DNA of 64,000 nt, from the IMG/VR virus record IMGVR_UViG_3300029922_000042, positions 21,672 to 85,671 of that record; one strand, written 5' to 3'. The notes under the pieces are model-generated. The model was given only the letters and a program-made list of their open reading frames with translations. It had not been told where the DNA came from and ran no database searches. Position 1 is the first letter of the stretch. Each line of letters begins with the position of its first letter. Below, one piece after another: positions 1 to 64,000 of this stretch. This stretch comes from a virus. The translations under genes were made by a program, and so were the position numbers.

Positions 1-660
1 AGTGAGGAAAACTTCCGTAGAGTAATTGAAACAGTTGATAGTATTGGACGGTGTGTGTTGTTCATCGACGAAATTGAAAAAGGTCTGAATCGTAATGCAG
101 TATCTGGTGCTGGTGACTCAGGTACATCTTCTCGTACGTTTGCTACACTATTAAGTTGGTTGAGTGATCACAAATCTCCCGTATTTGTTATAGCCACCAC
201 TAATGATCATACTAAACTCCCACCCGAGTTTATTCGTAAAGGCAGGTTTGATGATGTATTCTGGGTCGACTTGCCTACACTAGCTGAGAGAATATCGATC
301 TTTGATGTGTTAATTAAGCGGTATTTTCGAGAGCCAGCCAAGTATAACCTGGCTAAACTTGCTGAGAAGACTGAAGGTTTTACTGGTGCTGAAATTGAAG
401 AAGTTATCAAAGGTGCCATGTTTAACCGGTTTGATAAAGATGGTAAGGAATTCACTAACACTGACTTGCTGGATGAGATTAACAGTACTCAACCAATCAG
501 CGTTACGTCCAAAGTTGATATTGATGCTATGCGGGAGAAGGCGGTGGGCAAGCTCAGAGTTGCTAGCGTTAGTGGTTCAGTGAAAATGTTTACCATGGAT
601 GAAACTAAGCGAAGAACTGAAGGTAACGGTGAAGACAGAGCGTTAGATCCGTTTAACTAA
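1..660 (+). CDS. AAA+ ATPase, Ycf46-like (5' end outside window)
   Basis: The frame is open from base 1, so the N-terminus including Walker A lies upstream. The visible part has Walker B (LFIDEIEKG), a following DSGTSSR segment, a sensor-1-like stretch (VIATTND) and the RKGRFDD arginine-finger region, in the order typical of Ycf46/FtsH-type AAA+ ATPases, then a helical lid (TEGFTGAEIEEVIKGAM). In this family the protein is a hexameric remodelling ATPase; its phage role is not established. It is followed by a strong hairpin and by DUF3150-, DUF1257- and DUF2997-like genes, partners often seen with Ycf46-type ATPases. Family assignment is firm; substrate is unknown. Confidence 0.85.
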   Translation, partial: SEENFRRVIETVDSIGRCVLFIDEIEKGLNRNAVSGAGDSGTSSRTFATLLSWLSDHKSPVFVIATTNDHTKLPPEFIRKGRFDDVFWVDLPTLAERISIFDVLIKRYFREPAKYNLAKLAEKTEGFTGAEIEEVIKGAMFNRFDKDGKEFTNTDLLDEINSTQPISVTSKVDIDAMREKAVGKLRVASVSGSVKMFTMDETKRRTEGNGEDRALDPFN

Positions 661-666
661 AAATAT

Positions 667-704
667 GGGGAAGCTAGCATTAAACTAGCTTCCCCTATCT
701 ATTT
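667..704 (+). terminator. Rho-independent-type terminator after the AAA gene
   Basis: An 11-bp perfect stem (GGGGAAGCTAG with CTAGCTTCCCC, 667-695) with a 7-nt loop is followed by TATCTATTT. It lies between the stop at 660 and the next start at 705, so the following gene starts almost on the tail of the hairpin. Confidence 0.75.
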
Positions 705-1115
705 ATGGGAATGTTCGATCAAATAAAATGCAAATATCCATTACCAGTCACTGAGTTTCAAAATACTACATTTCAAACCAAAGATACTCCTGCCCAAGCT
801 TGTGATTTATACGAGATTAGGGAGGACGGCACACTTTGGTATGAGAATTATGATCAAGAAGATCAGAGTGAACGAGGTATATGGATTAAAAATCATCCTG
901 ACCAAGAACCTCCAGAAGAATTAAAGGGGTTGCGAGGATTCATAGGTTGTGGTGCCAAGGTTAATAGACGGTGGGAACAAGTTATTTTTACCGGAGAGAT
1001 TTGTTTTTATGAAGCTCTTGGAAAAGATTATACTGGTTGGATAGAGTTTTCCGCCTACTTCGAAAACGGAAAAGTGGTAAGACTTAATCTTATAGCACAT
1101 AAAAAACCTGATTAA
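705..1115 (+). CDS. Conserved phage protein starting MGMFD
   Basis: 136 residues starting MGMFDQIKCKYPLP, a start I recognise from many phage hypothetical proteins with the MGMFD.I.C.YPLP pattern. It is rich in aromatic and acidic residues and has no membrane segment. The function of the family is unknown. It sits between a terminator and the DUF3150-like gene (2-nt gap), so it probably belongs to that transcription unit. Confidence 0.7.
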   Translation: MGMFDQIKCKYPLPVTEFQNTTFQTKDTPAQACDLYEIREDGTLWYENYDQEDQSERGIWIKNHPDQEPPEELKGLRGFIGCGAKVNRRWEQVIFTGEICFYEALGKDYTGWIEFSAYFENGKVVRLNLIAHKKPD

Positions 1116-1117
1116 TT

Positions 1118-2104
1118 ATGAAGAATGTAGCATTGCCTGATTTGGAGAAACGGACTAGAAACTTATTTCAATCAGGAAAATTAGTACAAGTACATGTCAG
1201 TAAATGGAGTATGATGGTAGGAGCAGATACCAAGGATTTAGGAATCGAGGAAAAAGATAGTAAAATCCCGGCATTTGTGACTATTGGAAAGAAAGCACTT
1301 TTTACTGATGAAGTTAGGTTGGTTTTTTCAAGAATAGAATCGGCAGCCAGGGCATACTTGATCCACAATTCACATCAATATCCAATAGCTGATGCTCATT
1401 TTGTCCCCACCAAGCTGTTAGAGAAGGTTAGTATAGAATTGGATAAGTACCGAGCCGAGTTTTTCAAGCAAGTTGATAATCTTATTACTAATTACGAAGT
1501 ATACAAACAACAAATGCTGGACAAGTACCCGGATTATGAAGATAATCTGTTACCTTGTTATCTACCTATAAGTGAAGTTAGAAGCAGGTATAATTTTAGC
1601 ATAAGTTTGTATGAAGTAGCATTTCCGAAGAAGATGGATAAGGTGACAAGGACGGAAATTATTGCTCAAAATTTAGCAGCTGAAAAGGCCTCAGCTAAAT
1701 ATGAGGCACTAATGAAAGAACAATATCAGCATCATTTAACGCAAATGGAATCCTTTCTTAAAGAGAGTACTTTGGCGTTGCGTGGTGAGATAGTAAAGAC
1801 TTTCGAAGTGATGGCGCAAAAGATACAAAATAGAGAAGTTATTTCTGGTGCAAATTTAAAGACAATGAAGGCAGCTATTGATAGTTTTGATGCCTTGGAT
1901 TTTCTTGATGACCAGAAAGTTAAACAAAATCTGGCTATTGTAAAGAAGTTGATTAGTTCTGGAGCTGATTTTAAATCAGACGCTGAGATTGTGCAAAGGC
2001 TTAATACAGCCATTAATACTACCCTTGAAACTGCAAAATCCATTAGTGATATTGACACCTTGACCGGTGAGTATACTAGAAGATTGGATTTTGATGAACT
2101 ATGA
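1118..2104 (+). CDS. DUF3150-like protein
   Basis: 328 residues, largely helical, with long charged helices around residues 110-260. The N-terminal sequence (LVQVHVSKWSMMVGADTKDLG) and its place next to a Ycf46-type AAA ATPase match the DUF3150 family, which is commonly paired with MoxR-like AAA proteins; this is from memory and not searched. The last residues are RRLDFDEL, a variant of the C-terminal tail found on many small genes in this window. No catalytic motif was seen. Confidence 0.5.
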   Translation: MKNVALPDLEKRTRNLFQSGKLVQVHVSKWSMMVGADTKDLGIEEKDSKIPAFVTIGKKALFTDEVRLVFSRIESAARAYLIHNSHQYPIADAHFVPTKLLEKVSIELDKYRAEFFKQVDNLITNYEVYKQQMLDKYPDYEDNLLPCYLPISEVRSRYNFSISLYEVAFPKKMDKVTRTEIIAQNLAAEKASAKYEALMKEQYQHHLTQMESFLKESTLALRGEIVKTFEVMAQKIQNREVISGANLKTMKAAIDSFDALDFLDDQKVKQNLAIVKKLISSGADFKSDAEIVQRLNTAINTTLETAKSISDIDTLTGEYTRRLDFDEL

Positions 2105-2107
2105 ATT

Positions 2108-2470
2108 ATGGTAATATTTGAAGGAATGCCATACCCGTTAGATATGGTATATATTAAGTTGGCAGGTAAGACAGAAATTGTCAGTATTCCACTTTTTGAA
2201 GCAGTGGCAATTCTAAATAATGCTTCTTTTGATTATAACGGTAGTAAGGCAAAATCAATAGAAAAAGGAGTTGAAACTTATGTCTTTAAAGGTGATACTA
2301 GTAAGGAAAAGAACAAGGTATTCGTAGTGCCTAAAGAAAAGCTTAGAATAACGTTAGAAGCAGATATTTACGATAACAACAAAGCAGATAGAATAACAGA
2401 TTTAGCTATACAACCAATGGATGAGTTGTTGGTTAATGAAGTAAAAAAATTAATTGAAATTCAACAATAA
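2108..2470 (+). CDS. Unknown small protein in the Ycf46 cluster
   Basis: 120 residues starting MVIFEGMPYPLDMVYIKL; mixed beta/alpha composition, no cysteine and no recognised motif. It begins 3 nt after the DUF3150-like gene and precedes the DUF1257-like gene, so it is probably co-expressed with them. Confidence 0.65.
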   Translation: MVIFEGMPYPLDMVYIKLAGKTEIVSIPLFEAVAILNNASFDYNGSKAKSIEKGVETYVFKGDTSKEKNKVFVVPKEKLRITLEADIYDNNKADRITDLAIQPMDELLVNEVKKLIEIQQ

Positions 2471-2488
2471 ACAACACATAAATAACAT

Positions 2489-2881
2489 ATGTCACACACT
2501 GTAAAAATCAACACTCAATTCAAAACCGAATTCATGACCTCTTTTCAAAGAGCGCTTACACATTTCGGTTGGAAGATTGAAAACGACAGCAAAATCAACA
2601 CTTATCCTAGTGACCCGGCTAGAAATGAGGTTTATCCAATGGTGGCCAAAAACCCCAATAATGGATATGATATCGGAATGAAGTTGAACGAGACTACCGG
2701 AGAAATCGAACTGTACGGTGATTTCTATGATGGTAGCATCTCCAAGACTTTGGGTAGTAACTGTGAAGCATTGAAGCAGGAGTATGGTTGCTGTGTCATT
2801 GAAGACAAACTAGCTTATGAAGGCTATGTTGCGACCCGGCATGTCCAGGAAAATGGCATTGTCGATATTTACGCTGAATAA
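2489..2881 (+). CDS. DUF1257 / Ycf35-like protein
   Basis: 130 residues starting MSHTVKINTQFKTEF, matching the MSH(F/T)..I.T...... start of DUF1257 (Ycf35) proteins, with the conserved GW (residues about 28-29) and a YDIGMKLN segment. Members of this family are often encoded near Ycf46 ATPases and DUF2997 proteins, which is the arrangement here. The biochemical role is unknown. Leader ACAACACATAAATAACAT has no Shine-Dalgarno sequence. Confidence 0.75.
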   Translation: MSHTVKINTQFKTEFMTSFQRALTHFGWKIENDSKINTYPSDPARNEVYPMVAKNPNNGYDIGMKLNETTGEIELYGDFYDGSISKTLGSNCEALKQEYGCCVIEDKLAYEGYVATRHVQENGIVDIYAE

Positions 2882-2884
2882 GCT

Positions 2885-3265
2885 ATGGTGAATACTGCTA
2901 CACAGAAGCAGGGGCAGCAAGGAGCATGGGGTAATACTCATGCTCCTTCCAAGCCTTTACACAAAAAATATGAAGTTGGCCTGTCTGATAAGTTAAAGAG
3001 CAGGGTTGCTAATTTAATTCTTAATTACTTCTTGTTTGAACAGCCACCAGCACAAAGTATTAAACTGGTTGACAATTCTTTGCGTCAATTAGATGAAGTT
3101 AATAATGTCTGGGCTGCTAGTGTACAAACAATAGTATATTATAAGAAGATAGCTCCTAGAGTACATACTTCTAGAGTAAGATTCCGCATCCTGTGTGAAA
3201 AAGATATCACTAACATCGAAACATCAAAAATTAACATCCACAAAAACCAAGTAATATTTATATGA
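2885..3265 (+). CDS. Unknown protein in the Ycf46 cluster
   Basis: 126 residues. A Gln/Gly/Thr-rich, probably disordered N-terminus (MVNTATQKQGQQGAWGN) leads into a more ordered, basic C-terminal part (VRFRILCEKDITNIE). No recognised motif. It overlaps the next start by 4 nt (ATGA), so translation is probably coupled. Confidence 0.65.
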   Translation: MVNTATQKQGQQGAWGNTHAPSKPLHKKYEVGLSDKLKSRVANLILNYFLFEQPPAQSIKLVDNSLRQLDEVNNVWAASVQTIVYYKKIAPRVHTSRVRFRILCEKDITNIETSKINIHKNQVIFI

Positions 3266-3468
3266 ACAAACCAAAAATTCACTTCCAAATTGCCAAAGAC
3301 GGTAACGTTACTGTCATGGACGTTAAGGGAGCAGGCACTAGTTGTCTGGAAACTACTTCAGGTATCGAAAAGGCGTTGGGTATTGTAGACGAGAAGTCTC
3401 GGGCTACTAATGCCAGTGCTTATGAAGACCCTGAACAGATTAAACTCGAAAATACCATCACTGAATGA
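3262..3468 (+). CDS. DUF2997-like protein
   Basis: 68 residues. The pattern I.F.I..DG.V...V.G..G..C......IE.ALG is that of DUF2997, which accompanies DUF1257 and Ycf46 in cyanobacteria, plastid genomes and phages. The single Cys (residue 29) in GAGTSCLETT is the conserved family position as I remember it. Translationally coupled on both sides by 4-nt overlaps. Confidence 0.7.
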   Translation: MNKPKIHFQIAKDGNVTVMDVKGAGTSCLETTSGIEKALGIVDEKSRATNASAYEDPEQIKLENTITE

Positions 3469-3692
3469 AAATTCGTGTAGGTACTGACGGTGTTATTTCT
3501 GCTGTCTATTCTGATAAGTTAATGAACATGAATCTGGGTAAATTGAAAGTTACCAGAGCTAGTAATGTTGAGTTTAATGAAACTAGTCAGGAATGGGAAG
3601 CTAGAACACCTGAAAATGAGTTGATTGCTCATGGACCTAACCGGGATGCAGTGATTAAAGAAGAAGTTAGAGTCATTGAATCTAGGTTGTAA
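3465..3692 (+). CDS. Unknown small protein
   Basis: 75 residues starting MKIRVGTDGVISAVYSD; beta-rich, no recognised domain. It starts inside the stop of the DUF2997-like gene and is followed by a terminator, so it closes this transcription unit. Confidence 0.65.
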   Translation: MKIRVGTDGVISAVYSDKLMNMNLGKLKVTRASNVEFNETSQEWEARTPENELIAHGPNRDAVIKEEVRVIESRL

Positions 3693-3698
3693 GTAGTA

Positions 3699-3736
3699 GA
3701 GGGAGGTAGGCATTTATTTTGTCTACCTCCCTCAAT
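3699..3736 (+). terminator. Hairpin terminator closing the Ycf46 cluster
   Basis: An 11-bp perfect stem, GAGGGAGGTAG pairing with CTACCTCCCTC (3699-3733), with a 13-nt loop and followed by AATTTATATT. It separates the AAA/DUF cluster from the first Cys-repeat gene. Confidence 0.7.
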
Positions 3737-3746
3737 TTATATTCTT

Positions 3747-4193
3747 ATGAAAATAACTAAAAGAGGTAATAGATGGTATGACGAAAATAATAATAGTTGG
3801 ATAACTGAAGAATCAGCTACTCTATACTCACCTACCCTAACTAATTGTATATGGTGTAGAGATTGTAGTGATTGTATTAATTGTAGTTATTGTAGTCATT
3901 GTATTAGTTGTATTAGTTGTAGTGATTGTAGTTATTGTAGTGGTTGTAGTAATTGTAGTAGTTGTAATAATTGTAGTCGCTGTATTAATTGTAGTAGTTG
4001 TAGTTATTGTGTTGATTGTAATGATTGTAGAGATTGTATTAGTTGTAGGTATTGTAGAGATTGTAGTTACTGTGAATCAATTTATGATCTGAGTAATAAG
4101 ATAAGTTTTGCAGCCCAATTTAAGGATAGACAAGAACCAACTATTAGGGTGGAAATAGATATTAATGATAGAAAACTGGAACCAGATTTGTAG
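3747..4193 (+). CDS. Cys-x-x triplet-repeat protein, copy 1
   Basis: 148 residues in three parts. The N-terminal cap of about 30 residues (NRWYDENNNSWITEE, then YSPTLTNC) is followed by about 26 consecutive triplets with Cys at every third residue (residues about 32-109), the other positions being mostly Ser, Asn, Asp, Ile, Tyr or Arg. The C-terminal domain ends in DINDRKLEPDL. Each neighbouring pair of triplets forms a CxxC motif, so metal binding or disulfide stacking is plausible but untested. I cannot name the family. The repeat is encoded by near-periodic 9-nt DNA (TGTAGTRAT-like), which also explains long spurious frames on both strands here. It directly precedes the SbcD-like gene. Confidence 0.9.
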   Translation: MKITKRGNRWYDENNNSWITEESATLYSPTLTNCIWCRDCSDCINCSYCSHCISCISCSDCSYCSGCSNCSSCNNCSRCINCSSCSYCVDCNDCRDCISCRYCRDCSYCESIYDLSNKISFAAQFKDRQEPTIRVEIDINDRKLEPDL

Positions 4194-4208
4194 TATAGTT
4201 CTTTATTT

Positions 4209-5342
4209 ATGAGTGAAAAAATAGTATTTAATTTAAACAAACCCAGCCCAACTTTTATAGCTAGTGCAGATATTCATTTAGGTAAGAAATTGTATAATTT
4301 CCCTGAACTTGAAGAAGATTTACGAGATAATTTTGTGAGACTAGTAGAATTAGCTATTGAAAAAGATGTACGGTATTTAATTATTGCTGGTGATCTATTT
4401 GAGGATAATAATTATACCAAACCACATACTATAGCCTTCATAGCTAAATTAGTGGCAAAATTAGCCTTACATGACATTAAACTGATAGGAATTGCAGGAG
4501 ATCATGATAAGCCCTTAAAAGGTGAAGCCTGGATAAGAATTAGTGATATTCTACCAGTTACTATAGAACCATCTTTTACTGGATTGGACTATTTTGATTA
4601 CTCTTATGTAACTGTCGATGAATTAGTTACAGCTCTTACAGGAGATAAAAATCCTGAAAATATTAAGTGGATTTTCCTACATTGTCAATTTCCACAGTTA
4701 TTCAAGATGGCAGAACCCAAGAAACTAATAGATTTCAATAAACTTGAGTTATTTAAGAATTTCCCTAATTTACAAGGTATAATAGCTGGAGACATTCATT
4801 CCGGTCCTGAAACCAAGGCTTATGGTGTTAATAGAGAGGCTTATGTAGGTTATACTGGTAGTTTGGGTATAACGGATATAGCTGAGTCTAGAACTGTAAA
4901 GTCAGTGTTATATTGTGATGGAAAGAATCTAATTAGACTTCCATTCCAGCAAAGAAGAGCCTGGAAAGAAATTAATTTTCAAGGAGAGGCAGCTGTAAAT
5001 TTTGATGTTTCAGCTGAGTTAGAATGGATAAATAAAGAAAAATTTAAACCAGTTTTGAAAATAAACTGGGACAATAATAGTGACCCTTATATAAATAAAT
5101 TAACAGCCTTATATGAAGCGGCATTGGTTAAATTACAACAACATCCAATTGGTTCGTTAACAAATGATGAATGTGAAGAAGTACTGACTAGTCGATCAGA
5201 TATTACTACTGACGTTAAAATTGAAAAAGCTCTACATTCTTGCTGTGATGGGGATGAGGATTTATATACCTTATCTTTATCTTTGTTAAATAATGATGTC
5301 AAAGACACATTAGACCAATTTAAAGCCAAATATGAATTATGA
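4209..5342 (+). CDS. SbcD/Mre11-like metallophosphoesterase nuclease subunit
   Basis: 377 residues. The calcineurin-like nuclease motifs are in order: SADIHLG (about 19-25), IIAGDLFED (about 59-67), GDHDK (about 97; GNHD is usual), FLHCQ (about 157) and AGDIHSG (about 193-199). With the SbcC/Rad50-like protein encoded downstream it should form a dsDNA-end processing nuclease, equivalent to T4 gp46/gp47 in recombination-dependent replication. The GDHD form is a small deviation from the family consensus. It overlaps the next gene by 4 nt. Confidence 0.88.
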   Translation: MSEKIVFNLNKPSPTFIASADIHLGKKLYNFPELEEDLRDNFVRLVELAIEKDVRYLIIAGDLFEDNNYTKPHTIAFIAKLVAKLALHDIKLIGIAGDHDKPLKGEAWIRISDILPVTIEPSFTGLDYFDYSYVTVDELVTALTGDKNPENIKWIFLHCQFPQLFKMAEPKKLIDFNKLELFKNFPNLQGIIAGDIHSGPETKAYGVNREAYVGYTGSLGITDIAESRTVKSVLYCDGKNLIRLPFQQRRAWKEINFQGEAAVNFDVSAELEWINKEKFKPVLKINWDNNSDPYINKLTALYEAALVKLQQHPIGSLTNDECEEVLTSRSDITTDVKIEKALHSCCDGDEDLYTLSLSLLNNDVKDTLDQFKAKYEL

Positions 5343-5839
5343 GCAGGCCGGGTTATTGGAAAACAAAAGATGCTGGTGAAATACCTTATAGTATAATGGA
5401 AAATAGCCACGTTAAACATGCATTACGGTACTTACGCAAGACTATATTAGCTACAGATACTAAGCCGAATTATAGAGTATATTGTGAAGGTAAGTTAATA
5501 GAGTTAGGAGAAGAAGCACAAAGAAGAGGTATAATTACTTCAGAAGATATAACTACTGATGCATTAATGGCTCAGATAGAGGTGTGGCAAACTGAATGGG
5601 ATAGTAGACGAACTGTGATGCCAGTTATACAAAGTTCAATTCATACTCCATCTAATATTGATTTAAGTAATATATTTAATACAATACCAACTCCTATTAG
5701 TATATATAAACCACGCATTTCAGTTATTATAGATGTGGATAAAGAGTTAAGTAGAGTGACTGGTTTAAGAATATACAACCCTAATAAAGAATATGATGAG
5801 GGAATGTTCATTAATAGGAGATTGGATATGGAACTATGA
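5339..5839 (+). CDS. Unknown protein between SbcD and SbcC, with shared C-terminal tail
   Basis: 166 residues. The N-terminal stretch GYWKTKDAGEIPYSIMENSHVKHALRYL resembles small phage proteins with a TKDGxxIxxxxMxxxHLxNxLxxL pattern; the middle is Ile/Thr-rich. It ends in INRRLDMEL, a member of the shared tail family. Coupled by ATGA overlaps to the genes before and after. Confidence 0.7.
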   Translation: MSRPGYWKTKDAGEIPYSIMENSHVKHALRYLRKTILATDTKPNYRVYCEGKLIELGEEAQRRGIITSEDITTDALMAQIEVWQTEWDSRRTVMPVIQSSIHTPSNIDLSNIFNTIPTPISIYKPRISVIIDVDKELSRVTGLRIYNPNKEYDEGMFINRRLDMEL

Positions 5840-6006
5840 ACACAGATGATTATGATTTAATAGAACGGATTATTGTAGTAGGTGATCGACTAGTTAATTA
5901 TATTGATTATCCTCCAGATAAATATGAAGCTAAAGCATTGGAAGATTGGAAAGAAGCTACTAGAATATTTAGATCAATTATAGAAGAAAATAAAAGAAAT
6001 CTATGA
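5836..6006 (+). CDS. Small acidic helical protein
   Basis: 56 residues starting MNTDDYDLIERIIVVGDRL. It starts at ATG 5836 within the stop of the previous gene and its stop (TGA 6004-6006) overlaps the next start. The tight overlaps on both sides support it as real. Helical and charged; function unknown. Confidence 0.6.
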   Translation: MNTDDYDLIERIIVVGDRLVNYIDYPPDKYEAKALEDWKEATRIFRSIIEENKRNL

Positions 6007-6398
6007 CAATAACAAAAAGAGATAATAGATGGTATGATGAAAACAATAATAGTTGGAATACTGAAGAAGCAGCTACTATCTATTCACCTACTCTAACTAA
6101 TTGTAGTAATTGTAGTGATTGTATAGGTTGTAGTGATTGTACTGATTGTAGTTATTGTAGAGATTGTAGCTATTGTAATAATTGTAGTGATTGTAGTAGT
6201 TGTAGAGATTGTATTTATTGTAGTAGTTGTATTAATTGTAGTAGTTGTAGAGATTGTAGTAATTGTAGAAGTTGTATTGATTGTAGTAGTTGTAGTAGTT
6301 GTAGTTATCATGGTGATTGGATTGATGATAAGAAATATATACCAGAAGTTAGACCGTTTATAGATTGTAGAGATAGACTATTAGACCCTTATTTATGA
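6003..6398 (+). CDS. Cys-x-x triplet-repeat protein, copy 2
   Basis: 131 residues with the same cap as copy 1 (NRWYDENNNSWNTEEAAT), about 23 Cys triplets (residues about 31-98), and a C-terminal part with the YxPEVRPFIDCRDRLL sequence ending DPYL. This C-terminal type (PFIDC..RLL) is shared with the copies at 40150, 52227, 53173 and 55333. It lies inside the SbcD-SbcC operon, which suggests recent insertion or a role tied to that operon. Confidence 0.88.
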   Translation: MTITKRDNRWYDENNNSWNTEEAATIYSPTLTNCSNCSDCIGCSDCTDCSYCRDCSYCNNCSDCSSCRDCIYCSSCINCSSCRDCSNCRSCIDCSSCSSCSYHGDWIDDKKYIPEVRPFIDCRDRLLDPYL

Positions 6399-6408
6399 AT
6401 ATACAATA

Positions 6409-8469
6409 ATGCAATTATTAGAATTAACATTACATAATTATAAGCTGCATAGAAACAAAACTTTAGCTTTTGAATCTGGTGTAGTAGGAATAGTGGGAGG
6501 TAATGCTAGTGGTAAATCTAGTATTATAAGTGCCATTTGTTTCTTATTTACTGGGGAAATTGATACACCAAAGAAATCAGATTGTATTACATTAGGAGAA
6601 ACTGAAGGTTGGGTTAAGGGTAAGTTCTTATTAAATGGAAAGGAAGGTACACTAGAAAGACATTTAACCGGCTCTAAAGTTATATTAACTTATGATGATG
6701 TTGTTTATAATAAGACTACTGAAGTTAATCAGCTTTGGAATGACTTGTTACAAATAGACAGCACTATCTTTAATAATGTTATAGTAGCTAAACAAGGTGA
6801 AATTCAAAGTTTATTCAGTGATGAAACCGTGGTCAGAGAAAAAATATTTCAAAAAATATTCATGGTTCCTAATACTGATAAAATAAGAAACACAGTTTGG
6901 GATAACTATATAAAAGTATGCCCACCAGAGAAATTAGAGGAAGACGTTCAGTTACTTATTGTAGATCAGACTAACGTAGCTATCGAACGTAATAAAGCAT
7001 TGGCCAAAATAGAAGAATATACTATTGAATTAGTAGATGAACATACTTTAAAGTGTTTCCAGGATAGGATTAATTTTCTTGAAAAGTGTATTACAGACCT
7101 GGATAAAAGGCCGGAATTAGAAAATCAGAAAAACTTATATGAAGTAGAAGTAAGTCAATTACATCAAATTATTATCGATCTTCAAGGTAGTTTAGAAAAT
7201 TACCAGTCTAGCCTGGAATTACTCAATAAACTTAATGAATTTGTTGAAACTAGATCAGTATTTAACAGGAGTCAATCTATAATATCTGAACTGGATGCTA
7301 TAACTAAAAATATAGATTTAAATTTGTTGGCAGAGAAAAGGAGTGAGCTTATAGTTGCTGAAGATAGGAAAACTAGTAATTATGATTATCTACTCGAATG
7401 TAATGCTGATTTAAAAGAAGTTTTGAAACAGAAAAACAGTTTATTACAATTAAAGGGTCATGCTAATTGTCCTACTTGTTATCAAGCATTATCGGATGTT
7501 CAACCTTTGTTAATTAATCTACAAGTTACTGAAGATGAATTGACTAGAAAAATTAATAAAGCTAATACAAGTTATCAAGTAGATTTAAAAGATGTTCAAA
7601 GATTGAATATTGAATTGTCTAAATATGATTCTTTGTTATCTAGAAAAGGTTATCTAGAACAAGAGCTGGCCAGGACTAAAAAAGTTACTTATTCTGTACA
7701 AGAACATACTAATACTCAAACTTTATTAGATGGTAGGCATGATATAGAAGGTGAATTGACCAAAGCTAATAATAGGTTAATCGAACTTGATGCTGAAATA
7801 AGAGTAATTAATGAAAAGTTAAACAATCTGGCTATTTATGATGGAGAGAAATCAATAGAAGAGGAATTAGCTATATTACAACAAGTTATAGAGAATAATA
7901 ATACTACTAAAGATAATATAGCTAATCTACAGTTAATTAGTGGTAAATTAGAACATGAGCTGACTTTGTTAGAATCTAGAATAGTTCTTAGCCAGAATAA
8001 TCATACTTATAATATTAGGAGGAAAACCTACTTAGATAAGTTGAATGCTGTTTATGATATGTTTGCAGTTCATAAGTTTCCAAGAAAACTGATTGAAACT
8101 TATATGGATAATGTACAAAGCTATATCTCTAACTATCTGGATTACTTTGATCTACCTTATACTATAGTAGTAAAAGACGGGTTTAGGATTAGGCTATGTG
8201 ATAGTGCTAAGAGAGTACTACCCACTGTTTCAGGTGGACAAGAGGTAATGATTGGGTTAAGTTTGAGACTGGCTTTGCATCGAATGTTTGCCAAAGCGTT
8301 CCCTATTCTAATAATAGATGAAGGAACAAATCATTTGAGTGAAGTGAATAGGCAAAATTATTTTAATTTGATTAATGAACTTAGAAAACAAAAGGTTATC
8401 AATCAAATTATAGTAATAGATCATGATGTTGGTTTGAGCACAGTAGTTGACCAATTAATGGAATTATGA
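6409..8469 (+). CDS. SbcC/Rad50-like SMC-type ATPase
   Basis: 686 residues. Walker A GGNASGKSS (about 29-37), long coiled coils, a zinc hook CPTC at residues 354-357 (short arms compared with bacterial SbcC), ABC signature SGGQ (about 607-610), Walker B ILIIDEG (about 634-640) and the H-loop IDHD (about 670). It partners the SbcD-like nuclease at 4209 for DNA-end resection and recombination, like T4 gp46. All motifs required for ATP hydrolysis and hook dimerisation are present. Confidence 0.93.
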   Translation: MQLLELTLHNYKLHRNKTLAFESGVVGIVGGNASGKSSIISAICFLFTGEIDTPKKSDCITLGETEGWVKGKFLLNGKEGTLERHLTGSKVILTYDDVVYNKTTEVNQLWNDLLQIDSTIFNNVIVAKQGEIQSLFSDETVVREKIFQKIFMVPNTDKIRNTVWDNYIKVCPPEKLEEDVQLLIVDQTNVAIERNKALAKIEEYTIELVDEHTLKCFQDRINFLEKCITDLDKRPELENQKNLYEVEVSQLHQIIIDLQGSLENYQSSLELLNKLNEFVETRSVFNRSQSIISELDAITKNIDLNLLAEKRSELIVAEDRKTSNYDYLLECNADLKEVLKQKNSLLQLKGHANCPTCYQALSDVQPLLINLQVTEDELTRKINKANTSYQVDLKDVQRLNIELSKYDSLLSRKGYLEQELARTKKVTYSVQEHTNTQTLLDGRHDIEGELTKANNRLIELDAEIRVINEKLNNLAIYDGEKSIEEELAILQQVIENNNTTKDNIANLQLISGKLEHELTLLESRIVLSQNNHTYNIRRKTYLDKLNAVYDMFAVHKFPRKLIETYMDNVQSYISNYLDYFDLPYTIVVKDGFRIRLCDSAKRVLPTVSGGQEVMIGLSLRLALHRMFAKAFPILIIDEGTNHLSEVNRQNYFNLINELRKQKVINQIIVIDHDVGLSTVVDQLMEL

Positions 8470-8485
8470 ATAAAGTGAAAGAATT

Positions 8486-8836
8486 ATGAAGAAACCAAAA
8501 CCAATAACTGTAAGTCAGTTAGATTGGAGTGAGTGTATAGAATATTTGGAGAAGAAGTATGATTTTGAATCCCGTAATTATGCCAAGTCTAGTTATAGTA
8601 CGTTCAATACAAAACCTTATCTAGATTTCTGGCATTATATATGTGATTCTCAAAATCCTTCTAATGGAGGTACTATTTATTTTGATAAAGATAGTTTGGA
8701 TATATGTAAGTTTAATCATGAAGACAAAGACTTGCCTAAAGAGTTTAGAGGCTGGCGAGAGAAGATAATTGGGTATATCCTCAACGAATTCGGGGAAGGG
8801 AAAAACAAACAATGTGAATTCAAAACTGAATGGTAA
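8486..8836 (+). CDS. Unknown protein
   Basis: 116 residues, acidic and aromatic-rich, with a W..CIEYLEKKYDFESRNYA start. No recognised domain. It follows the SbcC-like gene by 16 nt and ends just before a small basic gene. Confidence 0.65.
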   Translation: MKKPKPITVSQLDWSECIEYLEKKYDFESRNYAKSSYSTFNTKPYLDFWHYICDSQNPSNGGTIYFDKDSLDICKFNHEDKDLPKEFRGWREKIIGYILNEFGEGKNKQCEFKTEW

Positions 8837-8843
8837 ATTAATT

Positions 8844-9071
8844 ATGAAAATAACAACTAATATATATGGCGTTTTCTTTAAAGGAAACAATGGTAAATGG
8901 TCTAAGAACCCGGTTTACGAAGAACTAGTAAATGACAGGGAAATTGCTTCTAGTAGTGGGCTTGAAGAAACAGCCTCACCTAGAAAGCATAGAATAGCTT
9001 ATAATAAAGCCTCAGCTAGAAATCTACATAAGAAAACCAAGCTTATGCGGATGGTTTGGGAAGAAGTTTGA
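8844..9071 (+). CDS. Small basic protein
   Basis: 75 residues from ATG 8844 (MKITTNIYGVFFKGNNGKW); the longer frame from TTG 8769 overlaps the previous gene and is unlikely. The C-terminus is basic (HRIAYNKASARNLHKKTK). Function unknown, possibly nucleic-acid binding. Confidence 0.6.
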   Translation: MKITTNIYGVFFKGNNGKWSKNPVYEELVNDREIASSSGLEETASPRKHRIAYNKASARNLHKKTKLMRMVWEEV

Positions 9072-9075
9072 TTAT

Positions 9076-9192
9076 ATGTTTTTATCTGGAATAATTGTAG
9101 GATTCCTGGTTAGACATATTCTATGGTATTCTGATAAGAGAAAAACGTTAGTCAATCTGTTTAAACATAATAAAGATAAAGATGAACATTAA
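9076..9192 (+). CDS. Short membrane peptide
   Basis: 38 residues starting MFLSGIIVGFLVRHILWY, one predicted hydrophobic segment (residues 2-18) followed by a basic, cytoplasm-type tail. It begins 5 nt after the previous stop and overlaps the helicase start at 9182. Too short to assign. Confidence 0.45.
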   Translation: MFLSGIIVGFLVRHILWYSDKRKTLVNLFKHNKDKDEH

Positions 9193-10648
9193 TATAACTA
9201 GAGTTGATGGAGCTATTTTAATAGACCCAGCACCTAGTTATATAACATCTTATCTACAATATTCACACAGGAGCTTTGGTTTACAAGGCTATAAGAGAGT
9301 TAACAAATTCGAAAAGAAAGAATTGTACACCGCAGCTCCTGAAAGTGGTATTATCTCCTTTGCTGGGTTTTTTGACAAAGTTTCTAAGTTAATTGAATCA
9401 GAGAATGATACTCTGGTAGTAGATGATTGTAGAACATTTGTTAAAGAACCCAACTTAGCAGCAGTAAGAGATATTAACTGGGATGGTATAGACAGTACTG
9501 GCTTAAGAGACTATCAGATTCCTTTGTTAGTTGAGTTTTTGTATAAAGCTTGGGCAGGTAACGGTATTTGTTGTGCAGCTGGTGGTGCTGGTAAAACTAT
9601 ATTAATGGCTTGTACTTATGCTGCTTTTCAAGAAATAGGTCCAACTATTATAGCTATGCCGTTAAAAACTATATTTGATACAACTTATCTTAAATTTACT
9701 AAGCTATTTCCTAACAAGCATATAGGTAGAGTAGGTGGTGGTTTTAATGATATTTCAAATGATATTACTATAACTACATATAAATCATTAAAAAATGCTT
9801 CATTAGAGAAGTGTAAGTTATTGATAATGGATGAGATACAGAGTACTACTGGTGAGACAACGGTATCTACATTAAGTAGTATTACCCCAGTCAGAATGTT
9901 AGGGTTTACAGCTACAGATAAAAACTTGTTTAATGGCGCTGATAAACTGTTAAAAGGTTTATTTGGTGAAAGATTAATATATTTCCCTTACGCTGATGCT
10001 GAAGCTGCCGGTGCTGTAGTTCCTTGTAATGTATATATGGTTAGAGTTCCAGATTCTGCTAGATTTAGTGGAGATAGTATGGATGCTAAGCTGATTAGAG
10101 GTATAAAAAAGAATGAGGTTAGGAATAAGTTGATAGGTGAAATTTGTAGTTCCATTCCTAACAATTGGCAGAGTTTGACGTTTGTAGATCATATTGCTGA
10201 CCATCTAATTCCATTATACAATTTCATGCCTTCTGGTACTAATTATGTACATAGGGGTCAGGGTAAGGAATTTGGAGCCTTTTCTTTAAATGTAAAGACT
10301 CAAGATAAAAATTTGAATGACTTTAGAGAAGGAAAATATCAACACCTAATTGCGACAGATGCTTTGAAAGCTGGTTGTGATTTGCCTGAAATTAGAGTAG
10401 TAATTCAAGCTAGTGGTGGAACTAGTGAAGTAGAAATATTACAGGAAGCTTATAGAGGGGCAAGAACAGCTCCAGATAAAGAAGGTTTTTTCTTAATAGA
10501 CTTTCTAGATAACCACAATGAAACGCTTGAAAATATGGCCATGAAAAGAATGGCTATCTATGAAAAACAAGGTTGGAAAGTTAAGATAGTAAATACTCCT
10601 AAAGAAATAGATTGGAGTTGGAATAAAGAAGAATTAAAAGAATTATGA
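9182..10648 (+). CDS. Superfamily 2 DNA helicase
   Basis: 488 residues. Q-region DYQIPLL, Walker A GGAGKT (about 134-139), DEIQ box (about 217-220), motif III GFTAT (about 241), and C-terminal motifs ATDALKAGCDLP and a YRGAR motif VI (about 424). This layout matches UvsW/RecG-like or RAD3-distant phage SF2 helicases acting on branched DNA or early replication. It opens the replication block and is followed by the primase after a 3-nt gap. Confidence 0.85.
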   Translation: MNINITRVDGAILIDPAPSYITSYLQYSHRSFGLQGYKRVNKFEKKELYTAAPESGIISFAGFFDKVSKLIESENDTLVVDDCRTFVKEPNLAAVRDINWDGIDSTGLRDYQIPLLVEFLYKAWAGNGICCAAGGAGKTILMACTYAAFQEIGPTIIAMPLKTIFDTTYLKFTKLFPNKHIGRVGGGFNDISNDITITTYKSLKNASLEKCKLLIMDEIQSTTGETTVSTLSSITPVRMLGFTATDKNLFNGADKLLKGLFGERLIYFPYADAEAAGAVVPCNVYMVRVPDSARFSGDSMDAKLIRGIKKNEVRNKLIGEICSSIPNNWQSLTFVDHIADHLIPLYNFMPSGTNYVHRGQGKEFGAFSLNVKTQDKNLNDFREGKYQHLIATDALKAGCDLPEIRVVIQASGGTSEVEILQEAYRGARTAPDKEGFFLIDFLDNHNETLENMAMKRMAIYEKQGWKVKIVNTPKEIDWSWNKEELKEL

Positions 10649-10651
10649 TAA

Positions 10652-11584
10652 ATGAACACAATATTGGAACAACAACTTAAGCTTAAATATAATAAGGTTA
10701 AAGTTAGTGGAGATTGGTTTTATATCCCTTGTCCTACCTGTGCACCTCATAATAAGAATAAAATGAAAAGATATGTGCCAGCAAATGGATATAATAGTGG
10801 TTGTTTCATTTGCGGAATTAAACAGGATGTAGCAACTCTGGTAGATGGTTACTATATACCTTCTAATCTAGTAATTGAAGAAAAGGAAGAAGTAAGAGAA
10901 ATAAACCAACTATCTCTGGTTCTTCCATATAATCATGCTATTCCAGTCAATCAATTAGCAGAAGATCATCCAGCAATTCAATTCTTGTATAAAGATGAAT
11001 TGAGAGACCTGGATACTTATGCTAATGAATACAAGATAGTGTTTGTGCCGTTTGAAGGTGGTAGGAACTTTCATAATGGTAGAACATATATTACTAGTGC
11101 TGAGAGACTTATATTCCCGGTATACTTTAATAATAGTCTGGTAGGTTGGCAAATGAGAAGTATTCCTGGTACTATATATGGTGATTTGCAAAATGTTGTA
11201 AAGTACTACCATCTATTTCATAAAGGTGATTACTTATATAACTATGACAATGCTAAAAAGTTTAAGCAAGTAATTGTAGTTGAAGGGGTTAAGAAAGCTT
11301 TAAAATTCCCTAATAGTGTGGCTACTTGGGGTTGTTGTATATCCAAGAATCAATTAAAGTTGATACAAACCTGGCCGGAAGTAGTTATGTTATTAGATTC
11401 AGATAAGAATAATGACAATACGCAAAAGATGGCTAATAAGTTTGTTGATAACATTAATTTAGGTGGGAGTTCCAAGGCCATAAATATAGATTTAGCAAAA
11501 TACGATGCTTCTTCACCAGATGACTTACCTAAGGATATCTTGCAAGAAATAGTTGATAATGAATGGAGGATAAATGTACATTGA
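10652..11584 (+). CDS. DNA primase with zinc finger and TOPRIM domain
   Basis: 310 residues. N-terminal zinc finger with CPTC (27-30) and CFIC (51-54), then a TOPRIM fold with the acidic VVEGVKKAL (about 210) and LLDSDKN (about 247) motifs. This is the T7 gp4/DnaG-type primase architecture without a fused helicase. The helicase is encoded separately at 12128. Overlaps the next gene by 11 nt. Confidence 0.88.
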   Translation: MNTILEQQLKLKYNKVKVSGDWFYIPCPTCAPHNKNKMKRYVPANGYNSGCFICGIKQDVATLVDGYYIPSNLVIEEKEEVREINQLSLVLPYNHAIPVNQLAEDHPAIQFLYKDELRDLDTYANEYKIVFVPFEGGRNFHNGRTYITSAERLIFPVYFNNSLVGWQMRSIPGTIYGDLQNVVKYYHLFHKGDYLYNYDNAKKFKQVIVVEGVKKALKFPNSVATWGCCISKNQLKLIQTWPEVVMLLDSDKNNDNTQKMANKFVDNINLGGSSKAINIDLAKYDASSPDDLPKDILQEIVDNEWRINVH

Positions 11585-12131
11585 AAATTCGAATACTGCT
11601 TTAATAGAGGAATTTTGCTATGAATTTGCTAAACAATGTAATTATGTGCTTACTAAGAGTTTAAAAAGCCAGTTATATAATCCAGTTAGTAAAGCATTGG
11701 CTATTAGTAGAGAGTTAGAGGTAGAGCCAAAAGTCTATGTAGCAGCTCATGTCTATTTCTCTCCTTTATTAAAAGGTTATACTAAACTGACTCCAAATCA
11801 GCTGTATACTAGAGATTCCAAGACTTATGTTGAAGAATATCTTAAATTTGACAGACATATAGATAGAGAGTTTGAGACTCAATGTAGAATATTGGCTGAA
11901 TGCCTGGATAATGGCTGGAAAGAAAGATTAGCTTTATTAAATTCTACTTTAGACTTTTTACCCTGGTTTAGAGTATTAATATCTACGGAAAGAGATGAAG
12001 AAATTATTAGAGTATATAGTGATGTAGCTACTAATATGTTAAGAAATGATAAACCTCTGCTAAACTATCTTAAGACAATTAAATCAGATAGTGGTCAGGG
12101 ATTGGATTTTTCAAGGTTACCTAGATTATGA
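11574..12131 (+). CDS. Unknown replication-block protein
   Basis: 185 residues, mostly helical, no cysteine-rich or nucleotide-binding motif seen. It lies between primase and replicative helicase with overlaps on both sides. A helicase loader or primase accessory role would fit the position but rests on context alone. Confidence 0.6.
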   Translation: MYIENSNTALIEEFCYEFAKQCNYVLTKSLKSQLYNPVSKALAISRELEVEPKVYVAAHVYFSPLLKGYTKLTPNQLYTRDSKTYVEEYLKFDRHIDREFETQCRILAECLDNGWKERLALLNSTLDFLPWFRVLISTERDEEIIRVYSDVATNMLRNDKPLLNYLKTIKSDSGQGLDFSRLPRL

Positions 12132-14539
12132 ATGATACAAATTTTACTGAGCCTTTAACCGATGCTGATTTTTCGGAATTGTTGATTAGGCATATGCTAT
12201 TATCTCCGGAAGTGAGTAATAAAGCTAAACAATTGAATATTGTAGGAGATGATTTAGTATTGGATGATACTTATGGTAATCAAGTATATAAAGAGCTGGT
12301 AAATATCATTAATAGTATAGATGTTAGACCAGTGCCAGCTAATACATTGTTGGATGGCTTAAAACATAAATTTGAGGATGGAACTTTAATTGATAGTTTA
12401 AAAGATAATACACTTGAACTATTTGAGTACTTCTATAATGCAGATAGGTTGTTGGAGAGTCCTGAGTTCTTTGATAGTAGATTGTTACCTTTCCTAAAGA
12501 ATAGGAGGGCACAGAAGCTTATTAATAAGTATAGGGATGATGTTCATACCTTAACCAGTGAATTAAATAAACTCAATTTAGATTTGGCTGGCGATTCTCC
12601 TATGAGCAGGCCTAGGGTGATGAATCCTTTTAGTAGTATCATATTCAAGACTAAGAGTAGTATGATAGGTACAGGTTTAAGTAAGCTGGATGAGAAGTTG
12701 GATGGTGGACTATTATCTAGTGAATATGCTATGTTGCTAGGATTTTCAGGTGGGGGTAAATGTCATGGAAAAGGTACTAAAATATTAATGTATGACGGTT
12801 CAATAAAGAATGTTGAAGATATTAAAGTGGGTGAATTACTAATGGGTAATGATTCAACATCTAGAGAAGTACTTAGTTTGGCTAGGGGTAGTGAGCAAAT
12901 GTATAAGGTAATTCCTGTTAAGGGGGAACCTTGGACTTGTAATGAATCTCATATCCTTAGTTTAGTATGTAATACTCAATGTGGTTTTGGTTATCAATAT
13001 GGTAAGGGAAATATAGTTAATATGACAGTTAAGGATTATTGTGCTCTAATAAGAACTAAGAAAGATTGTCTTAAATTATATCGAATTGGTGTTGATTATC
13101 CTGTTAAACCTTTGAATATGGACCCGTATATCTTCGGTTGTTGGATAGGAGATGGAACACGAGCAGCACCGAAGATTACAAATACTGATCCAGAAATTAT
13201 TAGTGTAATGATGGAATGGGCTAAAATCAATAAATATAAGGTCAGACAGTATGATATTACTTATTGTTTTAGTAGAAAACCTGAAATAAATATATTTCGT
13301 AATGAAATAAAAAGAGCTAATGGTAATAATCAAAAGAGAATTCCTAGTGATTATTTGATTAACTCTGAAAGTAATAGGTTGCAGTTATTAGCTGGTATTA
13401 TAGATACTGATGGATATCTACATCATAACTTTTATGAAGTTGTAACTAAGTATGAAGGTTTGAGTCAAGATATTCTTTATTTAGCTAGAAGTTTAGGGTT
13501 CGCAGCATATAGTTATCCTAAAATAGCTACTATGAAAAGAGAGGATGGATCAATATACAGATGTAAAGTATATAGAGTTAATATAAGTGGACACGTAAAT
13601 AAAATTCCATGTAAAGTTATTAGAAAGCGGGCTGGGATAAGACAGCAGATTAAAGATGTATTACATGTTGGTTTTACTGTTGAGCCTATAAACGATAGAG
13701 ATTATTATGGTTTTGAATTATCAGGTAATCATCTTTATCTTTTGGGGGATTTTACAGTAACACATAATACAGCTGTAGGTACTAATATGGTGGGTATATC
13801 TGCGGAAATGGGTAGAAAGGCGGTTTATATATCTTGTGAAGAGCATGAAGATGATTTAAGCCAAAGATTCTATTCCAGAGTATTTAGAATACCATATAGA
13901 CAATTAAGACAAGGTAGTGCTAATATAGAATTGGAATCAAAGTTTAATGAAGAATTAACTACTGAGAAAATAAAATTTTTAAAAGATAATCTCTGTTTAA
14001 TGGGTTTAAAGGGGATTGATGGTGCTATAACTCCTAATCTGCTATATGAATTGTTAAAACAAAACTATGAAGAAACTGGTTTTATACCAGAACTAGTAAT
14101 GCTAGATCAATTACAATTCATAACTCCAGATGCACCTATAAGAAAGAATATGCAGACTTATGAGATTGAAGGTATGACTGCAGCTGAGTTAGACCAATTA
14201 TCACATAAACAAATAGGTGGTAAAGGATTTGTATTGTGGGTACAGCATCAAGCTAAAGGCAAGACTAGGGCATATTTTACTATAGATGAAATTCAAGGTT
14301 ATAAAGCAATAGTAAATAAGCCAGACTTGGTTTTAGGTGTAGGCAGAGCTGGTGATAAAAGTGATGAGATAAACTTGTTTCCTTTAAAAATAAGACATTC
14401 AGCTGACTTTAAAATAACTCTTAAGACTGAATTTGAATATATGACAGTAACATCCACGTTAGTTACTAATGACTTACCATATCAAAATTCTACCATGACA
14501 GAAGTAGATCGTACTGGTATTAGACCAGTCACTTATTAA
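12128..14539 (+). CDS. Replicative DNA helicase, DnaB type, interrupted by an intein
   Basis: 803 residues before splicing, about 467 after. An N-terminal helical domain (about 1-150) precedes the RecA-type ATPase core. Walker A is split: SGGGK (about 207-211), then a 336-residue intein (212-547), then Thr548. Downstream, the core continues with VYISCEEHEDDL, Walker B ELVMLDQLQF (about 655) and WVQHQAKG. Without splicing the P-loop is destroyed, so activity should depend on intein removal. Stands with primase and polymerase as the replisome. Confidence 0.93.
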   Translation: MNDTNFTEPLTDADFSELLIRHMLLSPEVSNKAKQLNIVGDDLVLDDTYGNQVYKELVNIINSIDVRPVPANTLLDGLKHKFEDGTLIDSLKDNTLELFEYFYNADRLLESPEFFDSRLLPFLKNRRAQKLINKYRDDVHTLTSELNKLNLDLAGDSPMSRPRVMNPFSSIIFKTKSSMIGTGLSKLDEKLDGGLLSSEYAMLLGFSGGGKCHGKGTKILMYDGSIKNVEDIKVGELLMGNDSTSREVLSLARGSEQMYKVIPVKGEPWTCNESHILSLVCNTQCGFGYQYGKGNIVNMTVKDYCALIRTKKDCLKLYRIGVDYPVKPLNMDPYIFGCWIGDGTRAAPKITNTDPEIISVMMEWAKINKYKVRQYDITYCFSRKPEINIFRNEIKRANGNNQKRIPSDYLINSESNRLQLLAGIIDTDGYLHHNFYEVVTKYEGLSQDILYLARSLGFAAYSYPKIATMKREDGSIYRCKVYRVNISGHVNKIPCKVIRKRAGIRQQIKDVLHVGFTVEPINDRDYYGFELSGNHLYLLGDFTVTHNTAVGTNMVGISAEMGRKAVYISCEEHEDDLSQRFYSRVFRIPYRQLRQGSANIELESKFNEELTTEKIKFLKDNLCLMGLKGIDGAITPNLLYELLKQNYEETGFIPELVMLDQLQFITPDAPIRKNMQTYEIEGMTAAELDQLSHKQIGGKGFVLWVQHQAKGKTRAYFTIDEIQGYKAIVNKPDLVLGVGRAGDKSDEINLFPLKIRHSADFKITLKTEFEYMTVTSTLVTNDLPYQNSTMTEVDRTGIRPVTY
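12761..13768 (+). mobile_element. Intein with LAGLIDADG endonuclease in the helicase P-loop
   Basis: The in-frame insertion begins with Cys (CHGKGTKILMYDG, block A) and ends with THN followed by Thr, standard splice-junction residues for a Cys-start intein. A TxxH-like block B is present as CNESHILS. Two LAGLIDADG-type helices, YIFGCWIGDGT and LLAGIIDTDGYL, indicate a DOD homing endonuclease. The insertion point, between Lys and Thr of GGGKT, is a classic intein site because it is the most conserved spot in the gene. Confidence 0.93.
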
Positions 14540-14544
14540 ATTTT

Positions 14545-14964
14545 ATGGGAGAAACACTTAATGAAGATACCTTATACTATTTCTTATGCCCATTTAAGGA
14601 TAGGTACTATACGTTATATTTAGGCTGGTTGAATAAGATACTAATTGAAGCTTTTAGGAAGTTGGGTGAGGAAGAGGGACATATTTATATACAGAGTGAA
14701 TTTGAACAACATACTTTCATTAATTATATAGACCAGCCCCTTTTCCTCATCGAATTTGATAAAGAAGGCATTGAGAAGTATTATAGTGATGACCATGAAT
14801 TAGAATTAGAGCCGGAAGAAGGAGAGGTTTATAAAGATAATGAACCTGACACTATTAATTATCCAGCTTACTTTACTAAAGGTATTGAATCACTTCTAGA
14901 TTATAAATTAGGCAAACATTTATATGCTAATGTAGAAGGAGAATGGATACAGATAAAATTATGA
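14545..14964 (+). CDS. Unknown acidic protein before the polymerase
   Basis: 139 residues, strongly acidic (for example LELEPEEGEVYKDNEPD around residues 90-107). No recognised domain. It is tightly coupled to the polymerase gene, whose ATG overlaps its stop. An acidic accessory or DNA-mimic role is possible but unsupported. Confidence 0.6.
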   Translation: MGETLNEDTLYYFLCPFKDRYYTLYLGWLNKILIEAFRKLGEEEGHIYIQSEFEQHTFINYIDQPLFLIEFDKEGIEKYYSDDHELELEPEEGEVYKDNEPDTINYPAYFTKGIESLLDYKLGKHLYANVEGEWIQIKL

Positions 14965-17699
14965 TGACAATTGATGAATTTTTAACAGAATATAATACAT
15001 ATAGAGTAGCTGGAGCTTCATTTATACAACCTTCAGGAGATCACGAAGCCAAGTTGATGTTAGTTCTTAGTTATCCTAGTTATGATGCTCTACAAACTGG
15101 TAACTTATTAGCTGGGGATAATGGTGATGAACTTAAAGCAGCCCTGGATTTGGCCGGCTTTCAAGAATCTGATTATTATTTAACTGCTATGGTTAAATTT
15201 GATGTAGGTTCAGCCGGAAAGCCTACTAAACAGATGATTGAACAATGTAGCGGTGTACTGGATTTTGAGATTAAAACAGTTAAACCTAGATTGATCCTTA
15301 CTTTAGGAGCTGAGCCGTTTAAAAGGATTAAGAAAGAGAAAAGCAAGGTTACTAGTTATTTAGGCAATATTATAGATTGTCCTTATGACTGCAAGCTGTT
15401 ACCTAACTATTCTCCTGGAATGATAGTTGGCCAGGACCCTACACTAAGGTCTGCATTTAGAGAGGTGTTTACTCTAGCTAAAAGATTTATAGAAGATAAG
15501 CTGGATTATACTAGATATGATAAACTAGTAGTAGATGACCCTGAATTAAGTAAAGTTATTATACAAGAATATATAGATAAGAAGGCATTCCTAGTAGGTT
15601 ATGATGGAGAATGGAAGGGGAAGAAGATGACTGATGATGAGGTCATGTATACTTTTCAGTATTCTTGTGAACCTAATGTAGCTATTGTATTGGATATTTC
15701 AAAAGATGGTGTAACTGAGAATAAAGAATTACTTGATACAGTAAAGCCATTATTAGAACATCCACAAGTACAAAGAATGGGTTGGAATATTAGAGTTGAT
15801 GATGAAAGGCTTAAATTGAGAGGGTTTAATTTATCTGATGACACTCTATTCTTTGATGGTATGAAAGCTTGTGGATTCTTAGATAGTAGGTATCCTAAAG
15901 GTCTAGAAACTGGTATTAAGTACTTCACTAACTATAAACCTTATTATAAAGAGATGCCAGATCTCCTCAAAAAGCATGGGTTGAAGTGGGAAGAGTTAGC
16001 CCAATTAAAGTTATTAGAGCCTGATTTCTTTTATGAGTATTGTGGTGGTGATGCAGTAGCTCATAGGACTGCTTGTTTAGCTATGAAGGAAAGTATGGAT
16101 AAGTTACCAGAGAAAGTAAGAACTTACTTTTATAATACATATCTACCTTTAACTCATTATTTCATGGATTTGGAGTTAGCTGGGATACCTATAGATTTGG
16201 TGAAAATGGAAGAAATGACTAATCAATATGTATCTAAATATGAAGAACTTAAAGATATATTAAAAACTAGATTAACTGGTATCTTCCCAGATTTTAATCC
16301 AGCTAGTGCACCTCAAAAGAAGAAGTTATTATATCAAGTACTCGGTTTAGCCCCAGCCTTTTATACTAAAAAAGGAAAGATTAAACCCAGAGCTTGGTAC
16401 GATCAACAAAAAGCAGGTACAAAGAAGCATTATTCTCCTAGTACTAATAGTAAATCATTAAGTACTATATGTTTCGATCTAGAGAAGGAATTGGAAAAAC
16501 CACAACCAGATAACTTAATACAGGATAAATATATTATAGTTAAGAATCTATTAGATTTAACTAGAGTAGGAGTATTTGCTACTAAGTTCTTGTGTAAAAC
16601 TGGTACTGAGTTTGAAGAAATAGATGAAGCAGATCTGGAAGGTGATGCTGACGAGGATGCCAAAAAGAGTTCATATTGGGCGGCTATTTGTAAAGATGGC
16701 AAGATTCACCCAAGTTTTTATGAATGCTTGGATAACTTTAGAAGTAGTAGCAAGCCTAATGTACAGAATCCAGCTTCCAAAGTGTTAAGTAATATCCCTA
16801 ATATATTTGTGCCTGGTTATAGTTTAATGAGTAAAGATGACCAAAAGAAGAATTATCATCTAATACCAAGTAATCTTAGACATATATTCTATTCCGGGGA
16901 CCCTGATTGGTATTGGGCTGAGATCGACATAGCCAGTGCCGACCTCGGAATATTAGCATTCCTAAGTAAAGACCCTAAATATATAAATGACATTCTTAGT
17001 GGTGGATTTCATTTAACCAAAGCTAGAGAGTATTTCCAAGACCCAAATGTAACTAAAAACGATTATTCTAAATATGTGTCAGCAAAGTCTATTACATTTA
17101 GAGTATCATACACTTCAGAACTATTAGCTGCCTCAATGCCTATTCAAGCAGAGATTTATGCAGAAAGTGGCATTTATCTACCTATTCAACGTATCGAATA
17201 TGCTTTGAAGACATGGGAGCAATATACACAATATATGGAGTTTAGGAAGCAATGTATGCAGCAAGTAGAAGAATATAAGTATATAGAGAATGCTAGAGGT
17301 TTAAAATACCATTTCGAAGATAGTGATGACTTTAGAATATTGGCTGGTTGGAAGAATGAAAGTTTGGCTTTTCCACCTGCTAGTGAATTAGCATTGTTTA
17401 TGTGGGATATATGTGTAACTATGAAACGTTATCTAGTTAAAGAAGGGGTCTGGATGAAGTGGATTAAACCAGTAAATAGTGTTCATGATGCTGCATATTA
17501 TCTTGTACATAAAGATGTTATGAAAGATAATTGGTTTCCTGAAGTTTGTAAGAACTACTTTACTAAAGAATGTAAAATAGCTACTGGTGATACTTTAGGA
17601 ATGGAAATGTCAGTAGGAGATAGATGGAAATGTAAGGAGGAGGCTTTTCATGGGGAGACGGTCTGGGACTTCAATAATAAATGCTGGAATTGGAAATAA
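14961..17699 (+). CDS. Family A DNA polymerase with N-terminal uracil-DNA-glycosylase-like domain
   Basis: About 912 residues. The first about 190 residues resemble the family 4/5 uracil-DNA-glycosylase-like domain (LVLSYPSYDALQTGNLLAGDNGDEL, then LTLGAEPF), as reported on some phage polymerases. A DnaQ-like exonuclease region follows (FLVGYDGEWKG, about 205-220). The polymerase domain has motif A (EIDIASADLG), an O-helix AKSITFRVSYTS (about 707) and motif C SVHDAAYY (about 839). I prefer ATG 14961 because it overlaps the previous stop as ATGA; ATG 14943 would add six residues. This is the likely replicative polymerase. Confidence 0.92.
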   Translation: MMTIDEFLTEYNTYRVAGASFIQPSGDHEAKLMLVLSYPSYDALQTGNLLAGDNGDELKAALDLAGFQESDYYLTAMVKFDVGSAGKPTKQMIEQCSGVLDFEIKTVKPRLILTLGAEPFKRIKKEKSKVTSYLGNIIDCPYDCKLLPNYSPGMIVGQDPTLRSAFREVFTLAKRFIEDKLDYTRYDKLVVDDPELSKVIIQEYIDKKAFLVGYDGEWKGKKMTDDEVMYTFQYSCEPNVAIVLDISKDGVTENKELLDTVKPLLEHPQVQRMGWNIRVDDERLKLRGFNLSDDTLFFDGMKACGFLDSRYPKGLETGIKYFTNYKPYYKEMPDLLKKHGLKWEELAQLKLLEPDFFYEYCGGDAVAHRTACLAMKESMDKLPEKVRTYFYNTYLPLTHYFMDLELAGIPIDLVKMEEMTNQYVSKYEELKDILKTRLTGIFPDFNPASAPQKKKLLYQVLGLAPAFYTKKGKIKPRAWYDQQKAGTKKHYSPSTNSKSLSTICFDLEKELEKPQPDNLIQDKYIIVKNLLDLTRVGVFATKFLCKTGTEFEEIDEADLEGDADEDAKKSSYWAAICKDGKIHPSFYECLDNFRSSSKPNVQNPASKVLSNIPNIFVPGYSLMSKDDQKKNYHLIPSNLRHIFYSGDPDWYWAEIDIASADLGILAFLSKDPKYINDILSGGFHLTKAREYFQDPNVTKNDYSKYVSAKSITFRVSYTSELLAASMPIQAEIYAESGIYLPIQRIEYALKTWEQYTQYMEFRKQCMQQVEEYKYIENARGLKYHFEDSDDFRILAGWKNESLAFPPASELALFMWDICVTMKRYLVKEGVWMKWIKPVNSVHDAAYYLVHKDVMKDNWFPEVCKNYFTKECKIATGDTLGMEMSVGDRWKCKEEAFHGETVWDFNNKCWNWK

Positions 17700-17743
17700 G
17701 TCTGATTCTATAGCAAACAACAAACAATAATAACAACAACTAT

Positions 17744-18526
17744 ATGTTAATAATTAATCTAAATACTAAACGTGTCAATCAAAGCACCATTGACCCCGAC
17801 ATTGTAATCTTGACTGGTGCATCACAAGAACTGATTACTAGCCTGCAAAAGCATGTATTGTCAGCGTCTGGTACAGCCAAGATTTCAACTAATGAGATTC
17901 CGGTAAATACTAATAGGGTTAGTAGGACAGTGCCAGAAAGTACTTATGCTTCAGCTGATTCAAATTTCACTGAGAACTTTGAGAAGCTGAGTGAGGTAAT
18001 TGATAATATTACCAACAATGCATTTGAGCCTGCAGTTAAGGTTAAGACTACAAACTCAAAGCCTAACCGTACTTTGCTCAGGAATAAGGTTAAGGCTAAG
18101 GCTAAGAAGAATGTAGTACCTGCTCCTTATACACGTGACTTGTTGACAGTAATTGACGATCTTTTAAGTAATGAAGACTTTGTAAGTGAAGTAAGAGCTA
18201 CCTATCTTGATAGAGGTAATTTCATTTCTGAGAATACCATTCTTACACCTCAAAATGTTAAAGTAGCATTGGCTTTGTGGGGGTATTATGGAATACAGAA
18301 TCCATTTAGCTCTAGTAACGGAGTTGATACTATTAAAAGTAATATCCGGACTAGCCAAGATACTATTATAAGGTTGAATTCGAAGTTTAAAATTCTTTAT
18401 GTAGAGGGTGATGGTTCTTCAACCAAATATAGTGTTAGTGAAGAATTCGATCAGATTGTAAGACTGGTGCTTGCTTCTGACGAATTTATGGATCTTGCTC
18501 AAGTCTTGCCAGCCTATAAAAGTTAA
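17744..18526 (+). CDS. Unknown protein with a basic middle region
   Basis: 260 residues. The N-terminal segment is followed by a low-complexity basic linker (KVKAKAKKNVVP, about 113-126) and a helical C-terminal domain. An A/C-rich leader (ACAACAACTAT) and a downstream terminator frame it as a single-gene unit that may be well expressed. Possibly DNA-binding; not recognised. Confidence 0.65.
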   Translation: MLIINLNTKRVNQSTIDPDIVILTGASQELITSLQKHVLSASGTAKISTNEIPVNTNRVSRTVPESTYASADSNFTENFEKLSEVIDNITNNAFEPAVKVKTTNSKPNRTLLRNKVKAKAKKNVVPAPYTRDLLTVIDDLLSNEDFVSEVRATYLDRGNFISENTILTPQNVKVALALWGYYGIQNPFSSSNGVDTIKSNIRTSQDTIIRLNSKFKILYVEGDGSSTKYSVSEEFDQIVRLVLASDEFMDLAQVLPAYKS

Positions 18527-18538
18527 GTAAATAACCTC

Positions 18539-18571
18539 AGCCCCAATAACATCTAGTTGTTGGGGCTTTTT
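18539..18571 (+). terminator. Rho-independent terminator
   Basis: AGCCCCAA pairs with TTGGGGCT (outer stem 8 bp, extended by AAC/GTT pairs) followed by TTTTT. Positions 18539-18571, directly before the ATG at 18575. Confidence 0.85.
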
Positions 18572-18574
18572 CTT

Positions 18575-19075
18575 ATGGATGACCCAATTTTATACATAAC
18601 ATTTAAAGATACTGTATCTAGTAGTAATGACAAAGGTTTAGGTATAGTGGTTGAGAATTTACGTAATCAACTTCTTAATGTAGCAGACAAAATTAAGGCT
18701 GATCCTGAAACCATCTATCATTATATTAGACAAGATTTACCTATTCTTCAGATTAATTTATCAGCTCCAATAATTGTATCGCCCAGTGCTGGCTGGCCCC
18801 CACCTCAAGAAACAAATAATACACAGATTAATGGTGAACAAACTTTAATAGATCAAATTTTCAAAGATCTAAAGAAAACCCATAAAAGTGAAGCAATAAT
18901 CAAATATATGGTTCAAAATTCTGGTATTGACCTTACCGTAGACCAGATAGCCCAAGGAGCTTCAATAACTAAACAAGAACTGACTTCCTGGTTATCTCAA
19001 ACAGCTAAAAAGATTCCTGCAATAGAAAATACTTCTAGAGGAATATACAAATTTAACCCTAATCAATTAACTTAA
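18575..19075 (+). CDS. Winged-helix-like protein A
   Basis: 166 residues from ATG 18575; an upstream TTG lies in the terminator stem and is rejected. The C-terminal about 75 residues (DLTVDQIAQGASITKQELTSWL, then RGIYKF) look like a winged helix-turn-helix and align by eye with the end of the next gene's product. The N-terminal part (IVVENLRNQLLNVADKIKADP) also resembles the neighbour's. Probably a DNA-binding regulator or replication accessory; a tandem duplication with the next gene. Confidence 0.65.
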   Translation: MDDPILYITFKDTVSSSNDKGLGIVVENLRNQLLNVADKIKADPETIYHYIRQDLPILQINLSAPIIVSPSAGWPPPQETNNTQINGEQTLIDQIFKDLKKTHKSEAIIKYMVQNSGIDLTVDQIAQGASITKQELTSWLSQTAKKIPAIENTSRGIYKFNPNQLT

Positions 19076-19078
19076 ACT

Positions 19079-19723
19079 ATGCCTGTCCCAACTAATAAAA
19101 TCAGCCTCCTATTTACAGTTCCTTTAGAATCGAGTGACTCCAAAGTAGTAAGAGCTGCTTATAAAGAGCTAGCTTCCCAAGTCCTAAGATTTGCTGAAGC
19201 TATTAAAATTGATCCTAATATCATGATTGTACATACTACAGTCTCTGAAGACCTCAAAGACCTTAAAGCTTGTACTCATACTATAGTTGACCCCAAACTA
19301 GCAGAACTCCAAACCATTAATAAGAAAGTAGCTAGTGGTAAGTCTGCGGTAGATAATCCTAATCAACCTATTACTGAACTTTCTAAAGGGTTTGAAGATG
19401 AACCGGCTAGAGTTACTTCAATGCCTATGTCTGAATGGAAGGAAGAGAAGGAGGCAGTATCTATTCCAGTAGTAGATGTAGATAAGTTGAAGGAGAAGCT
19501 GCTTGAGCAATTTCAAAGATTAACTACCAAGACCAAGGCTGTGATTGAGTTTCTAGCCAATAATCATGATAAGGAAGTAACTAGTGAAGAGATTGCTACT
19601 GGAGCTAAACTAGAAGCTAAAGAGATTACTAGCTGGCTTAGTCAAACTGGTAAAACAGTTAAAGCACTTGAGAATGTTAAACGTGGTGTTTATAAGCTTA
19701 ATTCAACTAAGGTGAAGATTTAA
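19079..19723 (+). CDS. Winged-helix-like protein B, paralogue of A
   Basis: 214 residues. C-terminal region EVTSEEIATGAKLEAKEITSWL followed by RGVYKL matches protein A (shared ITSWLSQT and ENxxRGxYK). A hydrophilic linker of about 50 residues between the N- and C-terminal parts accounts for the extra length. Three nucleotides separate it from A; a terminator follows. Confidence 0.65.
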   Translation: MPVPTNKISLLFTVPLESSDSKVVRAAYKELASQVLRFAEAIKIDPNIMIVHTTVSEDLKDLKACTHTIVDPKLAELQTINKKVASGKSAVDNPNQPITELSKGFEDEPARVTSMPMSEWKEEKEAVSIPVVDVDKLKEKLLEQFQRLTTKTKAVIEFLANNHDKEVTSEEIATGAKLEAKEITSWLSQTGKTVKALENVKRGVYKLNSTKVKI

Positions 19724-19729
19724 TTTAGC

Positions 19730-19778
19730 AGCTCCTTAATAGTAAGTATTCAATTACTGAAATTAAGGAGCTTTCTTT
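19730..19778 (+). terminator. Hairpin terminator
   Basis: An 11-bp perfect stem, AGCTCCTTAAT with ATTAAGGAGCT (19730-19772), with a long A/T loop, followed by TTCTTTAATT. Ends the winged-helix pair. Confidence 0.75.
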
Positions 19779-19782
19779 AATT

Positions 19783-20517
19783 ATGTTAAGTACTTTAAAA
19801 CCATCTAATAATAGCAAAGTTAGATTTATTCCGAATCATAATAATACGTTTGGATTGACACACGGTTCACCTAAGAATGGTGGGACATGTATTGGTGCAA
19901 CTTGTGGTCCTGGCGGTTGTTTGGATATAAGAGATGGGCTTAAACGCCAGACTTGTTATGTTTCCAAGATTGTGCAGATTTATAAGAATGTGGGAAAAGT
20001 TTTAACAAGTAATTCTGAATTATTGGTGGGAAAAACCCAACCAGAAATGACAGAGTTACTTATTAGAACTTTTCAAACATTCAAAGATAACAATAAGAAG
20101 GAGAATTGGTATTATAGACTTCATTGGGCCGGCGATTTCTTTTCCGAAGACTATGCCAGGGCTATGGTCGAAGCTTGTAGTACATTCCCAGAAATAAGAT
20201 TCTGGGTATATACTAGAAGTTTTGACTTTGTACCTATTTTAGTTGAGGCTTCAAATTTAGCAGTATATCTTAGTTTAGACCCGGTAAATAAGGATAAAGG
20301 GTTAAAGATATATGAGGAATTGAGATATAGATATAATAATGTAGGGGTGGCTTTTATGGGACCTAGAGATGTTACCAATATTAAGTTTATTAATTGCCCG
20401 GAAACTCACGGGAAGATAGAAAATACTAAAGATAAAGGAGCTTGTGCCAAATGTAAGTTGTGTTTCACTTATACAGATAAGATACAACTAAGAAATATAG
20501 CATTTAGCTTACACTAA
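19783..20517 (+). CDS. gp88-like phage protein
   Basis: 244 residues. Cysteine-containing N-terminus (GGTCIGATCGPGGCLD), then RLHWAGDFFSEDYARA and FWVYTRSFD, a pattern I recognise from the mycobacteriophage Gp88 family, and a C-terminal Cys cluster (ACAKCKLCF). Such proteins have a TIM-barrel-like core of unknown activity; the eight or so cysteines suggest a metal or Fe-S site. Family assignment is from memory. Confidence 0.6.
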   Translation: MLSTLKPSNNSKVRFIPNHNNTFGLTHGSPKNGGTCIGATCGPGGCLDIRDGLKRQTCYVSKIVQIYKNVGKVLTSNSELLVGKTQPEMTELLIRTFQTFKDNNKKENWYYRLHWAGDFFSEDYARAMVEACSTFPEIRFWVYTRSFDFVPILVEASNLAVYLSLDPVNKDKGLKIYEELRYRYNNVGVAFMGPRDVTNIKFINCPETHGKIENTKDKGACAKCKLCFTYTDKIQLRNIAFSLH

Positions 20518-20520
20518 ATT

Positions 20521-20790
20521 ATGATAAATGAAGAAACAAGCGTAACAGTGGATTACATCAGAGATAATATTGATGAATTATTATCTTTGGCAAAGGAGAA
20601 GTTTGACAGGATTTATGGGACAGATGCGCATAGTAGAGAACCGATAGCATTTACCCAGTTCGTGCATGCTCTAATATCATTTAGAACTGATATGTTAATT
20701 GATTTTTTAGGCAGCAATATAGATGATTTGAGGAAAGCATTCTTCTTAGCAAACGAGATAGATTCCGATGACCTGAATTCTATTGATTAA
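20521..20790 (+). CDS. Unknown small acidic protein
   Basis: 89 residues, helical and acidic (ending NEIDSDDLNSID). No motif recognised. Separated by 3 nt from the gp88-like gene. Confidence 0.6.
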   Translation: MINEETSVTVDYIRDNIDELLSLAKEKFDRIYGTDAHSREPIAFTQFVHALISFRTDMLIDFLGSNIDDLRKAFFLANEIDSDDLNSID

Positions 20791-20795
20791 TTTAT

Positions 20796-21188
20796 ATGAA
20801 AAAACTATACGATTATTTAACCGGAAATTGGGAACATACAGACCTTAGATGTTCTGTTGCTGAACAATTAAAACATATAGATGAAGAATGTCGGAGTGCT
20901 TATGCATTAATACCTAAAGTAACTGAGGTAATTGCTAAGCTACAAAAAAAAGAAAAATTAAGTGAACTTGATAAAAATATTATAAATCTTGCATCGGCTC
21001 AGTATACATTAACTACAATAAATGTTAATAAACGATTTGCATATCTTACAGGACAAGGACGAAATATTAATGAGTTTTTAACAAAGGTAATTGTAGGTCT
21101 TACTGTTATCTTAGTAGTTATTACAACATATCCTTGTATATTTCATGATATATTAGGTTGGTTATATCATATAACAAAAATGTCGTAA
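20796..21188 (+). CDS. Small protein with C-terminal membrane segment
   Basis: 130 residues. Soluble helical N-terminus, then a hydrophobic stretch VIVGLTVILVVITTYPCIF (about 99-117) and a short tail, so it is probably a tail-anchored membrane protein. No family recognised; the gene is not long enough or paired in a way that would identify a lysis protein. Confidence 0.6.
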   Translation: MKKLYDYLTGNWEHTDLRCSVAEQLKHIDEECRSAYALIPKVTEVIAKLQKKEKLSELDKNIINLASAQYTLTTINVNKRFAYLTGQGRNINEFLTKVIVGLTVILVVITTYPCIFHDILGWLYHITKMS

Positions 21189-21201
21189 ATAACATATCTA
21201 T

Positions 21202-21456
21202 ATGGGTAATCAAGTATTAACCAGGGCTAGTTATTGGACATATCTACCTAATTCGACTAAATCTTATTGGCAGAAGTTGGCAGATAGAAATATAGCTATT
21301 ATATGTACTCATAGGGCAAGTTCTAGAACTTATCAAGGAGAAACTAGAGTAAGAATTGCTTCTACTGCTGGTAAATTCGGTAAAGCAGCAAAGATAGTTA
21401 ATTTAGATATTTTAAAGATGTTAAATGATGGGTATGTCTGGCGAAGCTACCCATAA
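21202..21456 (+). CDS. Unknown small basic protein
   Basis: 84 residues starting MGNQVLTRASYWTYLPN; basic, with a TRVRIASTAGKFGKAAK stretch. Function unknown. Confidence 0.6.
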   Translation: MGNQVLTRASYWTYLPNSTKSYWQKLADRNIAIICTHRASSRTYQGETRVRIASTAGKFGKAAKIVNLDILKMLNDGYVWRSYP

Positions 21457-21517
21457 AATCAAAATTCCCCACAAAAAGCACCACAAAATTAAAAGTCTGG
21501 TCTAAAATAATTCGTGA

Positions 21518-21557
21518 CCTGTTTATCGTGTCGTGATACAATTAATCAATAAACAGG
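21518..21557 (+). promoter_or_regulatory. Inverted repeat upstream of the GG-ending small protein gene
   Basis: CCTGTTTAT (21518-21526) is repeated inverted as ATAAACAGG (21549-21557) with a 22-nt spacer, 31 nt before ATG 21588/9. It could be an operator, a transcript stem or part of a promoter. No -10-like element could be fixed with confidence. Confidence 0.35.
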
Positions 21558-21588
21558 ATTAACTGACACTAACTAAACACTAATTATT

Positions 21589-21891
21589 ATGAACAAGACT
21601 GATACTAAACCTATTATCGTTAAAATCAAGATTCTGGACCAAACTGGACACACTACTTTGGAACAGGCTATTGATGATGCAATCAAGACCGCTTTTACCT
21701 ATAATTTTACAAATGGTAAGAACATTAATGTACGTGGTGAAAACGGAGTAGTTCCTTTTGAACTATTCGCCAAGGATATTAATGATACGGAAGGATTGCT
21801 CAGTGATACGATTAGACTCCATAAAGCTCTCACTCAATTCGAAGACCCTTTAATTTTCATTACTGGTGCTTTGGCTGGTGGAGCGAACTAA
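21589..21891 (+). CDS. Candidate ubiquitin-like protein ending Gly-Gly-Ala-Asn
   Basis: 100 residues. A beta-strand-like start (KPIIVKIKILDQTG), an alpha-helical stretch (LEQAIDDAIKTAFTYNF) and a terminal strand PLIFITGALAGGAN are consistent with a beta-grasp ubiquitin-like fold. The Gly97-Gly98 pair followed by two residues is what a precursor trimmed by a JAB peptidase would look like. A JAB gene (24280) and an E1-like gene (25052) lie in the operon just downstream. The fold call is inference; a hairpin separates it from that operon, so it may be made at a higher level. Confidence 0.5.
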   Translation: MNKTDTKPIIVKIKILDQTGHTTLEQAIDDAIKTAFTYNFTNGKNINVRGENGVVPFELFAKDINDTEGLLSDTIRLHKALTQFEDPLIFITGALAGGAN

Positions 21892-21904
21892 ACGCGGAAC
21901 CCTC

Positions 21905-21943
21905 GGAGCAAATCTAATACTAGTAGGTTTGCTCCACTTAATT
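21905..21943 (+). terminator. Hairpin, possible attenuating terminator
   Basis: An 8-bp stem, GGAGCAAA with TTTGCTCC (21905-21935), followed by ACTTAATTT. The T tract is weak, so partial read-through into the downstream genes is likely. Confidence 0.55.
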
Positions 21944-21950
21944 TAAACCT

Positions 21951-23936
21951 ATGTCTTTTATCTCACCTGAAAACTTTCAATATTACGCTAATTACTTTGC
22001 TCAACTAACAAAAGCCAAATTAGACTATGAAATAAATAGATCTGAAAAATATGTTAGTGATGATCAAGGGAATTCAGCATATCAAGTAACCTTTCATCCA
22101 ATTTTTAAGAATATTACGACTTTAGACCAATTAGCCTCAGTTTGGTCAGCTGCTCCCAACCCTATACCTGTAGATGCTATTAGAGGTGGGGTTATAACTG
22201 ATGAGTTGCTTAGAAATCCCAACTGTTGCATAGTTAGTGGAAGTGTGTATAAACAAAACATTACTTCAATTAAGTTTTATGCTAATAGTGTGTTTGATTC
22301 AACTAATTGTAATGTAAAAATTTACTTAATAAACAATACTGTCCTTGAAAGAGTGGTAAATGCTAGGACTATCAGAGTATGTAGTTTGGGCAGTCTTTAT
22401 AACAATGGTAAGATTGTTTTCTGTGGTGATGAAAACACTCCCTGGTTTAATTATATAGATAAAGGGCATATCATAATATTTGCTTCTGCTGGAGAACAGA
22501 TGGAGGGTAATAGCCGTACATTTGTCACAGATGCTATAACTTTGGATATGAACTATATAATTGCAGCAGCTTCCATCTATCCTCCCGCCATAGATGATAT
22601 ATTACAGAACAAAGCATTTATTCCTAGTAAGGATAGTAGACTAGCTTTGTTAAGGGTGGAGAAAGCTATTCCAGCCAGATATCGAGAAGCTTATTTAGCT
22701 AGAAAAGCCAAGATACAGGAAGACTTTAGCAAAAATACCACTAATGTAATGATTGGTAAATTGACTAGGAAAGAAAGTCCGTTTATTGAGCTTAACGGTA
22801 TCAAGATAACTGCTACCAAAGCTGATTATATAGCTGGTCATGTAACAATAGAAGCCAATAATCTAGCTGAAGTTGTCTTTGCTAAACTAAATCCCAATGA
22901 AACGGAATGGGATATATTCACATTGATAAACATATATACTGATTGGGTTAATGAACAATTCAGAAACTTGCCACTTAATGCTGATGGGTCTGGCTGTTCA
23001 GCAGCCAAATCGTTCTCATTTAAAATCAATGATATTCCGTTAAAGGTGAGTTGTTTTACTGAGAATACTAGGAGGGCGGTAAATGATCACTTAATCAATG
23101 TAGATGAGCTGAGTGCTGTTCTTAAAAGAGCTAGTTGTTATCAAGCAGTTGAAGGCGAGGATAATGTAAAGAACTTTGACAAGTTTATTTCTAATGTATC
23201 CAGGCATTCATTGAAGATTCGTGATATCTGGTCTAATGGTATGCCAGTTAAAACTGTTTACTTAGAGAGTGACAGGAATAGTTACGGTAAACAGGCTACT
23301 ATGAAGCATCCTAAGCTAAGGTTTATTCATAAAGATAAGAAGGGTTTCTATCTAATAGTGAATCAATATGATAGTAAGAATAAGTCTAAGATCATTTCGA
23401 CTAATGAGTATAGAATAGGTAAATTTGCAGCATTCATTAAAAGGGTGGAACAGGCGAACAGAAGTAATTATATGAATTATGTTCATGATTATAGTCGAAA
23501 TTCTGAAGGTTACTATCTACCACTATCAGGAACTAACAAATGTGCAACTGAACTATTAATTATTTTAGCTGAATTTGCTGGTGATATTACTGAAGAGGAT
23601 AAGAAGGCATTGATAGGTTCCATTAATTATGAGCTGAGTGAAGCTGAAAAGAAATCTGAAGAATTGTTGAAAGAAGCTTGTCAACTAACTAACTCTAAAG
23701 AAGGTACTAGAGACGGCAAGGTTGGCTATATAGTACCAGGAAAGATGAGAACTTATTTCGTTGAAGCTGAAGGTACCCATAAAGTTTACGATAATGACCC
23801 CAAAGCTACTAATCCTTATTTCTGTGTAGTTAATAAAGGAGATATGGGTGTAGGTAGAGATGCATTAGTAGCTCGTATATTCGCGCTACATAATGACCAG
23901 ATGATGGCTAAACAAATTCACACATTACAAAGATAA
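21951..23936 (+). CDS. Large unknown protein of the ubiquitin-like cassette
   Basis: 661 residues, no signal peptide or membrane segment, no nucleotide-binding motif. Cysteines include PNCCIVSG (about 92-95), STNCNV and TNKCATELL; the C-terminal region contains PYFCVVNKGDMGVGRDALVARIF. Placed first in the operon that carries the JAB and E1-like genes, so it could be the E2/E3-like partner or the substrate, but nothing in the sequence proves this. Six nucleotides separate it from the next gene. Confidence 0.65.
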   Translation: MSFISPENFQYYANYFAQLTKAKLDYEINRSEKYVSDDQGNSAYQVTFHPIFKNITTLDQLASVWSAAPNPIPVDAIRGGVITDELLRNPNCCIVSGSVYKQNITSIKFYANSVFDSTNCNVKIYLINNTVLERVVNARTIRVCSLGSLYNNGKIVFCGDENTPWFNYIDKGHIIIFASAGEQMEGNSRTFVTDAITLDMNYIIAAASIYPPAIDDILQNKAFIPSKDSRLALLRVEKAIPARYREAYLARKAKIQEDFSKNTTNVMIGKLTRKESPFIELNGIKITATKADYIAGHVTIEANNLAEVVFAKLNPNETEWDIFTLINIYTDWVNEQFRNLPLNADGSGCSAAKSFSFKINDIPLKVSCFTENTRRAVNDHLINVDELSAVLKRASCYQAVEGEDNVKNFDKFISNVSRHSLKIRDIWSNGMPVKTVYLESDRNSYGKQATMKHPKLRFIHKDKKGFYLIVNQYDSKNKSKIISTNEYRIGKFAAFIKRVEQANRSNYMNYVHDYSRNSEGYYLPLSGTNKCATELLIILAEFAGDITEEDKKALIGSINYELSEAEKKSEELLKEACQLTNSKEGTRDGKVGYIVPGKMRTYFVEAEGTHKVYDNDPKATNPYFCVVNKGDMGVGRDALVARIFALHNDQMMAKQIHTLQR

Positions 23937-23942
23937 AAAAAT

Positions 23943-24341
23943 ATGACTCGTGAAGATTTAACCTTCGCGACCTGTTATCAACTAGCACAACTTATTTCTG
24001 AAGACTGGGAAAACCAGCCTTCAGAAGTAAAGCATGCTATTTATCTATTAAAACCAATAGATGAACCAGGTGAATTATTTTGGGGAGTTCCTCCAATAGT
24101 AAATCCACTTAAGTTAGCAGCGTCAGAAAGGGAACCAGACTCCATAAGATTGAATAGAAAACTATATGAACTAGAAGTAGTTTCAAAGTGTTTTAAACTA
24201 ATAATTGAACATTCTGATCAATGGCAAACACAAAATTCTGACGACCTAAAAAAGGAAATCATTTCAAGAGTAAAAGAATATGAAGAAGAAATCATTAGCA
24301 TCTCTAAACCTGTGCCTTTTACATGCCATATCCAAATATGA
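23943..24341 (+). CDS. Unknown protein preceding the JAB gene
   Basis: 132 residues, helical, starting MTREDLTFATCYQLAQLISEDW. Its 3' end overlaps the start of the JAB gene by 62 nt in another frame, an unusually long overlap for this genome. Function unknown; operon position suggests a role with the ubiquitin-like cassette. Confidence 0.6.
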   Translation: MTREDLTFATCYQLAQLISEDWENQPSEVKHAIYLLKPIDEPGELFWGVPPIVNPLKLAASEREPDSIRLNRKLYELEVVSKCFKLIIEHSDQWQTQNSDDLKKEIISRVKEYEEEIISISKPVPFTCHIQI

Positions 24342-24777
24342 TGATGATTTATTAGAAGAACAAGGTGGATTTATATTAAAAGAAGTTGGTGTGGATAACT
24401 ATGAATTTGTACCAGTTACTAATGCCTTAACCGGTACGCATGCCGCTAAAGGTTTGTATATAGCTGAAACAAGTGAATTTAATAATAAGGTTGCAGCTAG
24501 AACATTTGATGATACCTGGACTGTCTTTGCTAGTTATCATACTCATCCTTTAGGTATGCGAGCATTACCTAGCAATACTGATGTCTCAAAATTGTTCACT
24601 AATTTCCCGGTTAACTTTATCTATGCTCCTGATAGAGAGTTGAATAGATTTGATTATAACCCAAACTATGTTAAAGATGGTTCTGATAGTAAGTGGATTT
24701 TTACTAATGTAAGTAACTTTAATGGCTTTAAAGGAGATAATAAAATTGAAAAATGGATTGAATCTGAAAATTTATGA
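24280..24777 (+). CDS. JAB/JAMM (MPN) isopeptidase-like protein
   Basis: 165 residues. The JAMM zinc site is visible: upstream Glu27 in LLEEQGGFIL, His87-Thr-His89-Pro, then Ser98 and Asp101 in SNTD. This is the ExnHxHx(8)SxxD arrangement of metal-dependent deubiquitinase-like peptidases. In bacteria and phages JAB proteins process ubiquitin-like precursors or act in tail assembly with NlpC/P60; no NlpC/P60 gene is present, while an E1-like gene follows. A PRTRC-system-like arrangement is a second interpretation. No alternative Met precedes the active-site Glu, which fixes the long overlap with the previous gene. Confidence 0.8.
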   Translation: MKKKSLASLNLCLLHAISKYDDDLLEEQGGFILKEVGVDNYEFVPVTNALTGTHAAKGLYIAETSEFNNKVAARTFDDTWTVFASYHTHPLGMRALPSNTDVSKLFTNFPVNFIYAPDRELNRFDYNPNYVKDGSDSKWIFTNVSNFNGFKGDNKIEKWIESENL

Positions 24778-25055
24778 ATACTGAAACTAATACTGAAACT
24801 AAACCTGAAACTAATACTGAAACTAAACCTGTTATAGAAATAGATCCTTCATCAGTTGGGCATTTTTGTACTGTTAAATATGAGGATGAAGAAGAACCTG
24901 TTGATGGAATTATAGTTGAATATAATGATCCATGGTTTCTAGGTGATCCAACCGTAGCAGTTTTTCTTTTAGATGCGTATATAATTGATGCCTCAGTTGA
25001 ATTGGACCAGATAATTGAAATAAGAGGGCTTGTAAAATCTGATAAATCTAAATGA
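24774..25055 (+). CDS. Small acidic protein with a Thr-Glu repeat N-terminus
   Basis: 93 residues. The first 19 residues are built from a repeated TETNTETKP unit (encoded by a short imperfect DNA repeat); the rest is acidic and beta-rich (FCTVKYEDEEEPVDGIIVEYND, about residues 32-53), possibly a small barrel. It lies between JAB and E1-like genes with 4-nt overlaps on both sides. Function unknown. Confidence 0.6.
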   Translation: MNTETNTETKPETNTETKPVIEIDPSSVGHFCTVKYEDEEEPVDGIIVEYNDPWFLGDPTVAVFLLDAYIIDASVELDQIIEIRGLVKSDKSK

Positions 25056-25663
25056 AATCTAAAGTAAAAATAGATAGGATAGGAATTGCAGGACAAGGCG
25101 GAATTGGGGCTTTTTTAACTAGATTCTTGTTTGATTATGGAGCTAAACGTAATCAATTTGACTTTAGTGGTTGTACAGTTGATACCTTCGATATCGATAT
25201 CGTCGACGCCTCTAATCTTCTTCATCAAGATTTTACAGATGATGATATAGGTAGATACAAAGCTGACATTGTGGCTGAAAAGTGCTTAAATCTTGTAAAT
25301 CCTAATAAAAGGTTTATGGAGGTTAAGGATTTTGAGAACTATGATGTTATTTTTAGCGCTGTAGATTCCATGTCCTTCAGGTCTTCACTCTACAAGTATG
25401 GATTCGATCACCCTAGTTTGATGTGGATTGATGGAAGATGTAGTTCTAGACAGGTAGGACTATATCACTCTAAATTGAGTAGAACGGTATTGGAAAAGGC
25501 AATTAATGATAGTAAAGAACGTACTGGATGTTTGTTGGAATATGACAAGAAAAATAAAACTTCTCATGTAACTCCTCAAATAATCGCTGCTATGATGACT
25601 CAAACTTTTCTCAATTATATTAGAGATGAATTACAGCTTGACCCTGTTGTTCTTCTTTTGTAA
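25052..25663 (+). CDS. ThiF/E1-like adenylating enzyme
   Basis: 203 residues. Rossmann ATP-binding loop GQGGIG (14-19), then DIDIVDASNLLHQ (47-59) matching the DxDxVxxSNLxRQ signature of ThiF/MoeB/E1 enzymes, and AVDSMSFR (about 103-110) for the catalytic Asp region. It lacks the two CxxC zinc pairs of MoeB and is short. Cys in GRCSSRQ or RTGCLLEY might be the thioester site, untested. Expected reaction: adenylation of the C-terminal glycine of a ubiquitin-like protein, here plausibly the 21589 product. A terminator follows. Confidence 0.8.
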   Translation: MKSKVKIDRIGIAGQGGIGAFLTRFLFDYGAKRNQFDFSGCTVDTFDIDIVDASNLLHQDFTDDDIGRYKADIVAEKCLNLVNPNKRFMEVKDFENYDVIFSAVDSMSFRSSLYKYGFDHPSLMWIDGRCSSRQVGLYHSKLSRTVLEKAINDSKERTGCLLEYDKKNKTSHVTPQIIAAMMTQTFLNYIRDELQLDPVVLLL

Positions 25664-25686
25664 TATGAGATACGAAAATTAAAGCG

Positions 25687-25720
25687 AGGGTTGGCATATA
25701 ATCTATACCAACCCTTCAAA
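25687..25720 (+). terminator. Hairpin terminator after the E1-like gene
   Basis: Perfect 8-bp stem AGGGTTGG with CCAACCCT (25687-25715), followed by TCAAAACT. The T tract is short, so efficiency is uncertain. Confidence 0.6.
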
Positions 25721-25770
25721 ACTAAAATATAAACAATGACAATAAACTAATAACTAATAACTAATTAAAT

Positions 25771-26760
25771 ATGGCAATTATTCGTGCAAGTAAAGCGTTT
25801 GAAGGTAGTGAACTTACCCAAAAATCTGCAACCTATATCAAGTCCAATACCCGGATAGTGGATTTTAAGAATAAGGAGAATGGTGTTTACCTATTCCTTT
25901 TAGGGGCATATAAAGAAGATAGTGCTGGTAATGGTGTGTGGTATAAACCGGTTAAGATTCGTGATAATTACGGGGTGAGCATGTATAAAAAGAAATTTGC
26001 TATCCAGCCTAACTGTCCAATTGAGTATTTTGCAAATAAAGTGCTGCAATTTGCTCCTGATATGGCTAAGAGTAGGGAGATCGAGGAAGATGGCAGAAAG
26101 AAATGGATTTATCCAGTTTGGGGTAGGACTGCTTGGAGAGTGCTGTATAATGCTGCTATCTTCAATGATTATGGCGCTGGTGTTCATGTTTTGGATTTGC
26201 CTCAATCTGGTGGTGCTAGTGTGATTGATGAACATGTGAGAGGGAAGCAGGCAGATGGTTCACCAAATCTAGATATTACTGACTATGAGCATGCTGTTCC
26301 AATCAATATCAAGCTAGACTTGAAAGTGAAGGGTCAACCGTGGAAAATAGCTATTCAGACGCAAAAGACTTATCCTTTGCCTCGTGAATTGGCAGATACT
26401 GATTATTTGTATAATCTGGATGAAGTTATTGCATATCCTGATAAACAAGCGCTTATTGATGAGCTTAAGAGTCTTGTACCTGTGGATATATTTAGAAAGG
26501 GCTTGGAAGGTTATTCAGATGGTCTCACTCCTGAATTTACATCTACTCCTGAAACTCCAGAAGTAGATGTTAGGTCAGAAGTACCTCCAGTATATGAGAA
26601 TCCGGTAGCTTCCATACCAAGGTCTAACACAGCTAAAACTGTGGCACCAACTGTAAGTATTCCAAAAGCTAATACTGAGCCTAAAGCTTCAGAACCAGTA
26701 GCTAGTAATAGTGATGTTTTGAAACGGGCGCAGGAATTCTTGAAGAATAAAGTTAAATAA
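25771..26760 (+). CDS. Putative single-stranded DNA-binding protein
   Basis: 329 residues. A folded, basic and aromatic-rich N-terminal domain (about 1-240; for example VYLFLLGAYKEDSAGNGVWYKPVKI) is followed by a Pro/Thr/Ser-rich, probably disordered C-terminus (about 255-315). This resembles large phage SSBs. It is a single-gene unit with an A/C-rich leader and its own strong terminator, directly before recA, which fits an abundant SSB. The family match is by architecture and context only. Confidence 0.5.
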   Translation: MAIIRASKAFEGSELTQKSATYIKSNTRIVDFKNKENGVYLFLLGAYKEDSAGNGVWYKPVKIRDNYGVSMYKKKFAIQPNCPIEYFANKVLQFAPDMAKSREIEEDGRKKWIYPVWGRTAWRVLYNAAIFNDYGAGVHVLDLPQSGGASVIDEHVRGKQADGSPNLDITDYEHAVPINIKLDLKVKGQPWKIAIQTQKTYPLPRELADTDYLYNLDEVIAYPDKQALIDELKSLVPVDIFRKGLEGYSDGLTPEFTSTPETPEVDVRSEVPPVYENPVASIPRSNTAKTVAPTVSIPKANTEPKASEPVASNSDVLKRAQEFLKNKVK

Positions 26761-26768
26761 GTAACTCT

Positions 26769-26800
26769 GGGAGCACTAATATTAATTAGTGCTCCCTTTT
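26769..26800 (+). terminator. Rho-independent terminator
   Basis: 12-bp perfect stem GGGAGCACTAAT with ATTAGTGCTCCC (26769-26796), 4-nt loop, followed by TTTTATT. Lies between the SSB-like gene and recA. Confidence 0.9.
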
Positions 26801-26803
26801 ATT

Positions 26804-28000
26804 ATGCCTACAAATAACGACGAAATATTCCAGAAATTGCTGGAAGCTACAGAACATCAGTTTAAGAAGAAGTTTAAAGACACCAATGCCAAGTTTATTC
26901 TAGCTAGTGAAGAAAAGCCAGCTATTGGATTAATAGTAGATAATCCGGCTCTAGAATATATATTAGATAGAAGGTTTTTAGCTTACGGCAGATTTTATCT
27001 AGTATATGGTAAAAAGAGTTCTTCCAAGACTTCCTTATTCTATGAAATTGCCAAGATATTTCAAAAGAATAATGGCAAAGTAATCTGGCTTGAGACTGAA
27101 AATGCCATTGACTTGGATTACGCTAAGAGCCAGGGTGTGGATTTGGATAGTGTAATGTTAATTCATCCTCAGACATTGGAAGAAGCATTAAGTATAGCTG
27201 AATCATTTATTAGGAATTTAAGTAAGCTAGATCCGGATGGACAGATGCCTATTTTGATTTGTTTAGATAGTATTGCTGGTAGTACAACTGAATATGAGCA
27301 AGACACCTCTAATAATGTAACTGATACAATGCCAGGAGCACATGCTAGACTGCTAAGTAGGTTTTATCGAGAGATGGAACATCCTTTAGCAAATGAGCGT
27401 TGTGTGTTTCTGGCATTGAACCAGTTAAAGAAAGCGGTAGGTGGATTTACTCCGTTTGGTGGTGAAGCTGAGAGTATGATGGGTGGAGAAGCACCTAGAT
27501 TTAGCAGTACATATCAAATTAAAATGGAAAAGATTAAGGATTTGACTGCTGAAGGAAAAGATGATGGTCCTGAGCGGAAATTTGGCTCCATTCATCAAAT
27601 AACCTGTACTAGAAATAAGTTAGGGAGGGAAGGCAATACCCAAAGAATTAGATTCGATCTATATATTGAGGGTGGTATTGATTGGTATTCTCCATTAGTA
27701 TCTGAAACATTAGCTAAAAGTTATAAAGACTTGGTTACTGCTAAAGGTCCTAGGTACTCATGGAACATACCTGGAATGACTTATATTGATAAAGATGGTA
27801 CGGAAAAACCTCTCAGTACTGAAGAAAGTTATTATGATAGGGATTTAGGGTATATGATAGCCCATAGTACACAAGCTAAGGAGGCTATTAGAACTGCTTT
27901 TGGAATCAGACCTCTTCCACCTCAAGCAGTAGTGGAAGAAGTTGAAGCTGAAAGACTTACTAAACGTAAGAAGAAGAAAGATGAAGAGAAATCATTATGA
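26804..28000 (+). CDS. RecA/UvsX-like recombinase
   Basis: 398 residues from ATG 26804; an upstream GTG lies in the terminator stem and is rejected. Walker A is the variant GKKSSSKTS (about 68-76), with VIWLETENAID, Walker B ILICLDSIAG and the L2-region LNQLKKAVGGFTPFGG. Catalyses strand exchange in recombination-dependent replication with the SSB-like and SbcCD-like proteins. The C-terminus is basic (RLTKRKKKKDEEKSL). Overlaps the next gene by 4 nt. Confidence 0.9.
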   Translation: MPTNNDEIFQKLLEATEHQFKKKFKDTNAKFILASEEKPAIGLIVDNPALEYILDRRFLAYGRFYLVYGKKSSSKTSLFYEIAKIFQKNNGKVIWLETENAIDLDYAKSQGVDLDSVMLIHPQTLEEALSIAESFIRNLSKLDPDGQMPILICLDSIAGSTTEYEQDTSNNVTDTMPGAHARLLSRFYREMEHPLANERCVFLALNQLKKAVGGFTPFGGEAESMMGGEAPRFSSTYQIKMEKIKDLTAEGKDDGPERKFGSIHQITCTRNKLGREGNTQRIRFDLYIEGGIDWYSPLVSETLAKSYKDLVTAKGPRYSWNIPGMTYIDKDGTEKPLSTEESYYDRDLGYMIAHSTQAKEAIRTAFGIRPLPPQAVVEEVEAERLTKRKKKKDEEKSL

Positions 28001-28413
28001 AGAAATTAATCAAGAAATCTAAAGTAGTTAAACGAATTGTCAAACCAATTGTCAAACCAGTCAAGGCTAAGGTAAAGACTAAGATAAAATCCAAGACTAA
28101 AGCTAAGCTGGTAAGAAAGAAGATCAAAGTAGAGGAACCTATTGAGCCAGTCAAGTCTCATATTGCAGTGCTTACAAATGTTGAAGTTAAAGTACCTAAG
28201 ACAGCTGAACAGACTGCAAACTCAAGTACAACTACATTTGAGAAAGTAGTCAGAATTAGTAGCATGCCATTTGAGCAACAGATGTCAGTAGTCTTTAATC
28301 CGTTACAAACCATGACTAAAACTGAATCTCCTCCAAACATAAGTGAGGCCACAAAAATAATTGAACATCAAAACGAAAATGAAACAACAACTCCTGATAA
28401 TAACACCCCATAG
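27997..28413 (+). CDS. Lys/Val-rich disordered protein
   Basis: 138 residues. Residues 2-45 are almost entirely Lys, Val, Ile, Pro and Thr in a repeating VKPxVKPVKAKVK pattern, histone-tail-like; the remainder is Thr/Glu-rich and probably disordered. Coupled to recA by an ATGA overlap, so a DNA-binding or condensing role is plausible but unproven. Confidence 0.55.
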   Translation: MKKLIKKSKVVKRIVKPIVKPVKAKVKTKIKSKTKAKLVRKKIKVEEPIEPVKSHIAVLTNVEVKVPKTAEQTANSSTTTFEKVVRISSMPFEQQMSVVFNPLQTMTKTESPPNISEATKIIEHQNENETTTPDNNTP

Positions 28414-29224
28414 TTTTGTAGACCTTATCACAAATAGTAGTACCGAGCTATTCGTGTGTAGTACTAAGAAATCAGTTGAAATGGTCGAGGAGCTTTTAAA
28501 GAAGCTCCTCCTAAACCATAATGAGATGCTGGATACTCCTAATCAGTATGTTTTTTCCGAAGTATTTAAGCCAGTGGAAATAGCCAAATATACATATGAT
28601 AAGGAGTTATTCTCTAAAGATGTAGTAGCTAATTATCATAATTATCATTGGGAAGACGATAATTATAAATATGTTTCACAAAGGCAAAGGCCCGATTCTT
28701 ATATCCAAGCTGAAATTGAAGAAAATAAGCTGAGAAAAGAACATCCTGCCATTGTAAATCGTCGTAAGTATGAGGAGGATGAGACAAAGGAAGAACAGAA
28801 AAAACGGGAAGAAGAAAATCGAGATTATTGGAAACAAGAGAATAGAATTTGGACTCAGGTAGGTGTAGAAACATTAGGAACTGAAGTTGATTTGTTTATT
28901 GAATTCCTTAAATTAAACAAGGCTGAGCAGTATATTGATTTAGTGAATACTTGGGCAGATAAAGCTAAAGAAGATCACTTAAAAGAGCAAGGAGGTAAGT
29001 TTGTTGGGCTTCATAGAATAGTAAGTGAAGCTGAAGCTAACGAGGATAAAATACCCAAAGAATTGGCTGAGTTATTTGACTTCTTTACTTTGGTTAACGG
29101 ATATGAATTTTCTATCCATAAAGGTCAAATTCTAATCTATTCAGCTAATGATAACACCATTCCTTATTCATTGTTTGAACAAATAGCTGAATATTTTTCA
29201 GCTAGACGATATCACATAGGTTAA
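28379..29224 (+). CDS. Unknown protein with N-terminal HSFVDLITNSSTE motif, copy 1
   Basis: About 281 residues from ATG 28379 (TTG 28361 is a less likely start). The motif HSFVDLITNSSTELF near residue 10 is repeated almost exactly at the start of the next gene's product. The middle is charged and helical (EEDETKEEQKKREEENRD). The family is known to me only as phage hypothetical proteins. Overlaps the previous gene by 35 nt. Confidence 0.65.
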   Translation: MKQQLLIITPHSFVDLITNSSTELFVCSTKKSVEMVEELLKKLLLNHNEMLDTPNQYVFSEVFKPVEIAKYTYDKELFSKDVVANYHNYHWEDDNYKYVSQRQRPDSYIQAEIEENKLRKEHPAIVNRRKYEEDETKEEQKKREEENRDYWKQENRIWTQVGVETLGTEVDLFIEFLKLNKAEQYIDLVNTWADKAKEDHLKEQGGKFVGLHRIVSEAEANEDKIPKELAELFDFFTLVNGYEFSIHKGQILIYSANDNTIPYSLFEQIAEYFSARRYHIG

Positions 29225-29228
29225 ATAC

Positions 29229-29630
29229 ATGATAAATACATTAAAGATTACAGTACATAGTTTCGTTGATCTAATTACGAATAGTAGCACAGAAATCTAC
29301 ATTCAAGCTACACAGAAGACAATAGAATCAATTACCAAACTAGTTGATAATATTTTAACTGTGGCTGGTAGTACGTTTAAGTGTGAGGATTTGTTTGATA
29401 TTACCATAGATAAAGAAAGTTTCTATAAGAATTATTATCATGGTGAGGAGGAAGGTGAACCTAAAAAGACAGTAGAAGAATTTTTTGACATGGAACTTGA
29501 AGCAGATGCATATAGAGATATACATATAACTGTAAAAGCCAAGATTAACACTTTGGCAGCTAAACAAGCAGCTGAAATATTAAGTAGCTTAACTAGTCTA
29601 TTTTGTATGGAAGCTCGCTACGATGGATGA
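29229..29630 (+). CDS. Unknown protein with N-terminal HSFVDLITNSSTE motif, copy 2
   Basis: 133 residues. HSFVDLITNSSTEIY at residues about 9-23, then a shorter body. A paralogue of the preceding gene with a truncated middle and C-terminus. Four nucleotides separate the two genes. Confidence 0.65.
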   Translation: MINTLKITVHSFVDLITNSSTEIYIQATQKTIESITKLVDNILTVAGSTFKCEDLFDITIDKESFYKNYYHGEEEGEPKKTVEEFFDMELEADAYRDIHITVKAKINTLAAKQAAEILSSLTSLFCMEARYDG

Positions 29631-29636
29631 TTAAAC

Positions 29637-30497
29637 ATGTTAAAAATAAAAAGAAGAATTGAAAAAGAAGCGAATTATAGTGCGGTATTCTTTGATGGTA
29701 AAACATTAAGAATACCGCTTAATCCTTCTAAACCAATCACAGAATTACGATATCCAGAATTCTATGACCTTAGTTTTGGTGATAAGTGTGTAACTGGAAA
29801 ATGTCCATGGTGTTATGCTAAAGGAAATCCTAAAGGTAAGCACTATTCTAATATAGTAGGCAAGATTGAGAAGTATTTTGGTTCAATGACAGAGAACCAA
29901 CGTTGTTTCCAGGTAGCTGTTGGTGGGCAGCAAGAACCATTAGAGCATCCTGAATTCTGGGATGCAATGAAGTTGCTAAAAAGTTTGGATATTGTTCCTA
30001 ACTATACTACTAACGGAGTTCTATTTGATGAAAATGTAGTTAACAAGACTAGAGAACATTGTGGTGGAGTAGCAATAACTCTACACCCTCATTTAGAAGA
30101 TGATTGGAGGAAAGCGTTGGATTTGGCTATTAAGTGTAAACTTAAGGTTAATATTCATTTTATAGTATCAGATGAAGATTCAGTAGATAGGTTAATTACA
30201 CTCTATAATGAATATAACGGCAAAATTGATTACTTCGTTCTATTACCTTACATGAATGTTGGTTTTGCTGCTAAGAACCCTAAAACCATAGCTTATGATA
30301 AACTTGCTGCTTGGTTAGATAGTGTCCAGAATTACGCTAATATTGCTTTTGGTGCTAACTTCTATAAGTTCCTTAATACTAATAAGAGGTGGGATGTCTC
30401 ATTATACCCTCCAGAAATCTTGAGTAAATATCTAGTATTAGATGACAATATGAATTTGTATAATAACAGTTTTGAAATGAAGCTAGTTAGATATTGA
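29637..30497 (+). CDS. Radical-SAM-like protein
   Basis: 286 residues. Cysteine cluster CVTGKCPWCYA (about 52-62) is a Cx4CxxC spacing rather than the canonical Cx3CxxC, followed by GGQQEPLEHPEFW in place of the usual GGEP motif and NYTTNGVLF. This supports a TIM-barrel radical-SAM fold binding a 4Fe-4S cluster and S-adenosylmethionine. Substrate unknown. It lies in the recombination block before the RuvC-like gene. Confidence 0.7.
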   Translation: MLKIKRRIEKEANYSAVFFDGKTLRIPLNPSKPITELRYPEFYDLSFGDKCVTGKCPWCYAKGNPKGKHYSNIVGKIEKYFGSMTENQRCFQVAVGGQQEPLEHPEFWDAMKLLKSLDIVPNYTTNGVLFDENVVNKTREHCGGVAITLHPHLEDDWRKALDLAIKCKLKVNIHFIVSDEDSVDRLITLYNEYNGKIDYFVLLPYMNVGFAAKNPKTIAYDKLAAWLDSVQNYANIAFGANFYKFLNTNKRWDVSLYPPEILSKYLVLDDNMNLYNNSFEMKLVRY

Positions 30498-30529
30498 CAT
30501 TAGTGTGTAGTCTGGCATATTAATCAATT

Positions 30530-31057
30530 ATGTCAGACTACATTCTCAGCTTAGATAATGGTACAGGCAGCACAGGTATCGCTATGTTTGGACCTAATGA
30601 TTTGGTTAGATACGAAAAGTTCCCTACTAAAAGTACTATAAACTACCAGAAAGAGGAACAACATATAACTAGAGTGGATGTTCCAGCTCTTAGAATACTA
30701 TTAGTTAATTGGAACATACCTAAAGATACTATTGTACTGTTAGAAAGACCACTTATTAATCCTACTAGATTTAAAGCCAGTATATCTGCTGCTAGATGTT
30801 TTGAAGCCACTATTATAGTATTAGAAGAATTAGGCCTGGATTATAAAGTGGTTGATTCGAAAGCTTGGCAGAGAGTATTACTACCTAATATAGAAGGTAG
30901 TAATGAACTTAAGAAAGCTTCATTAGAATTAGGAAAGAAATTATTTCCTAACTTAAAACTAAAGAAAGATGCAGATAGTTTGCTGATTGGATACTGGGCC
31001 AAAAATAAAGACAAACTAGAAACAATTAAACCTATTAAAAAGAAAATAAAATTATGA
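30530..31057 (+). CDS. RuvC-like Holliday-junction resolvase
   Basis: 175 residues. RNase H-fold acidic residues: Asp9 in LSLDNGTGSTGIA, Glu in VLLERP (about 74), and the pair in KDADSLLIGYWA (about 147-158). Similar to RuvC-type resolvases of phages. Basic C-terminus (KPIKKKIKL). Acts on branched recombination or replication intermediates before packaging. Confidence 0.8.
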   Translation: MSDYILSLDNGTGSTGIAMFGPNDLVRYEKFPTKSTINYQKEEQHITRVDVPALRILLVNWNIPKDTIVLLERPLINPTRFKASISAARCFEATIIVLEELGLDYKVVDSKAWQRVLLPNIEGSNELKKASLELGKKLFPNLKLKKDADSLLIGYWAKNKDKLETIKPIKKKIKL

Positions 31058-31067
31058 AAACTTAACC

Positions 31068-31721
31068 ATGACTAAACCTGAAATTGAACGCTATATCTCT
31101 GAAATACCTAGACAAACTGTAACTGAATATATCAACTATTGGAATACTATAAAACCTGTAAATAAAGATGAATACTATAATAGATTTGTATTTAGTCATC
31201 TTTCTGTGCATTGTAGTTGGCGAGCTAATATAAAAGCTTATAAGATGGTGATAGGTAGAGTAATACCTGATAAACAAACCTTAAAAGATGTAATATCTTA
31301 TAGTGGGGTAGGACTTATTAACCTTAGAACCAAAGGTATGTGGGAGTTTAAGGAATCATTCTATAATAACCCTGCTCAATATTATAAGTCTGAAGCTGAG
31401 ACTTGGGATTGTTTTCGAGATAGAATAATGAATCTCATACATGGATTAGGATATGCTAAAACAGCCTTCGCCCTGGAGTTATGTTATCCTAATGAAGCTG
31501 AAGTTACTTGTTTAGATGTGCATATGCTTAGATTATATGGCTATGATAAGTCACAAACACCTAATAAAGCTTTATATAAGGAATTTGAAGAGCATTGGGT
31601 TAATACTTGTAAGACTAATAATATTCCCCCATTCATAGCTAGATCAATATGGTGGGATAAAAATCAGGTTAATACTAATGAAAGTTTGGGTAAGTATTGG
31701 ACTTATGTATTCGAAAAATAA
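31068..31721 (+). CDS. HhH-GPD-like DNA glycosylase-type protein
   Basis: 217 residues. Helix-hairpin-helix with GLGYAKTAFALELC (about 125-138) followed by TCLDVHMLRLYG (about 146-157), matching the HhH-GPD pattern in which a conserved Asp is catalytic. The family includes endonuclease III-like base-excision enzymes; the Fe-S cysteines of EndoIII are absent. Probable substrate is damaged or modified base, unknown. Confidence 0.65.
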   Translation: MTKPEIERYISEIPRQTVTEYINYWNTIKPVNKDEYYNRFVFSHLSVHCSWRANIKAYKMVIGRVIPDKQTLKDVISYSGVGLINLRTKGMWEFKESFYNNPAQYYKSEAETWDCFRDRIMNLIHGLGYAKTAFALELCYPNEAEVTCLDVHMLRLYGYDKSQTPNKALYKEFEEHWVNTCKTNNIPPFIARSIWWDKNQVNTNESLGKYWTYVFEK

Positions 31722-31731
31722 TGAATATTTT

Positions 31732-31771
31732 CTAGTCAGTTAATTAAAACTAAAGTTAATTGACTAGAGAG
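31732..31771 (+). terminator. Long A/T-rich hairpin
   Basis: A 15-bp stem allowing G-U pairs, TCTAGTCAGTTAATT with AGTTAATTGACTAGA, lies between the HhH gene and the next start. No T tract follows, so it may be a processing or mRNA-protecting stem rather than a terminator. Confidence 0.45.
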
Positions 31772-31774
31772 TAT

Positions 31775-31957
31775 ATGGATAAACTAACCCAATTCAAAAA
31801 TCTAACTTGTATTAGAGAGTTACCTATGAGATGTTATAGTAAGAAATTTAGAATATTACACGAACACCTGCCTAATATAGATAATGAAGTCTATTATCAT
31901 TTAGAATGTCTGGAATGTAATATGCAATTTGCTGTAAAGGAACTATATGATAAGTGA
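31775..31957 (+). CDS. Small Cys-containing protein
   Basis: 60 residues from ATG 31775 (the TTG at 31760 falls in the hairpin). C-terminal CLECNMQF and other Cys residues (13 and 20) could form a zinc site. Unknown function. Overlaps the next gene by 11 nt. Confidence 0.55.
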   Translation: MDKLTQFKNLTCIRELPMRCYSKKFRILHEHLPNIDNEVYYHLECLECNMQFAVKELYDK

Positions 31958-32246
31958 CCCTAAAAAACAAATAGTGGATATTAATAAAACTTTTGCCAAA
32001 GAACTGACTGTCAAATACGATAAAGGTCAAAGAGAACATGGTGGTAATTTCTATGCCAAACCTACAGTAAGTAATATTAGGGAAGAGGTGGTTGATCTAG
32101 TAGCTTATACTCATGTTCTGGAAAAGCATAAAGATAAAGTGGTTCAAGATTTATGTGAGTTATGGGATAAATTGAAAGAAGCCAAATGTAAAAAAGAATT
32201 GTTAGATAGGCTAAGTGTTATTATAACTAACACTAAATATATTTGA
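31947..32246 (+). CDS. MazG-like nucleotide pyrophosphohydrolase
   Basis: 99 residues. KYDKGQREHGGNFY followed by IREEVVDLVAYTHVL matches the all-alpha NTP-pyrophosphatase signature (acidic helix EExxD). These enzymes hydrolyse (d)NTPs and are common in phages. The gene closes the transcription unit before a series of stem-loops. Confidence 0.6.
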   Translation: MISDPKKQIVDINKTFAKELTVKYDKGQREHGGNFYAKPTVSNIREEVVDLVAYTHVLEKHKDKVVQDLCELWDKLKEAKCKKELLDRLSVIITNTKYI

Positions 32247-32304
32247 CATATCATATTCTATTAATTATATTGAACTTAATGCAAAGTTTAGTTACATCAA
32301 TTAA

Positions 32305-32389
32305 AACTACCTACTCCCCTAATAAGGAAGGTAGTTGACAGGGTGTATTGATATTTTACACCCTAGGTTTAAGTACCTAGGGTTTTTTT
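32305..32389 (+). terminator. Three consecutive hairpins ending in a strong terminator
   Basis: Stem 1: AACTACCT with AGGTAGTT (32305-32336). Stem 2: AGGGTGTA with TACACCCT (32340-32364). Stem 3: CCCTAGGT with ACCTAGGG (32361-32382) followed by seven T. Stems 2 and 3 share bases, so they are mutually exclusive and could act as an anti-terminator switch. This marks the end of the recombination block and the start of the tRNA-rich region. Confidence 0.8.
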
Positions 32390-32394
32390 GTGAC

Positions 32395-32585
32395 AATTTG
32401 TTTGAGGCGTTACTCTTGTATTGCAGATATTGGCAAGACCAATACTCTAGTCAATATAGGTGGGATTCGTTCCTGCTAGCTGTTGTGCCTTTAAATTAAC
32501 AGCTCGGTTATTATAATGTATGGTGATGAACCTAGAGTATAATAGCGTGCGGTGAATATTGATTTATTCTATAACTAATTTCTGA
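32395..32585 (+). ncRNA. Candidate structured RNA upstream of the first tRNAs
   Basis: No reading frame of note. Visible stems: TATTG/CAATA (about 32435), a T-arm-like GTGGG/CCTGC with 7-nt loop (about 32460), AGCTGTT/AACAGCT (32479-32505) and TATTATA/TATAATA (about 32509-32545). Could be a leader RNA, a tRNA-cluster ncRNA or decayed tRNAs. Not recognised. Confidence 0.3.
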
Positions 32586-32592
32586 TCTTTAA

Positions 32593-32665
32593 GCAGGGGT
32601 GATGTAATGGTAGCATGGACGCTTTCTTGTGTCTTGTATTGGTGTAAACCCAATCCCCTGCTCCA
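32593..32665 (+). tRNA. tRNA, anticodon uncertain (abnormal anticodon loop)
   Basis: Perfect acceptor GCAGGGG/CCCCTGC, discriminator T and encoded CCA, D arm ATGT/GCAT and T arm ATTGG/CCAAT. The anticodon stem GACGC/GTGTC encloses only six bases (TTTCTT); opening one pair gives eight. Candidate anticodons are TTC, TCT or CTT. It resembles tRNA-Gly(UCC) in acceptor and D arm but not in the loop. Confidence 0.7.
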
Positions 32666-32668
32666 ACT

Positions 32669-32743
32669 GCTCGTGTCGTATAGTGGCTAATACCTCTGTC
32701 TTTCCAACAGAAAAAAGCGGGTCGGAACCGCTCACGAGTACCA
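32669..32743 (+). tRNA. tRNA-Glu(TTC)
   Basis: Acceptor GCTCGTG/CACGAGT (one G-U), anticodon stem TCTGT/ACAGA with loop CTTTCCA, T arm AGCGG/CCGCT, discriminator A and encoded CCA. Reads GAA/GAG. Confidence 0.9.
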
Positions 32744-32752
32744 ATTAACATT

Positions 32753-33025
32753 ATGATTGCTGATATTTATGCTTTTTCTAGAGATGGATTTAGACATGAT
32801 ACTTTTCAAAATTTTTTAAACGGTGATTTTCATGGTGTGTTTCAGTTTGACCGGTCTACTATACCACCATATAATCTGTTTAAAGTATCAATCAATTTAG
32901 ATGATTATGATATAAGTTGTGGACCTGGTGTTGTATATAATCATACTGTCTTACATTTTAGAAAGAAAACTATAAACTCCAGACCTGCAGAAAGTGGTGA
33001 ACGGAGGCTTGAACCTTATTTATGA
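32753..33025 (+). CDS. Small protein with shared C-terminal tail
   Basis: 90 residues starting MIADIYAFSRDGFRHD, aromatic-rich; the end is ESGERRLEPYL, a member of the tail family. It begins 9 nt after tRNA-Glu and overlaps the next start by 4 nt. First gene of the 32.7-35.4 kb tail-bearing array. Confidence 0.7.
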   Translation: MIADIYAFSRDGFRHDTFQNFLNGDFHGVFQFDRSTIPPYNLFKVSINLDDYDISCGPGVVYNHTVLHFRKKTINSRPAESGERRLEPYL

Positions 33026-33291
33026 ATGAATATATAGTAGGAGATGAAGTTTCTGTAACTCTTAATTCTGGTAATCGAGTTAAAGCAAAGATTATAAGTA
33101 TTGATAATGACGAGCTTGCACTAAAGTTTGTAGAGTATACAGAGCTTGTAAACATTGATGCAAGCGGTGGTTCAAGCGGTGGTTCAGGCGGTTGGCCTAC
33201 TATTCATAGACACATAAATGAGGTAATCTCTTTAGTATCTAAAACTAGAAAAGAAAATCCTTTTGATAGGAAACTGGAGTTTGATTTATGA
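33022..33291 (+). CDS. Small VGD barrel-like protein with shared tail
   Basis: 89 residues. MNEYIVGDEVSVTLNSGNRVKAKIISID looks like an SH3/KOW-type small beta barrel (VGD followed by alternating hydrophobics). A Ser/Gly repeat (ASGGSSGGSGG, about 49-59) precedes the C-terminal NPFDRKLEFDL tail. Related by eye to the genes at 54660, 54880, 55118, 55887, 56126, 56377 and 57792. Confidence 0.7.
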   Translation: MNEYIVGDEVSVTLNSGNRVKAKIISIDNDELALKFVEYTELVNIDASGGSSGGSGGWPTIHRHINEVISLVSKTRKENPFDRKLEFDL

Positions 33292-33755
33292 AAATAACAA
33301 AAATAGCTAATAGATGGTATGACGAAAACAATAATAGTTGGTCTACAGAAGAACTAGCTACTCTATACTCACCTACCCTAACTAATTGTAGATGGTGTAG
33401 AGATTGTAGAGATTGTAATTATTGTTGTCTTTGTAGTGATTGTAGTAATTGTAGTAATTGTAGTGGTTGTAGTGGTTGTAGTGGTTGTAGTAATTGTTAT
33501 AATTGTAATTGGTGTAGTAGTTGTGGTAGTTGTAATAGTTGTTATAAATGTACTGATTGTAATGATTGTAGAGGTTGTAGTAATTGTAGTAGTTGTTATA
33601 GTTGTAGTTATTGTGGTAATTGTAAAGATTGTTTTCACTGCTATTTATGTAAAATTTGTAGTAACCTTAGATTTTATGAAAAAGGATCACAATTAAATAC
33701 TATTATAAGAGTGGAGGCTAATGCTTTTGACAGAAAATTAGAAATAGACTTATGA
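33288..33755 (+). CDS. Cys-x-x triplet-repeat protein, copy 3
   Basis: 155 residues, cap NRWYDENNNSWSTEELAT, about 31 triplets (residues about 32-124) and tail NAFDRKLEIDL. One triplet is CLC after NYC, giving adjacent cysteines. It shares the block NWCSSCGSCNSC with the copy at 45416, which suggests exchange between copies. ATGA overlaps link it to both neighbours. Confidence 0.88.
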   Translation: MKITKIANRWYDENNNSWSTEELATLYSPTLTNCRWCRDCRDCNYCCLCSDCSNCSNCSGCSGCSGCSNCYNCNWCSSCGSCNSCYKCTDCNDCRGCSNCSSCYSCSYCGNCKDCFHCYLCKICSNLRFYEKGSQLNTIIRVEANAFDRKLEIDL

Positions 33756-34057
33756 AAAAAGACACACTTGTAACATTAACCAAATTAAAACCCCTTGAAA
33801 ATCCAGAGTATCCAACTCCAAATAAAGCAGACTACAGACCAGGACAATTTAATGGAAATGTAAGTTTACCAATAGATTATACAGCTACTGGAATCTTATT
33901 AAAAGATATTGAGGTTGGAGAGCCTATTCTTATGTTCAGACATATTAGAAATGGGATTAAAACTCCTGGTCATTTTTCTTCTAGCCGAGTCTCTAAAATA
34001 GAAGGTAATTTGTTATACACTAATAACAGTATTTATAAAATTGAAATATTAACTTAA
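33752..34057 (+). CDS. Small conserved phage protein
   Basis: 101 residues with the stretch ATGILLKDIEVGEPILMFRH, followed by SRVSKI and a terminal TNNSIYKIE. I recognise this pattern from phage hypothetical proteins (regulatory-looking small beta proteins) but not a function. It lacks the shared tail although both flanking genes carry it. Confidence 0.65.
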   Translation: MKKDTLVTLTKLKPLENPEYPTPNKADYRPGQFNGNVSLPIDYTATGILLKDIEVGEPILMFRHIRNGIKTPGHFSSSRVSKIEGNLLYTNNSIYKIEILT

Positions 34058-34062
34058 ACTAT

Positions 34063-34485
34063 ATGGAACAACTATATAAAAAGACAAAAAAGAACGGTAA
34101 GACTAAATATGCTAAGGTAAATTTAAAAGACTTGGCTGATAATTTACTAGTTGATAGAATGACTCTAAGCCCAGGTCTTTGGCTGGTTAAAGAAGTTCCT
34201 AATTGTAAGTCATTAAGTTCAGTTTCTAAAGTATCTAGAATACCGGATTACCCCTACGATTTTACTAGTATAATCATGAATCGTGACGAACTGGCCGATT
34301 TCCTCGTCAAATTTAACAATGATTATTCTAAAAAACATCCTAGCTCAGGGAATGGATGGCAAATATTTCCGAGTTATTCCGAACTAGCTGAGGCTATTTT
34401 AAATGAATTGATTAGACTGGCTGGCCTAGGATTTGGTGAAAAGCGAGAAGTACCTGTAACTAGAAAATTAGATTTAGAGTTATAA
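34063..34485 (+). CDS. Tail-bearing protein, paralogue pair member A
   Basis: 140 residues ending PVTRKLDLEL. The segment PGLWLVKEVPNCKSLSSVSKV (about 42-62) aligns by eye with AGIYLVKPLPNTTLVSIISKL of the next gene, so the two are tandem paralogues. Function unknown. Confidence 0.65.
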   Translation: MEQLYKKTKKNGKTKYAKVNLKDLADNLLVDRMTLSPGLWLVKEVPNCKSLSSVSKVSRIPDYPYDFTSIIMNRDELADFLVKFNNDYSKKHPSSGNGWQIFPSYSELAEAILNELIRLAGLGFGEKREVPVTRKLDLEL

Positions 34486-34486
34486 T

Positions 34487-34927
34487 ATGGCAGACCTATA
34501 CTATAAAGTTGGAAAAAGATATAGAGTAGCTTTATCTGATGTAAGTGAAGGAGCTATGACAACATTTTTATCAGAAGATGGAATAAGACCTACCTTTCTA
34601 ACTATAGGAAATTTGGAGGCAGGTATATATTTGGTAAAACCACTACCTAATACTACTTTAGTGAGCATAATCTCTAAACTAGCTAAATATCCGGATAAAC
34701 CTGAATTACTGGCTCAAATAAAAGTTACCCAGTCTGAAATGGAATATTTTATTGCTGAGTATAGAAGAACTAGGATTACTAGAATAGGAACTGATACATT
34801 AAGTAATCAAGAAATAGCCAAGGTTATTTTTGATTATCTTATAGCTAAATCTGGTATTAAATTTTCGGAGAAGCCGGTTGAAAAAGTTGAACATATAGTA
34901 GAACGAAAACTAGAACTGGATTTATAA
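34487..34927 (+). CDS. Tail-bearing protein, paralogue pair member B
   Basis: 146 residues ending IVERKLELDL. It starts one base after the stop of its paralogue. Beta-rich N-terminal half and helical C-terminal half (LSNQEIAKVIFDYLIAKS). tRNA-Ala begins 2 nt after its stop. Confidence 0.65.
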   Translation: MADLYYKVGKRYRVALSDVSEGAMTTFLSEDGIRPTFLTIGNLEAGIYLVKPLPNTTLVSIISKLAKYPDKPELLAQIKVTQSEMEYFIAEYRRTRITRIGTDTLSNQEIAKVIFDYLIAKSGIKFSEKPVEKVEHIVERKLELDL

Positions 34928-34928
34928 C

Positions 34929-35000
34929 GGGGCTATAGTGATAATAGTAGCACGGAAGTTTTGCAAACTTCAGGACACAGAGCGTAACTGTGTAGTTCCA
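34929..35000 (+). tRNA. tRNA-Ala(TGC)
   Basis: Acceptor GGGGCTA/TAGTTCC (two G-U), anticodon stem GAAGT/ACTTC with loop TTTGCAA, T arm CACAG/CTGTG. Discriminator A; no encoded CCA, unlike most tRNAs here. Confidence 0.82.
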
Positions 35001-35004
35001 ATCC

Positions 35005-35078
35005 GGTCTGGAAGCATTAAAGTGATGCAGAGAACTCTTAATTCTCAGAATAGGGAGCGTTACCCTAGCAGACCACCA
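35005..35078 (+). tRNA. tRNA-Lys(CTT)
   Basis: Acceptor GGTCTGG/GCAGACC with one G-G mismatch next to the D arm, D arm GCAT/ATGC, anticodon stem GAGAA/TTCTC with loop CTCTTAA, T arm TAGGG/CCCTA, discriminator A and encoded CCA. Reads AAG. Confidence 0.87.
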
Positions 35079-35354
35079 ATTAAAACGAATGATCAAATTG
35101 AACATGTAGAACTTATTACTATACCTCTGCCTATAGTACTAGAAATAGTAAAGGAGTATATAGAAGCTAAATATAATCTAACTGGTGGAGAAATATTTTT
35201 AAGAAAACAAAAAGGACCAACACCTGCTACAGGATATATGAAACTAAATGAGCCTGAATTGTATGATTTAAAATATAGAACTGTTGCAACACAAGCTGAT
35301 ATACATAAAGATTTATCAGAATTGCTGGAAAGAAAGTTAGAAATTGATTTGTAA
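35079..35354 (+). CDS. Tail-bearing fragment lacking an obvious start codon
   Basis: The frame ending LLERKLEIDL (a member of the tail family) is open upstream through both tRNAs, but there is no in-frame ATG, GTG or TTG near the end of tRNA-Lys; in-frame candidates are ATT at 35079 or 35097. An ATG at 35089 is in another frame and stops after six codons. The gene either uses a rare start, has a base change, or lost its 5' end when tRNA genes were inserted. The coding pattern (ITIPLPIVLEIVKEYIEAKY) looks real. Confidence 0.45.
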   Translation: MKTNDQIEHVELITIPLPIVLEIVKEYIEAKYNLTGGEIFLRKQKGPTPATGYMKLNEPELYDLKYRTVATQADIHKDLSELLERKLEIDL

Positions 35355-35360
35355 GTCATT

Positions 35361-35437
35361 GCAAACGAAGCTTATATGGATAAGCAACCGACTTTTAATC
35401 GGTAGATAGCTTGGTTCGAATCCAGCCGTTTGCACCA
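35361..35437 (+). tRNA. tRNA-Lys(TTT)
   Basis: Perfect acceptor GCAAACG/CGTTTGC, anticodon stem ACCGA/TCGGT with loop CTTTTAA, T loop TTCGAAT, discriminator A and encoded CCA. Confidence 0.92.
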
Positions 35438-35449
35438 ATTTAATAATTT

Positions 35450-35535
35450 GCACTGTTATCCCGTAGAGGTAGCGGATTCGACTGTAGATCGAATGCTAAA
35501 TAGCTCGGGTGGTTCAACTCCATCACAGTGCACCA
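35450..35535 (+). tRNA. tRNA-Tyr(GTA)
   Basis: Perfect acceptor GCACTGT/ACAGTGC, anticodon stem TTCGA/TCGAA with loop CTGTAGA, long variable arm as in bacterial class II tRNA-Tyr, discriminator A and encoded CCA. Confidence 0.92.
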
Positions 35536-35547
35536 AACCAAAACAAA

Positions 35548-35805
35548 ATGAAAATAAAACTAAAATATAATGCAACGGGTGCAATGAAAATTATCATGCA
35601 CATCTTAAAAAGATCTACTAAACGGCATAAGGCCCTAACTTTTAAACAAATAATGAGAGAAGGTTTAAGACTTTTTGGACCGTATCTTTATAGTGAAGAC
35701 TATATGAGAAAAGGTATGGCTGACCTTAGAAGAATAAAATTTAGACTTGTTAATCATAAACCAAAAGATTTAAGGATACAATATAGTTATAGGTACATAT
35801 ACTAA
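35548..35805 (+). CDS. Small basic protein
   Basis: 85 residues from ATG 35548, the first Met outside the tRNA-Tyr gene. Basic and helical (MHILKRSTKRHKALTFKQIMREG), so nucleic-acid binding is possible. Function unknown. Confidence 0.6.
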   Translation: MKIKLKYNATGAMKIIMHILKRSTKRHKALTFKQIMREGLRLFGPYLYSEDYMRKGMADLRRIKFRLVNHKPKDLRIQYSYRYIY

Positions 35806-35820
35806 TATAGTATAGTGACA

Positions 35821-36810
35821 TTACGAAACATTTTTATGCAAGTGTAATTCAATGGTAGAATGAGGCTCCTCCAAAGCTTTAATGGGCGTTCGACTCGCCT
35901 CACTTGCTTGTAATTGTTTAATTAATAAATTAGGTTCTTTTACTATTTCCTCCCAATTACCACCATATTTTTTAGTCTTAATGATAACTAGATTTGGCAC
36001 TTTAGCTGTTTTCATTTTGTACTCTGCTTCTTTAGTAATATATCCTTTCAATTCAACGAAAATATTGTTTAAAATAAAGTCAGGATAGTAATTGCGGGAT
36101 TTACCGTCTAACGTAGTATAAGGAAATCCTTTTAAGTTTCTAGAATAAGATAGATTTAATTGTTCGGCTATTTTGCAAAAATTATATTCCATAGTTGACT
36201 GACAGTGTATTATTGTACCATCTTTTTTGGTATAGTCTGAGTGTTTACCCCAACCTCCACCTTTACGAGGGCCTCCGGTTTTACCTTTCAATACTTTTGA
36301 TTGCAGTAACTTATAACAAGCTGAAGAACATGTTGACTTTCTGCAGTGTGTTTTAAATGGGTTAAGACATATTATACATATTTTATTCACTATTTTAACG
36401 ACTTGTCCATTTTTATATCTAAAACGAGGAATACCGTCGTTTTCGTAACGATTTTTTAATGCTAAACTTATGTTCATATTTTTAGTTTTAATTTGTTTTG
36501 TTGTTAGATGACTATTCCTATATTTAGCGCTGCAAGACTTATTGCAAAAATTTAGTTTTGTTCGTTTGATTTCCTTCTGTAATTTATATCTTGTTTTTCC
36601 ACACTGAGCACAAGTTACAAGTTTTGCAGCATTAGGTTTGCATTGTTTTGAACAATAATCGGACACACGACAACTAAGTTTATTTGCAATCTGACGTTGC
36701 ACTTCATTTTTATTTTTGTAGTATGTTTTATGACAATTACAACATTCTAAAGGTATAAGATCTCTAGAACCACAAGTGTCAAATATAGCTTGTAACATCA
36801 ATATCTTCAT
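35821..36810 (-). CDS. Zinc-finger PD-(D/E)XK-type homing endonuclease
   Basis: About 329 residues on the reverse strand, ATG at 36810 (GTG 36834 possible). At least four CxxC-based zinc-finger-like units in the N-terminal 180 residues (ECCNCHKTYY, TCAQCGK, CIICLNPF, each followed by a second Cys pair). Then a nuclease core: STMEYNFCKIAEQL, YYPDFIL and VELKGY (Glu, Asp, Glu-x-Lys), as in free-standing Vsr/PD-(D/E)XK homing endonucleases. It is the only sizeable gene on this strand. Its 3' end lies over the tRNA-Gly gene on the + strand, so the last about 30 residues are antisense tRNA. Confidence 0.8.
   Translation of the reverse strand: MKILMLQAIFDTCGSRDLIPLECCNCHKTYYKNKNEVQRQIANKLSCRVSDYCSKQCKPNAAKLVTCAQCGKTRYKLQKEIKRTKLNFCNKSCSAKYRNSHLTTKQIKTKNMNISLALKNRYENDGIPRFRYKNGQVVKIVNKICIICLNPFKTHCRKSTCSSACYKLLQSKVLKGKTGGPRKGGGWGKHSDYTKKDGTIIHCQSTMEYNFCKIAEQLNLSYSRNLKGFPYTTLDGKSRNYYPDFILNNIFVELKGYITKEAEYKMKTAKVPNLVIIKTKKYGGNWEEIVKEPNLLIKQLQASEASRTPIKALEEPHSTIELHLHKNVS
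35838..35908 (+). tRNA. tRNA-Gly(TCC)
   Basis: Perfect acceptor GCAAGTG/CACTTGC, discriminator T, anticodon stem AGGCT/AGCTT with loop CCTCCAA, T arm GGGCG/CGCCT-like. CCA is not encoded. The gene overlaps the 3' end of the reverse-strand endonuclease gene. Confidence 0.85.
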
Positions 36811-36857
36811 ATGAGTTATATTACCACTATCCACTCCAAACTAGCAACAACGATTAT

Positions 36858-36933
36858 GCTCTATTAATGTAAGGGTTAGCAATGCCGACCTGTCACGCCG
36901 GAAGAACGGATTCGAGTTCCGTATAGAGCGCCA
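36858..36933 (+). tRNA. tRNA-Asp(GTC)
   Basis: Perfect acceptor GCTCTAT/ATAGAGC, anticodon loop CTGTCAC in a five-pair stem with one A-C mismatch, T arm ACGGA/TCCGT, discriminator G and encoded CCA. Confidence 0.88.
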
Positions 36934-36943
36934 CTAAAACAAA

Positions 36944-37468
36944 ATGACAATAACTAAAAGAGACGATAGATGGTATGATGAACGAGGTAATAGTTGGAGA
37001 ACAGAAGAATCAGCTACTACATACTCACTTACCCTAATTAATTGTAGAGATTGTAGTAATTGTAATAATTGTATAGGTTGTAGTAGTTGTAGTAGTTGTA
37101 GTGGTTGTAATAGTTGTAGTGGTTGTAGTACTTGTTATAATTGTAGTGGTTGTAGTGCTTGTAATATTTTTAATTATTGTCATGATTGCAGTAGTTGTTT
37201 TAATTGTTATAGTTGTACTGATTGTAGTAATTGTAGTGATTGTAATTATTGTAGTCGTTGTAGTGATTGTAGTAGTTGCAGTAATTGTATTGATTGTAAT
37301 ATTTGTAGTGATTGTAGTTATTGTAGTAGTTGTAGTAGTTGTACTAACTGTAATCATTGTGAATTGTGTGGAAAATTAGTTGATCAAAAGTTTCAAGAAA
37401 AGATTAAAGACCCATTAATTAGGACAGAGTTTAATGTAGAAAACAGGTTACTAGAACCAGACTTATAA
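36944..37468 (+). CDS. Cys-x-x triplet-repeat protein, copy 4
   Basis: 174 residues. Cap DRWYDERGNSWRTEESAT, then about 36 Cys triplets interrupted once by NIF in place of NxC (about residue 76), and tail NVENRLLEPDL. The loss of one Cys without loss of phase suggests point mutation in a tolerant repeat. It starts 10 nt after tRNA-Asp and is followed by a tail-less gene. Confidence 0.88.
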   Translation: MTITKRDDRWYDERGNSWRTEESATTYSLTLINCRDCSNCNNCIGCSSCSSCSGCNSCSGCSTCYNCSGCSACNIFNYCHDCSSCFNCYSCTDCSNCSDCNYCSRCSDCSSCSNCIDCNICSDCSYCSSCSSCTNCNHCELCGKLVDQKFQEKIKDPLIRTEFNVENRLLEPDL

Positions 37469-37472
37469 ATTT

Positions 37473-37754
37473 ATGCAGTTAATTGAACAAACAATACTAG
37501 ACTATATTGTAAAACCTGATAAACTTGAAACTAAGTTGTCTCATATTATTGGATTTAATATAGTCAAAAACAAGCTATCACCAACCTCAATCAAATGTGT
37601 TACTACAATACTAGAACAGGAAAAGGATGCAGTGGATTATTTTACTGTTCATCCATATACTAGGCTAGGTTGTGATAATACCAATTATGATAGGCAAAAT
37701 GATTCTTTGTACCAATCACCTAACCAATTTCGTTACTTAACATACACTGATTAA
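37473..37754 (+). CDS. Unknown small protein before the Cas4-like gene
   Basis: 93 residues, N-terminal helical (MQLIEQTILDYIVKPDKLE), C-terminal polar and aromatic. The stop and the next start are adjacent or overlapping (TTAATG), so it is probably co-translated with the nuclease gene. Confidence 0.6.
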   Translation: MQLIEQTILDYIVKPDKLETKLSHIIGFNIVKNKLSPTSIKCVTTILEQEKDAVDYFTVHPYTRLGCDNTNYDRQNDSLYQSPNQFRYLTYTD

Positions 37755-38527
37755 TGACCTGGCGCTTCTCACATTCAAGTATAGGAAGTTACAAGCAATG
37801 TCCTAAGAAGTATGAACTTACCTACCTTCAAAAAGGTAAAGTACAAAAAGAGGATACAGTTGAACTATTCTTAGGAAAAAGGGTGCATGAATGTTTAGAA
37901 GTATTATATCACTATGCTAATTTAGGCAATACCTGGCTTTTAAAAGATTTGACTGATCTATTTATCGTTTTATGGGAAGAGAAATGGAATAATGATATAA
38001 AGATAGTTAGATTCGGCCTACCTGCTCTACATTACCTTGATTTAGGTATAAAACAACTAACTGACTACTATAATAAGTATCATCCTTTCAACCAACACAA
38101 ATCCCTGAGTTTAGAGCAGAAGCTATATTTTAATTTAGCCCAAGATGAAAAGTATGTAATGTCTGGAGTAATTGATAGGATAGAAGAAATTGAGCCTGAC
38201 TATCTAGCTATTCATGATTATAAGACTGGTAAGAATATGATGAGTCAGAAAGAATGTGACTCAGACCGACAACTTGCTACTTATGCTATTGGGGTTTTAA
38301 ATAAATATCCTGCTACTCAAAAAATTGATTTAGTCTGGCATTATCTACTATATAATGTTGAAGTTGTATCTAGTAGGACTGCTGAACAATTAGAAAAGTT
38401 AAAGGTTGAACTGATAACAGATATTGATACTATATCTAAAGCTGTTACAGATAATAACTTCAAAACTAATATATCACGTTTATGTGATTGGTGTGAAGTT
38501 AAGAAATTTTGTCCTGCTCACAAATAA
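37754..38527 (+). CDS. Cas4/RecB-like Fe-S PD-(D/E)XK nuclease
   Basis: 257 residues. Cys16 in SYKQCPKKY and the C-terminal Cys244, Cys247 and Cys253 (CDWCEVKKFC) form a four-cysteine Fe-S signature. The nuclease motifs are GKRVHECLE, GVIDRIE, IHDYKTGK and RQLATYA. This matches phage Cas4/AddB-type single-strand exonucleases used in recombination. No Cas1, Cas2 or CRISPR array is present. Confidence 0.88.
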   Translation: MTWRFSHSSIGSYKQCPKKYELTYLQKGKVQKEDTVELFLGKRVHECLEVLYHYANLGNTWLLKDLTDLFIVLWEEKWNNDIKIVRFGLPALHYLDLGIKQLTDYYNKYHPFNQHKSLSLEQKLYFNLAQDEKYVMSGVIDRIEEIEPDYLAIHDYKTGKNMMSQKECDSDRQLATYAIGVLNKYPATQKIDLVWHYLLYNVEVVSSRTAEQLEKLKVELITDIDTISKAVTDNNFKTNISRLCDWCEVKKFCPAHK

Positions 38528-38532
38528 TTTTA

Positions 38533-38608
38533 GGCTGTATAGTGAAAGTGGATATCATACAATTCTTCTAAATTTGAGTTCCTGGTTCGATCCCAGGTAC
38601 AGCCACCA
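38533..38608 (+). tRNA. tRNA-Arg(TCT)
   Basis: Perfect acceptor GGCTGTA/TACAGCC, anticodon loop CTTCTAA in a stem with one T-T mismatch, T arm CCTGG/CCAGG with TTCGATC loop, discriminator A and encoded CCA. Reads AGA, the commonest Arg codon in these genes. Confidence 0.88.
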
Positions 38609-38672
38609 TTTTAAAACCGAAGCCGTTGAACTTCATTAAATCTTCAACAAACAACAAATAAACACTAACTAT

Positions 38673-39215
38673 ATGAATAAAGTACCTATTACTAAAACCG
38701 CCCTACAAGCACTTTCAACTCCTACTAAAGATGTGATTGACAAGGCTTCACCACTAATTAAACGCTTTGCTGAAATTATCATGGGTTATTATAGCCCTGA
38801 AGAACCAGCTGTTTTTGAGTCTGAAGGAGATAAGACAGTCCAAGCTTTGTTTGATAAATGGCCTAAAGATGATACTACTTTGCGGCTAGCTGAATTGACT
38901 GAGGCTATTTACGGATATAAGCCTGTTGTTAAAGATAATAAGACGATTAAATTTGGAGAATTGATTAAGTACAATAGTGACGTCTATGTAACTGTGCATA
39001 GTGATAGTAATAGTTTTTATGTTGCTTCAGTGAATGGAGCAAATTGTCTACGTCTATATCCAAATAATGCTATTAATAAAGTTACGGCTGCTGAAGCTGG
39101 TATTTTTGTTAAAGAATTCTTGAAAGTTAAACCTAGTATATTACTTACTACGCTAGGTAAGGTAGCTATCAGTATTGTTTTAGAGTTTTTGGAACAGGTT
39201 GGAGATAATATTTAA
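38673..39215 (+). CDS. Unknown protein, possibly abundant
   Basis: 180 residues, mostly helical, no cysteine motif. It has a long A/C-rich leader (AACAAACAACAAATAAACAC) like those of the SSB-like and 17744 genes, which suggests its own promoter and high expression. Function unknown. Confidence 0.65.
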   Translation: MNKVPITKTALQALSTPTKDVIDKASPLIKRFAEIIMGYYSPEEPAVFESEGDKTVQALFDKWPKDDTTLRLAELTEAIYGYKPVVKDNKTIKFGELIKYNSDVYVTVHSDSNSFYVASVNGANCLRLYPNNAINKVTAAEAGIFVKEFLKVKPSILLTTLGKVAISIVLEFLEQVGDNI

Positions 39216-39221
39216 TCTAGT

Positions 39222-39297
39222 TGGTGTGTAGCTCAATTGGTAGAGCAATCGATTGTTACTCGATAGGTTCTTGGTCCGACTCCAAGCACACCAGCCA
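39222..39297 (+). tRNA. tRNA-Asn(GTT)
   Basis: Perfect acceptor TGGTGTG/CACACCA, anticodon stem ATCGA/TCGAT with loop TTGTTAC, discriminator G and encoded CCA. Confidence 0.92.
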
Positions 39298-39302
39298 ACA
39301 TT

Positions 39303-39443
39303 TGCTAGGTAGTTTAATATTATGTGTTATAATGATGACTTCAATAGACTATCTGCTAGCGTAGTTGCGACCCATTATTAAACGCACTTGTAAAACCACA
39401 GCTTTCTAAGCTGTTGATGTCGTGTCAAGAACGACCCTGGCTG
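39303..39443 (+). ncRNA. tRNA-Arg(TCT)-like RNA with about 90-nt insertion in place of the D arm
   Basis: The 3' half looks like a tRNA: anticodon stem ACAGC/GCTGT with loop TTTCTAA (39398-39414), then T arm GTCGT/ACGAC with loop GTCAAGA, then CCTGGCT. The best 5' acceptor match, GCTAGG (39304-39309, six of seven pairs), lies about 90 nt before the anticodon stem instead of about 19. The interval holds ATTAT/ATAAT and GCTAG/CTAGC stems. Could be an intron-bearing tRNA, a tRNA-like regulatory RNA, or a tRNA remnant. Confidence 0.45.
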
Positions 39444-39450
39444 TCAATTT

Positions 39451-39633
39451 ATGAATGAACAACAACGTAAGAAAAAACTAGTAGATGTAATAAATCTGGT
39501 TGATGATGAACTTAGACTAGTTATCAAAGCAACTTATGCTAAAGAGCGTACAACTGAGGAAAGACTAGCAATTGCAGATATAATAGAGGCTCAAGGCCGA
39601 CTATTAGATGCACAGTCACGTCTCGAAAAATAA
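39451..39633 (+). CDS. Small helical protein
   Basis: 60 residues, highly charged and helical throughout (LVDVINLVDDELRLVIKATYAKE). No recognised family. Flanked by tRNA-type genes on both sides. Confidence 0.6.
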   Translation: MNEQQRKKKLVDVINLVDDELRLVIKATYAKERTTEERLAIADIIEAQGRLLDAQSRLEK

Positions 39634-39638
39634 ACTTT

Positions 39639-39715
39639 TGCGGGAGGGTAGGTTAGATCTACAGAAGTCTCATAAGCTTCTTTAAACTAGGTGCAATTCC
39701 TAGTCTCCGCACCCA
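39639..39715 (+). tRNA. tRNA-Met(CAT)
   Basis: Anticodon stem GAAGT/GCTTC with loop CTCATAA, D arm GTAG/CTAC, T arm CTAGG/CCTAG. The acceptor (TGCGGGA region with TCTCCGCA) is imperfect and appears to carry a bulge, and the 3' end reads ACCCA rather than CCA. Could be elongator Met, initiator, or an Ile(AUA) tRNA. Confidence 0.75.
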
Positions 39716-39722
39716 TTTAAAT

Positions 39723-40148
39723 ATGAACCATAACCTTTGTCCTAACTGTAATAATACTGGAAAATATCTTGAATACTTTGATTCTTTCTATTGTCCTGAC
39801 TGTGATAACTGGCTTGAACCAATTTGTGAGGATAAAGAATGTAGATATTGTAGTGATAGGCCGGAAAAGCCTAGTTTACAATTTTTACCTAATAAAAAGA
39901 CTTATTCTGACTTAATAGGTGATTTAATGGAATATAATCATTTCGTAGCTCTAACCGTATCTGGTTCTATAATAACTGAAGATGGTTATGTCGAATCTGT
40001 ATTTATTGATGGTATTCATAGACCGGAGATATATATTGAGGGTGGCTGGACATTGGAACCGGATAGTAAATTTTATAAACACTACGAATTATTAGAGTTG
40101 GGTAAAGCATTTCCTGATAAGGTAATTCAATTAGAATGGTGTACCTAG
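39723..40148 (+). CDS. Zinc-ribbon protein
   Basis: 141 residues. Cys pairs CPNC (6-9), CPDC (24-27), CEDKEC and CRYC form one or two zinc ribbons in the first 45 residues; the rest is unassigned with an acidic C-terminal half. Possibly nucleic-acid binding. Followed one base later by a Cys-repeat gene. Confidence 0.65.
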   Translation: MNHNLCPNCNNTGKYLEYFDSFYCPDCDNWLEPICEDKECRYCSDRPEKPSLQFLPNKKTYSDLIGDLMEYNHFVALTVSGSIITEDGYVESVFIDGIHRPEIYIEGGWTLEPDSKFYKHYELLELGKAFPDKVIQLEWCT

Positions 40149-40149
40149 T

Positions 40150-40557
40150 ATGACAATAACTAAAAGAGACGATAGATGGTATGATGAACGAGGTAATAGC
40201 TGGGATACTGAAGAAGCAGCTACTTTATACTCACCTACCCTAACCGATTGTACTAATTGTTATAATTGTTATAGTTGTACTAATTGTAGTCATTGTAGTA
40301 GTAGTTGTATTAATTGTAAAGATTGTAGTAGTTGTAGAGATTGTTATAATTGTAGTAATTGTAGTAGTTGTAGAGATTGTTATTATTGTAGTAATTGTAT
40401 TAATTGTAATAGTTGTAGAAGATGTAGTCGTTGTGATAGCTGTAGTGATTGTAGTGAGTGTATTGGTTGTAATGACTGGACTAATAATAAGAAATATGAA
40501 CCAGTAATTAGACCATTTATAGATTGTAGAGATAGACTATTAGACCCTTATTTATGA
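40150..40557 (+). CDS. Cys-x-x triplet-repeat protein, copy 5
   Basis: 135 residues. Cap DRWYDERGNSWDTEEAAT, about 25 Cys with one phase shift (CSSSC, a four-residue unit after residue about 47), C-terminal PFIDCRDRLLDPYL identical in type to copy 2. The phase shift shows that strict three-residue periodicity can be broken, which would tilt the Cys face. Overlaps the next gene by 4 nt. Confidence 0.88.
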   Translation: MTITKRDDRWYDERGNSWDTEEAATLYSPTLTDCTNCYNCYSCTNCSHCSSSCINCKDCSSCRDCYNCSNCSSCRDCYYCSNCINCNSCRRCSRCDSCSDCSECIGCNDWTNNKKYEPVIRPFIDCRDRLLDPYL

Positions 40558-40931
40558 ATTCCAAATTTGAACAATTATTACGAACTAAAGGCTGGGTAGT
40601 TGAAAATAACAATATTTATGTCAAGGATTACCATTTTATATTGAATAATATGGATAAGTTAGTATCCATCAATGTATACTTTTCAGGCTATACCAATGAT
40701 GGATTTCCCAAGTTTGCTAGATATTCAGCTTTAAATAAATCAAGTATCTATTTATCCAAAGCTAATGCATATACTATAATTAAGAGTAAAGATAGAATTA
40801 TATTAATGTTGGATCTAGCTGGGCAAGAATGTGCTATTAAATTTTTAATGTATAGTGAAGCAGTCCATACACTTATGCATCAAGCTAAACTAATATTGGA
40901 CCAAGCTAATCAAACTTATGCAAGTATCTAG
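40554..40931 (+). CDS. Unknown protein
   Basis: 125 residues, mixed alpha/beta, C-terminal helices. No motif recognised. Its end overlaps the metallophosphatase start by 14 nt. Confidence 0.6.
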   Translation: MNSKFEQLLRTKGWVVENNNIYVKDYHFILNNMDKLVSINVYFSGYTNDGFPKFARYSALNKSSIYLSKANAYTIIKSKDRIILMLDLAGQECAIKFLMYSEAVHTLMHQAKLILDQANQTYASI

Positions 40932-41661
40932 TAATAAGCAAAGAGTGTTAGTACTATCAGATGTTCATCAAGATATAGCTAGACTAAGATATATTTTAAC
41001 CCACGAAGACTACGATTTTATAGTTAATTTAGGGGATTTGTTTGATTCATTTGATTATAGGAGAGAAGATGATATAGTAGATACTTGTAAATTCATAACT
41101 GAGTATATAGATAATCCTAACTATATTTCACTTCAAGGCAATCATGACCTACATTATCTATACAGTAGTCCTATGACTTGGTGCTCTGGTTATCATAAAA
41201 ATAAAGAGAAAGTAATTAATAGGTACTTTAAACAGGATAAAATAGAAGTAAGAAAGAAGTTTCGATGGTATTGTTGGATAGATGACTTTCTTTGTACCCA
41301 TGCTGGACTACATCCTTATTACCTAAGCCCTATGCAATCTTTAAATAAGGAAGAGTTATCAATTTGGTTAGACAATGAAAGTAAGAAGGCTGAAACTAAT
41401 TTACTCATAGAACAACCTCATTGGTTTTATAGTGCTGGAAAAGCTAGAGGTGGTAGAGCTAGTGTAGGAGGGATTGTTTGGTTAGATTTTAATCAAGAAT
41501 TTGTAGCAATAGATGGCCTAAATCAGTTATGCGGTCATACTCCTTACAATAACATAACTCAATACAAGAATACTAATAGTTATGATATTGATTGTCATGT
41601 AGCTCAATATCTTATAATACAGAATGGTAAGTTAGAAATTAAAGACTATGTAGATTTATGA
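40918..41661 (+). CDS. Calcineurin-like metallophosphatase
   Basis: 247 residues. Motifs LVLSDVHQD (about 11-19), VNLGDLFD (about 39-46), LQGNHDLHY (about 74-82), THAGLHP (about 130) and LCGHTPY (about 206) give the complete dinuclear-metal site. Resembles phage lambda-type protein phosphatases and ApaH-like Ap4A hydrolases; the substrate cannot be told from sequence alone. Confidence 0.85.
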   Translation: MQVSSNKQRVLVLSDVHQDIARLRYILTHEDYDFIVNLGDLFDSFDYRREDDIVDTCKFITEYIDNPNYISLQGNHDLHYLYSSPMTWCSGYHKNKEKVINRYFKQDKIEVRKKFRWYCWIDDFLCTHAGLHPYYLSPMQSLNKEELSIWLDNESKKAETNLLIEQPHWFYSAGKARGGRASVGGIVWLDFNQEFVAIDGLNQLCGHTPYNNITQYKNTNSYDIDCHVAQYLIIQNGKLEIKDYVDL

Positions 41662-41846
41662 AATATTTCGTCACTTATAAAGAGGCTAACTATCCTAAAA
41701 CTTGGACTTGTTCTAATGAACCTGCTTGGGAATCTAGTTTTCGTGAATTCAATAATCTTAAAGATGCCGAAGATCTGATAAATGGTATAATTAATCAAAC
41801 TGAATATTTTAAAGATATTAATTTATCTGTTGCAGTAGTTATGTAA
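41658..41846 (+). CDS. Small unknown protein
   Basis: 62 residues starting MKYFVTYKEANYPKTWTC; coupled to the phosphatase gene by an ATGA overlap and followed 3 nt later by tRNA-Ser. Function unknown. Confidence 0.6.
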   Translation: MKYFVTYKEANYPKTWTCSNEPAWESSFREFNNLKDAEDLINGIINQTEYFKDINLSVAVVM

Positions 41847-41849
41847 TTT

Positions 41850-41936
41850 GGCAGCATCGCATAATGGTATTGCCCCTCATTTGAAGTGAGAGTGCGGGTA
41901 ACACCGGTGAGGGTTCGAGTCCTTCTGCTGCCTCCA
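41850..41936 (+). tRNA. tRNA-Ser(TGA)
   Basis: Perfect acceptor GGCAGCA/TGCTGCC, loop TTTGAAG in a CTCA/TGAG stem, long variable arm (class II), T arm GAGGG/CCTTC with TTCGAGT loop, discriminator T and encoded CCA. Confidence 0.9.
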
Positions 41937-41942
41937 ATTTAA

Positions 41943-42016
41943 CCAGATATAGCGTAATAGTAGCGTACAAGCCCTGGGAGCTTGTGGTGTCTGTGCAACT
42001 CAGACTATCTGGACCA
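41943..42016 (+). tRNA. tRNA-Pro(TGG)
   Basis: Perfect acceptor CCAGATA/TATCTGG, anticodon stem CAAGC/GCTTG with loop CCTGGGA (C at position 33 instead of U), T arm GTCTG/CAGAC, discriminator A and encoded CCA. Confidence 0.85.
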
Positions 42017-42019
42017 TTA

Positions 42020-42309
42020 TTTACTAGTTACCGGGTCCGAAACTGTCCTTAACCAGACAAAGTAGGTACCAAATACAGATAGAGAACTGTAGTCAACAAC
42101 GCACACTTAGTAAATGGAGTGTGGACGGAAATGAGCCAGGGAATCTGGATGATACCGTGCAGCCAACAACTTAGTAATAAGTCTGTGGACATGATAGGTG
42201 AAGGTCAGGATAACAACCTGGACAAGTCCTAAAGGGTTATGTAAATAGTATAGCAATATACAGCCCAGTACCTTGAAATATAGGTGTGTTGAGCCTGGTA
42301 ATTAGTAAA
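42020..42309 (+). ncRNA. Structured RNA of about 290 nt between tRNA-Pro and tRNA-Ile
   Basis: The ends pair: TTTACTAGTTACC (42020-42032) with GGTAATTAGTAAA (42297-42309), 13 bp with one G-U. Inside are many local stems: ACAG/CTGT, CACACT/AGTGTG enclosed by GTC/GAC, CCAG/CTGG, ACTTA/TAAGT, CAGG/CCTG, GTATA-GCAA-TATAC (a GNRA-type loop) nested in GGG/CCC, and ACCT/AGGT. No frame of note crosses it. Large ornate RNAs (GOLLD, ROOL) occur in phage tRNA regions, but size and details do not let me assign it. It is not needed as an intron because both flanking tRNAs are complete. Confidence 0.7.
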
Positions 42310-42313
42310 ACAT

Positions 42314-42387
42314 ACACACGTAATTTAATAGTAGAATATTTGCCTGATTAGCGAATTGTACTTGTGCAACTCAAGTCGTGTGTACCA
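42314..42387 (+). tRNA. tRNA-Ile(GAT)
   Basis: Perfect acceptor ACACACG/CGTGTGT, anticodon stem TTTGC/GCGAA with loop CTGATTA (T at position 37 is unusual), T arm ACTTG/CAAGT, discriminator A and encoded CCA. Directly downstream of the structured RNA. Confidence 0.82.
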
Positions 42388-42412
42388 ATTTAAACGAACA
42401 AAACAAACATCC

Positions 42413-42724
42413 ATGAACAAATTTAATACAACAATGATAAAATTTATTCCAGCAATGGTAACATTAGCAGTATTATACTTTATTGCTGCTATTTTCGTTG
42501 GTTATTATACGGCAAACAGAGACAAACTACTTCAAAAGCAGAGAGAAGAACAATATAAAGTGATATTAATAAATGCATATCTCACAGGTTATGAAGATGC
42601 ACAAGATGTTTATGGTAAGATGATTAAGAATGAATTCCATAATCATACTGACTTAACAAATTATTCACAAACAGCCTATGATAACTTTTGTACTAACACA
42701 GTGAATAAGTATCCGTTACCATGA
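42413..42724 (+). CDS. Membrane-anchored small protein
   Basis: 103 residues from ATG 42413 (the longer frame starts inside tRNA-Ile). One N-terminal membrane segment (AMVTLAVLYFIAAIFVGYY, about 14-32) followed by a soluble helical domain. Leader AACGAACAAAACAAACATCC is A/C-rich. Function unknown. Confidence 0.65.
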   Translation: MNKFNTTMIKFIPAMVTLAVLYFIAAIFVGYYTANRDKLLQKQREEQYKVILINAYLTGYEDAQDVYGKMIKNEFHNHTDLTNYSQTAYDNFCTNTVNKYPLP

Positions 42725-43056
42725 AAAAGACAACTATTAATGTAATAATGGGCTTAAAAGTGATGGACGACCTTATGCACGCAACTGGTGTGTTTGAATC
42801 TTTTAAGAGATTTGGCGAACATCAAGTTATAGAGTATGAAATGCAGAAAAGTGAACCAGATTTAGATTTCATAACCAGGTTTAAAGAATCAGCTGAAAAA
42901 GAAGGCTATATAATTACAGCTATCTGGGTAGGTGAAAATCCTCAAGTCAATTTAGTGGATTGGTCAATTAAAGCAATTAGTGATGGACAAAAATGGAGTA
43001 TGTTAGAACCATATTTAAACCATTTCGGTATACAAAAACAAGAAAAAACTATATAA
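42721..43056 (+). CDS. Unknown protein
   Basis: 111 residues, N-terminal KKTTINVIMGLKVMDDL, C-terminal WSMLEPYLNHFG. Coupled to the preceding membrane protein by ATGA. No recognised family. Confidence 0.6.
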   Translation: MKKTTINVIMGLKVMDDLMHATGVFESFKRFGEHQVIEYEMQKSEPDLDFITRFKESAEKEGYIITAIWVGENPQVNLVDWSIKAISDGQKWSMLEPYLNHFGIQKQEKTI

Positions 43057-43063
43057 TTAAAAT

Positions 43064-43360
43064 ATGAACGCTACTGAACTATTAGATAAGTTTGAAAAAG
43101 AACTCCCCAATCTAGGAACTTGGTACTGGACTGAAAAGACAGGCTCCAAACCTAGAATATTAGTATGCATCACTAAAATGCTTAAAGCAGGGCTGGAAGA
43201 AGAAACTGTTAAAGATATTATTATTAGTATGATGTATACTGGTTATGTAGAGCATGAAAGACAGGTTAAAGCCGAGACTGGTTTAAGTGTAGAAAAGTTT
43301 ATGCAGAAAAAGCTTGAATCTTTGCCTGTTGAACAAGAACATTGTCTTACTAACGAATAA
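43064..43360 (+). CDS. Unknown helical protein
   Basis: 98 residues, helical and charged; WYWTEKTGSKPRILVC near residue 20. No motif recognised. tRNA-Phe follows after 6 nt. Confidence 0.6.
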   Translation: MNATELLDKFEKELPNLGTWYWTEKTGSKPRILVCITKMLKAGLEEETVKDIIISMMYTGYVEHERQVKAETGLSVEKFMQKKLESLPVEQEHCLTNE

Positions 43361-43366
43361 TTTAAT

Positions 43367-43442
43367 CCGGTTCTGGTGTAGTAGGTCTGCACGCTTGACT
43401 GAAAATCAAGAGGTCGTTTTTCGATTAAACGGAACCGGGCCA
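43367..43442 (+). tRNA. tRNA-Phe(GAA)
   Basis: Perfect acceptor CCGGTTC/GAACCGG, anticodon stem CTTGA/TCAAG with loop CTGAAAA, T arm CGTTT/AAACG with TTCGATT, discriminator G and encoded CCA. Confidence 0.93.
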
Positions 43443-43453
43443 ACCTATAATTT

Positions 43454-43762
43454 ATGCTGCAAAAACTGCCAAAAAGCGTAGGTGATTCCATTACTTTGGG
43501 TTCTTTAATATGTATAGGAATTGCCCCAACTAGTAATTCTTCTTTTGTTCCATTTGCCTCTTTCGAAAGAGATGGAGAGTTAATTAGTTATGAAATAAAG
43601 AATCAAGCGTTAATAGATCAGTTATCTGATACCTTAACCGATATGCTTATGTCTAATATGAAAGACATTGACGTTAGAATTGATTATAAGTATGTAGTAA
43701 AAGCAGGTTACATAGAATTACTCTATAATAACAACACTATAGAAATTCAAAATGAAAACTAA
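43454..43762 (+). CDS. Unknown small protein
   Basis: 102 residues, mixed beta/helical, no motif recognised (LPKSVGDSITLGSLICIG near the start). It overlaps the next start by 11 nt. Confidence 0.6.
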   Translation: MLQKLPKSVGDSITLGSLICIGIAPTSNSSFVPFASFERDGELISYEIKNQALIDQLSDTLTDMLMSNMKDIDVRIDYKYVVKAGYIELLYNNNTIEIQNEN

Positions 43763-44097
43763 AATAAACACTAGTACTCTACCTAGTCTGGCTCTTCTTT
43801 CTATATTAGGTGAGGATGCAATAAAAATATTAATAACTCATGCTTTAGATAAAAAAAGAAGATGAGAAGCATATATTTGATATTGACCTTAAAATTGATG
43901 GTAAAGAGTATGATTTTCTTGTGTTGGTAGAACAATATCAAAAAAATCTGGAGCGTATGATCGATCTTGAAGTTAATAGCAGACTTGAATCTAAGTTTAA
44001 TGAGCTAACCGACAAGTTATCTTTTATATCTAGCATGTTTGATGCAGCTAAGGCAAAAATTAAGAGTGAACTTAATTTAACTGAGGATGATTATTGA
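43752..44097 (+). pseudogene. Gene broken by a frameshift at an A7 run
   Basis: From ATG 43752 the frame (MKTKINTSTLPSLALLSILG) stops at 43865 just after seven A's at 43851-43857. Shifting by +1 at that run continues as KEDEKHIFDIDLKIDGKEYDF, helical to the end (KSELNLTEDDY, stop 44097). Together they would be one helical protein of about 115 residues. Either a homopolymer length error, a slippage-dependent gene, or a recent loss. Confidence 0.55.
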
Positions 44098-44105
44098 TAG
44101 TTAAT

Positions 44106-44179
44106 GGGGGATTAAGCTAGTAGTAGACGCAGGCTTTTACACAGCCTGAGGATTGGTGCGATTCCAATATCCCCTACCA
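44106..44179 (+). tRNA. tRNA-Val(TAC)
   Basis: Acceptor GGGGGAT/ATCCCCT (one G-U), anticodon stem AGGCT/AGCCT with loop TTTACAC, T arm ATTGG/CCAAT, discriminator A and encoded CCA. Confidence 0.9.
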
Positions 44180-44184
44180 TTTAT

Positions 44185-44496
44185 ATGCCTACAAAAATAC
44201 AAGATTGTAAAGGTTTATCTGTTTGTATTAATAATCATGTCTTCAAATCTAATGAGGTTAGATTAATACCATTTAGTGCTGCTGAAAAAGAATGTAAATG
44301 TGTTCTTTATACTGATAGTGACTATGTTATAAAAAGACGAGAGCCAGTAGATCTAGAATTTCCTGGATTTTTATTAGCTTGTCCAGTCTGTAATGTTATT
44401 CAGATAGACGGTTTTAGAAATGCCCCTACTAATTCAACACCAATAAAAGGTGTTGATAATACAATACCTGAGAGGAGATTAGAAATAGATTTATGA
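44185..44496 (+). CDS. Cys-containing small protein with shared tail
   Basis: 103 residues. Cysteines in KIQDCKGLSVCIN, KECKCVLY and LACPVCNVIQ could make a zinc site. It ends TIPERRLEIDL, a tail-family member. Overlaps the next gene by 4 nt. Confidence 0.65.
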   Translation: MPTKIQDCKGLSVCINNHVFKSNEVRLIPFSAAEKECKCVLYTDSDYVIKRREPVDLEFPGFLLACPVCNVIQIDGFRNAPTNSTPIKGVDNTIPERRLEIDL

Positions 44497-44711
44497 ATTT
44501 AGAAGCAGCTATAAACAAGATAAAAGGCAAGACTATCTATGTCTGGGTGCCTTATAATAGAATAGATCAATGTGCAGTTGAAGTTGACTATGTTAGTGCA
44601 GTTAATTGGTTAAAACACGTATATAAAGAAGAGAATGATATTGATCCAATACTAATCTCTGATCTTAATAAAGATGTTGTGTTAGGGAATGTACAAAGAT
44701 TGTTGTTATGA
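44493..44711 (+). CDS. Small unknown protein
   Basis: 72 residues starting MNLEAAINKIKGKTIYVWVP; helix-strand pattern, no recognised domain. ATGA overlaps on both sides. Confidence 0.6.
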   Translation: MNLEAAINKIKGKTIYVWVPYNRIDQCAVEVDYVSAVNWLKHVYKEENDIDPILISDLNKDVVLGNVQRLLL

Positions 44712-44911
44712 GTGATGAGCCCAAACCAGTAAATATGGATAAACTTAGGGAAGCTGTGGAGTATTGTGATTTGCAAGGTAACTGTGATTACGATAATAGT
44801 ATAGTTCAAGGATATGCTGGTAACTATTTGGAAGAAGTAATTAAGACTTATGAACGTGGAGATGAACAGTGGCCTATTCCTCATCCTTTGATTAAAGTAC
44901 AACCGTTTTAG
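44708..44911 (+). CDS. Small unknown acidic protein
   Basis: 67 residues starting MSDEPKPVNMDKLREAVEYCD; acidic, with HPLIKVQPF at the end. No recognised domain. Followed 11 nt later by tRNA. Confidence 0.6.
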   Translation: MSDEPKPVNMDKLREAVEYCDLQGNCDYDNSIVQGYAGNYLEEVIKTYERGDEQWPIPHPLIKVQPF

Positions 44912-44922
44912 TAAATTTAGCA

Positions 44923-44993
44923 GGCAGACGAACTTAGGTTCAGCTAACTCTCATAAGGTAAGTGGCTGAGTGCAAATCTCAGGTTTGCCACCA
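44923..44993 (+). tRNA. tRNA-Met or Ile(CAT), second copy
   Basis: Acceptor GGCAGAC/GTTTGCC (one G-U), short D arm GAAC/GTTC with 4-nt loop, loop CTCATAA in a stem with one A-A mismatch, T arm CTGAG/CTCAG, discriminator A and encoded CCA. With the copy at 39639, one of the two may be an AUA-reading Ile tRNA (lysidine-modified). Confidence 0.82.
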
Positions 44994-45058
44994 TAATTCA
45001 CACAATTAAATTTGTGATAGGGCAGGCTTAAATTAGCTTGCAAAACAACAGAAAATAA

Positions 45059-45295
45059 ATGAATACAAATAATACAAATACAGAAGTTAGTCATCCTTCA
45101 CCTACTGTCGAAAGTTTGATGGATGAACAAAATTCCACTTGTTGCATTGATAGTTATAAAGGGAGACCTACTTTTGCTATTAATAAAGAAAGTCCATATC
45201 CTTTTAGTTTTGGTCTATTAAAAGCTAGATTAATTGTAAAACATATGGAGGCTTTGCAGAAGTTCGTAGAATCAGATGGTAGAAGCTTGGTTTAA
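45059..45295 (+). CDS. Small unknown protein
   Basis: 78 residues; Asn/Thr-rich start (MNTNNTNTEVSHPSP) then a Cys pair (NSTCCIDSY) and a helical end. A hairpin CACAA/TTTGTG lies in its leader (about 45000-45018). Function unknown. Confidence 0.6.
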   Translation: MNTNNTNTEVSHPSPTVESLMDEQNSTCCIDSYKGRPTFAINKESPYPFSFGLLKARLIVKHMEALQKFVESDGRSLV

Positions 45296-45301
45296 TATTT
45301 C

Positions 45302-45375
45302 GCTTCTGTAGTTTAAGAGTAAAACTCAGGTTTTGTAAACCTGGTATCCTGGTGCAAGTCCTGGCAGAAGCTCCA
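45302..45375 (+). tRNA. tRNA-Thr(TGT)
   Basis: Perfect acceptor GCTTCTG/CAGAAGC, anticodon stem CAGGT/ACCTG with loop TTTGTAA, discriminator T and encoded CCA. Confidence 0.9.
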
Positions 45376-45380
45376 TTCCG

Positions 45381-45412
45381 AGGCAAGAATAACTATTATT
45401 CTTGCCTTTTAT
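45381..45412 (+). terminator. Rho-independent terminator after tRNA-Thr
   Basis: Ten-bp stem GGCAAGAATA/TATTCTTGCC with a 5-nt loop, then TTTTATT. It ends 4 nt before the next Cys-repeat gene, so that gene has its own promoter or relies on read-through. Confidence 0.85.
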
Positions 45413-45415
45413 TAT

Positions 45416-45868
45416 ATGAAGATAACAAAACGAGAAGATAGATGGTATGACGAAAACGGTAATAGTTGGTCTACAGAAGAACTAGCTACTAGATACTCTC
45501 CTACTCTAACCAATTGTAGTAATTGTAATAATTGTAATTATTGTAGAGATTGTAGTTATTGTAGTAGTTGTATTTATTCTAATGGTTGTAGTAGTTGTAG
45601 TGAGTGTAATGGTTGTAGGAATTCTCTTAATTGTATTAGTTGTAATTGGTGTAGTAGTTGTGGTAGTTGTAATAGTTGTATTAGTTGTAGTGTTTGTAGT
45701 CTTTGTAGAGATTGTACTTATTGTAGTAATTGTAATAATTGTAGAAAATGTGAAAATTGTTATTTCGTTAGTAGTCTTGAAAATTACGCCCCACTTCTTA
45801 AATTTGAACCATCTTCAACTAGACCAGAATTAGATATTAATGATAGAAAACTAGAACCAGACTTATGA
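45416..45868 (+). CDS. Cys-x-x triplet-repeat protein, copy 6
   Basis: 150 residues. Cap DRWYDENGNSWSTEELAT, about 26 Cys triplets with two Cys-to-Ser positions (IYS and RNS), then CENCYFVSSLENYAPLLKF and tail DINDRKLEPDL. The last 128 nt (45741-45868) are nearly identical to those of the copy at 48134, only three differences seen, so recent exchange or duplication is likely. Confidence 0.88.
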   Translation: MKITKREDRWYDENGNSWSTEELATRYSPTLTNCSNCNNCNYCRDCSYCSSCIYSNGCSSCSECNGCRNSLNCISCNWCSSCGSCNSCISCSVCSLCRDCTYCSNCNNCRKCENCYFVSSLENYAPLLKFEPSSTRPELDINDRKLEPDL

Positions 45869-46239
45869 CTTTAAGAGACATATTAGACAATGATTTAATT
45901 GAACGTATTAGAAACCATAACGAAAAAGAAGTAAACCCTGAATCTTCTAGATTTAGTTCGGATGCTGATTTAACCTTATTTCATAAATGGGCTTACAAAG
46001 TAGAGAAAGGTTGGTATGGATTTGATTTAGGTAATAAAGTCCCGTATTGCTGGGTACTTGCCATAGATAAAGTATTAAAAAAGATCGAAGAACTAGACCC
46101 AGAATTTACTATTCAACAAATAAAGTTAAAGTACGGTCAATTATGTTTCTATATTGATTATAATAAGAACATAGATGAGATTAATCAATTAGCCAAGGAA
46201 TTACTGGAATTATGTTGTAGTAGGCACTTAATTTATTAA
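45865..46239 (+). CDS. Conserved phage protein
   Basis: 124 residues with the pattern KGWYGFDLGNKVPYCWVLAID followed by EFTIQQIKLKYGQLCFYI, which I recognise from phage hypothetical proteins of unknown function. Starts within the stop of the Cys-repeat gene. Confidence 0.65.
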   Translation: MTLRDILDNDLIERIRNHNEKEVNPESSRFSSDADLTLFHKWAYKVEKGWYGFDLGNKVPYCWVLAIDKVLKKIEELDPEFTIQQIKLKYGQLCFYIDYNKNIDEINQLAKELLELCCSRHLIY

Positions 46240-46278
46240 TTGCTAGTAAATGTAGTTTTATACCTTTAAAATATAAGT

Positions 46279-46560
46279 ATGAAGTTACCAAGGATTAATC
46301 GTTATATCCCTAAAGATACACCGGTAATTAAAGGTATGATTCTTAGAGGATTGTGTGACTATGAAGAAAAAGCAATATATATTAACCCCAAACAAAGTGA
46401 TAAAGAACGGCTTATTACAGCATGCCACGAGTCAACACATTACTTATTTCCATCTTTGACTGAAAAGAAAGTAGAAGAATACGGTTGTCTAATAGGTGAA
46501 GTGTTGTGGCGGTTAGGATATAGAAGCAGAATTAGAAAGAAACGAAAAGCTAGTATTTAA
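46279..46560 (+). CDS. Small zincin-like metallopeptidase
   Basis: 93 residues. ITACHESTHYLFPSL contains an HExxH zinc motif (His-Glu-Ser-Thr-His, about 50-54) in a helix, with a later EEYGCLIGEVLW supplying a possible third ligand Glu. Resembles ImmA/IrrE- or SprT-like minimal metallopeptidases. Basic C-terminus. Substrate unknown. Confidence 0.65.
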   Translation: MKLPRINRYIPKDTPVIKGMILRGLCDYEEKAIYINPKQSDKERLITACHESTHYLFPSLTEKKVEEYGCLIGEVLWRLGYRSRIRKKRKASI

Positions 46561-46584
46561 TTTAAGCTTTAATATAATATCAGA

Positions 46585-47376
46585 ATGCGTGAAATGTATG
46601 ATATTGTATTAAAGAAATCTATATTTATTTTAGATAAAAAGTTAATGTCGGTTAGTCGAGAACTTGGTCTGGATTATACTGCAGTCTCCAAACTTCTACA
46701 CAAAGAACAATTCCACGTAGTTGGTAGATATATACTACCAGAGAATAAAGATAAGATATTTACTTTAGTTAATTATGATACTGGTGAAGAGTATGACTGT
46801 ATAACTAATAAGAGTTTAAAACATCATTTTAATCAAGAACTTACAGAGAATGAAATTAAGTATGTATATGAATTATTATCTGGCAGGCAATATTTAGCTT
46901 CTATTTGTGATCGAGCTCTTATTAAGAAGGGTGTAATTAAAGATGGAAATTTCGTTAATATCAAAGCTTCTTCTATTAGATATAATAAGGAAAGAGAAGC
47001 ACAGTTATATCGATGTACAACTGCCAGAGATTTGAGAGGCAGGTTGGCTAATATAATACAAGCAGTAATAAATAAAAGAAAAAACTCAGCCATAAAATCA
47101 TTAGTTGGTTGCACTTATAATGAATTAGCTCAACATCTATCTAATCGATTTACTTCACAAATGACTTGGGGTAACTATGGAGAATGGGTAGTGGACCATA
47201 TAATACCGTTGTCATTGTTCGATTTAAGTAATAAAGAAGAAGTATTAAGAGCTAATCACTATACTAATTTACAACCTTTATGGTCTTCTAAAAATATTGC
47301 TGAGAAATACGGTGAGTTTAATTATATCAGCAATAGTGAGAAGAATTGTAAGAATATACTAGGCGGAAGAATTTAA
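46585..47376 (+). CDS. HNH homing endonuclease
   Basis: 263 residues. C-terminal HNH domain WGNYGEWVVDHIIPLSLFDL, then TNLQPLWSSKNIAEKYG, typical of free-standing phage HNH endonucleases. An N-terminal DNA-recognition region with a helix-turn-helix-like MSVSRELGLDYTAVSKLL (about 21-38). It lies just before tRNA-Gln, a typical insertion neighbourhood. Confidence 0.83.
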   Translation: MREMYDIVLKKSIFILDKKLMSVSRELGLDYTAVSKLLHKEQFHVVGRYILPENKDKIFTLVNYDTGEEYDCITNKSLKHHFNQELTENEIKYVYELLSGRQYLASICDRALIKKGVIKDGNFVNIKASSIRYNKEREAQLYRCTTARDLRGRLANIIQAVINKRKNSAIKSLVGCTYNELAQHLSNRFTSQMTWGNYGEWVVDHIIPLSLFDLSNKEEVLRANHYTNLQPLWSSKNIAEKYGEFNYISNSEKNCKNILGGRI

Positions 47377-47377
47377 T

Positions 47378-47451
47378 TGGGATGTTGCATAATGGTAGTG
47401 CCAGGGTCTTTGGAGCCTTAGGTGAAGGTTCGATTCCTTCCATCCCAGCCA
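47378..47451 (+). tRNA. tRNA-Gln(TTG)
   Basis: Perfect acceptor TGGGATG/CATCCCA, loop CTTTGGA in stem AGGGT/GCCTT (with G-U pairs), T arm GAAGG/CCTTC with TTCGATT, discriminator G and encoded CCA. Confidence 0.9.
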
Positions 47452-47454
47452 TTT

Positions 47455-47670
47455 ACAATATAAACGAAATCAAGTCACGTCAATATTAACTGAAGGTACG
47501 TTGCTCTGGCTCTATGTATCAACTAGAATAAGTTAATAAATCCCCGAAATTTATAGAGATAAAGTACGGGCAGAACCTCATTGAAAGACCACCCTTTAAA
47601 GCAATTTTATTGTGTAGACTAGGTGGGAGTTAAGCTAGAGTTGTGCCTAGCATATTGTATTTAAAACCAT
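47455..47670 (+). ncRNA. Candidate structured RNA downstream of tRNA-Gln
   Basis: No reading frame. Visible stems: CCCG/CGGG enclosing TAT/ATA (about 47543-47572), GGG/CCC (about 47570-47596), CAAT/ATTG, and CTAGG/CCTAG (about 47620-47650). The segment AGGTGGGA.TT...GCTAG..GTTGTGCCT also occurs in the candidate RNA at about 32.46 kb, which hints that the two are related. Low confidence. Confidence 0.3.
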
Positions 47671-47684
47671 AAAACCATAAAACT

Positions 47685-48137
47685 ATGAAACGACCTACAA
47701 GAAAAGCAACATTAGAAGATTCAGTAACGTATATTCTAGCAGAGATTAAAGAATTAGAAGCTTGTCAATATCTGCTTACGCAGATCATTTATAAACTTAC
47801 TAATGATTATGCACCGGATGATACTCTTTCTGATAGTGTAGCTAAGATAACTGAAAGAATAACTCGTAAAAAGTGCAGGCTGTTTGAACAATTAGCCACA
47901 ATTTCTGTTCTTAGCCCAACTGCTGAAGCTAAGTTAAAACAAAGATTAATCGATAAATTAAATAAATCTGGTTCATATTTCAGCAATTTTGTTAATCAAT
48001 CTTGGACTGATATCTCTACCAACCCTGAAGAATTAAAGCAAACTATAAAAGATCAGATGAGTAAAGCATTACAAGTAAGAGAGGATGAGGTAGATATGAT
48101 AGCAGTACCTAAAAGGAAGTTAGAACCAGATCTATGA
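47685..48137 (+). CDS. Helical protein with shared tail
   Basis: 150 residues, helical throughout (LAEIKELEACQYLLTQIIYKL), basic N-terminus MKRPTRKATLED, ending AVPKRKLEPDL. A tail-family member, not a Cys-repeat protein, directly followed by two Cys-repeat genes with ATGA overlaps. A-rich leader (three CCATAAAA units). Confidence 0.65.
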   Translation: MKRPTRKATLEDSVTYILAEIKELEACQYLLTQIIYKLTNDYAPDDTLSDSVAKITERITRKKCRLFEQLATISVLSPTAEAKLKQRLIDKLNKSGSYFSNFVNQSWTDISTNPEELKQTIKDQMSKALQVREDEVDMIAVPKRKLEPDL

Positions 48138-48589
48138 AGATAACTAAACGAGAAAATGATAGATGGTATGACGAAAACAATAATAGTTGGGAAACTAAAA
48201 AATTAGCTACTTTACACTCACCTACCCTAACTAATTGTAGTTGGTGTGGTGGTTGTAGAGATTGTAGAGATTGTAGAGATTGTAGAGATTGTAGAGATTG
48301 TAGTAATTGTAGTGATTGTAGTAATTGTAGTTGGTGTGGTGGTTGTAGTTATTGTATTTGTTGTAATCAGTGTATAAGTTGTAGTTATTGTAGTGGTTGT
48401 AGTAATTGTAGTTATTGTAGTCATTGTAATAATTGTAGTGATTGTGGTTATTGTCATTATTGTAGAAAATGTGAAAATTGTTATCTCGTTAGTAGTCTTG
48501 AAAATTACGCCCCACTTCTTAAATTTGAACCATCTTCAACTAGACCAGAATTAGATATTAATGATAGAAAACTAGAACCAGATCTATGA
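48134..48589 (+). CDS. Cys-x-x triplet-repeat protein, copy 7
   Basis: 151 residues. Cap DRWYDENNNSWETKKLAT, about 28 triplets, including five identical RDC triplets in a row (48250-48299, a perfect 9-nt tandem repeat) and the block CICCNQCISCS shared with the copy at 60526. C-terminal domain nearly identical to copy 6; tail DINDRKLEPDL. Confidence 0.88.
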   Translation: MKITKRENDRWYDENNNSWETKKLATLHSPTLTNCSWCGGCRDCRDCRDCRDCRDCSNCSDCSNCSWCGGCSYCICCNQCISCSYCSGCSNCSYCSHCNNCSDCGYCHYCRKCENCYLVSSLENYAPLLKFEPSSTRPELDINDRKLEPDL

Positions 48590-48960
48590 AGATAACTAAA
48601 CGAGAAAATGATAGATGGTATGACGAAAACAATAATAGCTGGGATAGTGAAGAACTAGCTACTTTCTATTCACCTACCCTAACTACTTGTAGTTATTGTA
48701 GTGGTTGTAGTTATTGTAGTAATTGTAGTAGTTGTAGAGATTGTAGTTATTGTAATCTTTGTAATGATTGTACTCGTTGTACTAATTGTGATTATTGTGA
48801 TAATTGTAGTCATTGTGGTTATTGTAGTGATTGTAGTGATTGTTTAGGTTTATATAATTATCGAGATAAAGAAAATTTAGAACCTCAAGTAAGAATATTA
48901 CCTCCAACATCAAGAATAGAATTAGATATTAATGATAGGAAATTAGAACCAGACTTATGA
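48586..48960 (+). CDS. Cys-x-x triplet-repeat protein, copy 8
   Basis: 124 residues. Its N-terminal 48 nt repeat the start of copy 7 almost exactly. About 18 triplets only, then a different C-terminal domain (LYNYRDKENLEPQVRILPP) and the tail DINDRKLEPDL. Tandem to copy 7 with an ATGA overlap. Confidence 0.88.
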   Translation: MKITKRENDRWYDENNNSWDSEELATFYSPTLTTCSYCSGCSYCSNCSSCRDCSYCNLCNDCTRCTNCDYCDNCSHCGYCSDCSDCLGLYNYRDKENLEPQVRILPPTSRIELDINDRKLEPDL

Positions 48961-49166
48961 CTATAGATCAAAGAATAACTAGATTGGAGAAGAAGGCTGG
49001 AAGGCCAGATTTACCAGGAACTACAATTAGTAGAATACTTTATAAGAAGAAAGGGTTTGGCTGGACTGTAGGAGTTGGAGCAATGCATTTATCTAGAATA
49101 TGGTTTCATGCTAAAACTATAGAATCAGCACTATCCAAAGCTGAAAAACACTTTAAAATAAAATGA
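48957..49166 (+). CDS. Small basic protein
   Basis: 69 residues; MTIDQRITRLEKKAGRPDLPG, then a Gly-rich aromatic stretch and a basic C-terminus. Overlaps the ligase start by 4 nt, so it may be a ligase accessory; unproven. Confidence 0.6.
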   Translation: MTIDQRITRLEKKAGRPDLPGTTISRILYKKKGFGWTVGVGAMHLSRIWFHAKTIESALSKAEKHFKIK

Positions 49167-50311
49167 CTAAATTTAATACACTTTATAAGCGGGCTAGTAA
49201 TGGGAAGATACAGGAATGGACCATAGTTGTAGATGATAATTCTTACATAGTTACGGAAGGCATGAAAGATGGAAAGCTAACTACTACCGCTCCTCATACA
49301 TGTGAAGGTAAGAATCCTGGAAAGAAGAATGAAACTTTAGCAACAGAACAAGCTCTGAAAGAAGCCAAAGCAGTTTATGATAAGAAACTTCGTAGAGGTT
49401 ATGTAGAAAGTATTGGTGACGTTGATAATACTACTTTTGAAAAACCTATGAAAGGTTCTAAGTTTCAGGATTATGAAAACGAAGTTGAATACCCTGTAGG
49501 TTATGACGATAAAATTAATGGGGTGAACTTTAGAATTAAGGCTAAAGGGATTGAAAGTACGGGTGGGGAATTCTTTTTAACTGCTCCTCACATCATTAAT
49601 AGCCTAAAACCTTTATTCACTAAGTATCCAAATCTAGTATTGATGGGTGAAGGTTATAATCCTAAAGCTGAGTTCCTTCATCAAATAACTGAGATTCTTA
49701 CAGTAACTAAGAAAAACAAAGACATTACACCAGAATTATTAGCATTAAGTGAGAAAGTTTGTGAATGCTGGTTATTTGATGGGTACGGCTTTGATAATAT
49801 TGATGAAAATACTAATTGGATGAAGAGGAGAGAAGCAGTTAAAAAATTAGTCAAAGGTTATAAGTATGTTTATGTTTTGCCTTATAAGACAGCTAATAAT
49901 AAGGCTGAGTTGGATATTGCTTTGGCTGAAAATAAGACTAGAGGTGGTGAAGGTCTTATGGTTCGTTGGAAAAATTGTGAGATAAAACATGGTAAAAGCA
50001 AATATCTACTCAAGCTAAAACATTGGGAAGATGAGGAGTTTGAATTGGTGGATTTCGCTCTAGGGAACGGAAATTGGAGCACATTTCCTAAAAAAGCAAT
50101 TTTCAAATTACCTGAACCTTGTAAAGATAGAGATGGTAATATCTTAACTACTTTTGCATCCAATATAGAAGGAGGAGAAGAATATCTTGCTAAATTATGG
50201 AAAGACCGTAAAGACTTGATAGGTAAGAAATTTACTGTGAAATACCAGCTTAAAAGTGCTTATGGTATTCCTCAAATTCCTTGGTTAATTGTACCTAGAA
50301 CATATGAATAA
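49163..50311 (+). CDS. ATP-dependent DNA ligase with WGR-like N-terminus
   Basis: 382 residues. Residues about 1-80 resemble the WGR-like N-terminal domain of some phage ligases (LYKRASNGKIQEWTIVV, then ALKEAKAVYDKKLRRGY). The nucleotidyltransferase core has adenylated Lys117 in DDKINGVNF (a KxNG variant of the usual KxDG), LVLMGEGYN (motif III), RGGEGLMVR (motif IV) and LLKLKHWED (motif V). Joins nicks in replication and repair. The Asp-to-Asn change in motif I is unusual. Confidence 0.83.
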   Translation: MTKFNTLYKRASNGKIQEWTIVVDDNSYIVTEGMKDGKLTTTAPHTCEGKNPGKKNETLATEQALKEAKAVYDKKLRRGYVESIGDVDNTTFEKPMKGSKFQDYENEVEYPVGYDDKINGVNFRIKAKGIESTGGEFFLTAPHIINSLKPLFTKYPNLVLMGEGYNPKAEFLHQITEILTVTKKNKDITPELLALSEKVCECWLFDGYGFDNIDENTNWMKRREAVKKLVKGYKYVYVLPYKTANNKAELDIALAENKTRGGEGLMVRWKNCEIKHGKSKYLLKLKHWEDEEFELVDFALGNGNWSTFPKKAIFKLPEPCKDRDGNILTTFASNIEGGEEYLAKLWKDRKDLIGKKFTVKYQLKSAYGIPQIPWLIVPRTYE

Positions 50312-50486
50312 ACAAATAATGAAACAAGCAGGGTTTACTGAAGAACTTAAACAAATAGAAGTAGGTAATTGTCCTATCTGTCGTAAACCGATAAATTTAG
50401 AAGATTTCAGAAATGCTTTGTCTAAAAGAGAATATGAGATCTCGAAAATGTGTAATGCCTGTCAGGACTTAATCTTTGGCCCATGA
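50304..50486 (+). CDS. Small zinc-finger protein
   Basis: 60 residues from ATG 50304, which overlaps the ligase stop. CPIC (about 24-27) and CNAC (about 51-54) form a four-Cys zinc site: VGNCPICRKPINLEDFRNAL. Known to me as a widespread small phage protein of unknown function. Confidence 0.65.
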   Translation: MNKQIMKQAGFTEELKQIEVGNCPICRKPINLEDFRNALSKREYEISKMCNACQDLIFGP

Positions 50487-50489
50487 TTT

Positions 50490-50795
50490 ATGTGGATAAA
50501 ATGGAAATATAATGATCATGGCTGGCCTGATTTTAAAGAACTTGAGATCCCTGATGATTTTGATGGTTGTGATTCGATAGAGGATTATCTTTGTGAGCGC
50601 GGATATGTTCCAATAGGTATTAAAAGATTTCTGTCGAGTAAGATAAAGTGGGAGAAGATAGACCTTACTTCTCAAGAAATTAAAGCTAGAAAGATAACTT
50701 CATTAAAGAATGAAATCCACTATCATACAATGTGTTTAGCTGACTATAAGAAAGAATTAGAGGAATTACTTAGAGATGATGTCAAAACCACTTAA
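50490..50795 (+). CDS. Unknown protein
   Basis: 101 residues, acidic N-terminal part (PDFKELEIPDDFDGCDSIEDYL), a basic helical C-terminus. Overlaps the PTH2-like start by 20 nt. Confidence 0.6.
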   Translation: MWIKWKYNDHGWPDFKELEIPDDFDGCDSIEDYLCERGYVPIGIKRFLSSKIKWEKIDLTSQEIKARKITSLKNEIHYHTMCLADYKKELEELLRDDVKTT

Positions 50796-51123
50796 AATGT
50801 ATATCTTTGTGAGAAAATCGCTACCGTCCCACAAAGTAATTAGTGTAGCTCATGGTGTATTAATAGCGCATTTAAAATTCAGTCCACTCACACCTTTAGT
50901 ATATAGTAATGAAAACCAGAGAGTATATAATGAATGGCTTAATACCTCATTTCGCAAAGTAGTATGTGAAGTGACTGATGCGGAGTTTACGGAGCTAAAG
51001 AAGGAATCTGATTATATAACAGTAACAGAATCAGCCTTACCTGGAGAAGAATTAACACTGGTATTCTGTCCTAGATATGAATGGCCGGTAAAGTTTAAAA
51101 CTTACCCTTTATTCAATATATGA
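50776..51123 (+). CDS. PTH2-like protein (peptidyl-tRNA hydrolase II fold)
   Basis: 115 residues. LKMYIFVRKSLPSHKVISVAHG and FRKVVCEVTDAEFTEL match the phage PTH2-like family as I know it. Peptidyl-tRNA hydrolase II releases peptides from tRNA; catalytic conservation here is not proven. Its place among many tRNA genes fits a translation-related role. Overlaps the next gene by 4 nt. Confidence 0.6.
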   Translation: MMSKPLKMYIFVRKSLPSHKVISVAHGVLIAHLKFSPLTPLVYSNENQRVYNEWLNTSFRKVVCEVTDAEFTELKKESDYITVTESALPGEELTLVFCPRYEWPVKFKTYPLFNI

Positions 51124-51353
51124 TAAAAGTAACTATAATATACGTGGATAGCTGGTTACAAGGAAGTCATATGGTAAATTTAACTAAAATGGCTAGGGTT
51201 GAAGCCTCATCTATCAAAGCTATAATGGAATCTAAATATAGAGATTCGATTGTCTATATGTTTGAAGGTTGGCCGCTTATGGTAGGTGAAACGATAGAAG
51301 ACTTAAACAAATCTGAAATTATAACAATAAACGAAGACAGTACTAAAATATAA
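51120..51353 (+). CDS. Small unknown protein
   Basis: 77 residues starting MIKVTIIYVDSWLQGSHMV; alternating beta pattern, no recognised domain. Coupled to the PTH2-like gene by ATGA; tRNA-Leu follows after 11 nt. Confidence 0.6.
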   Translation: MIKVTIIYVDSWLQGSHMVNLTKMARVEASSIKAIMESKYRDSIVYMFEGWPLMVGETIEDLNKSEIITINEDSTKI

Positions 51354-51364
51354 ATAATTAACTT

Positions 51365-51441
51365 GGGTGAGTAGACCAGTGGAAGGAGTCACATGTCTTA
51401 GGAACATGGCAGGGTGGGTTCGAATCCCATCTCACCCACCA
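51365..51441 (+). tRNA. tRNA-Leu(TAG), short variable arm
   Basis: Perfect acceptor GGGTGAG/CTCACCC, anticodon stem CATGT/ACATG with loop CTTAGGA, T arm GTGGG/CCCAT with TTCGAAT, discriminator A and encoded CCA. Anticodon UAG reads CUA, but the variable region is only about 5 nt, whereas bacterial tRNA-Leu is class II with a long arm. Confidence 0.8.
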
Positions 51442-51470
51442 AACTAATAACAACAATAATAACTAAACTT

Positions 51471-52181
51471 ATGGAACAAACATTACAATTACAACATTTA
51501 ACAAATAATTCTGACAGCGCATTACCTTCTTTCTCTACTTTTACTGAACCAGGTATGTCACAATCAGAGCTATTACTAACTAGAATAGATACTCTGGAAG
51601 CTGGGATTAGGGAGATTAAAAATATAGGAGCAACTATAGATAAAACGTTAAATAGTATACTTGATTTGATTGAACTTAAAGAAGCTAATCAACCAGCTAC
51701 TACTGAAAACTTTACGCTAACTCCTACACCATCAACTAACGATGTAGCAGTTTCAATTATACCTACAGCAACTAAAAAATTGCTTAAGAAGGCAGAACAA
51801 GAAGGTGTTGTAGAAAAAATGCATGATGCTTTTTCAAATAATCCAATATTGAATGCTAATAAAAATAAATTGGTTCACGCATCTCTACATAAATTGTTTG
51901 TATTGTCCTTGGTATTTGATGGCCGCTTTTCGAGTCAAGATGCTAAGAAGGCCTTGTTAGAATATGGCTTCAATTATGCTGAACAAAATGGACCTACCGC
52001 CTTATTACATGATTTTGCTAAACGAGATTGGTTGACCGAAGTTGCACCTGGAGATACTACTCAGAATAAAAAACTTTCGTTCTATATCGTGAATCAAAAA
52101 ATCCTCTCTGTTATTGCAATATTGTTAAACCCGGCTATTTTTATTGAATTGTATGATGATAGTAGAATAACTACTGCATAG
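51471..52181 (+). CDS. Unknown helical protein
   Basis: 236 residues from ATG 51471 (the longer frame starts inside tRNA-Leu). Thr/Ser-rich N-terminus with a coiled-coil-like ISQSELLLTRIDTLEAGIREI, a linker, and a C-terminal helical domain (about 130-236). A/C-rich leader suggests its own promoter. Function unknown. Confidence 0.6.
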   Translation: MEQTLQLQHLTNNSDSALPSFSTFTEPGMSQSELLLTRIDTLEAGIREIKNIGATIDKTLNSILDLIELKEANQPATTENFTLTPTPSTNDVAVSIIPTATKKLLKKAEQEGVVEKMHDAFSNNPILNANKNKLVHASLHKLFVLSLVFDGRFSSQDAKKALLEYGFNYAEQNGPTALLHDFAKRDWLTEVAPGDTTQNKKLSFYIVNQKILSVIAILLNPAIFIELYDDSRITTA

Positions 52182-52226
52182 TTCTACATAATAGTGATTT
52201 AATAATCGAAGACTAGACCCTTTCTT

Positions 52227-52634
52227 ATGACAATAACAAAAATAGCTAATAGATGGTATGACGAAAACAATAATAGCTGGTTATCAGAAGAAGCAGCTAC
52301 TCAATACTCACTTACCCTAACTAATTGTAGTAGGTGTAGTGATTGTAGTAATTGTATTGATTGTAGAGATTGTAGTAATTGGTGTAGTAATTGTAATAAT
52401 TGTAGAGATTGTAGTTATTGTATATATTGTAGTGATTGTAGTTATTGTATATATTGTATTGATTGTAATATTTGTAGTGATTGTAGTAGTTGTATTAATT
52501 GTAGTAATTGTAGTGATTGTAGAGATTGTAGTAGTTGTATTGATTGTAGTGATTGTACTAATAATAAGAAGTATGAACCAGTAACTAGACCATTTATAGA
52601 CTGTACTAACAGACTATTAGAACCAGATTTATGA
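52227..52634 (+). CDS. Cys-x-x triplet-repeat protein, copy 9
   Basis: 135 residues. Cap NRWYDENNNSWLSEEAAT, about 26 triplets with one four-residue unit (CSNWC) that shifts phase, C-terminal TRPFIDCTNRLLEPDL. The final 92 nt (52543-52634) are identical to the end of copy 10 at 53513-53604. Confidence 0.88.
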   Translation: MTITKIANRWYDENNNSWLSEEAATQYSLTLTNCSRCSDCSNCIDCRDCSNWCSNCNNCRDCSYCIYCSDCSYCIYCIDCNICSDCSSCINCSNCSDCRDCSSCIDCSDCTNNKKYEPVTRPFIDCTNRLLEPDL

Positions 52635-52879
52635 CAAATATCACAGTACGAGATAAATATGACCAATCTATAGAAGTAGGAAATAATGTTATAGTAAAGT
52701 ATTATGGCAGTATTTATAAAGGAACTGTCATTAATATTAAACTAATAAATAGTACTGGGACTAGTACCAGTGATTTTTGTGCTCATTTAAGAGATTATTG
52801 GATTAAAGTTATCATCCATTCACCTATTAGAGGAGATAAAGAGATAACTAGTAAATCAGGAGAAATAATAAGAATATGA
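52631..52879 (+). CDS. Barrel-like small protein without tail
   Basis: 82 residues; DQSIEVGNNVIVKYYGSIYKGTVINIKL has the VGxxV pattern of the small barrel family seen at 33022 and 54-58 kb. Unlike its relatives it ends GEIIRI with no shared tail. ATGA overlaps on both sides. Confidence 0.6.
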   Translation: MTNITVRDKYDQSIEVGNNVIVKYYGSIYKGTVINIKLINSTGTSTSDFCAHLRDYWIKVIIHSPIRGDKEITSKSGEIIRI

Positions 52880-53148
52880 AATATAATCTAGTTCAAATTC
52901 GTAGTCATATAAAGAATCAACTTCGTGTTTCCTTTGAAGAAATTGAAATAGAAGGTGAAGTAATAGAAATCAGTTCACCAATGAATACTGGATTTTATTA
53001 TTGCCTGGCTAAAAGAGGCAAGAAATATGCTTTTGATAGATTAAAGAAACATTTAATAAAAATGTATGATAAAGAAATTACAAAGATAACAAAAGAGTTA
53101 GACATGCTTAAAGCCGTAGAATATCCACATCGAAAAATAAGACATTAA
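52876..53148 (+). CDS. Unknown small protein
   Basis: 90 residues, N-terminal beta-rich part (QLRVSFEEIEIEGEVIEIS) and a basic helical C-terminus. Just beyond its stop, 53147-53175 holds a leftover tail-like coding remnant (reads as NDRKLEPDL in another frame), suggesting a deleted tail-bearing gene. Function unknown. Confidence 0.55.
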   Translation: MKYNLVQIRSHIKNQLRVSFEEIEIEGEVIEISSPMNTGFYYCLAKRGKKYAFDRLKKHLIKMYDKEITKITKELDMLKAVEYPHRKIRH

Positions 53149-53172
53149 TGATAGAAAGTTGGAACCAGACTT

Positions 53173-53604
53173 ATGACAATAACAAAAAGAGCTGATAGAT
53201 GGTATGACGAAAACGGTAATAGTTGGATAACTGAAGAACTAGCTACTACTGACTCTCCTACCCTAACTAATTGTTATAATTGTAGAGGTTGTAGTAATTG
53301 TAGAGATTGTAGTTATTGTATATATTGTAGTGATTGTAGTAATTGTATTAGTTGTATTAGTTGTAGTGATTGTAGTAATTGTAGTAATTGTTATAGTTGT
53401 ATTGATTGTAGTAATTGTAGTGATTGTTATAGTTGTAGAGATTGTAGTAGTTGTATTGATTGTAGTAGTTGTAGTGGTTGTAGAGATTGTAGTAATTGTA
53501 ATAATTGTATTTATTGTAGTGATTGTACTAATAATAAGAAGTATGAACCAGTAACTAGACCATTTATAGACTGTACTAACAGACTATTAGAACCAGATTT
53601 ATGA
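53173..53604 (+). CDS. Cys-x-x triplet-repeat protein, copy 10
   Basis: 143 residues. Cap DRWYDENGNSWITEELAT, about 29 uninterrupted triplets, C-terminal TRPFIDCTNRLLEPDL as in copy 9. Its start overlaps a tail-like remnant (LEPDL frame followed by ATGA) that belongs to no intact gene. Confidence 0.88.
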   Translation: MTITKRADRWYDENGNSWITEELATTDSPTLTNCYNCRGCSNCRDCSYCIYCSDCSNCISCISCSDCSNCSNCYSCIDCSNCSDCYSCRDCSSCIDCSSCSGCRDCSNCNNCIYCSDCTNNKKYEPVTRPFIDCTNRLLEPDL

Positions 53605-54446
53605 AAGCACATTGGATCATAGAAAATTTTACAGATTCGGAGGATTACAGGGATTTAATTAAAGCAGTAAAAGATTTAGGCAAGGAATGCTTTGTAATAG
53701 ATAAACGTAATCATTTTGATTTTAATCCTGCCTCATTTGTGGAAAATGAATGTGTAATAGTTCAAGGGTCAATTCAAATGGTTAAGAATATAGAATCTAG
53801 GTTACCTAAAAATTGCTTTCCCATCAAATATTGCACCTTCAACAATTATCTTTGCTCGGTTTACTATCCTAAATTAAAAGACTTCCTATTTAATGATAAG
53901 TATGTATTACTTCCGCTAAAAGAACTTAAAGAGAATAAGTTTGATTATTATCAGAAGTTTGGAAAAGAAGCACTTATATTTGTAAGACCGGATAGTGGAG
54001 AAAAGACATTTCAAGCCCAACTCTTAGATTTGCAGGATTTCGACAGATTTTGGACTAACTCTATAGCTTCCAGTACTTTAGATGATGATTTAGTACTAGT
54101 TTCTACGCCTAAAGATATAATAGGTGAGTGGCGTTTTATATGTTCAAAGTATAACGATGGGGAAATCATAACTCAATCTACTTATCGATATCAAGGCAAG
54201 TTATGTTATATACCTGCTGCACCTGTTAAAGCAACTGAACTTTGTAAAAATATATTAAAGGTTCAATATTACCCAGACTCTGTTTTTTGCATAGATATCT
54301 GCCAGGCTGGGGATAACAAGTTCTATTTATTAGAATTAACCTCCTTTTCTAGTGCTGGTCTATATGCTACCGATAAAAAGAAGATAGCAACTAGAGTAAG
54401 TGAAATAACCGAATTTGAATATGGAAGAGAAATATTCTATAGGTGA
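53601..54446 (+). CDS. ATP-grasp-domain protein
   Basis: 281 residues. LIFVRPDSGEKTF (about 122-134), IGEWRFICSKY (about 174-184) and DICQAGDNKFYLLELTSFSSAG (about 232-253) follow the ATP-grasp order, close to DUF4343-type phage proteins. ATP-grasp enzymes ligate carboxylates to amines or thiols; substrate here is unknown. Overlaps the Cys-repeat gene before it and the small barrel gene after it. Confidence 0.7.
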   Translation: MKAHWIIENFTDSEDYRDLIKAVKDLGKECFVIDKRNHFDFNPASFVENECVIVQGSIQMVKNIESRLPKNCFPIKYCTFNNYLCSVYYPKLKDFLFNDKYVLLPLKELKENKFDYYQKFGKEALIFVRPDSGEKTFQAQLLDLQDFDRFWTNSIASSTLDDDLVLVSTPKDIIGEWRFICSKYNDGEIITQSTYRYQGKLCYIPAAPVKATELCKNILKVQYYPDSVFCIDICQAGDNKFYLLELTSFSSAGLYATDKKKIATRVSEITEFEYGREIFYR

Positions 54447-54663
54447 TCTTGTTGAATTATTAAATTTAGGTGAAGGGGAGATCGTCTCTATAAAAAACAC
54501 TTATTATCATATGAGAATGTTGAATCATGTATCTATTGGTAAACGTGATTTAGATCCGGGAGATATACTTAATGTGTGGCCTGACGAAATAGTAAAAAAG
54601 ATAGTAATTCTAAGACCTGATTATAGTAACTTAGATGAAAGAAGAATTGATATTGAATTATGA
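54421..54663 (+). CDS. Small IGD barrel-like protein with shared tail
   Basis: About 80 residues from ATG 54421 (an in-frame ATG at 54415 is also possible). MEEKYSIGDLVELLNLGEGEIVSI is barrel-like; it ends NLDERRIDIEL, a tail variant with Ile in place of Leu. Overlaps the ATP-grasp gene by 26 nt. Confidence 0.65.
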   Translation: MEEKYSIGDLVELLNLGEGEIVSIKNTYYHMRMLNHVSIGKRDLDPGDILNVWPDEIVKKIVILRPDYSNLDERRIDIEL

Positions 54664-54908
54664 ATGATTATAAGGTAGGTGATGTGATTGAGGCTTTTTA
54701 TGTAGCATCTATTTATTGTACAGGTAAAATAGTAGAATTTAAGTTTAAGGGAGTTCTCATACGTATACTAGAAGACATGAATTACAATGATATAATATGT
54801 TATCCTAGTAATACACAGTTATTTCTCCCATTTGAAAATATCATAGGGTTTAGTCAACTTATTAGAACAGAAAACATATATGAACGAAACCTTGACCCAT
54901 ATTTATAA
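54660..54908 (+). CDS. Small VGD barrel-like protein with shared tail
   Basis: 82 residues; MNDYKVGDVIEAFYVASIYCTGKI, ending NIYERNLDPYL. The DNA for the tail also encodes the first residues of the next protein in another frame (ATG 54880), a 29-nt dual-coding overlap. Confidence 0.68.
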   Translation: MNDYKVGDVIEAFYVASIYCTGKIVEFKFKGVLIRILEDMNYNDIICYPSNTQLFLPFENIIGFSQLIRTENIYERNLDPYL

Positions 54909-55146
54909 TATAGGTGATGAAGTTAGTGGGAATTATGCACAATTAGCTGAGTTTAAAGGATTTATAGTATCATATAAATTTTATTTCAATAAACCTTGGT
55001 ATTATGTACAGCTAACTGAACGCATATTTATACACAAAGAATTACCTATAGGTTGGATCATAGCTGTTTCAGAGATGGAAATTAAGGAAGTTAAAAAATT
55101 AAGAAAAGAAAACATATATGAGCGAAACCTTGACCCATATTTATAA
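54880..55146 (+). CDS. Small IGD barrel-like protein starting in the previous tail
   Basis: 88 residues starting MNETLTHIYNIGDEVSGNY and ending NIYERNLDPYL. The start lies 29 nt inside the previous gene, so its first nine codons are read from the same DNA as the previous C-terminal tail. The next gene repeats the trick, pointing to tandem duplication of the unit. Confidence 0.65.
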   Translation: MNETLTHIYNIGDEVSGNYAQLAEFKGFIVSYKFYFNKPWYYVQLTERIFIHKELPIGWIIAVSEMEIKEVKKLRKENIYERNLDPYL

Positions 55147-55336
55147 TATAGGTGATGAGGTGGCATTTTATAGAGGTACTCATAGGTTTGAAGGTAGAAT
55201 AATAAATAGCGCAGCATTTCATGATCATTGGTGTGTTCAATTATTGAACTCTAAATTTATGTCAGTACATAAACAATGTTGTAATAAAATTAGAAAAGAA
55301 AATCCTTTAGATAGGAAACTAGAGCTTGATTTATGA
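55118..55336 (+). CDS. Small IGD barrel-like protein, second tail-overlapping copy
   Basis: 72 residues starting MSETLTHIYNIGDEVAFYRG, ending NPLDRKLELDL. The first 15 residues match those of the gene at 54880 at 14 positions, but the body differs. Again starts 29 nt within the previous gene. Confidence 0.65.
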   Translation: MSETLTHIYNIGDEVAFYRGTHRFEGRIINSAAFHDHWCVQLLNSKFMSVHKQCCNKIRKENPLDRKLELDL

Positions 55337-55890
55337 CAATAACTAAAAGAGATAATAGATGGTTTGACGAAAACAATAATAGCTGGGATAGTGAAGAAGA
55401 AGCTACTCTATACTCACCTACCCTAACCGATTGTACTAGTTGTTTTAATTGTTATAGTTGTATTGATTGTAGTAGTTGTATTGATTGTAGAGATTGTAGT
55501 AGTTGTATTGATTGTAGTAATTGTAGAGATTGTACTAGTTGTGATAGTTGTAGTGGTTGCATTGATTGTAGTGGTTGTGTTGATTGTAGAGATTGTAGTG
55601 GTTGTAGTGGTTGTATTTATTGTATATATTGTAGTGATTGTAGTGAGTGTTATGGATGTAGAGATTGTAGTAATTGTAGTAATTGTTATAGTTGTATTGA
55701 TTGTAGTAATTGTAGTGATTGTAGAGATTGTAATAATTGTAGAGATTGTAGTAGTTGTATTGATTGTAGAGATTGTAGTTATTGTAGTAGTTGTATTGGT
55801 TGTAATGACTGGACTAATAACATGAAATATGAACCGGTAATTAGACCATTTATAGACTGTACTAACAGACTATTAGAACCAGACTTATGA
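55333..55890 (+). CDS. Cys-x-x triplet-repeat protein, copy 11 (longest)
   Basis: 185 residues. Cap NRWFDENNNSWDSEEEAT, about 42 uninterrupted Cys triplets (residues about 32-158), the largest repeat of the fourteen, then the PFIDCTNRLLEPDL end. If the repeat forms an extended structure its length scales with triplet number, so this copy would be about 3.5 times as long as the one at 57472. Confidence 0.88.
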   Translation: MTITKRDNRWFDENNNSWDSEEEATLYSPTLTDCTSCFNCYSCIDCSSCIDCRDCSSCIDCSNCRDCTSCDSCSGCIDCSGCVDCRDCSGCSGCIYCIYCSDCSECYGCRDCSNCSNCYSCIDCSNCSDCRDCNNCRDCSSCIDCRDCSYCSSCIGCNDWTNNMKYEPVIRPFIDCTNRLLEPDL

Positions 55891-56129
55891 CACAAAAGGA
55901 ATATAAAGTAGGAGATGTGGTTGATTTTGAGGTTAGTAATTTGAAAGGAATAGGAACTATAACACCATATAATGGAGACATAATGTATGCTGTAATTATA
56001 GAGGAATTTCCCGGTATACCTAGTAGAACTAAATGGCATATATTTCCTGATGAAATAACAGGTATACATGTTGAACCTAGAATAGAATTTGACATCACAA
56101 AAGATAGAAGATTAGAGTTAGAACTATGA
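55887..56129 (+). CDS. Small VGD barrel-like protein with shared tail
   Basis: 80 residues; MTQKEYKVGDVVDFEVSNLKGIGTI and the P..TKWHIFPDEI stretch, ending ITKDRRLELEL. Coupled by 4-nt overlaps to the Cys-repeat gene before it and the barrel gene after it. Confidence 0.68.
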   Translation: MTQKEYKVGDVVDFEVSNLKGIGTITPYNGDIMYAVIIEEFPGIPSRTKWHIFPDEITGIHVEPRIEFDITKDRRLELEL

Positions 56130-56380
56130 ATGAATTTGAAGAAGGAATGAAAGTTATAGTTACTTTTTATAGCGGTAATAAAGCTGTAGGAATAATAATA
56201 TGGTATGCTGATGATACTTCCTATGAAGTTGAAGTCTTGCATTATACAGAAATTAATGATAAAGAGAAAACGGTGGAGACATTTCCAAATCCTTATAGTA
56301 ACATTAACTTCATAAATACCGAAGCAATACCAAGTAGAACAGAGAATCCTTTTGATAGAAAATTGGAACCAGATCTATGA
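56126..56380 (+). CDS. Small barrel-like protein with shared tail
   Basis: 84 residues; MNEFEEGMKVIVTFYSGNKAVGIII (EGM in place of VGD) and VEVLHYTEIND resemble the gene at 33022 (VKFVEYTEL). It ends NPFDRKLEPDL, identical in style to 33022's NPFDRKLEFDL. Coupled by ATGA on both sides. Confidence 0.68.
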   Translation: MNEFEEGMKVIVTFYSGNKAVGIIIWYADDTSYEVEVLHYTEINDKEKTVETFPNPYSNINFINTEAIPSRTENPFDRKLEPDL

Positions 56381-56628
56381 GTGAATATAAAGTAGGAGAT
56401 GTTGTAGTTTATTGGTCTATTAGTTCTAACTCAGAGGCAGTTGCTAAGATAGTCGAAACCGATTGGACTAGTTTTAATTATTTAAGGGTAATTATAATAA
56501 AACATGATCATCTTAGTGCAGGTACATCAATTTATTTAACAGAGAGTGAAATAATAAGATTGGACGGTCCCATTATAAAACACTGTTTTGATATTATGTT
56601 AGATAGAAGATTAGATTTGGAACTATAA
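56377..56628 (+). CDS. Small VGD barrel-like protein with shared tail
   Basis: 83 residues; MSEYKVGDVVVYWSISSNSEAVAKI, ending IMLDRRLDLEL. Last gene of this run; a 132-nt non-coding, pyrimidine-rich gap follows. Confidence 0.68.
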   Translation: MSEYKVGDVVVYWSISSNSEAVAKIVETDWTSFNYLRVIIIKHDHLSAGTSIYLTESEIIRLDGPIIKHCFDIMLDRRLDLEL

Positions 56629-56760
56629 GTAACTGTTTTACCTTATATACCACATTCTCTACTCCAATCTACCACTCTCTCCCCATAATCCTCCCCATCA
56701 CTCACAATTTCAACTACTTACGAAACTTGTATTAACTCTATATAATAACTTTCCAACTAT
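56629..56760 (+). promoter_or_regulatory. Non-coding C/T-rich leader, possible promoter region
   Basis: 132 nt without a frame, rich in CTCTCC/CCCC runs on the + strand and ending in TATATAATAACT before ATG 56761. The change in composition and the TATA-like element suggest a promoter for the 56.8-60 kb genes; no exact element can be fixed. Confidence 0.35.
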
Positions 56761-57027
56761 ATGAATCCTAAAGTAGAACTAATAAAAATAAACAAAATCC
56801 CAATTAGTATAGGTGTGGATAAATACGTATTCCCTATTAAAAATAGTATAGTACATCATAACCAAGACTCACTACTAGGCTCTACTATAGTATCAGATCC
56901 AGGTTATAGTGTATTAGGATTTCGCCGTGACCCTAAAGCTCTATCCAACCATAATCTAGCCTTTGAACTAGCAGAACTAGCCTGGAAAATACAAGAATTT
57001 GATCTTATATATGAAAACACTAGCTAA
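56761..57027 (+). CDS. Unknown small protein
   Basis: 88 residues starting MNPKVELIKINKIPISIG; beta-rich N-terminus and helical end (AFELAELAWKIQEFDLIY). Function unknown. Overlaps the next gene by 17 nt. Confidence 0.6.
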   Translation: MNPKVELIKINKIPISIGVDKYVFPIKNSIVHHNQDSLLGSTIVSDPGYSVLGFRRDPKALSNHNLAFELAELAWKIQEFDLIYENTS

Positions 57028-57244
57028 CTACCTCAATGACCCGGATAATGACTTAACTGTTGAACTTGATGCTGAATTATTAAAGAAGATTCAACTAGAT
57101 ACTCTTTATAGTCTATTAATTAAGAGTACTGAAGCCTTAAATCTGCCTGCTATCTCTAAGGAGCATACTGATATAATGGTAATTCATTTAATCCTTAATG
57201 AAATAGAACTTTTGAAATATGGATTCAACATTAAAGAAGTGTAA
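57011..57244 (+). CDS. Small acidic helical protein
   Basis: 77 residues from ATG 57011 (TTG 56999 also possible); MKTLANYLNDPDNDLTVELDAELL. Helical. Function unknown. Confidence 0.6.
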   Translation: MKTLANYLNDPDNDLTVELDAELLKKIQLDTLYSLLIKSTEALNLPAISKEHTDIMVIHLILNEIELLKYGFNIKEV

Positions 57245-57267
57245 GAAACTAATAACCTGGGCTGAGC

Positions 57268-57468
57268 ATGAAATTAAAGATTGAATACTTGAAACTACTA
57301 TATAAAAGAGTACTTAACTGTATATACTATGCTTGTTTGACTGACCAATACTTAAGTTGTATAGTACTAATTATAGTTTATCCTATATCTCTTATTATAG
57401 TGAATCTATATAACAAAGTTGTAATTAAAGATAGTAAACCTAATTGTTGGAATGATTTTTTCTTCTAA
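57268..57468 (+). CDS. Small membrane protein
   Basis: 66 residues with a strongly hydrophobic segment CIVLIIVYPISLIIVNLY (about 31-48) and a basic N-terminus. Probably a single-span inner-membrane protein. A Cys-repeat gene starts 3 nt after its stop. Confidence 0.6.
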   Translation: MKLKIEYLKLLYKRVLNCIYYACLTDQYLSCIVLIIVYPISLIIVNLYNKVVIKDSKPNCWNDFFF

Positions 57469-57471
57469 GAT

Positions 57472-57795
57472 ATGACAATAACAAAAAGAGCTGATAGATG
57501 GTATGACGAACGAGGTAATAGTTGGTTATCAGAAGAATTAGCTACTTTATACTCACCTACCTTAACTAATTGTAGTTATTGTGATGATTGTAGTAATTGT
57601 AGAAATTGTAGTAGTTGTAGTAATTGTAGTAGTTGTAGAGATTGTATTAGTTGTTATGATTGTAACGATTGTAAATATGTCTGTTGCCTGACAGACAGAA
57701 CAAGATTTACTGCTCAATTCGAACCTGCTACAGAAGATACTATAATAAGACCTGAACTTGACATTAATAATAGAAGACTTGAAATTGAACTATGA
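57472..57795 (+). CDS. Cys-x-x triplet-repeat protein, copy 12 (shortest)
   Basis: 107 residues. Cap DRWYDERGNSWLSEELAT, only about 12 Cys triplets, then CKYVCCLTDRTRFTAQFEP and tail DINNRRLEIEL. The C-terminal ending EDTIIRPELDINNRRLEIEL is shared with the copy at 59112. Confidence 0.87.
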   Translation: MTITKRADRWYDERGNSWLSEELATLYSPTLTNCSYCDDCSNCRNCSSCSNCSSCRDCISCYDCNDCKYVCCLTDRTRFTAQFEPATEDTIIRPELDINNRRLEIEL

Positions 57796-58058
57796 ATGAA
57801 TTTAATATAGGTGACATTATTTCTGTAACATTTACTTTTTCTGGTAATCAAGCTATTGGTGTTGTAATTGACGATGATAATTTTATGATCACGTCTTATA
57901 CTAAAGTACTTAAACCAGACTATGTAGTTAAAGGTTTATCAGACCGTGAACCTCTTTATGGATGTAATATAAGGAATATTCAACTAGTATCACGGAGTAT
58001 TAGACAAGAAGTTAGACAAGAAGACCCATTTTCCCGTAACCTAGACCCATATCTATGA
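57792..58058 (+). CDS. Small IGD barrel-like protein with shared tail
   Basis: 88 residues; MNEFNIGDIISVTFTFSGNQAIGVVI, ending DPFSRNLDPYL. Close to the genes at 33022 and 56126 (NEF/NEY start, SGN, NPF/DPF end). ATGA overlaps. Confidence 0.68.
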   Translation: MNEFNIGDIISVTFTFSGNQAIGVVIDDDNFMITSYTKVLKPDYVVKGLSDREPLYGCNIRNIQLVSRSIRQEVRQEDPFSRNLDPYL

Positions 58059-58504
58059 ATGAAGAATACCTTAAACTAGTTAAAGAACTGCAAACTACAG
58101 TAAAAATTGAATTGGACAAAGCTCCACTAAAAGATAATTACTCCCCAAACTATCCTGAAGCATCTGTTAATACCTTGGCAGTTAATATAGGTATTATTAT
58201 AGATGATAGATTTAGTGTTAATGACTTATCCAATACTAACACTATAAACCCTCCTATTAAGCTCTATTGGCTCCAGGTCACGTCCTATAATGATTTTGAA
58301 GTCTTCCTGTCTACTAGAGGTATTCCAGCCTATATCTCATTTGACGGTGATCTAGGCCCTAAAGTAAAGGATGGTGAGGATTGCGCCAAACTACTTGTAA
58401 AGGTATGTAAGGCCAATAAGTTGAAAGAACTACCTCAATACGAATGTCACTCCCCTACCCTCTCTAAGAAACAGAAGATAGAAGAGATACTATTAAACTA
58501 TTGA
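58055..58504 (+). CDS. Unknown protein
   Basis: 149 residues, mixed alpha/beta (VNTLAVNIGIIIDDRFSVNDL; YISFDGDLGPKVKDGEDCAKL). No tail. No family recognised. Confidence 0.6.
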   Translation: MNEEYLKLVKELQTTVKIELDKAPLKDNYSPNYPEASVNTLAVNIGIIIDDRFSVNDLSNTNTINPPIKLYWLQVTSYNDFEVFLSTRGIPAYISFDGDLGPKVKDGEDCAKLLVKVCKANKLKELPQYECHSPTLSKKQKIEEILLNY

Positions 58505-58507
58505 TTA

Positions 58508-58807
58508 ATGAGAACAGAGCTTGAATGTAATAAGAGAGACTTGGAGGATCATCTATTATCAGAAGCTATTGAAAGCTTTAGTAATATTCTCTCTAATAAT
58601 GGTTGTAATGATCTTTATATACCGAATACTGAGGAAGCTAGGCTACTTTGGGATGAATATCAAGCTTGGAACCTCAAAACTCCTTTAACCGAGCTTAAAG
58701 GACATGTAGATTACTGGCCACCCTACGTCGATTCCAAGAATAGGTTAGTAGTATATGATTCTTTATTCATATACTTATTGCGAAAACGTACAGGTTTGCT
58801 AGATTAG
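58508..58807 (+). CDS. Unknown small protein
   Basis: 99 residues, helical; MRTELECNKRDLEDHLLSEA, ending SLFIYLLRKRTGLLD. tRNA-Leu starts 7 nt after its stop. Confidence 0.6.
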   Translation: MRTELECNKRDLEDHLLSEAIESFSNILSNNGCNDLYIPNTEEARLLWDEYQAWNLKTPLTELKGHVDYWPPYVDSKNRLVVYDSLFIYLLRKRTGLLD

Positions 58808-58814
58808 ACTTTAT

Positions 58815-58903
58815 GCCTATGTGGTGGAATTGCTAGACACCCGGGAATTAAGATCCCGTGACCTTCAAAAGTCGTGCAGGTTGAAGTCCTGCCATGGGCA
58901 CCA
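58815..58903 (+). tRNA. tRNA-Leu(TAA)
   Basis: Acceptor GCCTATG/CATGGGC (one U-G), anticodon stem CGGGA/TCCCG with loop ATTAAGA, long variable arm, T arm GCAGG/CCTGC, discriminator A and encoded CCA. A standard class II Leu tRNA. Confidence 0.92.
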
Positions 58904-58917
58904 ATTTAAATAACATT

Positions 58918-59115
58918 ATGGCTCAATTAATAATAAAGAATATTACCATGAATCAAGCCAAAGTATTAGCTAGTTACTACCAAAGACAAGGGGAACAACA
59001 CGCTGAAGTATGGTTTGAAGACAGAAACGAAGAAACACCAATAGTAGATGTATCAAAATGTCCTTGGTTAATAGTAGATGAAAAAGAAGAAACTGTAACT
59101 ATTATTTGTAAATGA
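58918..59115 (+). CDS. Small unknown protein
   Basis: 65 residues from ATG 58918 (the longer frame starts inside tRNA-Leu). MAQLIIKNITMNQAKVLASYYQ, then VDVSKCPWLIVDEKEET: alpha/beta. Unknown function. Coupled to the next Cys-repeat gene. Confidence 0.6.
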   Translation: MAQLIIKNITMNQAKVLASYYQRQGEQHAEVWFEDRNEETPIVDVSKCPWLIVDEKEETVTIICK

Positions 59116-59444
59116 AACTAACAAAACGAGAAAATGATAGATTCTATGATGAAAACAATAATAGTTGGATAACAGAACAACTAGCTACTGTATATTCACC
59201 TACGCTGATTAATTGTAGATATTGTAGTGATTGTAGTAATTGTAGTAATTGTAGTAGTTGTATTAGTTGTTATATATGTGTTAATTGTAGTAATTGTAGT
59301 GAGTGTTATAGATGTAGAGATTGTATTAGTTTGTATAGACATTACAACGAAGAAAAATTAAAACCTCAGAAGTATGACACTGAAGATACTATAATAAGAC
59401 CTGAACTTGACATTAATAATAGAAGACTTGAAATTGAACTATGA
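59112..59444 (+). CDS. Cys-x-x triplet-repeat protein, copy 13
   Basis: 110 residues. Cap DRFYDENNNSWITEQLAT (Phe replaces the usual Trp), about 13 Cys triplets, then a C-terminal domain ending DINNRRLEIEL. Directly precedes the AAA ATPase gene with ATGA overlap. Confidence 0.87.
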   Translation: MKLTKRENDRFYDENNNSWITEQLATVYSPTLINCRYCSDCSNCSNCSSCISCYICVNCSNCSECYRCRDCISLYRHYNEEKLKPQKYDTEDTIIRPELDINNRRLEIEL

Positions 59445-60421
59445 CCACCAATAATTTAGAAGAATTTGGTACTAAACTACCAGAACATACAGCTAAATCT
59501 AATCAGATTATGATACCTGATGCTATCCTTTATGCTGCACCAGAAGAAATCAATGTAGCTAATGGATCAGCTCAAACTCCTACTCAATGGACGGAGCCAG
59601 TTTCAGGAATGTTTTTATCCACACCTGAAACAATTAAGAAGTTACCGTCTAATGTATATAAGTATGTAGCTTATTCAGATAATAAATGGGGTTTTCTGAA
59701 AGTTAATATCAATGTTGACGAACTACTATTACTACCTGATAGTACTTCAGATCTAGTACTTCAAGAGATTCAAACCTTTCTAGACAATGCGGAAACCTTT
59801 AAATACTATGATGTATTGCATAGAAGAGGGTTCTTATTCTATGGTCCAGCAGGTTCAGGCAAGACTTGCTTAGTACAACAAATCATTAAGAAGGTGATTG
59901 ACCAGAATGGAGTGATTTTGCTTTGTGATAACCCACAAGCTATCGAACTAGGTTTAAGAGACCTTAGAGCAGTTGAGCCAGATAGATTCATAGTTTGTCT
60001 ATTCGAAGATATTGATGCCTTGATTCAGAGATATGGAGAGAAGGAGATTCTTGCTATATTAGATGGTGAAAGTCAAATCAACAAAGTCTTGAATATAGGA
60101 ACAACTAATTACCCTGAAGTATTGGATAGGAGAATCATTAGACCTCGTAGATTTGATATGGTGATTAAGATTGACTGGCCTAGTGAAGCAGTTAGACGAC
60201 ATTATTTTAAGAATAAGCTTAAGATTGATGACAAAGAACTGGGTAAGTGGGTTAACGCCACGGATAAGTTCTCCTTCGCTGCTTGTGCTGAGTTGATGAT
60301 TAGTGTTAAATGTCTGGGTAAGGATTTTGAGAAAGCAGTGGAACATTTACGTGAATTAATGAAACATAAACCAGATAGCCGGGATTTTAACAGCCCTGCA
60401 GACTTTAATATAGGACATTAG
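59441..60421 (+). CDS. Bcs1-like AAA+ ATPase
   Basis: 326 residues. Walker A GPAGSGKT (135-142), Walker B VCLFEDIDAL (about 184-193), sensor 1 LNIGTTNYPEVL and arginine finger region RRIIRPRRFD. The N-terminal 130 residues form a substrate or oligomer domain (VYKYVAYSDNKWGFLKVNI). In this family a hexameric ring remodels proteins. It is the second AAA+ of the window and is translationally coupled to a Cys-repeat gene. Confidence 0.85.
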   Translation: MTTNNLEEFGTKLPEHTAKSNQIMIPDAILYAAPEEINVANGSAQTPTQWTEPVSGMFLSTPETIKKLPSNVYKYVAYSDNKWGFLKVNINVDELLLLPDSTSDLVLQEIQTFLDNAETFKYYDVLHRRGFLFYGPAGSGKTCLVQQIIKKVIDQNGVILLCDNPQAIELGLRDLRAVEPDRFIVCLFEDIDALIQRYGEKEILAILDGESQINKVLNIGTTNYPEVLDRRIIRPRRFDMVIKIDWPSEAVRRHYFKNKLKIDDKELGKWVNATDKFSFAACAELMISVKCLGKDFEKAVEHLRELMKHKPDSRDFNSPADFNIGH

Positions 60422-60428
60422 TTTTAAA

Positions 60429-60517
60429 GGATAGTTAACTAGTAAAGTTACTAGAACAGTTTACTAAACTGATTGCTCCTTAACTGGAGTGGGGAGCATT
60501 ACCTCAGCTATCCTCCA
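60429..60517 (+). tRNA. tRNA-Ser(ACT), unusual anticodon
   Basis: Acceptor GGATAGT/GCTATCC (one U-G), long variable arm GCTCC/GGAGT, T arm TGGGG/CCTCA, discriminator T and encoded CCA: a class II Ser tRNA. The loop TTACTAA gives anticodon ACU, reading AGU, where GCU is usual. AGT is the most used Ser codon in the Cys-repeat genes, one of which follows directly. Confidence 0.8.
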
Positions 60518-60525
60518 ATTTACTT

Positions 60526-60993
60526 ATGAAACTAACAAAAAGATATAATAGATGGTATGACGAAAATTATAATAGTTGGGATACTGAAGAATCAGCTACT
60601 CAATACTCACCTACCCTAACTAATTGTAGTAGGTGTAGTGATTGTAGATATTGTAGTCTTTGTAATTATTGTAGTAATTGTAGTAATTGTAATGATTGTA
60701 TTACTTGTATTAATTGTAGTGATTGTACTCGTTGTATTAATTGTAGAGGTTGTATTTGTTGTAATCAGTGTATAAGTTGTAGTGATTGTAGTAATTGTAG
60801 TAGGTGTACTAGTTGTAATCGTTGTAGCGGTTGTAGCGGTTGTAGTGATTGTACTCGTTGTATTGATTGTAGTTGGTGTAGTTTACTTATAGATAGAATA
60901 AGATTTTTCCCACAAACTGGCCCTGACAACTCGGAACTAATAACTAGAAAAGAAATAGCATTAACAGATCGAAATCTGGAACCATTTTTATGA
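60526..60993 (+). CDS. Cys-x-x triplet-repeat protein, copy 14
   Basis: 155 residues. Cap NRWYDENYNSWDTEESAT, about 29 triplets including CICCNQCISCS (shared with copy 7), then a distinct C-terminal domain (LLIDRIRFFPQTGPDN) and tail ALTDRNLEPFL. Starts 9 nt after tRNA-Ser. Confidence 0.88.
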   Translation: MKLTKRYNRWYDENYNSWDTEESATQYSPTLTNCSRCSDCRYCSLCNYCSNCSNCNDCITCINCSDCTRCINCRGCICCNQCISCSDCSNCSRCTSCNRCSGCSGCSDCTRCIDCSWCSLLIDRIRFFPQTGPDNSELITRKEIALTDRNLEPFL

Positions 60994-61319
60994 AAATAAA
61001 ACCAGGCTTTGAAGAAGAATTTGAAGTAGCCAAGACTTTAATACATAAACATACTGATGCTATAATCAAATATGTTAATGATTGGAGTTTGGCGATGGAG
61101 AACTGTATAGCTGAAGGTCAATCATTAAAAGATATAGCCATGCCTTTAAGTGAACAGATTTCTATTATAGATAGCAGGCCTGACCATGTTAAAGTTATGG
61201 CCGCTATACTATTAATGAACTGTTGGATTTATGGGGATGAGTTGACTGAGATATTTCATCCTAGCCACCTTAACTTTGAGCTGGAACTGCTAAAACAATT
61301 AAAGTTTGCTAATTACTAG
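60990..61319 (+). CDS. Unknown helical protein
   Basis: 109 residues, helical; MKIKPGFEEEFEVAKTLIHKH, then MAAILLMNCWIYGDELTEIF. No tail. tRNA-Arg starts 4 nt after its stop. Confidence 0.6.
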   Translation: MKIKPGFEEEFEVAKTLIHKHTDAIIKYVNDWSLAMENCIAEGQSLKDIAMPLSEQISIIDSRPDHVKVMAAILLMNCWIYGDELTEIFHPSHLNFELELLKQLKFANY

Positions 61320-61322
61320 AAT

Positions 61323-61398
61323 GAGGGTGTAGTGAAATAGCATATAATAACTCTTTCCTAAAGAGTAGTTACAGGTTGAAATCCTGTCATCCTTACCA
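61323..61398 (+). tRNA. tRNA-Arg(CCT)
   Basis: Acceptor GAGGGTG/CATCCTT (two G-U), anticodon stem ACTCT/AGAGT with loop TTCCTAA, T arm ACAGG/CCTGT, discriminator A and encoded CCA. Reads AGG. Confidence 0.88.
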
Positions 61399-61407
61399 AA
61401 TTAAACC

Positions 61408-61500
61408 ATGAAACTAGACGATCAAACAAAAGACAACATTATTGAAATCTTATGGGCAGTATTCTTTGTATTATTGCTCTTAAAGATATTCATATTTTAA
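61408..61500 (+). CDS. Membrane micropeptide 1
   Basis: 30 residues: a polar start (MKLDDQTKDNIIEIL) and a hydrophobic helix WAVFFVLLLLKIFIF. First of three consecutive small membrane proteins; with them it may act at the cell envelope, but holin function is not shown. Confidence 0.5.
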   Translation: MKLDDQTKDNIIEILWAVFFVLLLLKIFIF

Positions 61501-61504
61501 CTTT

Positions 61505-61648
61505 ATGAAACTGCAAAAAATACTAGAAGCCTGTTTATGGATAACTCTTATTATCTTCATAAGTGCTATAGCGGCTCTTACACATCACTTTTTACTAACT
61601 ATTCTGTTTTCGATTTTTTGTTTACTCTTTATTGGTTATAAAACTTGA
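61505..61648 (+). CDS. Membrane micropeptide 2
   Basis: 47 residues with two hydrophobic segments (LWITLIIFISAIAAL and FLLTILFSIFCLLFIGY). Five nucleotides after the previous stop. Two-span small proteins of this kind include holins, but no lysin gene is nearby. Confidence 0.5.
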   Translation: MKLQKILEACLWITLIIFISAIAALTHHFLLTILFSIFCLLFIGYKT

Positions 61649-61712
61649 AAATATCATTATCATTGTTGTATATAATAACACTATTCACAAAAACCTTGAA
61701 TTTACAAACTAA

Positions 61713-61877
61713 ATGAAACCAGACAAAAAGAAGAAAGACCTTTTAATGCTACTATGCGTTATTGGTGGGATGAGCTTGTTTGCAGGCATGACACATACCC
61801 CAATACTATTAGTAGCAATTCCGGTTTACCTTTATCTCTATCTAGACGACCTTGATAAAGATATCAATGAAGATTAA
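61713..61877 (+). CDS. Membrane micropeptide 3
   Basis: 54 residues: Lys-rich start (MKPDKKKKDLL), two hydrophobic segments (LLMLLCVIGGMSLFAGM and ILLVAIPVYLYLYL) and an acidic C-terminus (DDLDKDINED). Preceded by 64 nt of non-coding, A/T-rich DNA. Confidence 0.5.
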   Translation: MKPDKKKKDLLMLLCVIGGMSLFAGMTHTPILLVAIPVYLYLYLDDLDKDINED

Positions 61878-61883
61878 CACAAA

Positions 61884-62468
61884 ATGAACAATAAACTAAC
61901 TGTATTTTTAGACTTGGATGGCACTATTGTAGACTGGTTGGATAAGATGAGAAAAGAATGTAAATTACCAATCAGTGCATTTACTCAATTTTATGAGAAT
62001 CCAGACTCTCTAACTGAGGAAGCAATTACTGAATTATTTGGAGGAGAAAATAAATTTCGCAAACTAATGTATAACAGAAGTGCTAAATTCTGGTATACTC
62101 TTGATAGCTTTTGGTGGATGGAATATCTGATAGTCCAGTTAAAAAATAACTTTAATGAAGTTGCCTTCTTTACTAGCCCTGGAGATAACCCTGAAGCTGG
62201 GAAGGGTAAGATTTTATGGCAACAAAAGCATTATCCAGAGATTCCTCTTATTATGGGGAAACACAAGCATTTATGTGCTGGTCCTAATAAAGTATTAATA
62301 GATGATAACTATAGGAAGATTGGTAGGTTTATTGAATATGGAGGTTATGGCATTCTTTGGCCTAATCAGTTTCATGTAGCTAAGTTTAATGCCGGTAGAA
62401 CGTACTCACTTATTTCTGATATAGTAGCTGAAATTCTAGCTTACCAGAAATACCATACCTTGATTTAA
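61884..62468 (+). CDS. HAD-superfamily 5'(3')-deoxyribonucleotidase-like phosphatase
   Basis: 194 residues. Motif I FLDLDGTIVDW (Asp10 and Asp12), motif II AFFTSPGDNP, motif III Lys in GKHKHLCAGP and motif IV VLIDDNYRKIG. This layout matches NT5C-type dNMP phosphatases and phage nucleotide-metabolism HAD enzymes; a polynucleotide 3'-phosphatase role is an alternative. Follows the membrane peptides by 6 nt. Confidence 0.8.
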   Translation: MNNKLTVFLDLDGTIVDWLDKMRKECKLPISAFTQFYENPDSLTEEAITELFGGENKFRKLMYNRSAKFWYTLDSFWWMEYLIVQLKNNFNEVAFFTSPGDNPEAGKGKILWQQKHYPEIPLIMGKHKHLCAGPNKVLIDDNYRKIGRFIEYGGYGILWPNQFHVAKFNAGRTYSLISDIVAEILAYQKYHTLI

Positions 62469-62469
62469 T

Positions 62470-63141
62470 ATGTCTGACCTCATTTTTAGTCGTGAAGTGC
62501 TTAAGTTGAATAAAAATCATTTACCTATAGGATTCTTCACGCCTAAAGATGTATTTACAGCTTTGGCTAATTATATGGTTGATAGAAGACAGAACTATAT
62601 ACTGGATGTTAAAGGTAATAAAATGCGCAAGATGCTGGCTTATGATATTACTTATGAACAGATAGATGATGACCTATACGACTTCTCCAAACTTCTTAAT
62701 ATGCGGGTAGTTGACTGGGATGAATGGATAACCTTGCCAGTAAGGAGTTATGATCTATTCGTACATACCCCTAACCTTGTAGTAAGAGTGCCTAGAGTAG
62801 TTGTAAGTCTGGCTTGTGAAGAAATGCCTAAAGTTCGATATAATACTAGCTTAAAATCTGTTTATAACCTGTATGAAGGTATTTGTCAGATAAGTAAGAA
62901 AAGATTAACAATGAAGGAGGCTAGTCGTGATCATGTAATACCTGTCTCTAAAGGTGGCGAAAATAAGCTAAATAACATCATCTTGGTCGATAGATGTATT
63001 AATAGCAGAATGGGTAATAAGTATAAACATGAGTTAGGATTGCCAGAGATTAAACCTAAAACCCCTAAAACCATGCCGGTAAAAGATACATTAAGAAATA
63101 TTAAAGGTGTTCCGGAATGGGAATACTGGTTAAAAAGATGA
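62470..63141 (+). CDS. HNH nuclease
   Basis: 223 residues. N-terminal LNKNHLPIGFFTPKDVF and a beta domain, then an HNH core SRDHVIPVSKGGENKLNNIILVDRCINSRMGNK (about 154-186) without the usual CxxC pair; only Cys136 and Cys179 are near. Similar in layout to phage and cyanobacterial small HNH endonucleases. Could be a homing endonuclease or a replication or packaging-associated nuclease. Overlaps the next gene by 4 nt. Confidence 0.72.
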   Translation: MSDLIFSREVLKLNKNHLPIGFFTPKDVFTALANYMVDRRQNYILDVKGNKMRKMLAYDITYEQIDDDLYDFSKLLNMRVVDWDEWITLPVRSYDLFVHTPNLVVRVPRVVVSLACEEMPKVRYNTSLKSVYNLYEGICQISKKRLTMKEASRDHVIPVSKGGENKLNNIILVDRCINSRMGNKYKHELGLPEIKPKTPKTMPVKDTLRNIKGVPEWEYWLKR

Positions 63142-63515
63142 GTACTATATTAAAGAGTGAATATCTTTATAATGATAATGATAATCATGATAAAGTATAT
63201 AATGTGACGCTAAAAGAAGTGGAAGGACAAATCACAACAGGTACAGTTATTGATTTTGTAGTTACTGCCGAATATGGTAGGAGAGGTTCGGTTTTAAAGA
63301 CCATAACTAAATATGATGGCATTAGCTATGGTAAAGCTAAAGAAATTTATACATCTTTAATAGCAGAAAAAATAGCCAAAGGTTACAATAAAGGACCTAA
63401 AAGAAAGAAGGTCAAATCCGAACCTGAATTGAAACCTAAACTGAAACCAAAGAAGTTGGAAACCCAGGAGCTAAACGATGTACCTTTTAGAAGATTAGAC
63501 TTTGGTGACTTATGA
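63138..63515 (+). CDS. WGR-domain protein with shared tail variant
   Basis: About 125 residues from ATG 63138 (overlapping the previous stop). The segment VIDFVVTAEYGRRGSVL followed by SYGKAKEIYTSLIAEKIAKGY matches the WGR domain found in DNA-repair and poly(ADP-ribose) polymerase-related proteins. A Lys/Pro/Glu-rich linker (EPELKPKLKPKK) precedes the C-terminus PFRRLDFGDL, close to RRLDFDEL of the 1118 gene. Confidence 0.65.
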   Translation: MSTILKSEYLYNDNDNHDKVYNVTLKEVEGQITTGTVIDFVVTAEYGRRGSVLKTITKYDGISYGKAKEIYTSLIAEKIAKGYNKGPKRKKVKSEPELKPKLKPKKLETQELNDVPFRRLDFGDL

Positions 63516-64000
63516 ATAACAACCTTACTCTTTTTAGTTATGTTGATAATACTACTTTAACTTTGGCTCAAGGTAGGTTAATTAGTAGTTTTGCCAGACA
63601 TTTTGGGTATCCTAATAAAGTTATGAGAGGATTGATAGATATGGATAGGGCGGTACAGGAAAGACTTATTCACTTTGATTTGCCAAATTACGTTATTAGA
63701 GATACCTATTATGTAGTTAATGTTAAATTATCCATTAATAAGCTGTTTTCTGAGAAGTCTTTCTATAAAAGCGATCTGTATTGCCAGTATACCTTAAAAG
63801 CCTCAGACCCGGCTAAAACAGATTCGGTATTGGTTGTTTCCAGCCCAGATCTTTATATAGTTGTTCCTTATGATATTATAGTTAATGGTAAAACAGCTTT
63901 GGATCTTTATGGAGGGGGTATATTTTTGAATTATGAAGGCTGTACTGGTCAGGTTCTTATACCTATTAAGCACTATTTAGATGGTAAGTTCCCAGACCCC
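63512..64000 (+). CDS. Unknown protein running off the window
   Basis: At least 163 residues, open to base 64000, starting MNNNLTLFSYVDNTTLTLAQG. No motif recognised; basic-hydrophobic mix with VVSSPDLYIVVPYDIIVNGK. Start overlaps the WGR gene's stop (ATGA). Confidence 0.65.
   Translation, partial: MNNNLTLFSYVDNTTLTLAQGRLISSFARHFGYPNKVMRGLIDMDRAVQERLIHFDLPNYVIRDTYYVVNVKLSINKLFSEKSFYKSDLYCQYTLKASDPAKTDSVLVVSSPDLYIVVPYDIIVNGKTALDLYGGGIFLNYEGCTGQVLIPIKHYLDGKFPDP

Follow-up and report, generated by a model that had tools for sequence, protein, structure and literature searches.

Several known systems use a short peptide to direct many proteins to one place or partner. The PTS1 signal (SKL-COOH, read by a single receptor, PEX5) is a very short C-terminal tag with a free carboxyl end that is carried by dozens of unrelated proteins, and HbYX docking, known from proteasomal ATPases and activators, uses C-terminal tails to attach AAA+ subunits as well as unrelated regulators to one partner. 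The T4 capsid targeting sequence and the propeptides of jumbo phages are short address peptides common to many phage proteins. Encapsulin cargo-loading peptides are short, usually C-terminal, and select the cargo of a protein compartment. The bacterial clamp-binding motif (QL[SD]LF, QLxLxL-COOH) is also short, sometimes C-terminal, and has a leucine spacing comparable to that of the tail described here. Searches of titles and abstracts in the open-access literature found no description of such a tag in viruses.

The tailed proteins and their distribution

The window, that is, the whole stretch of 64,000 nucleotides analysed, belongs to a large phage that probably infects Bacteroidota. Thirty of its 117 called genes end in R-[KRNL]-[LI]-[DE]-x-[DEYF]-L. 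The preliminary description had listed 32 stops preceded by a shared ending, and all of them read back correctly, 30 with this strict form and two with the variants claimed for them (RRLDFDEL at stop 2104 and RRLDFGDL at stop 63515). Its count of Cys-repeat proteins among the tailed genes was also accurate (14/30); the others are small barrel-like 'KxGDxV' proteins (9/30) and singletons (7/30). The tailed genes are as follows, G031 and G032 being related phages.

1118..2104, +, DUF3150 protein (PF11348), tail variant TRRLDFDEL
3747..4193, +, Cys-repeat protein, tail NDRKLEPDL
5339..5839, +, 166-aa protein, tail NRRLDMEL; orthologues ERRLDTDL (G031) and DRNLSFEL (G032)
6003..6398, +, Cys-repeat protein, tail DRLLDPYL
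32753..33025, +, 90-aa protein, tail ERRLEPYL
33022..33291, +, barrel-like protein, tail DRKLEFDL
33288..33755, +, Cys-repeat protein, tail DRKLEIDL
34063..34485, +, 140-aa protein, tail TRKLDLEL; G031 homologue PRRLDPDL
34487..34927, +, 146-aa protein, paralogue of 34063..34485, tail ERKLELDL
34938..35354, +, 138-aa protein, tail ERKLEIDL
36944..37468, +, Cys-repeat protein, tail NRLLEPDL
40150..40557, +, Cys-repeat protein, tail DRLLDPYL
44185..44496, +, 103-aa protein, tail ERRLEIDL; G031 orthologue ERNLDTEL
45416..45868, +, Cys-repeat protein, tail DRKLEPDL
47685..48137, +, 150-aa protein, probably helical, tail KRKLEPDL; G031 orthologue KRELSPDL
48134..48589, +, Cys-repeat protein, tail DRKLEPDL
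48586..48960, +, Cys-repeat protein, tail DRKLEPDL; low-confidence AlphaFold model, tail without predicted folded structure
52227..52634, +, Cys-repeat protein, tail NRLLEPDL
53173..53604, +, Cys-repeat protein, tail NRLLEPDL
54415..54663, +, barrel-like protein, tail ERRIDIEL
54660..54908, +, barrel-like protein, tail ERNLDPYL
54880..55146, +, barrel-like protein, tail ERNLDPYL; starts within the preceding gene's tail DNA, in a different frame
55118..55336, +, barrel-like protein, tail DRKLELDL
55333..55890, +, Cys-repeat protein, tail NRLLEPDL
55887..56129, +, barrel-like protein, tail DRRLELEL
56126..56380, +, barrel-like protein, tail DRKLEPDL; low-confidence AlphaFold model with three strands and an unstructured tail
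56377..56628, +, barrel-like protein, tail DRRLDLEL
57472..57795, +, Cys-repeat protein, tail NRRLEIEL
57792..58058, +, barrel-like protein, tail SRNLDPYL
59112..59444, +, Cys-repeat protein, tail NRRLEIEL
60526..60993, +, Cys-repeat protein, tail DRNLEPFL
63117..63515, +, 132-aa protein with weak WGR similarity, tail variant RRLDFGDL

Among the window proteins all 30 occurrences of the strict motif are C-terminal and none is internal. A looser form, [RK].[LI][DE]..[LIMFV], matched 31 ORFs of at least 40 aa on the + strand and none on the - strand, and the mean number of C-terminal loose matches in 200 composition-preserving shuffles was 0.02, with a maximum of one. The extra loose match (3465-3692, ending ...VRVIESRL) looks coincidental, since this ending is conserved in the homologues from G031 and G032 and the protein of a third relative, G015, runs on.

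In the window and two more contigs of the same phage, about 47 proteins are tailed; they are small, mostly unrelated, and fall into at least some 14 unrelated families, the genomes compared being incomplete contigs. Across 53 distinct tails, position -7 is an invariant R and position -6 is R, K, N or L; all strict tails finish in [DEYFN]-L. The AlphaFold models of one barrel-like and one Cys-repeat tailed protein were both too low in confidence for interpretation, and no bacterial homologue of the Cys-repeat family was confirmed in 85k genomes.

Codons, dialects and the AAA+/DUF3150 cassette

Synonymous codon differences between the copies had been taken as a sign that the peptide, and not only the DNA, is conserved. 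These differences are confirmed and correspond quantitatively to the codon usage of the genome: tails of different families share 56% residue identity, and the fraction of matching residues with the same codon is 0.43, as against 0.43 expected from codon usage. The conservation of the tail is thus at the peptide level and not at the DNA level. The R and L codons of the tail vary between copies in the relatives also. The last Leu, encoded only by TTA, CTA or TTG, is an exception to this neutrality, because 22/30 tailed genes finish in ATGA (24/87 among untailed genes), which in 21 of these 22 also begins the gene that follows. Cys-repeat tails, compared among themselves, show a codon agreement of 0.61 vs 0.43 expected, as paralogy would give. 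In the comparison of tail and body substitutions that had been proposed as a check, the tails of close phages differ by 15 synonymous and nine nonsynonymous changes in 182 codons, and the non-Cys bodies by 23 synonymous and 117 nonsynonymous changes in 1114 codons.

Three relatives, with DNA polymerase identities of 74%, 63% and 56%, have each a dialect of their own on several small proteins (R[RNE]L[DS][TP][DE][LI], RN[LIV][ST][LF]xL and R[RKY]I[QS][LI], respectively). The dialect-tailed small proteins number six plus one truncated in G031, five in G032 and seven in G015, against control means of 0-0.3, and no small-protein tails were found in ten control phages. Tails cluster by genome (window, G031 and G032; permutation p = 0.0004), and in four tailed genes with orthologues in these relatives the dialect switches with the genome. 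As the dialect of G015 is shorter by two residues, we infer the homology of the tags from position and pattern. A scan of IMG/VR with two tail-DNA patterns, whose fixed codons of one dialect make them blind to other dialects, matched only this phage group, plus one other match (L128) that is apparently due to chance. A promoter search gave no clear class.

A shorter ending, R-x-Φ-[DE]-Φ, is present on DUF3150 proteins and on many partner AAA+ ATPases in distant phages. Besides the DUF3150 gene, the following features of the window are relevant here.

55..660, +, AAA+ ATPase (PF00004), C-terminal part, degenerate tail EDRALDPFN; the gene starts upstream of the window
2489..2881, +, DUF1257-like protein of the AAA cassette, untailed
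3262..3468, +, DUF2997 protein of the AAA cassette, untailed
33752..34057, +, 101-aa untailed protein with tailed genes on both sides, here and in G015

The tail of the window DUF3150 protein aligns with the C-termini of 18 other phage DUF3150 proteins and has the R-x-hydrophobic-[DE]-hydrophobic form; in these 19 proteins the tail Arg is one of three invariant columns out of 294. By pattern only, the small-protein tails appear to be related to this motif. The ATPase of the cassette is an AAA+ protein, Cdc48/p97-clade-like, and in the window its gene (stop at 660) ends in a degenerate tail copy, RRTEGNGEDRALDPFN. Elsewhere, AAA C-termini read KRRVQL, KRKVTL, KRSLEV, QRDIDL, VRVLDL and similar; among the C-termini in 33 AAA loci there are 41 loose-motif matches vs 9.1 expected. 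Among the cassette genes searched in these loci, AAA is the one that accompanies the tails throughout; DUF3150 was not found in G015, though that genome is tailed, and the AAA protein has no tail in several AAA phages lacking DUF3150. Within a phage, AAA and DUF3150 tails are alike with p = 0.003 to 0.08 according to the pairs admitted, 0.18-0.20 in the strictest subsets, and 0.0005 when two pairs of unverified DUF3150 assignment are included, a fragile covariation that is no more than suggestive.

A docking tag and the alternatives

Among the readings put forward in the preliminary description, a peptide-level sorting or docking tag is the one that stands, with strong support from codon neutrality, C-terminal exclusivity, non-homologous bodies and dialects shifting in concert. 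We consider it reasonably probable that the tail is a C-terminal docking motif through which accessory proteins are recruited to one co-evolving receptor, probably encoded by the phage and perhaps identical with the AAA+/DUF3150 complex. Requiring a free carboxyl end, it would bring about 47 small, fast-evolving phage proteins to a single common receptor that would co-evolve with the tag in each phage lineage. We infer that this receptor exists and is most likely encoded by the phage, as the same ending on DUF3150 proteins of distant phages suggests. The bodies (Cys-repeat, small barrel and others) could be interchangeable target-binding modules, probably directed at the host, and the tail would connect them to a common machine in the manner of PTS1, HbYX or adaptor tails in other systems. 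As receptor we favour, tentatively, the complex of AAA+ ATPase and DUF3150, or its partners DUF1257/DUF2997; the subunits of this complex themselves bear a shorter, presumably older version of the motif. The tag on AAA itself counts against AAA as the receptor. The 101-aa untailed protein is a weak candidate for the partner of the tails.

Alternatively, a host protein (clamp, RNA polymerase, chaperone or nucleoid protein) that differs in sequence from host to host could recognise the docking tag, the dialects then tracking hosts and not a phage receptor. Host divergence could indeed explain the dialects, many SLiMs are small and acidic/hydrophobic as the tail is, and a partial Pfam/PHROGs scan of the phage found no receptor. 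We nevertheless regard this reading as unlikely, given that in very distant phages DUF3150 has the R-x-hydrophobic-[DE]-hydrophobic ending as a fixed feature. The tail does not match the canonical motif for the sliding clamp, suggested earlier as a docking site: the Gln that defines QL[SD]LF/QLxLxL is absent from every core position in all 53 distinct tails, which have instead an invariant Arg, an acidic residue and a frequent Pro at a hydrophobic position, and no clamp family is among the Pfam matches to 94 phage proteins. These matches include no PDZ family either; P-2 is Pro in 26/53 distinct tails, which disfavours PDZ-type strand pairing.

It is rather improbable that the tail is a degradation or delivery signal by which tailed proteins, with or without a target that they have captured, are passed to an AAA+ unfoldase or protease. 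A Cdc48/p97-clade-like AAA+ ATPase does lie at the core of the motif-linked cassette, the free carboxyl end needed by C-terminal degrons is present, and the bodies diversify while the tails do not. However, such a signal would turn the motif-bearing AAA and DUF3150 into substrates, the partial annotation holds no protease partner, and the tail is unlike an ssrA-type ending: the small apolar LAA-like end of ssrA/ClpXP-type C-degrons is replaced by [DEYFN]-L in strict tails, and we reject that class. Surface sorting signals (T9SS CTD, PEP-CTERM, LPXTG) were likewise rejected, there being by eye no signal peptide and no TM, and a tail of only 7-16 residues.

Packaging into the virion, another of the original suggestions, would give the tail a role like that of encapsulin cargo peptides, or of the T4 capsid targeting sequence but at the C-terminus; we find it very unlikely. 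Packaging peptides are short and common to unrelated cargo, as is the tail, and many phages inject small proteins. Yet the structural gene blocks are devoid of tailed genes, the sole one near them (G004, 74342) being a Cys-repeat gene, and several structural-side proteins have a different, N-terminal peptide, FINGFIKAA. The phage thus seems to own an N-terminal address peptide too. T4-type capsid targeting sequences, as well as jumbo-phage propeptides, are N-terminal, cleaved (in T4 at a prohead-protease site) and virion-directed, whereas the tail is strictly C-terminal; encapsulins load one or few enzymes, not some 47 small proteins without recognisable enzyme domains, and the partial annotation of the phage shows no encapsulin.

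Lastly, a DNA- or RNA-level element at gene ends is scarcely credible, whether as the recombination boundary also proposed at first or as a translation-coupling signal around the ATGA overlap, for although tailed genes are enriched in ATGA and Cys-repeat tails agree in codons beyond expectation, there is no cross-family DNA similarity beyond codon usage, which rejects the boundary, ATGA is missing from 8/30 window tails and most G031 tails stop at TAA, which disfavours coupling, and the dialect shifts are at the amino-acid level.

Significance and comparison with known systems

Large phages carry accessory genes that are for the most part without known function. Under the docking reading, the shared tag would mean that some 47 proteins of one phage, and sets in its relatives, act through the same partner, so that finding this partner would give all of them a pathway at once. 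The concerted dialect switches across unrelated genes are a natural experiment on how a receptor and its motif co-evolve, k-mers enriched at the C-termini of a genome's proteins provide a simple sequence rule for similar networks in other phages, and the tail is a function-linked clue to the widespread, uncharacterised phage AAA+/DUF3150/DUF1257/DUF2997 cassette. It is possible, though we advance it with caution, that these large phages form a family with a genome-wide protein address code, in which a lineage-specific C-terminal tag inherited from the AAA+/DUF3150 machine has spread onto dozens of interchangeable target-binding proteins, and new host-takeover modules would arise by tagging any small protein.

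Compared with PTS1, the tag is found in a phage genome with no known organelle, has a seven-residue R-x-L-[DE]-x-x-L core and occurs in lineage dialects. In contrast to HbYX tails, those of the phage lack the Hb-Y-X consensus, and no peptidase ring was found. The cyanobacterial AAA/DUF1257/DUF2997 gene set (Ycf46/Ycf35-like) has the same Pfam domains side by side as the phage cassette; the phage version differs from it by an extra DUF3150 and by the C-terminal tags.

A C-terminal peptide on many small proteins

The preliminary description held that one C-terminal peptide ends 32 genes of the window, and on read-back all 32 of its stop positions proved correct. Thirty proteins end in the strict motif R-[KRNL]-[LI]-[DE]-x-[DEYF]-L (the tail), and those with stops at 2104 and 63515 in variants of it. 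Among the 117 called genes, the motif is C-terminal in 30 cases and internal in none, with about 0.02 C-terminal matches expected from shuffles. The tailed proteins are small (72–185 aa): 14 are Cys-repeat proteins, as originally counted, nine form a small barrel-like family and seven are singletons. A position profile of 53 distinct tails gives the core [DNE]-R-[KRNL]-L-[DE]-[PLI]-[DEYF]-L; in many cases R-x-E stands ahead of it, at about -15.

The window covers bases 21672–85671 of an incomplete 85.7-kb phage record, and two longer contigs, G004 (151 kb) and G008 (127 kb), come from the same phage and have a structural block in common. The overlaps of these contigs and the window point to a genome size of about 212 kb or more. 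Its products include RNA-polymerase beta/beta' pieces, UvsX, a DNA polymerase and 15 tRNAs, and signal peptides ending AQ/GQ suggest a Bacteroidota host. The right arm of G008 contributes another 16 tailed genes, additional body families among them, and a single one is located close to the structural block, which brings the total to about 47. One of 94 untailed proteins may have an anti-defence role, since it matches the Thoeris type I inhibitor family Tad4 (PF25186, E = 4e-11). The peptide FINGFIKAA is common to the N-terminal parts of several structural-block proteins and probably represents a capsid-targeting or prohead-protease propeptide; G033 and G015 have ...NGFVKRA versions of it. Examples in the G004/G008 block are:

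L060, 13832–14533: FINGFIKAA protein
L061, 4781–5575: FINGFIKAA protein
L066, 2427–3104: FINGFIKAA protein
L065, 2118–2780: FINGFIKAA protein

At 54660–55336, successive barrel-like genes have 29 nt in common, so that the same DNA encodes the tail of one gene and, in a different reading frame, the beginning of its successor (MNETLTHIYNIGDE / ERNLDPYL). SbcD-like phosphoesterase and SbcC-like genes flank tailed genes both in the window (4209–5342 and 6409–8469) and in the relative G015 (L171); the tailed genes between them are non-homologous.

Conservation of the peptide and change in the bodies

Tails of different families share 56% of residues, and codons at matching residues agree in 43% of cases, the value expected from genome codon usage; the final Leu departs from this on account of the ATGA overlap with the following gene. 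Comparison of closely related phages gives 15 synonymous and 9 nonsynonymous changes in 182 tail codons, against 23 and 117 in 1114 codons of non-Cys bodies and 59 and 110 in 9389 codons of untailed genes, some gene pairs in this comparison being paralogues. The bodies change and the tail is retained. These data bear out the peptide-level conservation proposed earlier and rule out its alternative, a boundary for recombination of gene cassettes, as well as a nucleic-acid signal at gene ends.

In the pairs window/G005 and G008/G007, where no more than about 2% of the codons of untailed genes differ, both the length and the sequence of the Cys-repeat (CxxCxxC) bodies are hypervariable, while their ends are retained. 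The tail is their usual C-terminus, and two in G008 lack it:

L105, 11816–12211, - strand: Cys-repeat protein without tail
L105, 5397–5930, - strand: Cys-repeat protein without tail

One of these ends in a predicted transmembrane helix and the other in a globular domain, and the unrelated AT-rich phage G012 encodes a further tail-free member. The C-terminus of this family is thus a functional module that can be exchanged, which fits a role in location or docking.

Tail dialects in related phages

Searches with DNA polymerase, UvsX and AAA retrieved relatives whose DNA polymerases are 74% (G031), 63% (G032) and 56% (G015) identical to that of the window phage. Six small proteins of G031 end in RRLDTEL, RRLDTDI, RELSPDL, RNLDTEL, RRLDPDL and RRLDTDL, with a shortened RRLDPE on a seventh; five of G032 end in RNLSFEL, RNVTLSL, RNISLKL (twice) and RNITLTL. 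Seven of G015 end in R[RKY]I[QS][LI], a pattern drawn up after three of these matches and then applied to find the others. Each of G033 and G034 contributes two tails, of the forms RKL[DE]I and RKL[SL]V, and DUF3150 carries one of these. Control windows taken within the same proteins averaged 0–0.3 matches, and ten other phages with the same AAA ATPase showed no small-protein tails. Four orthologous genes switch dialect, the lineage's own version of the tail, with the genome:

5339–5839: NRRLDMEL; G031 ERRLDTDL; G032 DRNLSFEL
34063–34485: TRKLDLEL; G031 PRRLDPDL
44185–44496: ERRLEIDL; G031 ERNLDTEL
47685–48137: KRKLEPDL; G031 KRELSPDL

Tails of the window, G031 and G032 cluster by genome (label permutation, p = 0.0004), and codons differ between copies in the relatives as well. 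Apart from AAA, no homologue of the G015 tailed proteins was detected in the protein set of the window phage. A concerted shift in genes that are not homologous is the expected product of a single co-evolving receptor, and favours the sorting or docking tag first proposed.

A candidate receptor and the remaining alternatives

In the window phage the AAA+ ATPase ends EDRALDPFN and the DUF3150 protein TRRLDFDEL. DUF3150 proteins of distant phages end in KRMIDLS, KRSLDLS, KRKLDLT, KRRIEM, KRSLEF and similar; the tail Arg is invariant in 19 of 19 sequences, one of three such columns among 294. In many of these phages, AAA ends in KRRVQL, KRKVTL, KRSLEV, QRDIDL or VRVLDL. As the two proteins are not homologous, their common ending suggests a common partner. 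The within-phage match of their tails is no more than suggestive: p lies between 0.003 and 0.08 according to which pairs are included, and at 0.18–0.20 in the strictest subsets. Since G015 has tails and no DUF3150 was found there, AAA or its DUF1257/DUF2997 partners would be a more parsimonious receptor than DUF3150.

Just upstream of the window (L003, about 5259–5565), some 307 nt interrupt the AAA gene exactly inside Walker A (VLLAG / IPGTGKT); the insert, preceded by U and ending in G, is group I intron-like and had no Rfam match. In another phage (L153, about 6001) the AAA gene seems to carry, at the same position, a long in-frame insert ending THN, possibly an intein. A protein with weak VWA-domain similarity, common to G008 (L104, 14307–15119) and G015 (L173, 1535–2308) and near tailed genes in both, may belong to the AAA/DUF3150 network.

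We consider it fairly probable that the tail is a docking tag read by a phage-lineage receptor; that the AAA complex is this receptor is a more tentative proposal. The tail would serve as a docking motif at the C-terminus, its carboxylate free, and a single receptor in each lineage would read it; it would plug into a common machine bodies that would be interchangeable and fast-evolving, as for host-directed proteins. Among the rivals that remain, reading of the tail by a host receptor stands first and a delivery or degradation signal second. Virion packaging comes third; no tail was found on the phage's structural genes.

The open-access literature searched held no description of a C-terminal tag used by a phage for many proteins, or of lineage dialects of such a tag. 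As a kind, tags at the C-terminus that direct many different proteins are known elsewhere, namely PTS1, encapsulin cargo peptides and HbYX docking.

Follow-up and report, generated by a model that had tools for sequence, protein, structure and literature searches.

A C-terminal tail peptide shared by divergent small proteins, among them predicted SH3-like barrels, in a variable gene array of a contractile-tailed phage

Introduction

The internal proteins of phage T4 are basic. Those designated IPI, IPII, and IPIII are small and variable, and some of them counter host restriction; a ten-residue N-terminal capsid targeting sequence (CTS) delivers such divergent small proteins, whose bodies are replaced in related phages (PMC9026906). 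Small SH3 proteins, for their part, occur in jumbo phages (PMC7824862).

The array described here, like the T4 system, has one short terminal peptide that is common to divergent small accessory proteins. We would therefore regard the T4 internal proteins and their CTS as the closest working analogue, in a functional sense and not as a claim of membership. Unlike the CTS, which is N-terminal, the peptide found here is strictly C-terminal, its sequence is unrelated to that of the CTS, and about 47 genes carry it. Phage C-terminal sorting at such a scale was not found in our literature search, which left most subscription journals outside its scope.

Three further comparisons are pertinent. The predicted fold of the barrel genes, called VGD genes here after their N-terminal motif, is like that of the KOW/NusG/L21e, Tudor, and PWWP small barrels; unlike those, the VGD genes lack a Pfam KOW or Tudor match and form a tandem array of tagged single domains. 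The neighboring Cys-repeat genes belong to the phrog_15341-type family, from which they differ in that the copies here mostly end in the tag. Finally, the array resembles phage anti-defence or host-takeover islands in that its accessory genes are small, hypervariable, and tightly packed and lie close to tRNAs, whereas the shared tag is an addition here and the VGD, Cys-repeat, and ATP-grasp proteins tested had no match in PADLOC, the defence collection. An anti-defence function of the VGD array is conceivable.

The Virus and Its Records

The window, by which we mean the whole stretch of 64,000 nucleotides that was analyzed, comes from a record (G000) of 85.7 kb with 15 tRNA genes and 33% G+C. 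The IMG/VR contig 3300031261_000032 is identical to this record across the 20.4 kb compared, a replicative-helicase-like gene is 100% identical between the record of the window and the 151 kb record 3300030508_000015, and the latter overlaps 3300028572_000010 at 100%. Because of these overlaps, we infer that the four records are parts of a single virus genome exceeding 200 kb. Among the virus proteins are tail-sheath, terminase, tail-fibre, head-maturation-protease-like, and RNA polymerase beta-like proteins, and the virus is a bacteria-infecting, contractile-tailed phage.

The VGD Genes and Their Arrangement

All the open reading frames named in the first-pass annotation are present where it had placed them, and all the genes located below lie on the plus strand. 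That annotation counted eight tail-bearing VGD/IGD genes; the tails are indeed there, but the window has nine such genes, since 56126 and 56377 are two genes and not one. The first of them stands at a separate locus (33022..33291, tail DRKLEFDL), where a Gly/Ser loop differs in length from that in a close relative (gene products of 89 versus 97 aa).

The array itself begins with Cys-repeat gene 1 (52227..52634, tail NRLLEPDL) and continues with two small tail-less genes, one proposed earlier as a VGD relative (52631..52879) and one with no significant family match (52876..53148). Then come the tailed Cys-repeat gene 2 (53173..53604), an untailed R2K-clade ATP-grasp peptide-ligase-like gene (53601..54446), and four VGD genes (54421..54663, tail ERRIDIEL; 54660..54908, tail ERNLDPYL; 54880..55146, also tailed; and 55118..55336, tail DRKLELDL). 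The tailed Cys-repeat gene 3 (55333..55890) separates these from three more VGD genes (55887..56129, tail DRRLELEL; 56126..56380, tail DRKLEPDL; and 56377..56628, tail DRRLDLEL), which are followed by two other genes, a Cys-repeat gene (57472..57795, tail NRRLEIEL), and a last VGD gene (57792..58058, tail SRNLDPYL). The Cys-repeat genes are thus interspersed, and the strict alternation of VGD and Cys genes that had been suggested is not seen.

Coupling of all these genes by ATGA overlaps had also been claimed, and nine junctions do have the 4-bp ATGA, whereas the remaining ones comprise two overlaps of 29 bp (at 54880 and 55118), one of 26 bp (at 54421), and otherwise gaps. The 29-bp overlaps are dual-coding: 54880 and 55118 each start within their predecessor's tail, where one stretch of DNA encodes both ..YERNLDPYL-stop and M(N/S)ETLTHIYNIGD. 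The same dual-coding block is present in the relative, 3300037172_000055.

Are these genes related beyond their two ends? Leave-one-out profiles were built from 15 members of the window and the relative, with the tails cut off, and were run against 442 decoy open reading frames. The held-out profiles recovered 13 of the 15 members, including all nine tail-bearing genes of the window, with E-values from 3e-4 to 3e-10, the best decoys falling at 0.007–0.2. These 13 of 15 VGD members are thus homologous past the N-terminal motif and the tail. The two that were missed are L014:9210 of the relative (L014 being its coordinate system), with an E-value of 3.1, and the tail-less 52631, with an E-value of 7.8 against 0.043 for the best decoy. 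The profile does not support 52631 as a VGD relative, so its membership comes down to the short starting pattern. That pattern, given as M(N/S)E(Y/F).(V/I)GD, is strictly followed by only 33022, 56377, 57792, and L014:9479, and the other members fit it more loosely.

The VGD bodies are neutral to acidic, with charges from 0 to -8, which sets them apart from the basic internal proteins of T4. Searches of Pfam, PHROG, and PADLOC with the VGD proteins gave nothing above cut-off and indicated no function.

Predicted Fold

A small SH3-, KOW-, or Tudor-like barrel had been guessed from the sequence, and two members were modeled. The tail-less body of 54421, modeled with 13 aligned bodies, reached a pLDDT of 91 and a pTM of 0.75; it has the five-stranded barrel of SH3-like folds, with a short helical turn (HHH) ahead of the last strand, at the position where such folds have a 3-10 turn. 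The guess is supported for this member, whereas the full-length model of 33022 has a low-confidence pLDDT of 58, its best structural matches being the SMN Tudor, LSm, and Spt5 KOW domains. Foldseek neighbors of the 54421 model are ribosomal L21e, PWWP, NdhS, KOW, and the PcrA Tudor domain, and many small uncharacterized phage proteins match it with TM scores up to 0.74. The Foldseek matches span TM 0.57–0.74 with E-values of at least 0.01, and no E-value in these comparisons fell below 0.001, which is expected for barrels of 60 residues. No curated Pfam profile for KOW, Tudor, or other SH3 domains exceeded its gathering score, the best being PUA_4 with 33022 (E 0.002). A match of the VGD profile to an insert of T4 gp18 (E 6e-4) was set aside as a short β-barrel motif match, a hint about fold and not a sequence relative. 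Judging from the model, it is likely that the VGD homologues of 54421 share its SH3-like barrel fold, which is itself of an already known kind.

The C-Terminal Tail

The tail has the eight-residue consensus [DEN]R.L[ED][PLIF][DEY]L-stop. Of the open reading frames in the 64-kb window that reach 50 codons, it ends 30 of 148 on the plus strand and none of 168 on the minus strand, with no internal occurrence. Upstream of it, R.[ED] is found in 43 of 63 distinct ends, versus 5.8% of control 16-mers. In the 51 distinct tails, the second codon position is nearly invariant and the third is variable; Arg -7 is written with five codons and the Leu at -5 with up to six. Because of this codon-position pattern and the variety of synonymous codons, the tail is selected as a peptide and not as DNA.

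In all, about 47 of the virus genes end in the tail; 30 of them lie in the window and 16 in the left part of 3300028572_000010, and 3300030508_000015 adds one. The carriers fall into 21 blast clusters, one of Cys-repeat genes, ten of VGD genes, which are kept apart by a divergence too great for pairwise blast, and ten unrelated to both. The idea of a two-family cassette was accordingly too narrow, since the same tail stands on many more unrelated small-protein families genome-wide. Among the proteins listed, none of the 43 with a tail has at least 200 residues, whereas 17 of the 67 genes that lack it in the same regions are that large (p = 1e-4). This size bias is in part not independent, given the predominance of Cys genes among the tagged ones. 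None of the listed structural and replication proteins carries the tail, and the tagged genes sit in tRNA-rich accessory regions, apart from the virion genes. K-mers and a sigma-70 scan gave no promoter class linking the tagged genes to late expression.

When a 27-base tag pattern was searched against IMG/VR, it matched 16 stretches, every one on contigs of the same group; a single match in a GTDB genome was discarded as a chance 40-codon frame. By these pattern searches of IMG/VR and GTDB, the tail appears to be confined to this phage lineage.

The R2K gene is present only in G000 among the records examined, which are fragments, and tagged genes occur also in G001, G003, G006, and G007. An R2K ATP-grasp enzyme reading the tag, as in an ATP-grasp RiPP or C-terminal peptide-ligase system, was rejected on this ground, the gene not being found in these fragment records. 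The Cys-repeat proteins mostly end in the tag, and some copies lack it and have a different C-terminal part.

Turnover of the Array between Close Relatives

The relative is 97–98% identical to the window in the flanks of the array, and its gene set differs. Window positions 52200-55331, a block of 3.1 kb without strand that holds two Cys genes, 52631, 52876, the R2K ATP-grasp gene, and four VGD genes, correspond to 1.4 kb in the relative (L014:8606-9999), where five other tailed VGD genes stand instead. Cys-repeat gene 3 marks the right end of the differing block, and 55887, 56126, 56377, and 57792 are common to both phages. In the tailed genes that are shared, there are 5 synonymous and 18 nonsynonymous changes, with pN and pS each about 0.012 on these few changes.

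The left edge of the block retains a scar. At window positions 52182..52230 (plus strand), the left flank runs into ATAATAGTGATTT and then into AATAATCGAAGACTAGACCCTTTCTTATGA; this last stretch encodes NNRRLDPFL-stop, the tail of the fifth VGD gene in the relative, whose body is missing here (orphan tail at 52201-52230; intact gene at L014:9717-10004). In the relative, ATAATAGGGATTT stands at the flank and ATAATAGTGATTT directly ahead of the tail of the fifth VGD gene. The window state is best explained, from these sequences, as derived via a deletion between copies of the 13-nt near-repeat ATAATAG[G/T]GATTT, with the loss of the relative's five VGD genes, because the tail is orphaned from its body and the relative has both repeat copies.

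A Cys gene of the relative looks like a recombinant of window Cys genes, which suggests that the relative in turn may have lost the window's block, a step whose direction is not polarized. The gene content of the other tagged array differs between its two strains as well. The first-pass annotation had described an array that expands and diversifies; the difference in content bears out part of this, but the change that can be polarized is a block deletion and not an expansion.

A Proposed Role for the Tail

We propose that the array is a recombining set of tagged single-domain SH3-like barrel proteins of this phage, with a common docking or targeting tag and a changeable pool of effectors, and we give this reading a probability of about 0.5. 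Each divergent barrel body would probably bind its own partner, a host or phage protein or a nucleic acid, while R.[ED], a short spacer, and [DEN]R.L[ED][PLIF][DEY]L-COOH would together form the common tag. Because the same tag is found on Cys-repeat and many other unrelated small proteins, a single receptor, presumably phage-encoded, is proposed to collect the changing pool. Blocks would be lost or exchanged via short repeated junctions, made of a tail end, ATGA, and the start of the next gene, or via the starts of Cys genes. More broadly, we would put it at slightly better than even that some 47 small proteins, which belong to more than twelve unrelated families, are all sent to one destination by a previously undescribed C-terminal peptide code, the pool being refreshed by block deletion and swapping.

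What would that destination be? Loading into the head and ejection with the DNA, the route of the T4 internal proteins, would be the most likely, with a hub inside the cell almost as likely, although each is tentative. In the first case, tagged proteins would enter the prohead and, once ejected, would immediately affect the host. This possible but by itself doubtful reading accords with one short signal being common to small, divergent bodies, with a phage that has a contractile tail and a protein resembling a head maturation protease, and with tagged proteins that are all below 200 aa, comparable to T4 internal proteins of 8–20 kDa, whose bodies T4 relatives exchange behind CTS-like sequences (PMC9026906). 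The T4 CTS, however, is N-terminal and is cut off by the prohead protease, the bodies here are not basic, and the tagged genes are not among the virion genes.

Alternatively, the tag may dock the proteins on an intracellular hub, such as the phage multi-subunit RNA polymerase, a clamp, or the replication compartment, with the barrels as NusG/KOW-like or adaptor modules. The KOW/Tudor/NusG-like fold neighbors and the phage-encoded RNA polymerase beta-like subunits are consistent with this, and the L.[LIP].L spacing of the tag is loosely like that of clamp-binding hexapeptides; yet the replication proteins have no tag, few other proteins match a clamp-type motif, and about 47 clients are many for one hub; we hold this reading, too, as conjectural.

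We think it unlikely that the tag acts as a degron or stability signal, controlling how long early accessory proteins last. Its strictly C-terminal position and hydrophobic end would suit such a role, and an AAA ATPase gene adjoins a tagged gene (59441), but, of the records examined, G000 and G001 are the only ones in which this gene was found, and, to our knowledge, the long charged consensus with R.[ED] exceeds what known C-degrons require. Least probable is that the tag results from processes at the DNA level, as a sequence for recombination or translation coupling that was copied from one gene end to the next: the junctions do have short common sequences and dual-coding overlaps, and deletions run through junction repeats, but a DNA-level element was rejected on the codon-position pattern with its many synonymous codons, and tags also stand before TAA and TAG stops and where there is no overlap.

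Implications

Should the tag prove to be an address label, as the reading of a docking or targeting signal would have it, the effector set of a giant phage could be listed from its sequence, the greater part of that set being otherwise invisible to annotation, and the peptide would be a handle for fishing out the receptor. The two phages, with flanks that are 98% identical and barrels that differ, would then serve as a natural experiment to show which effectors are important in one host or another.

Tagged Families and Their Untagged Relatives

The largest family bearing the C-terminal peptide tag comprises phrog_15341-like repeat proteins with Cys at every third residue, whose tagged genes lie at window 52227-52634, 53173-53604, and 55333-55890, with about a dozen more. 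Related contigs carry Cys-repeat copies that have other C-terminal parts and no tag (L015:2444-2977, L041:558-1091, and L049:1104-1529). The tagged gene at window 44185-44496 has a close-relative counterpart, L014:1064-1252, without the C-terminal part and the tag, and the alignment between the two stops matching at window 44371-44412. A 328-aa protein (window 1118-2104) ends in TRRLDFDEL, which differs from the tag by one residue and is possibly either a tag variant or a chance likeness.

Strain Variation and Neighboring Genes

Between strains, the VGD barrel gene at window 33022-33291 and its copy at L019:6064-6357 differ by eight codons in the length of a Gly/Ser-rich loop; their aligned codons contain six nonsynonymous and no synonymous changes. 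The variable block of the array includes an R2K-clade ATP-grasp gene (peptide-ligase-like; window 53601-54446), for which no counterpart was found among the other records examined. Following a tagged Cys gene is an AAA ATPase gene (window 59441-60421) with an IetA-like match in PADLOC (E 4e-12), whose closest phage relatives, at 37% identity, lie on huge uncultured phages.

In an otherwise plus-strand region, a large minus-strand ORF (window 35821-36834) overlaps tRNA-Gly at 35838-35908. The DnaB-like helicase (window 12128-14539) contains an intein with a homing endonuclease, and a segment similar to this intein is present in a terminase/helicase-like protein (L085:1105-3960).
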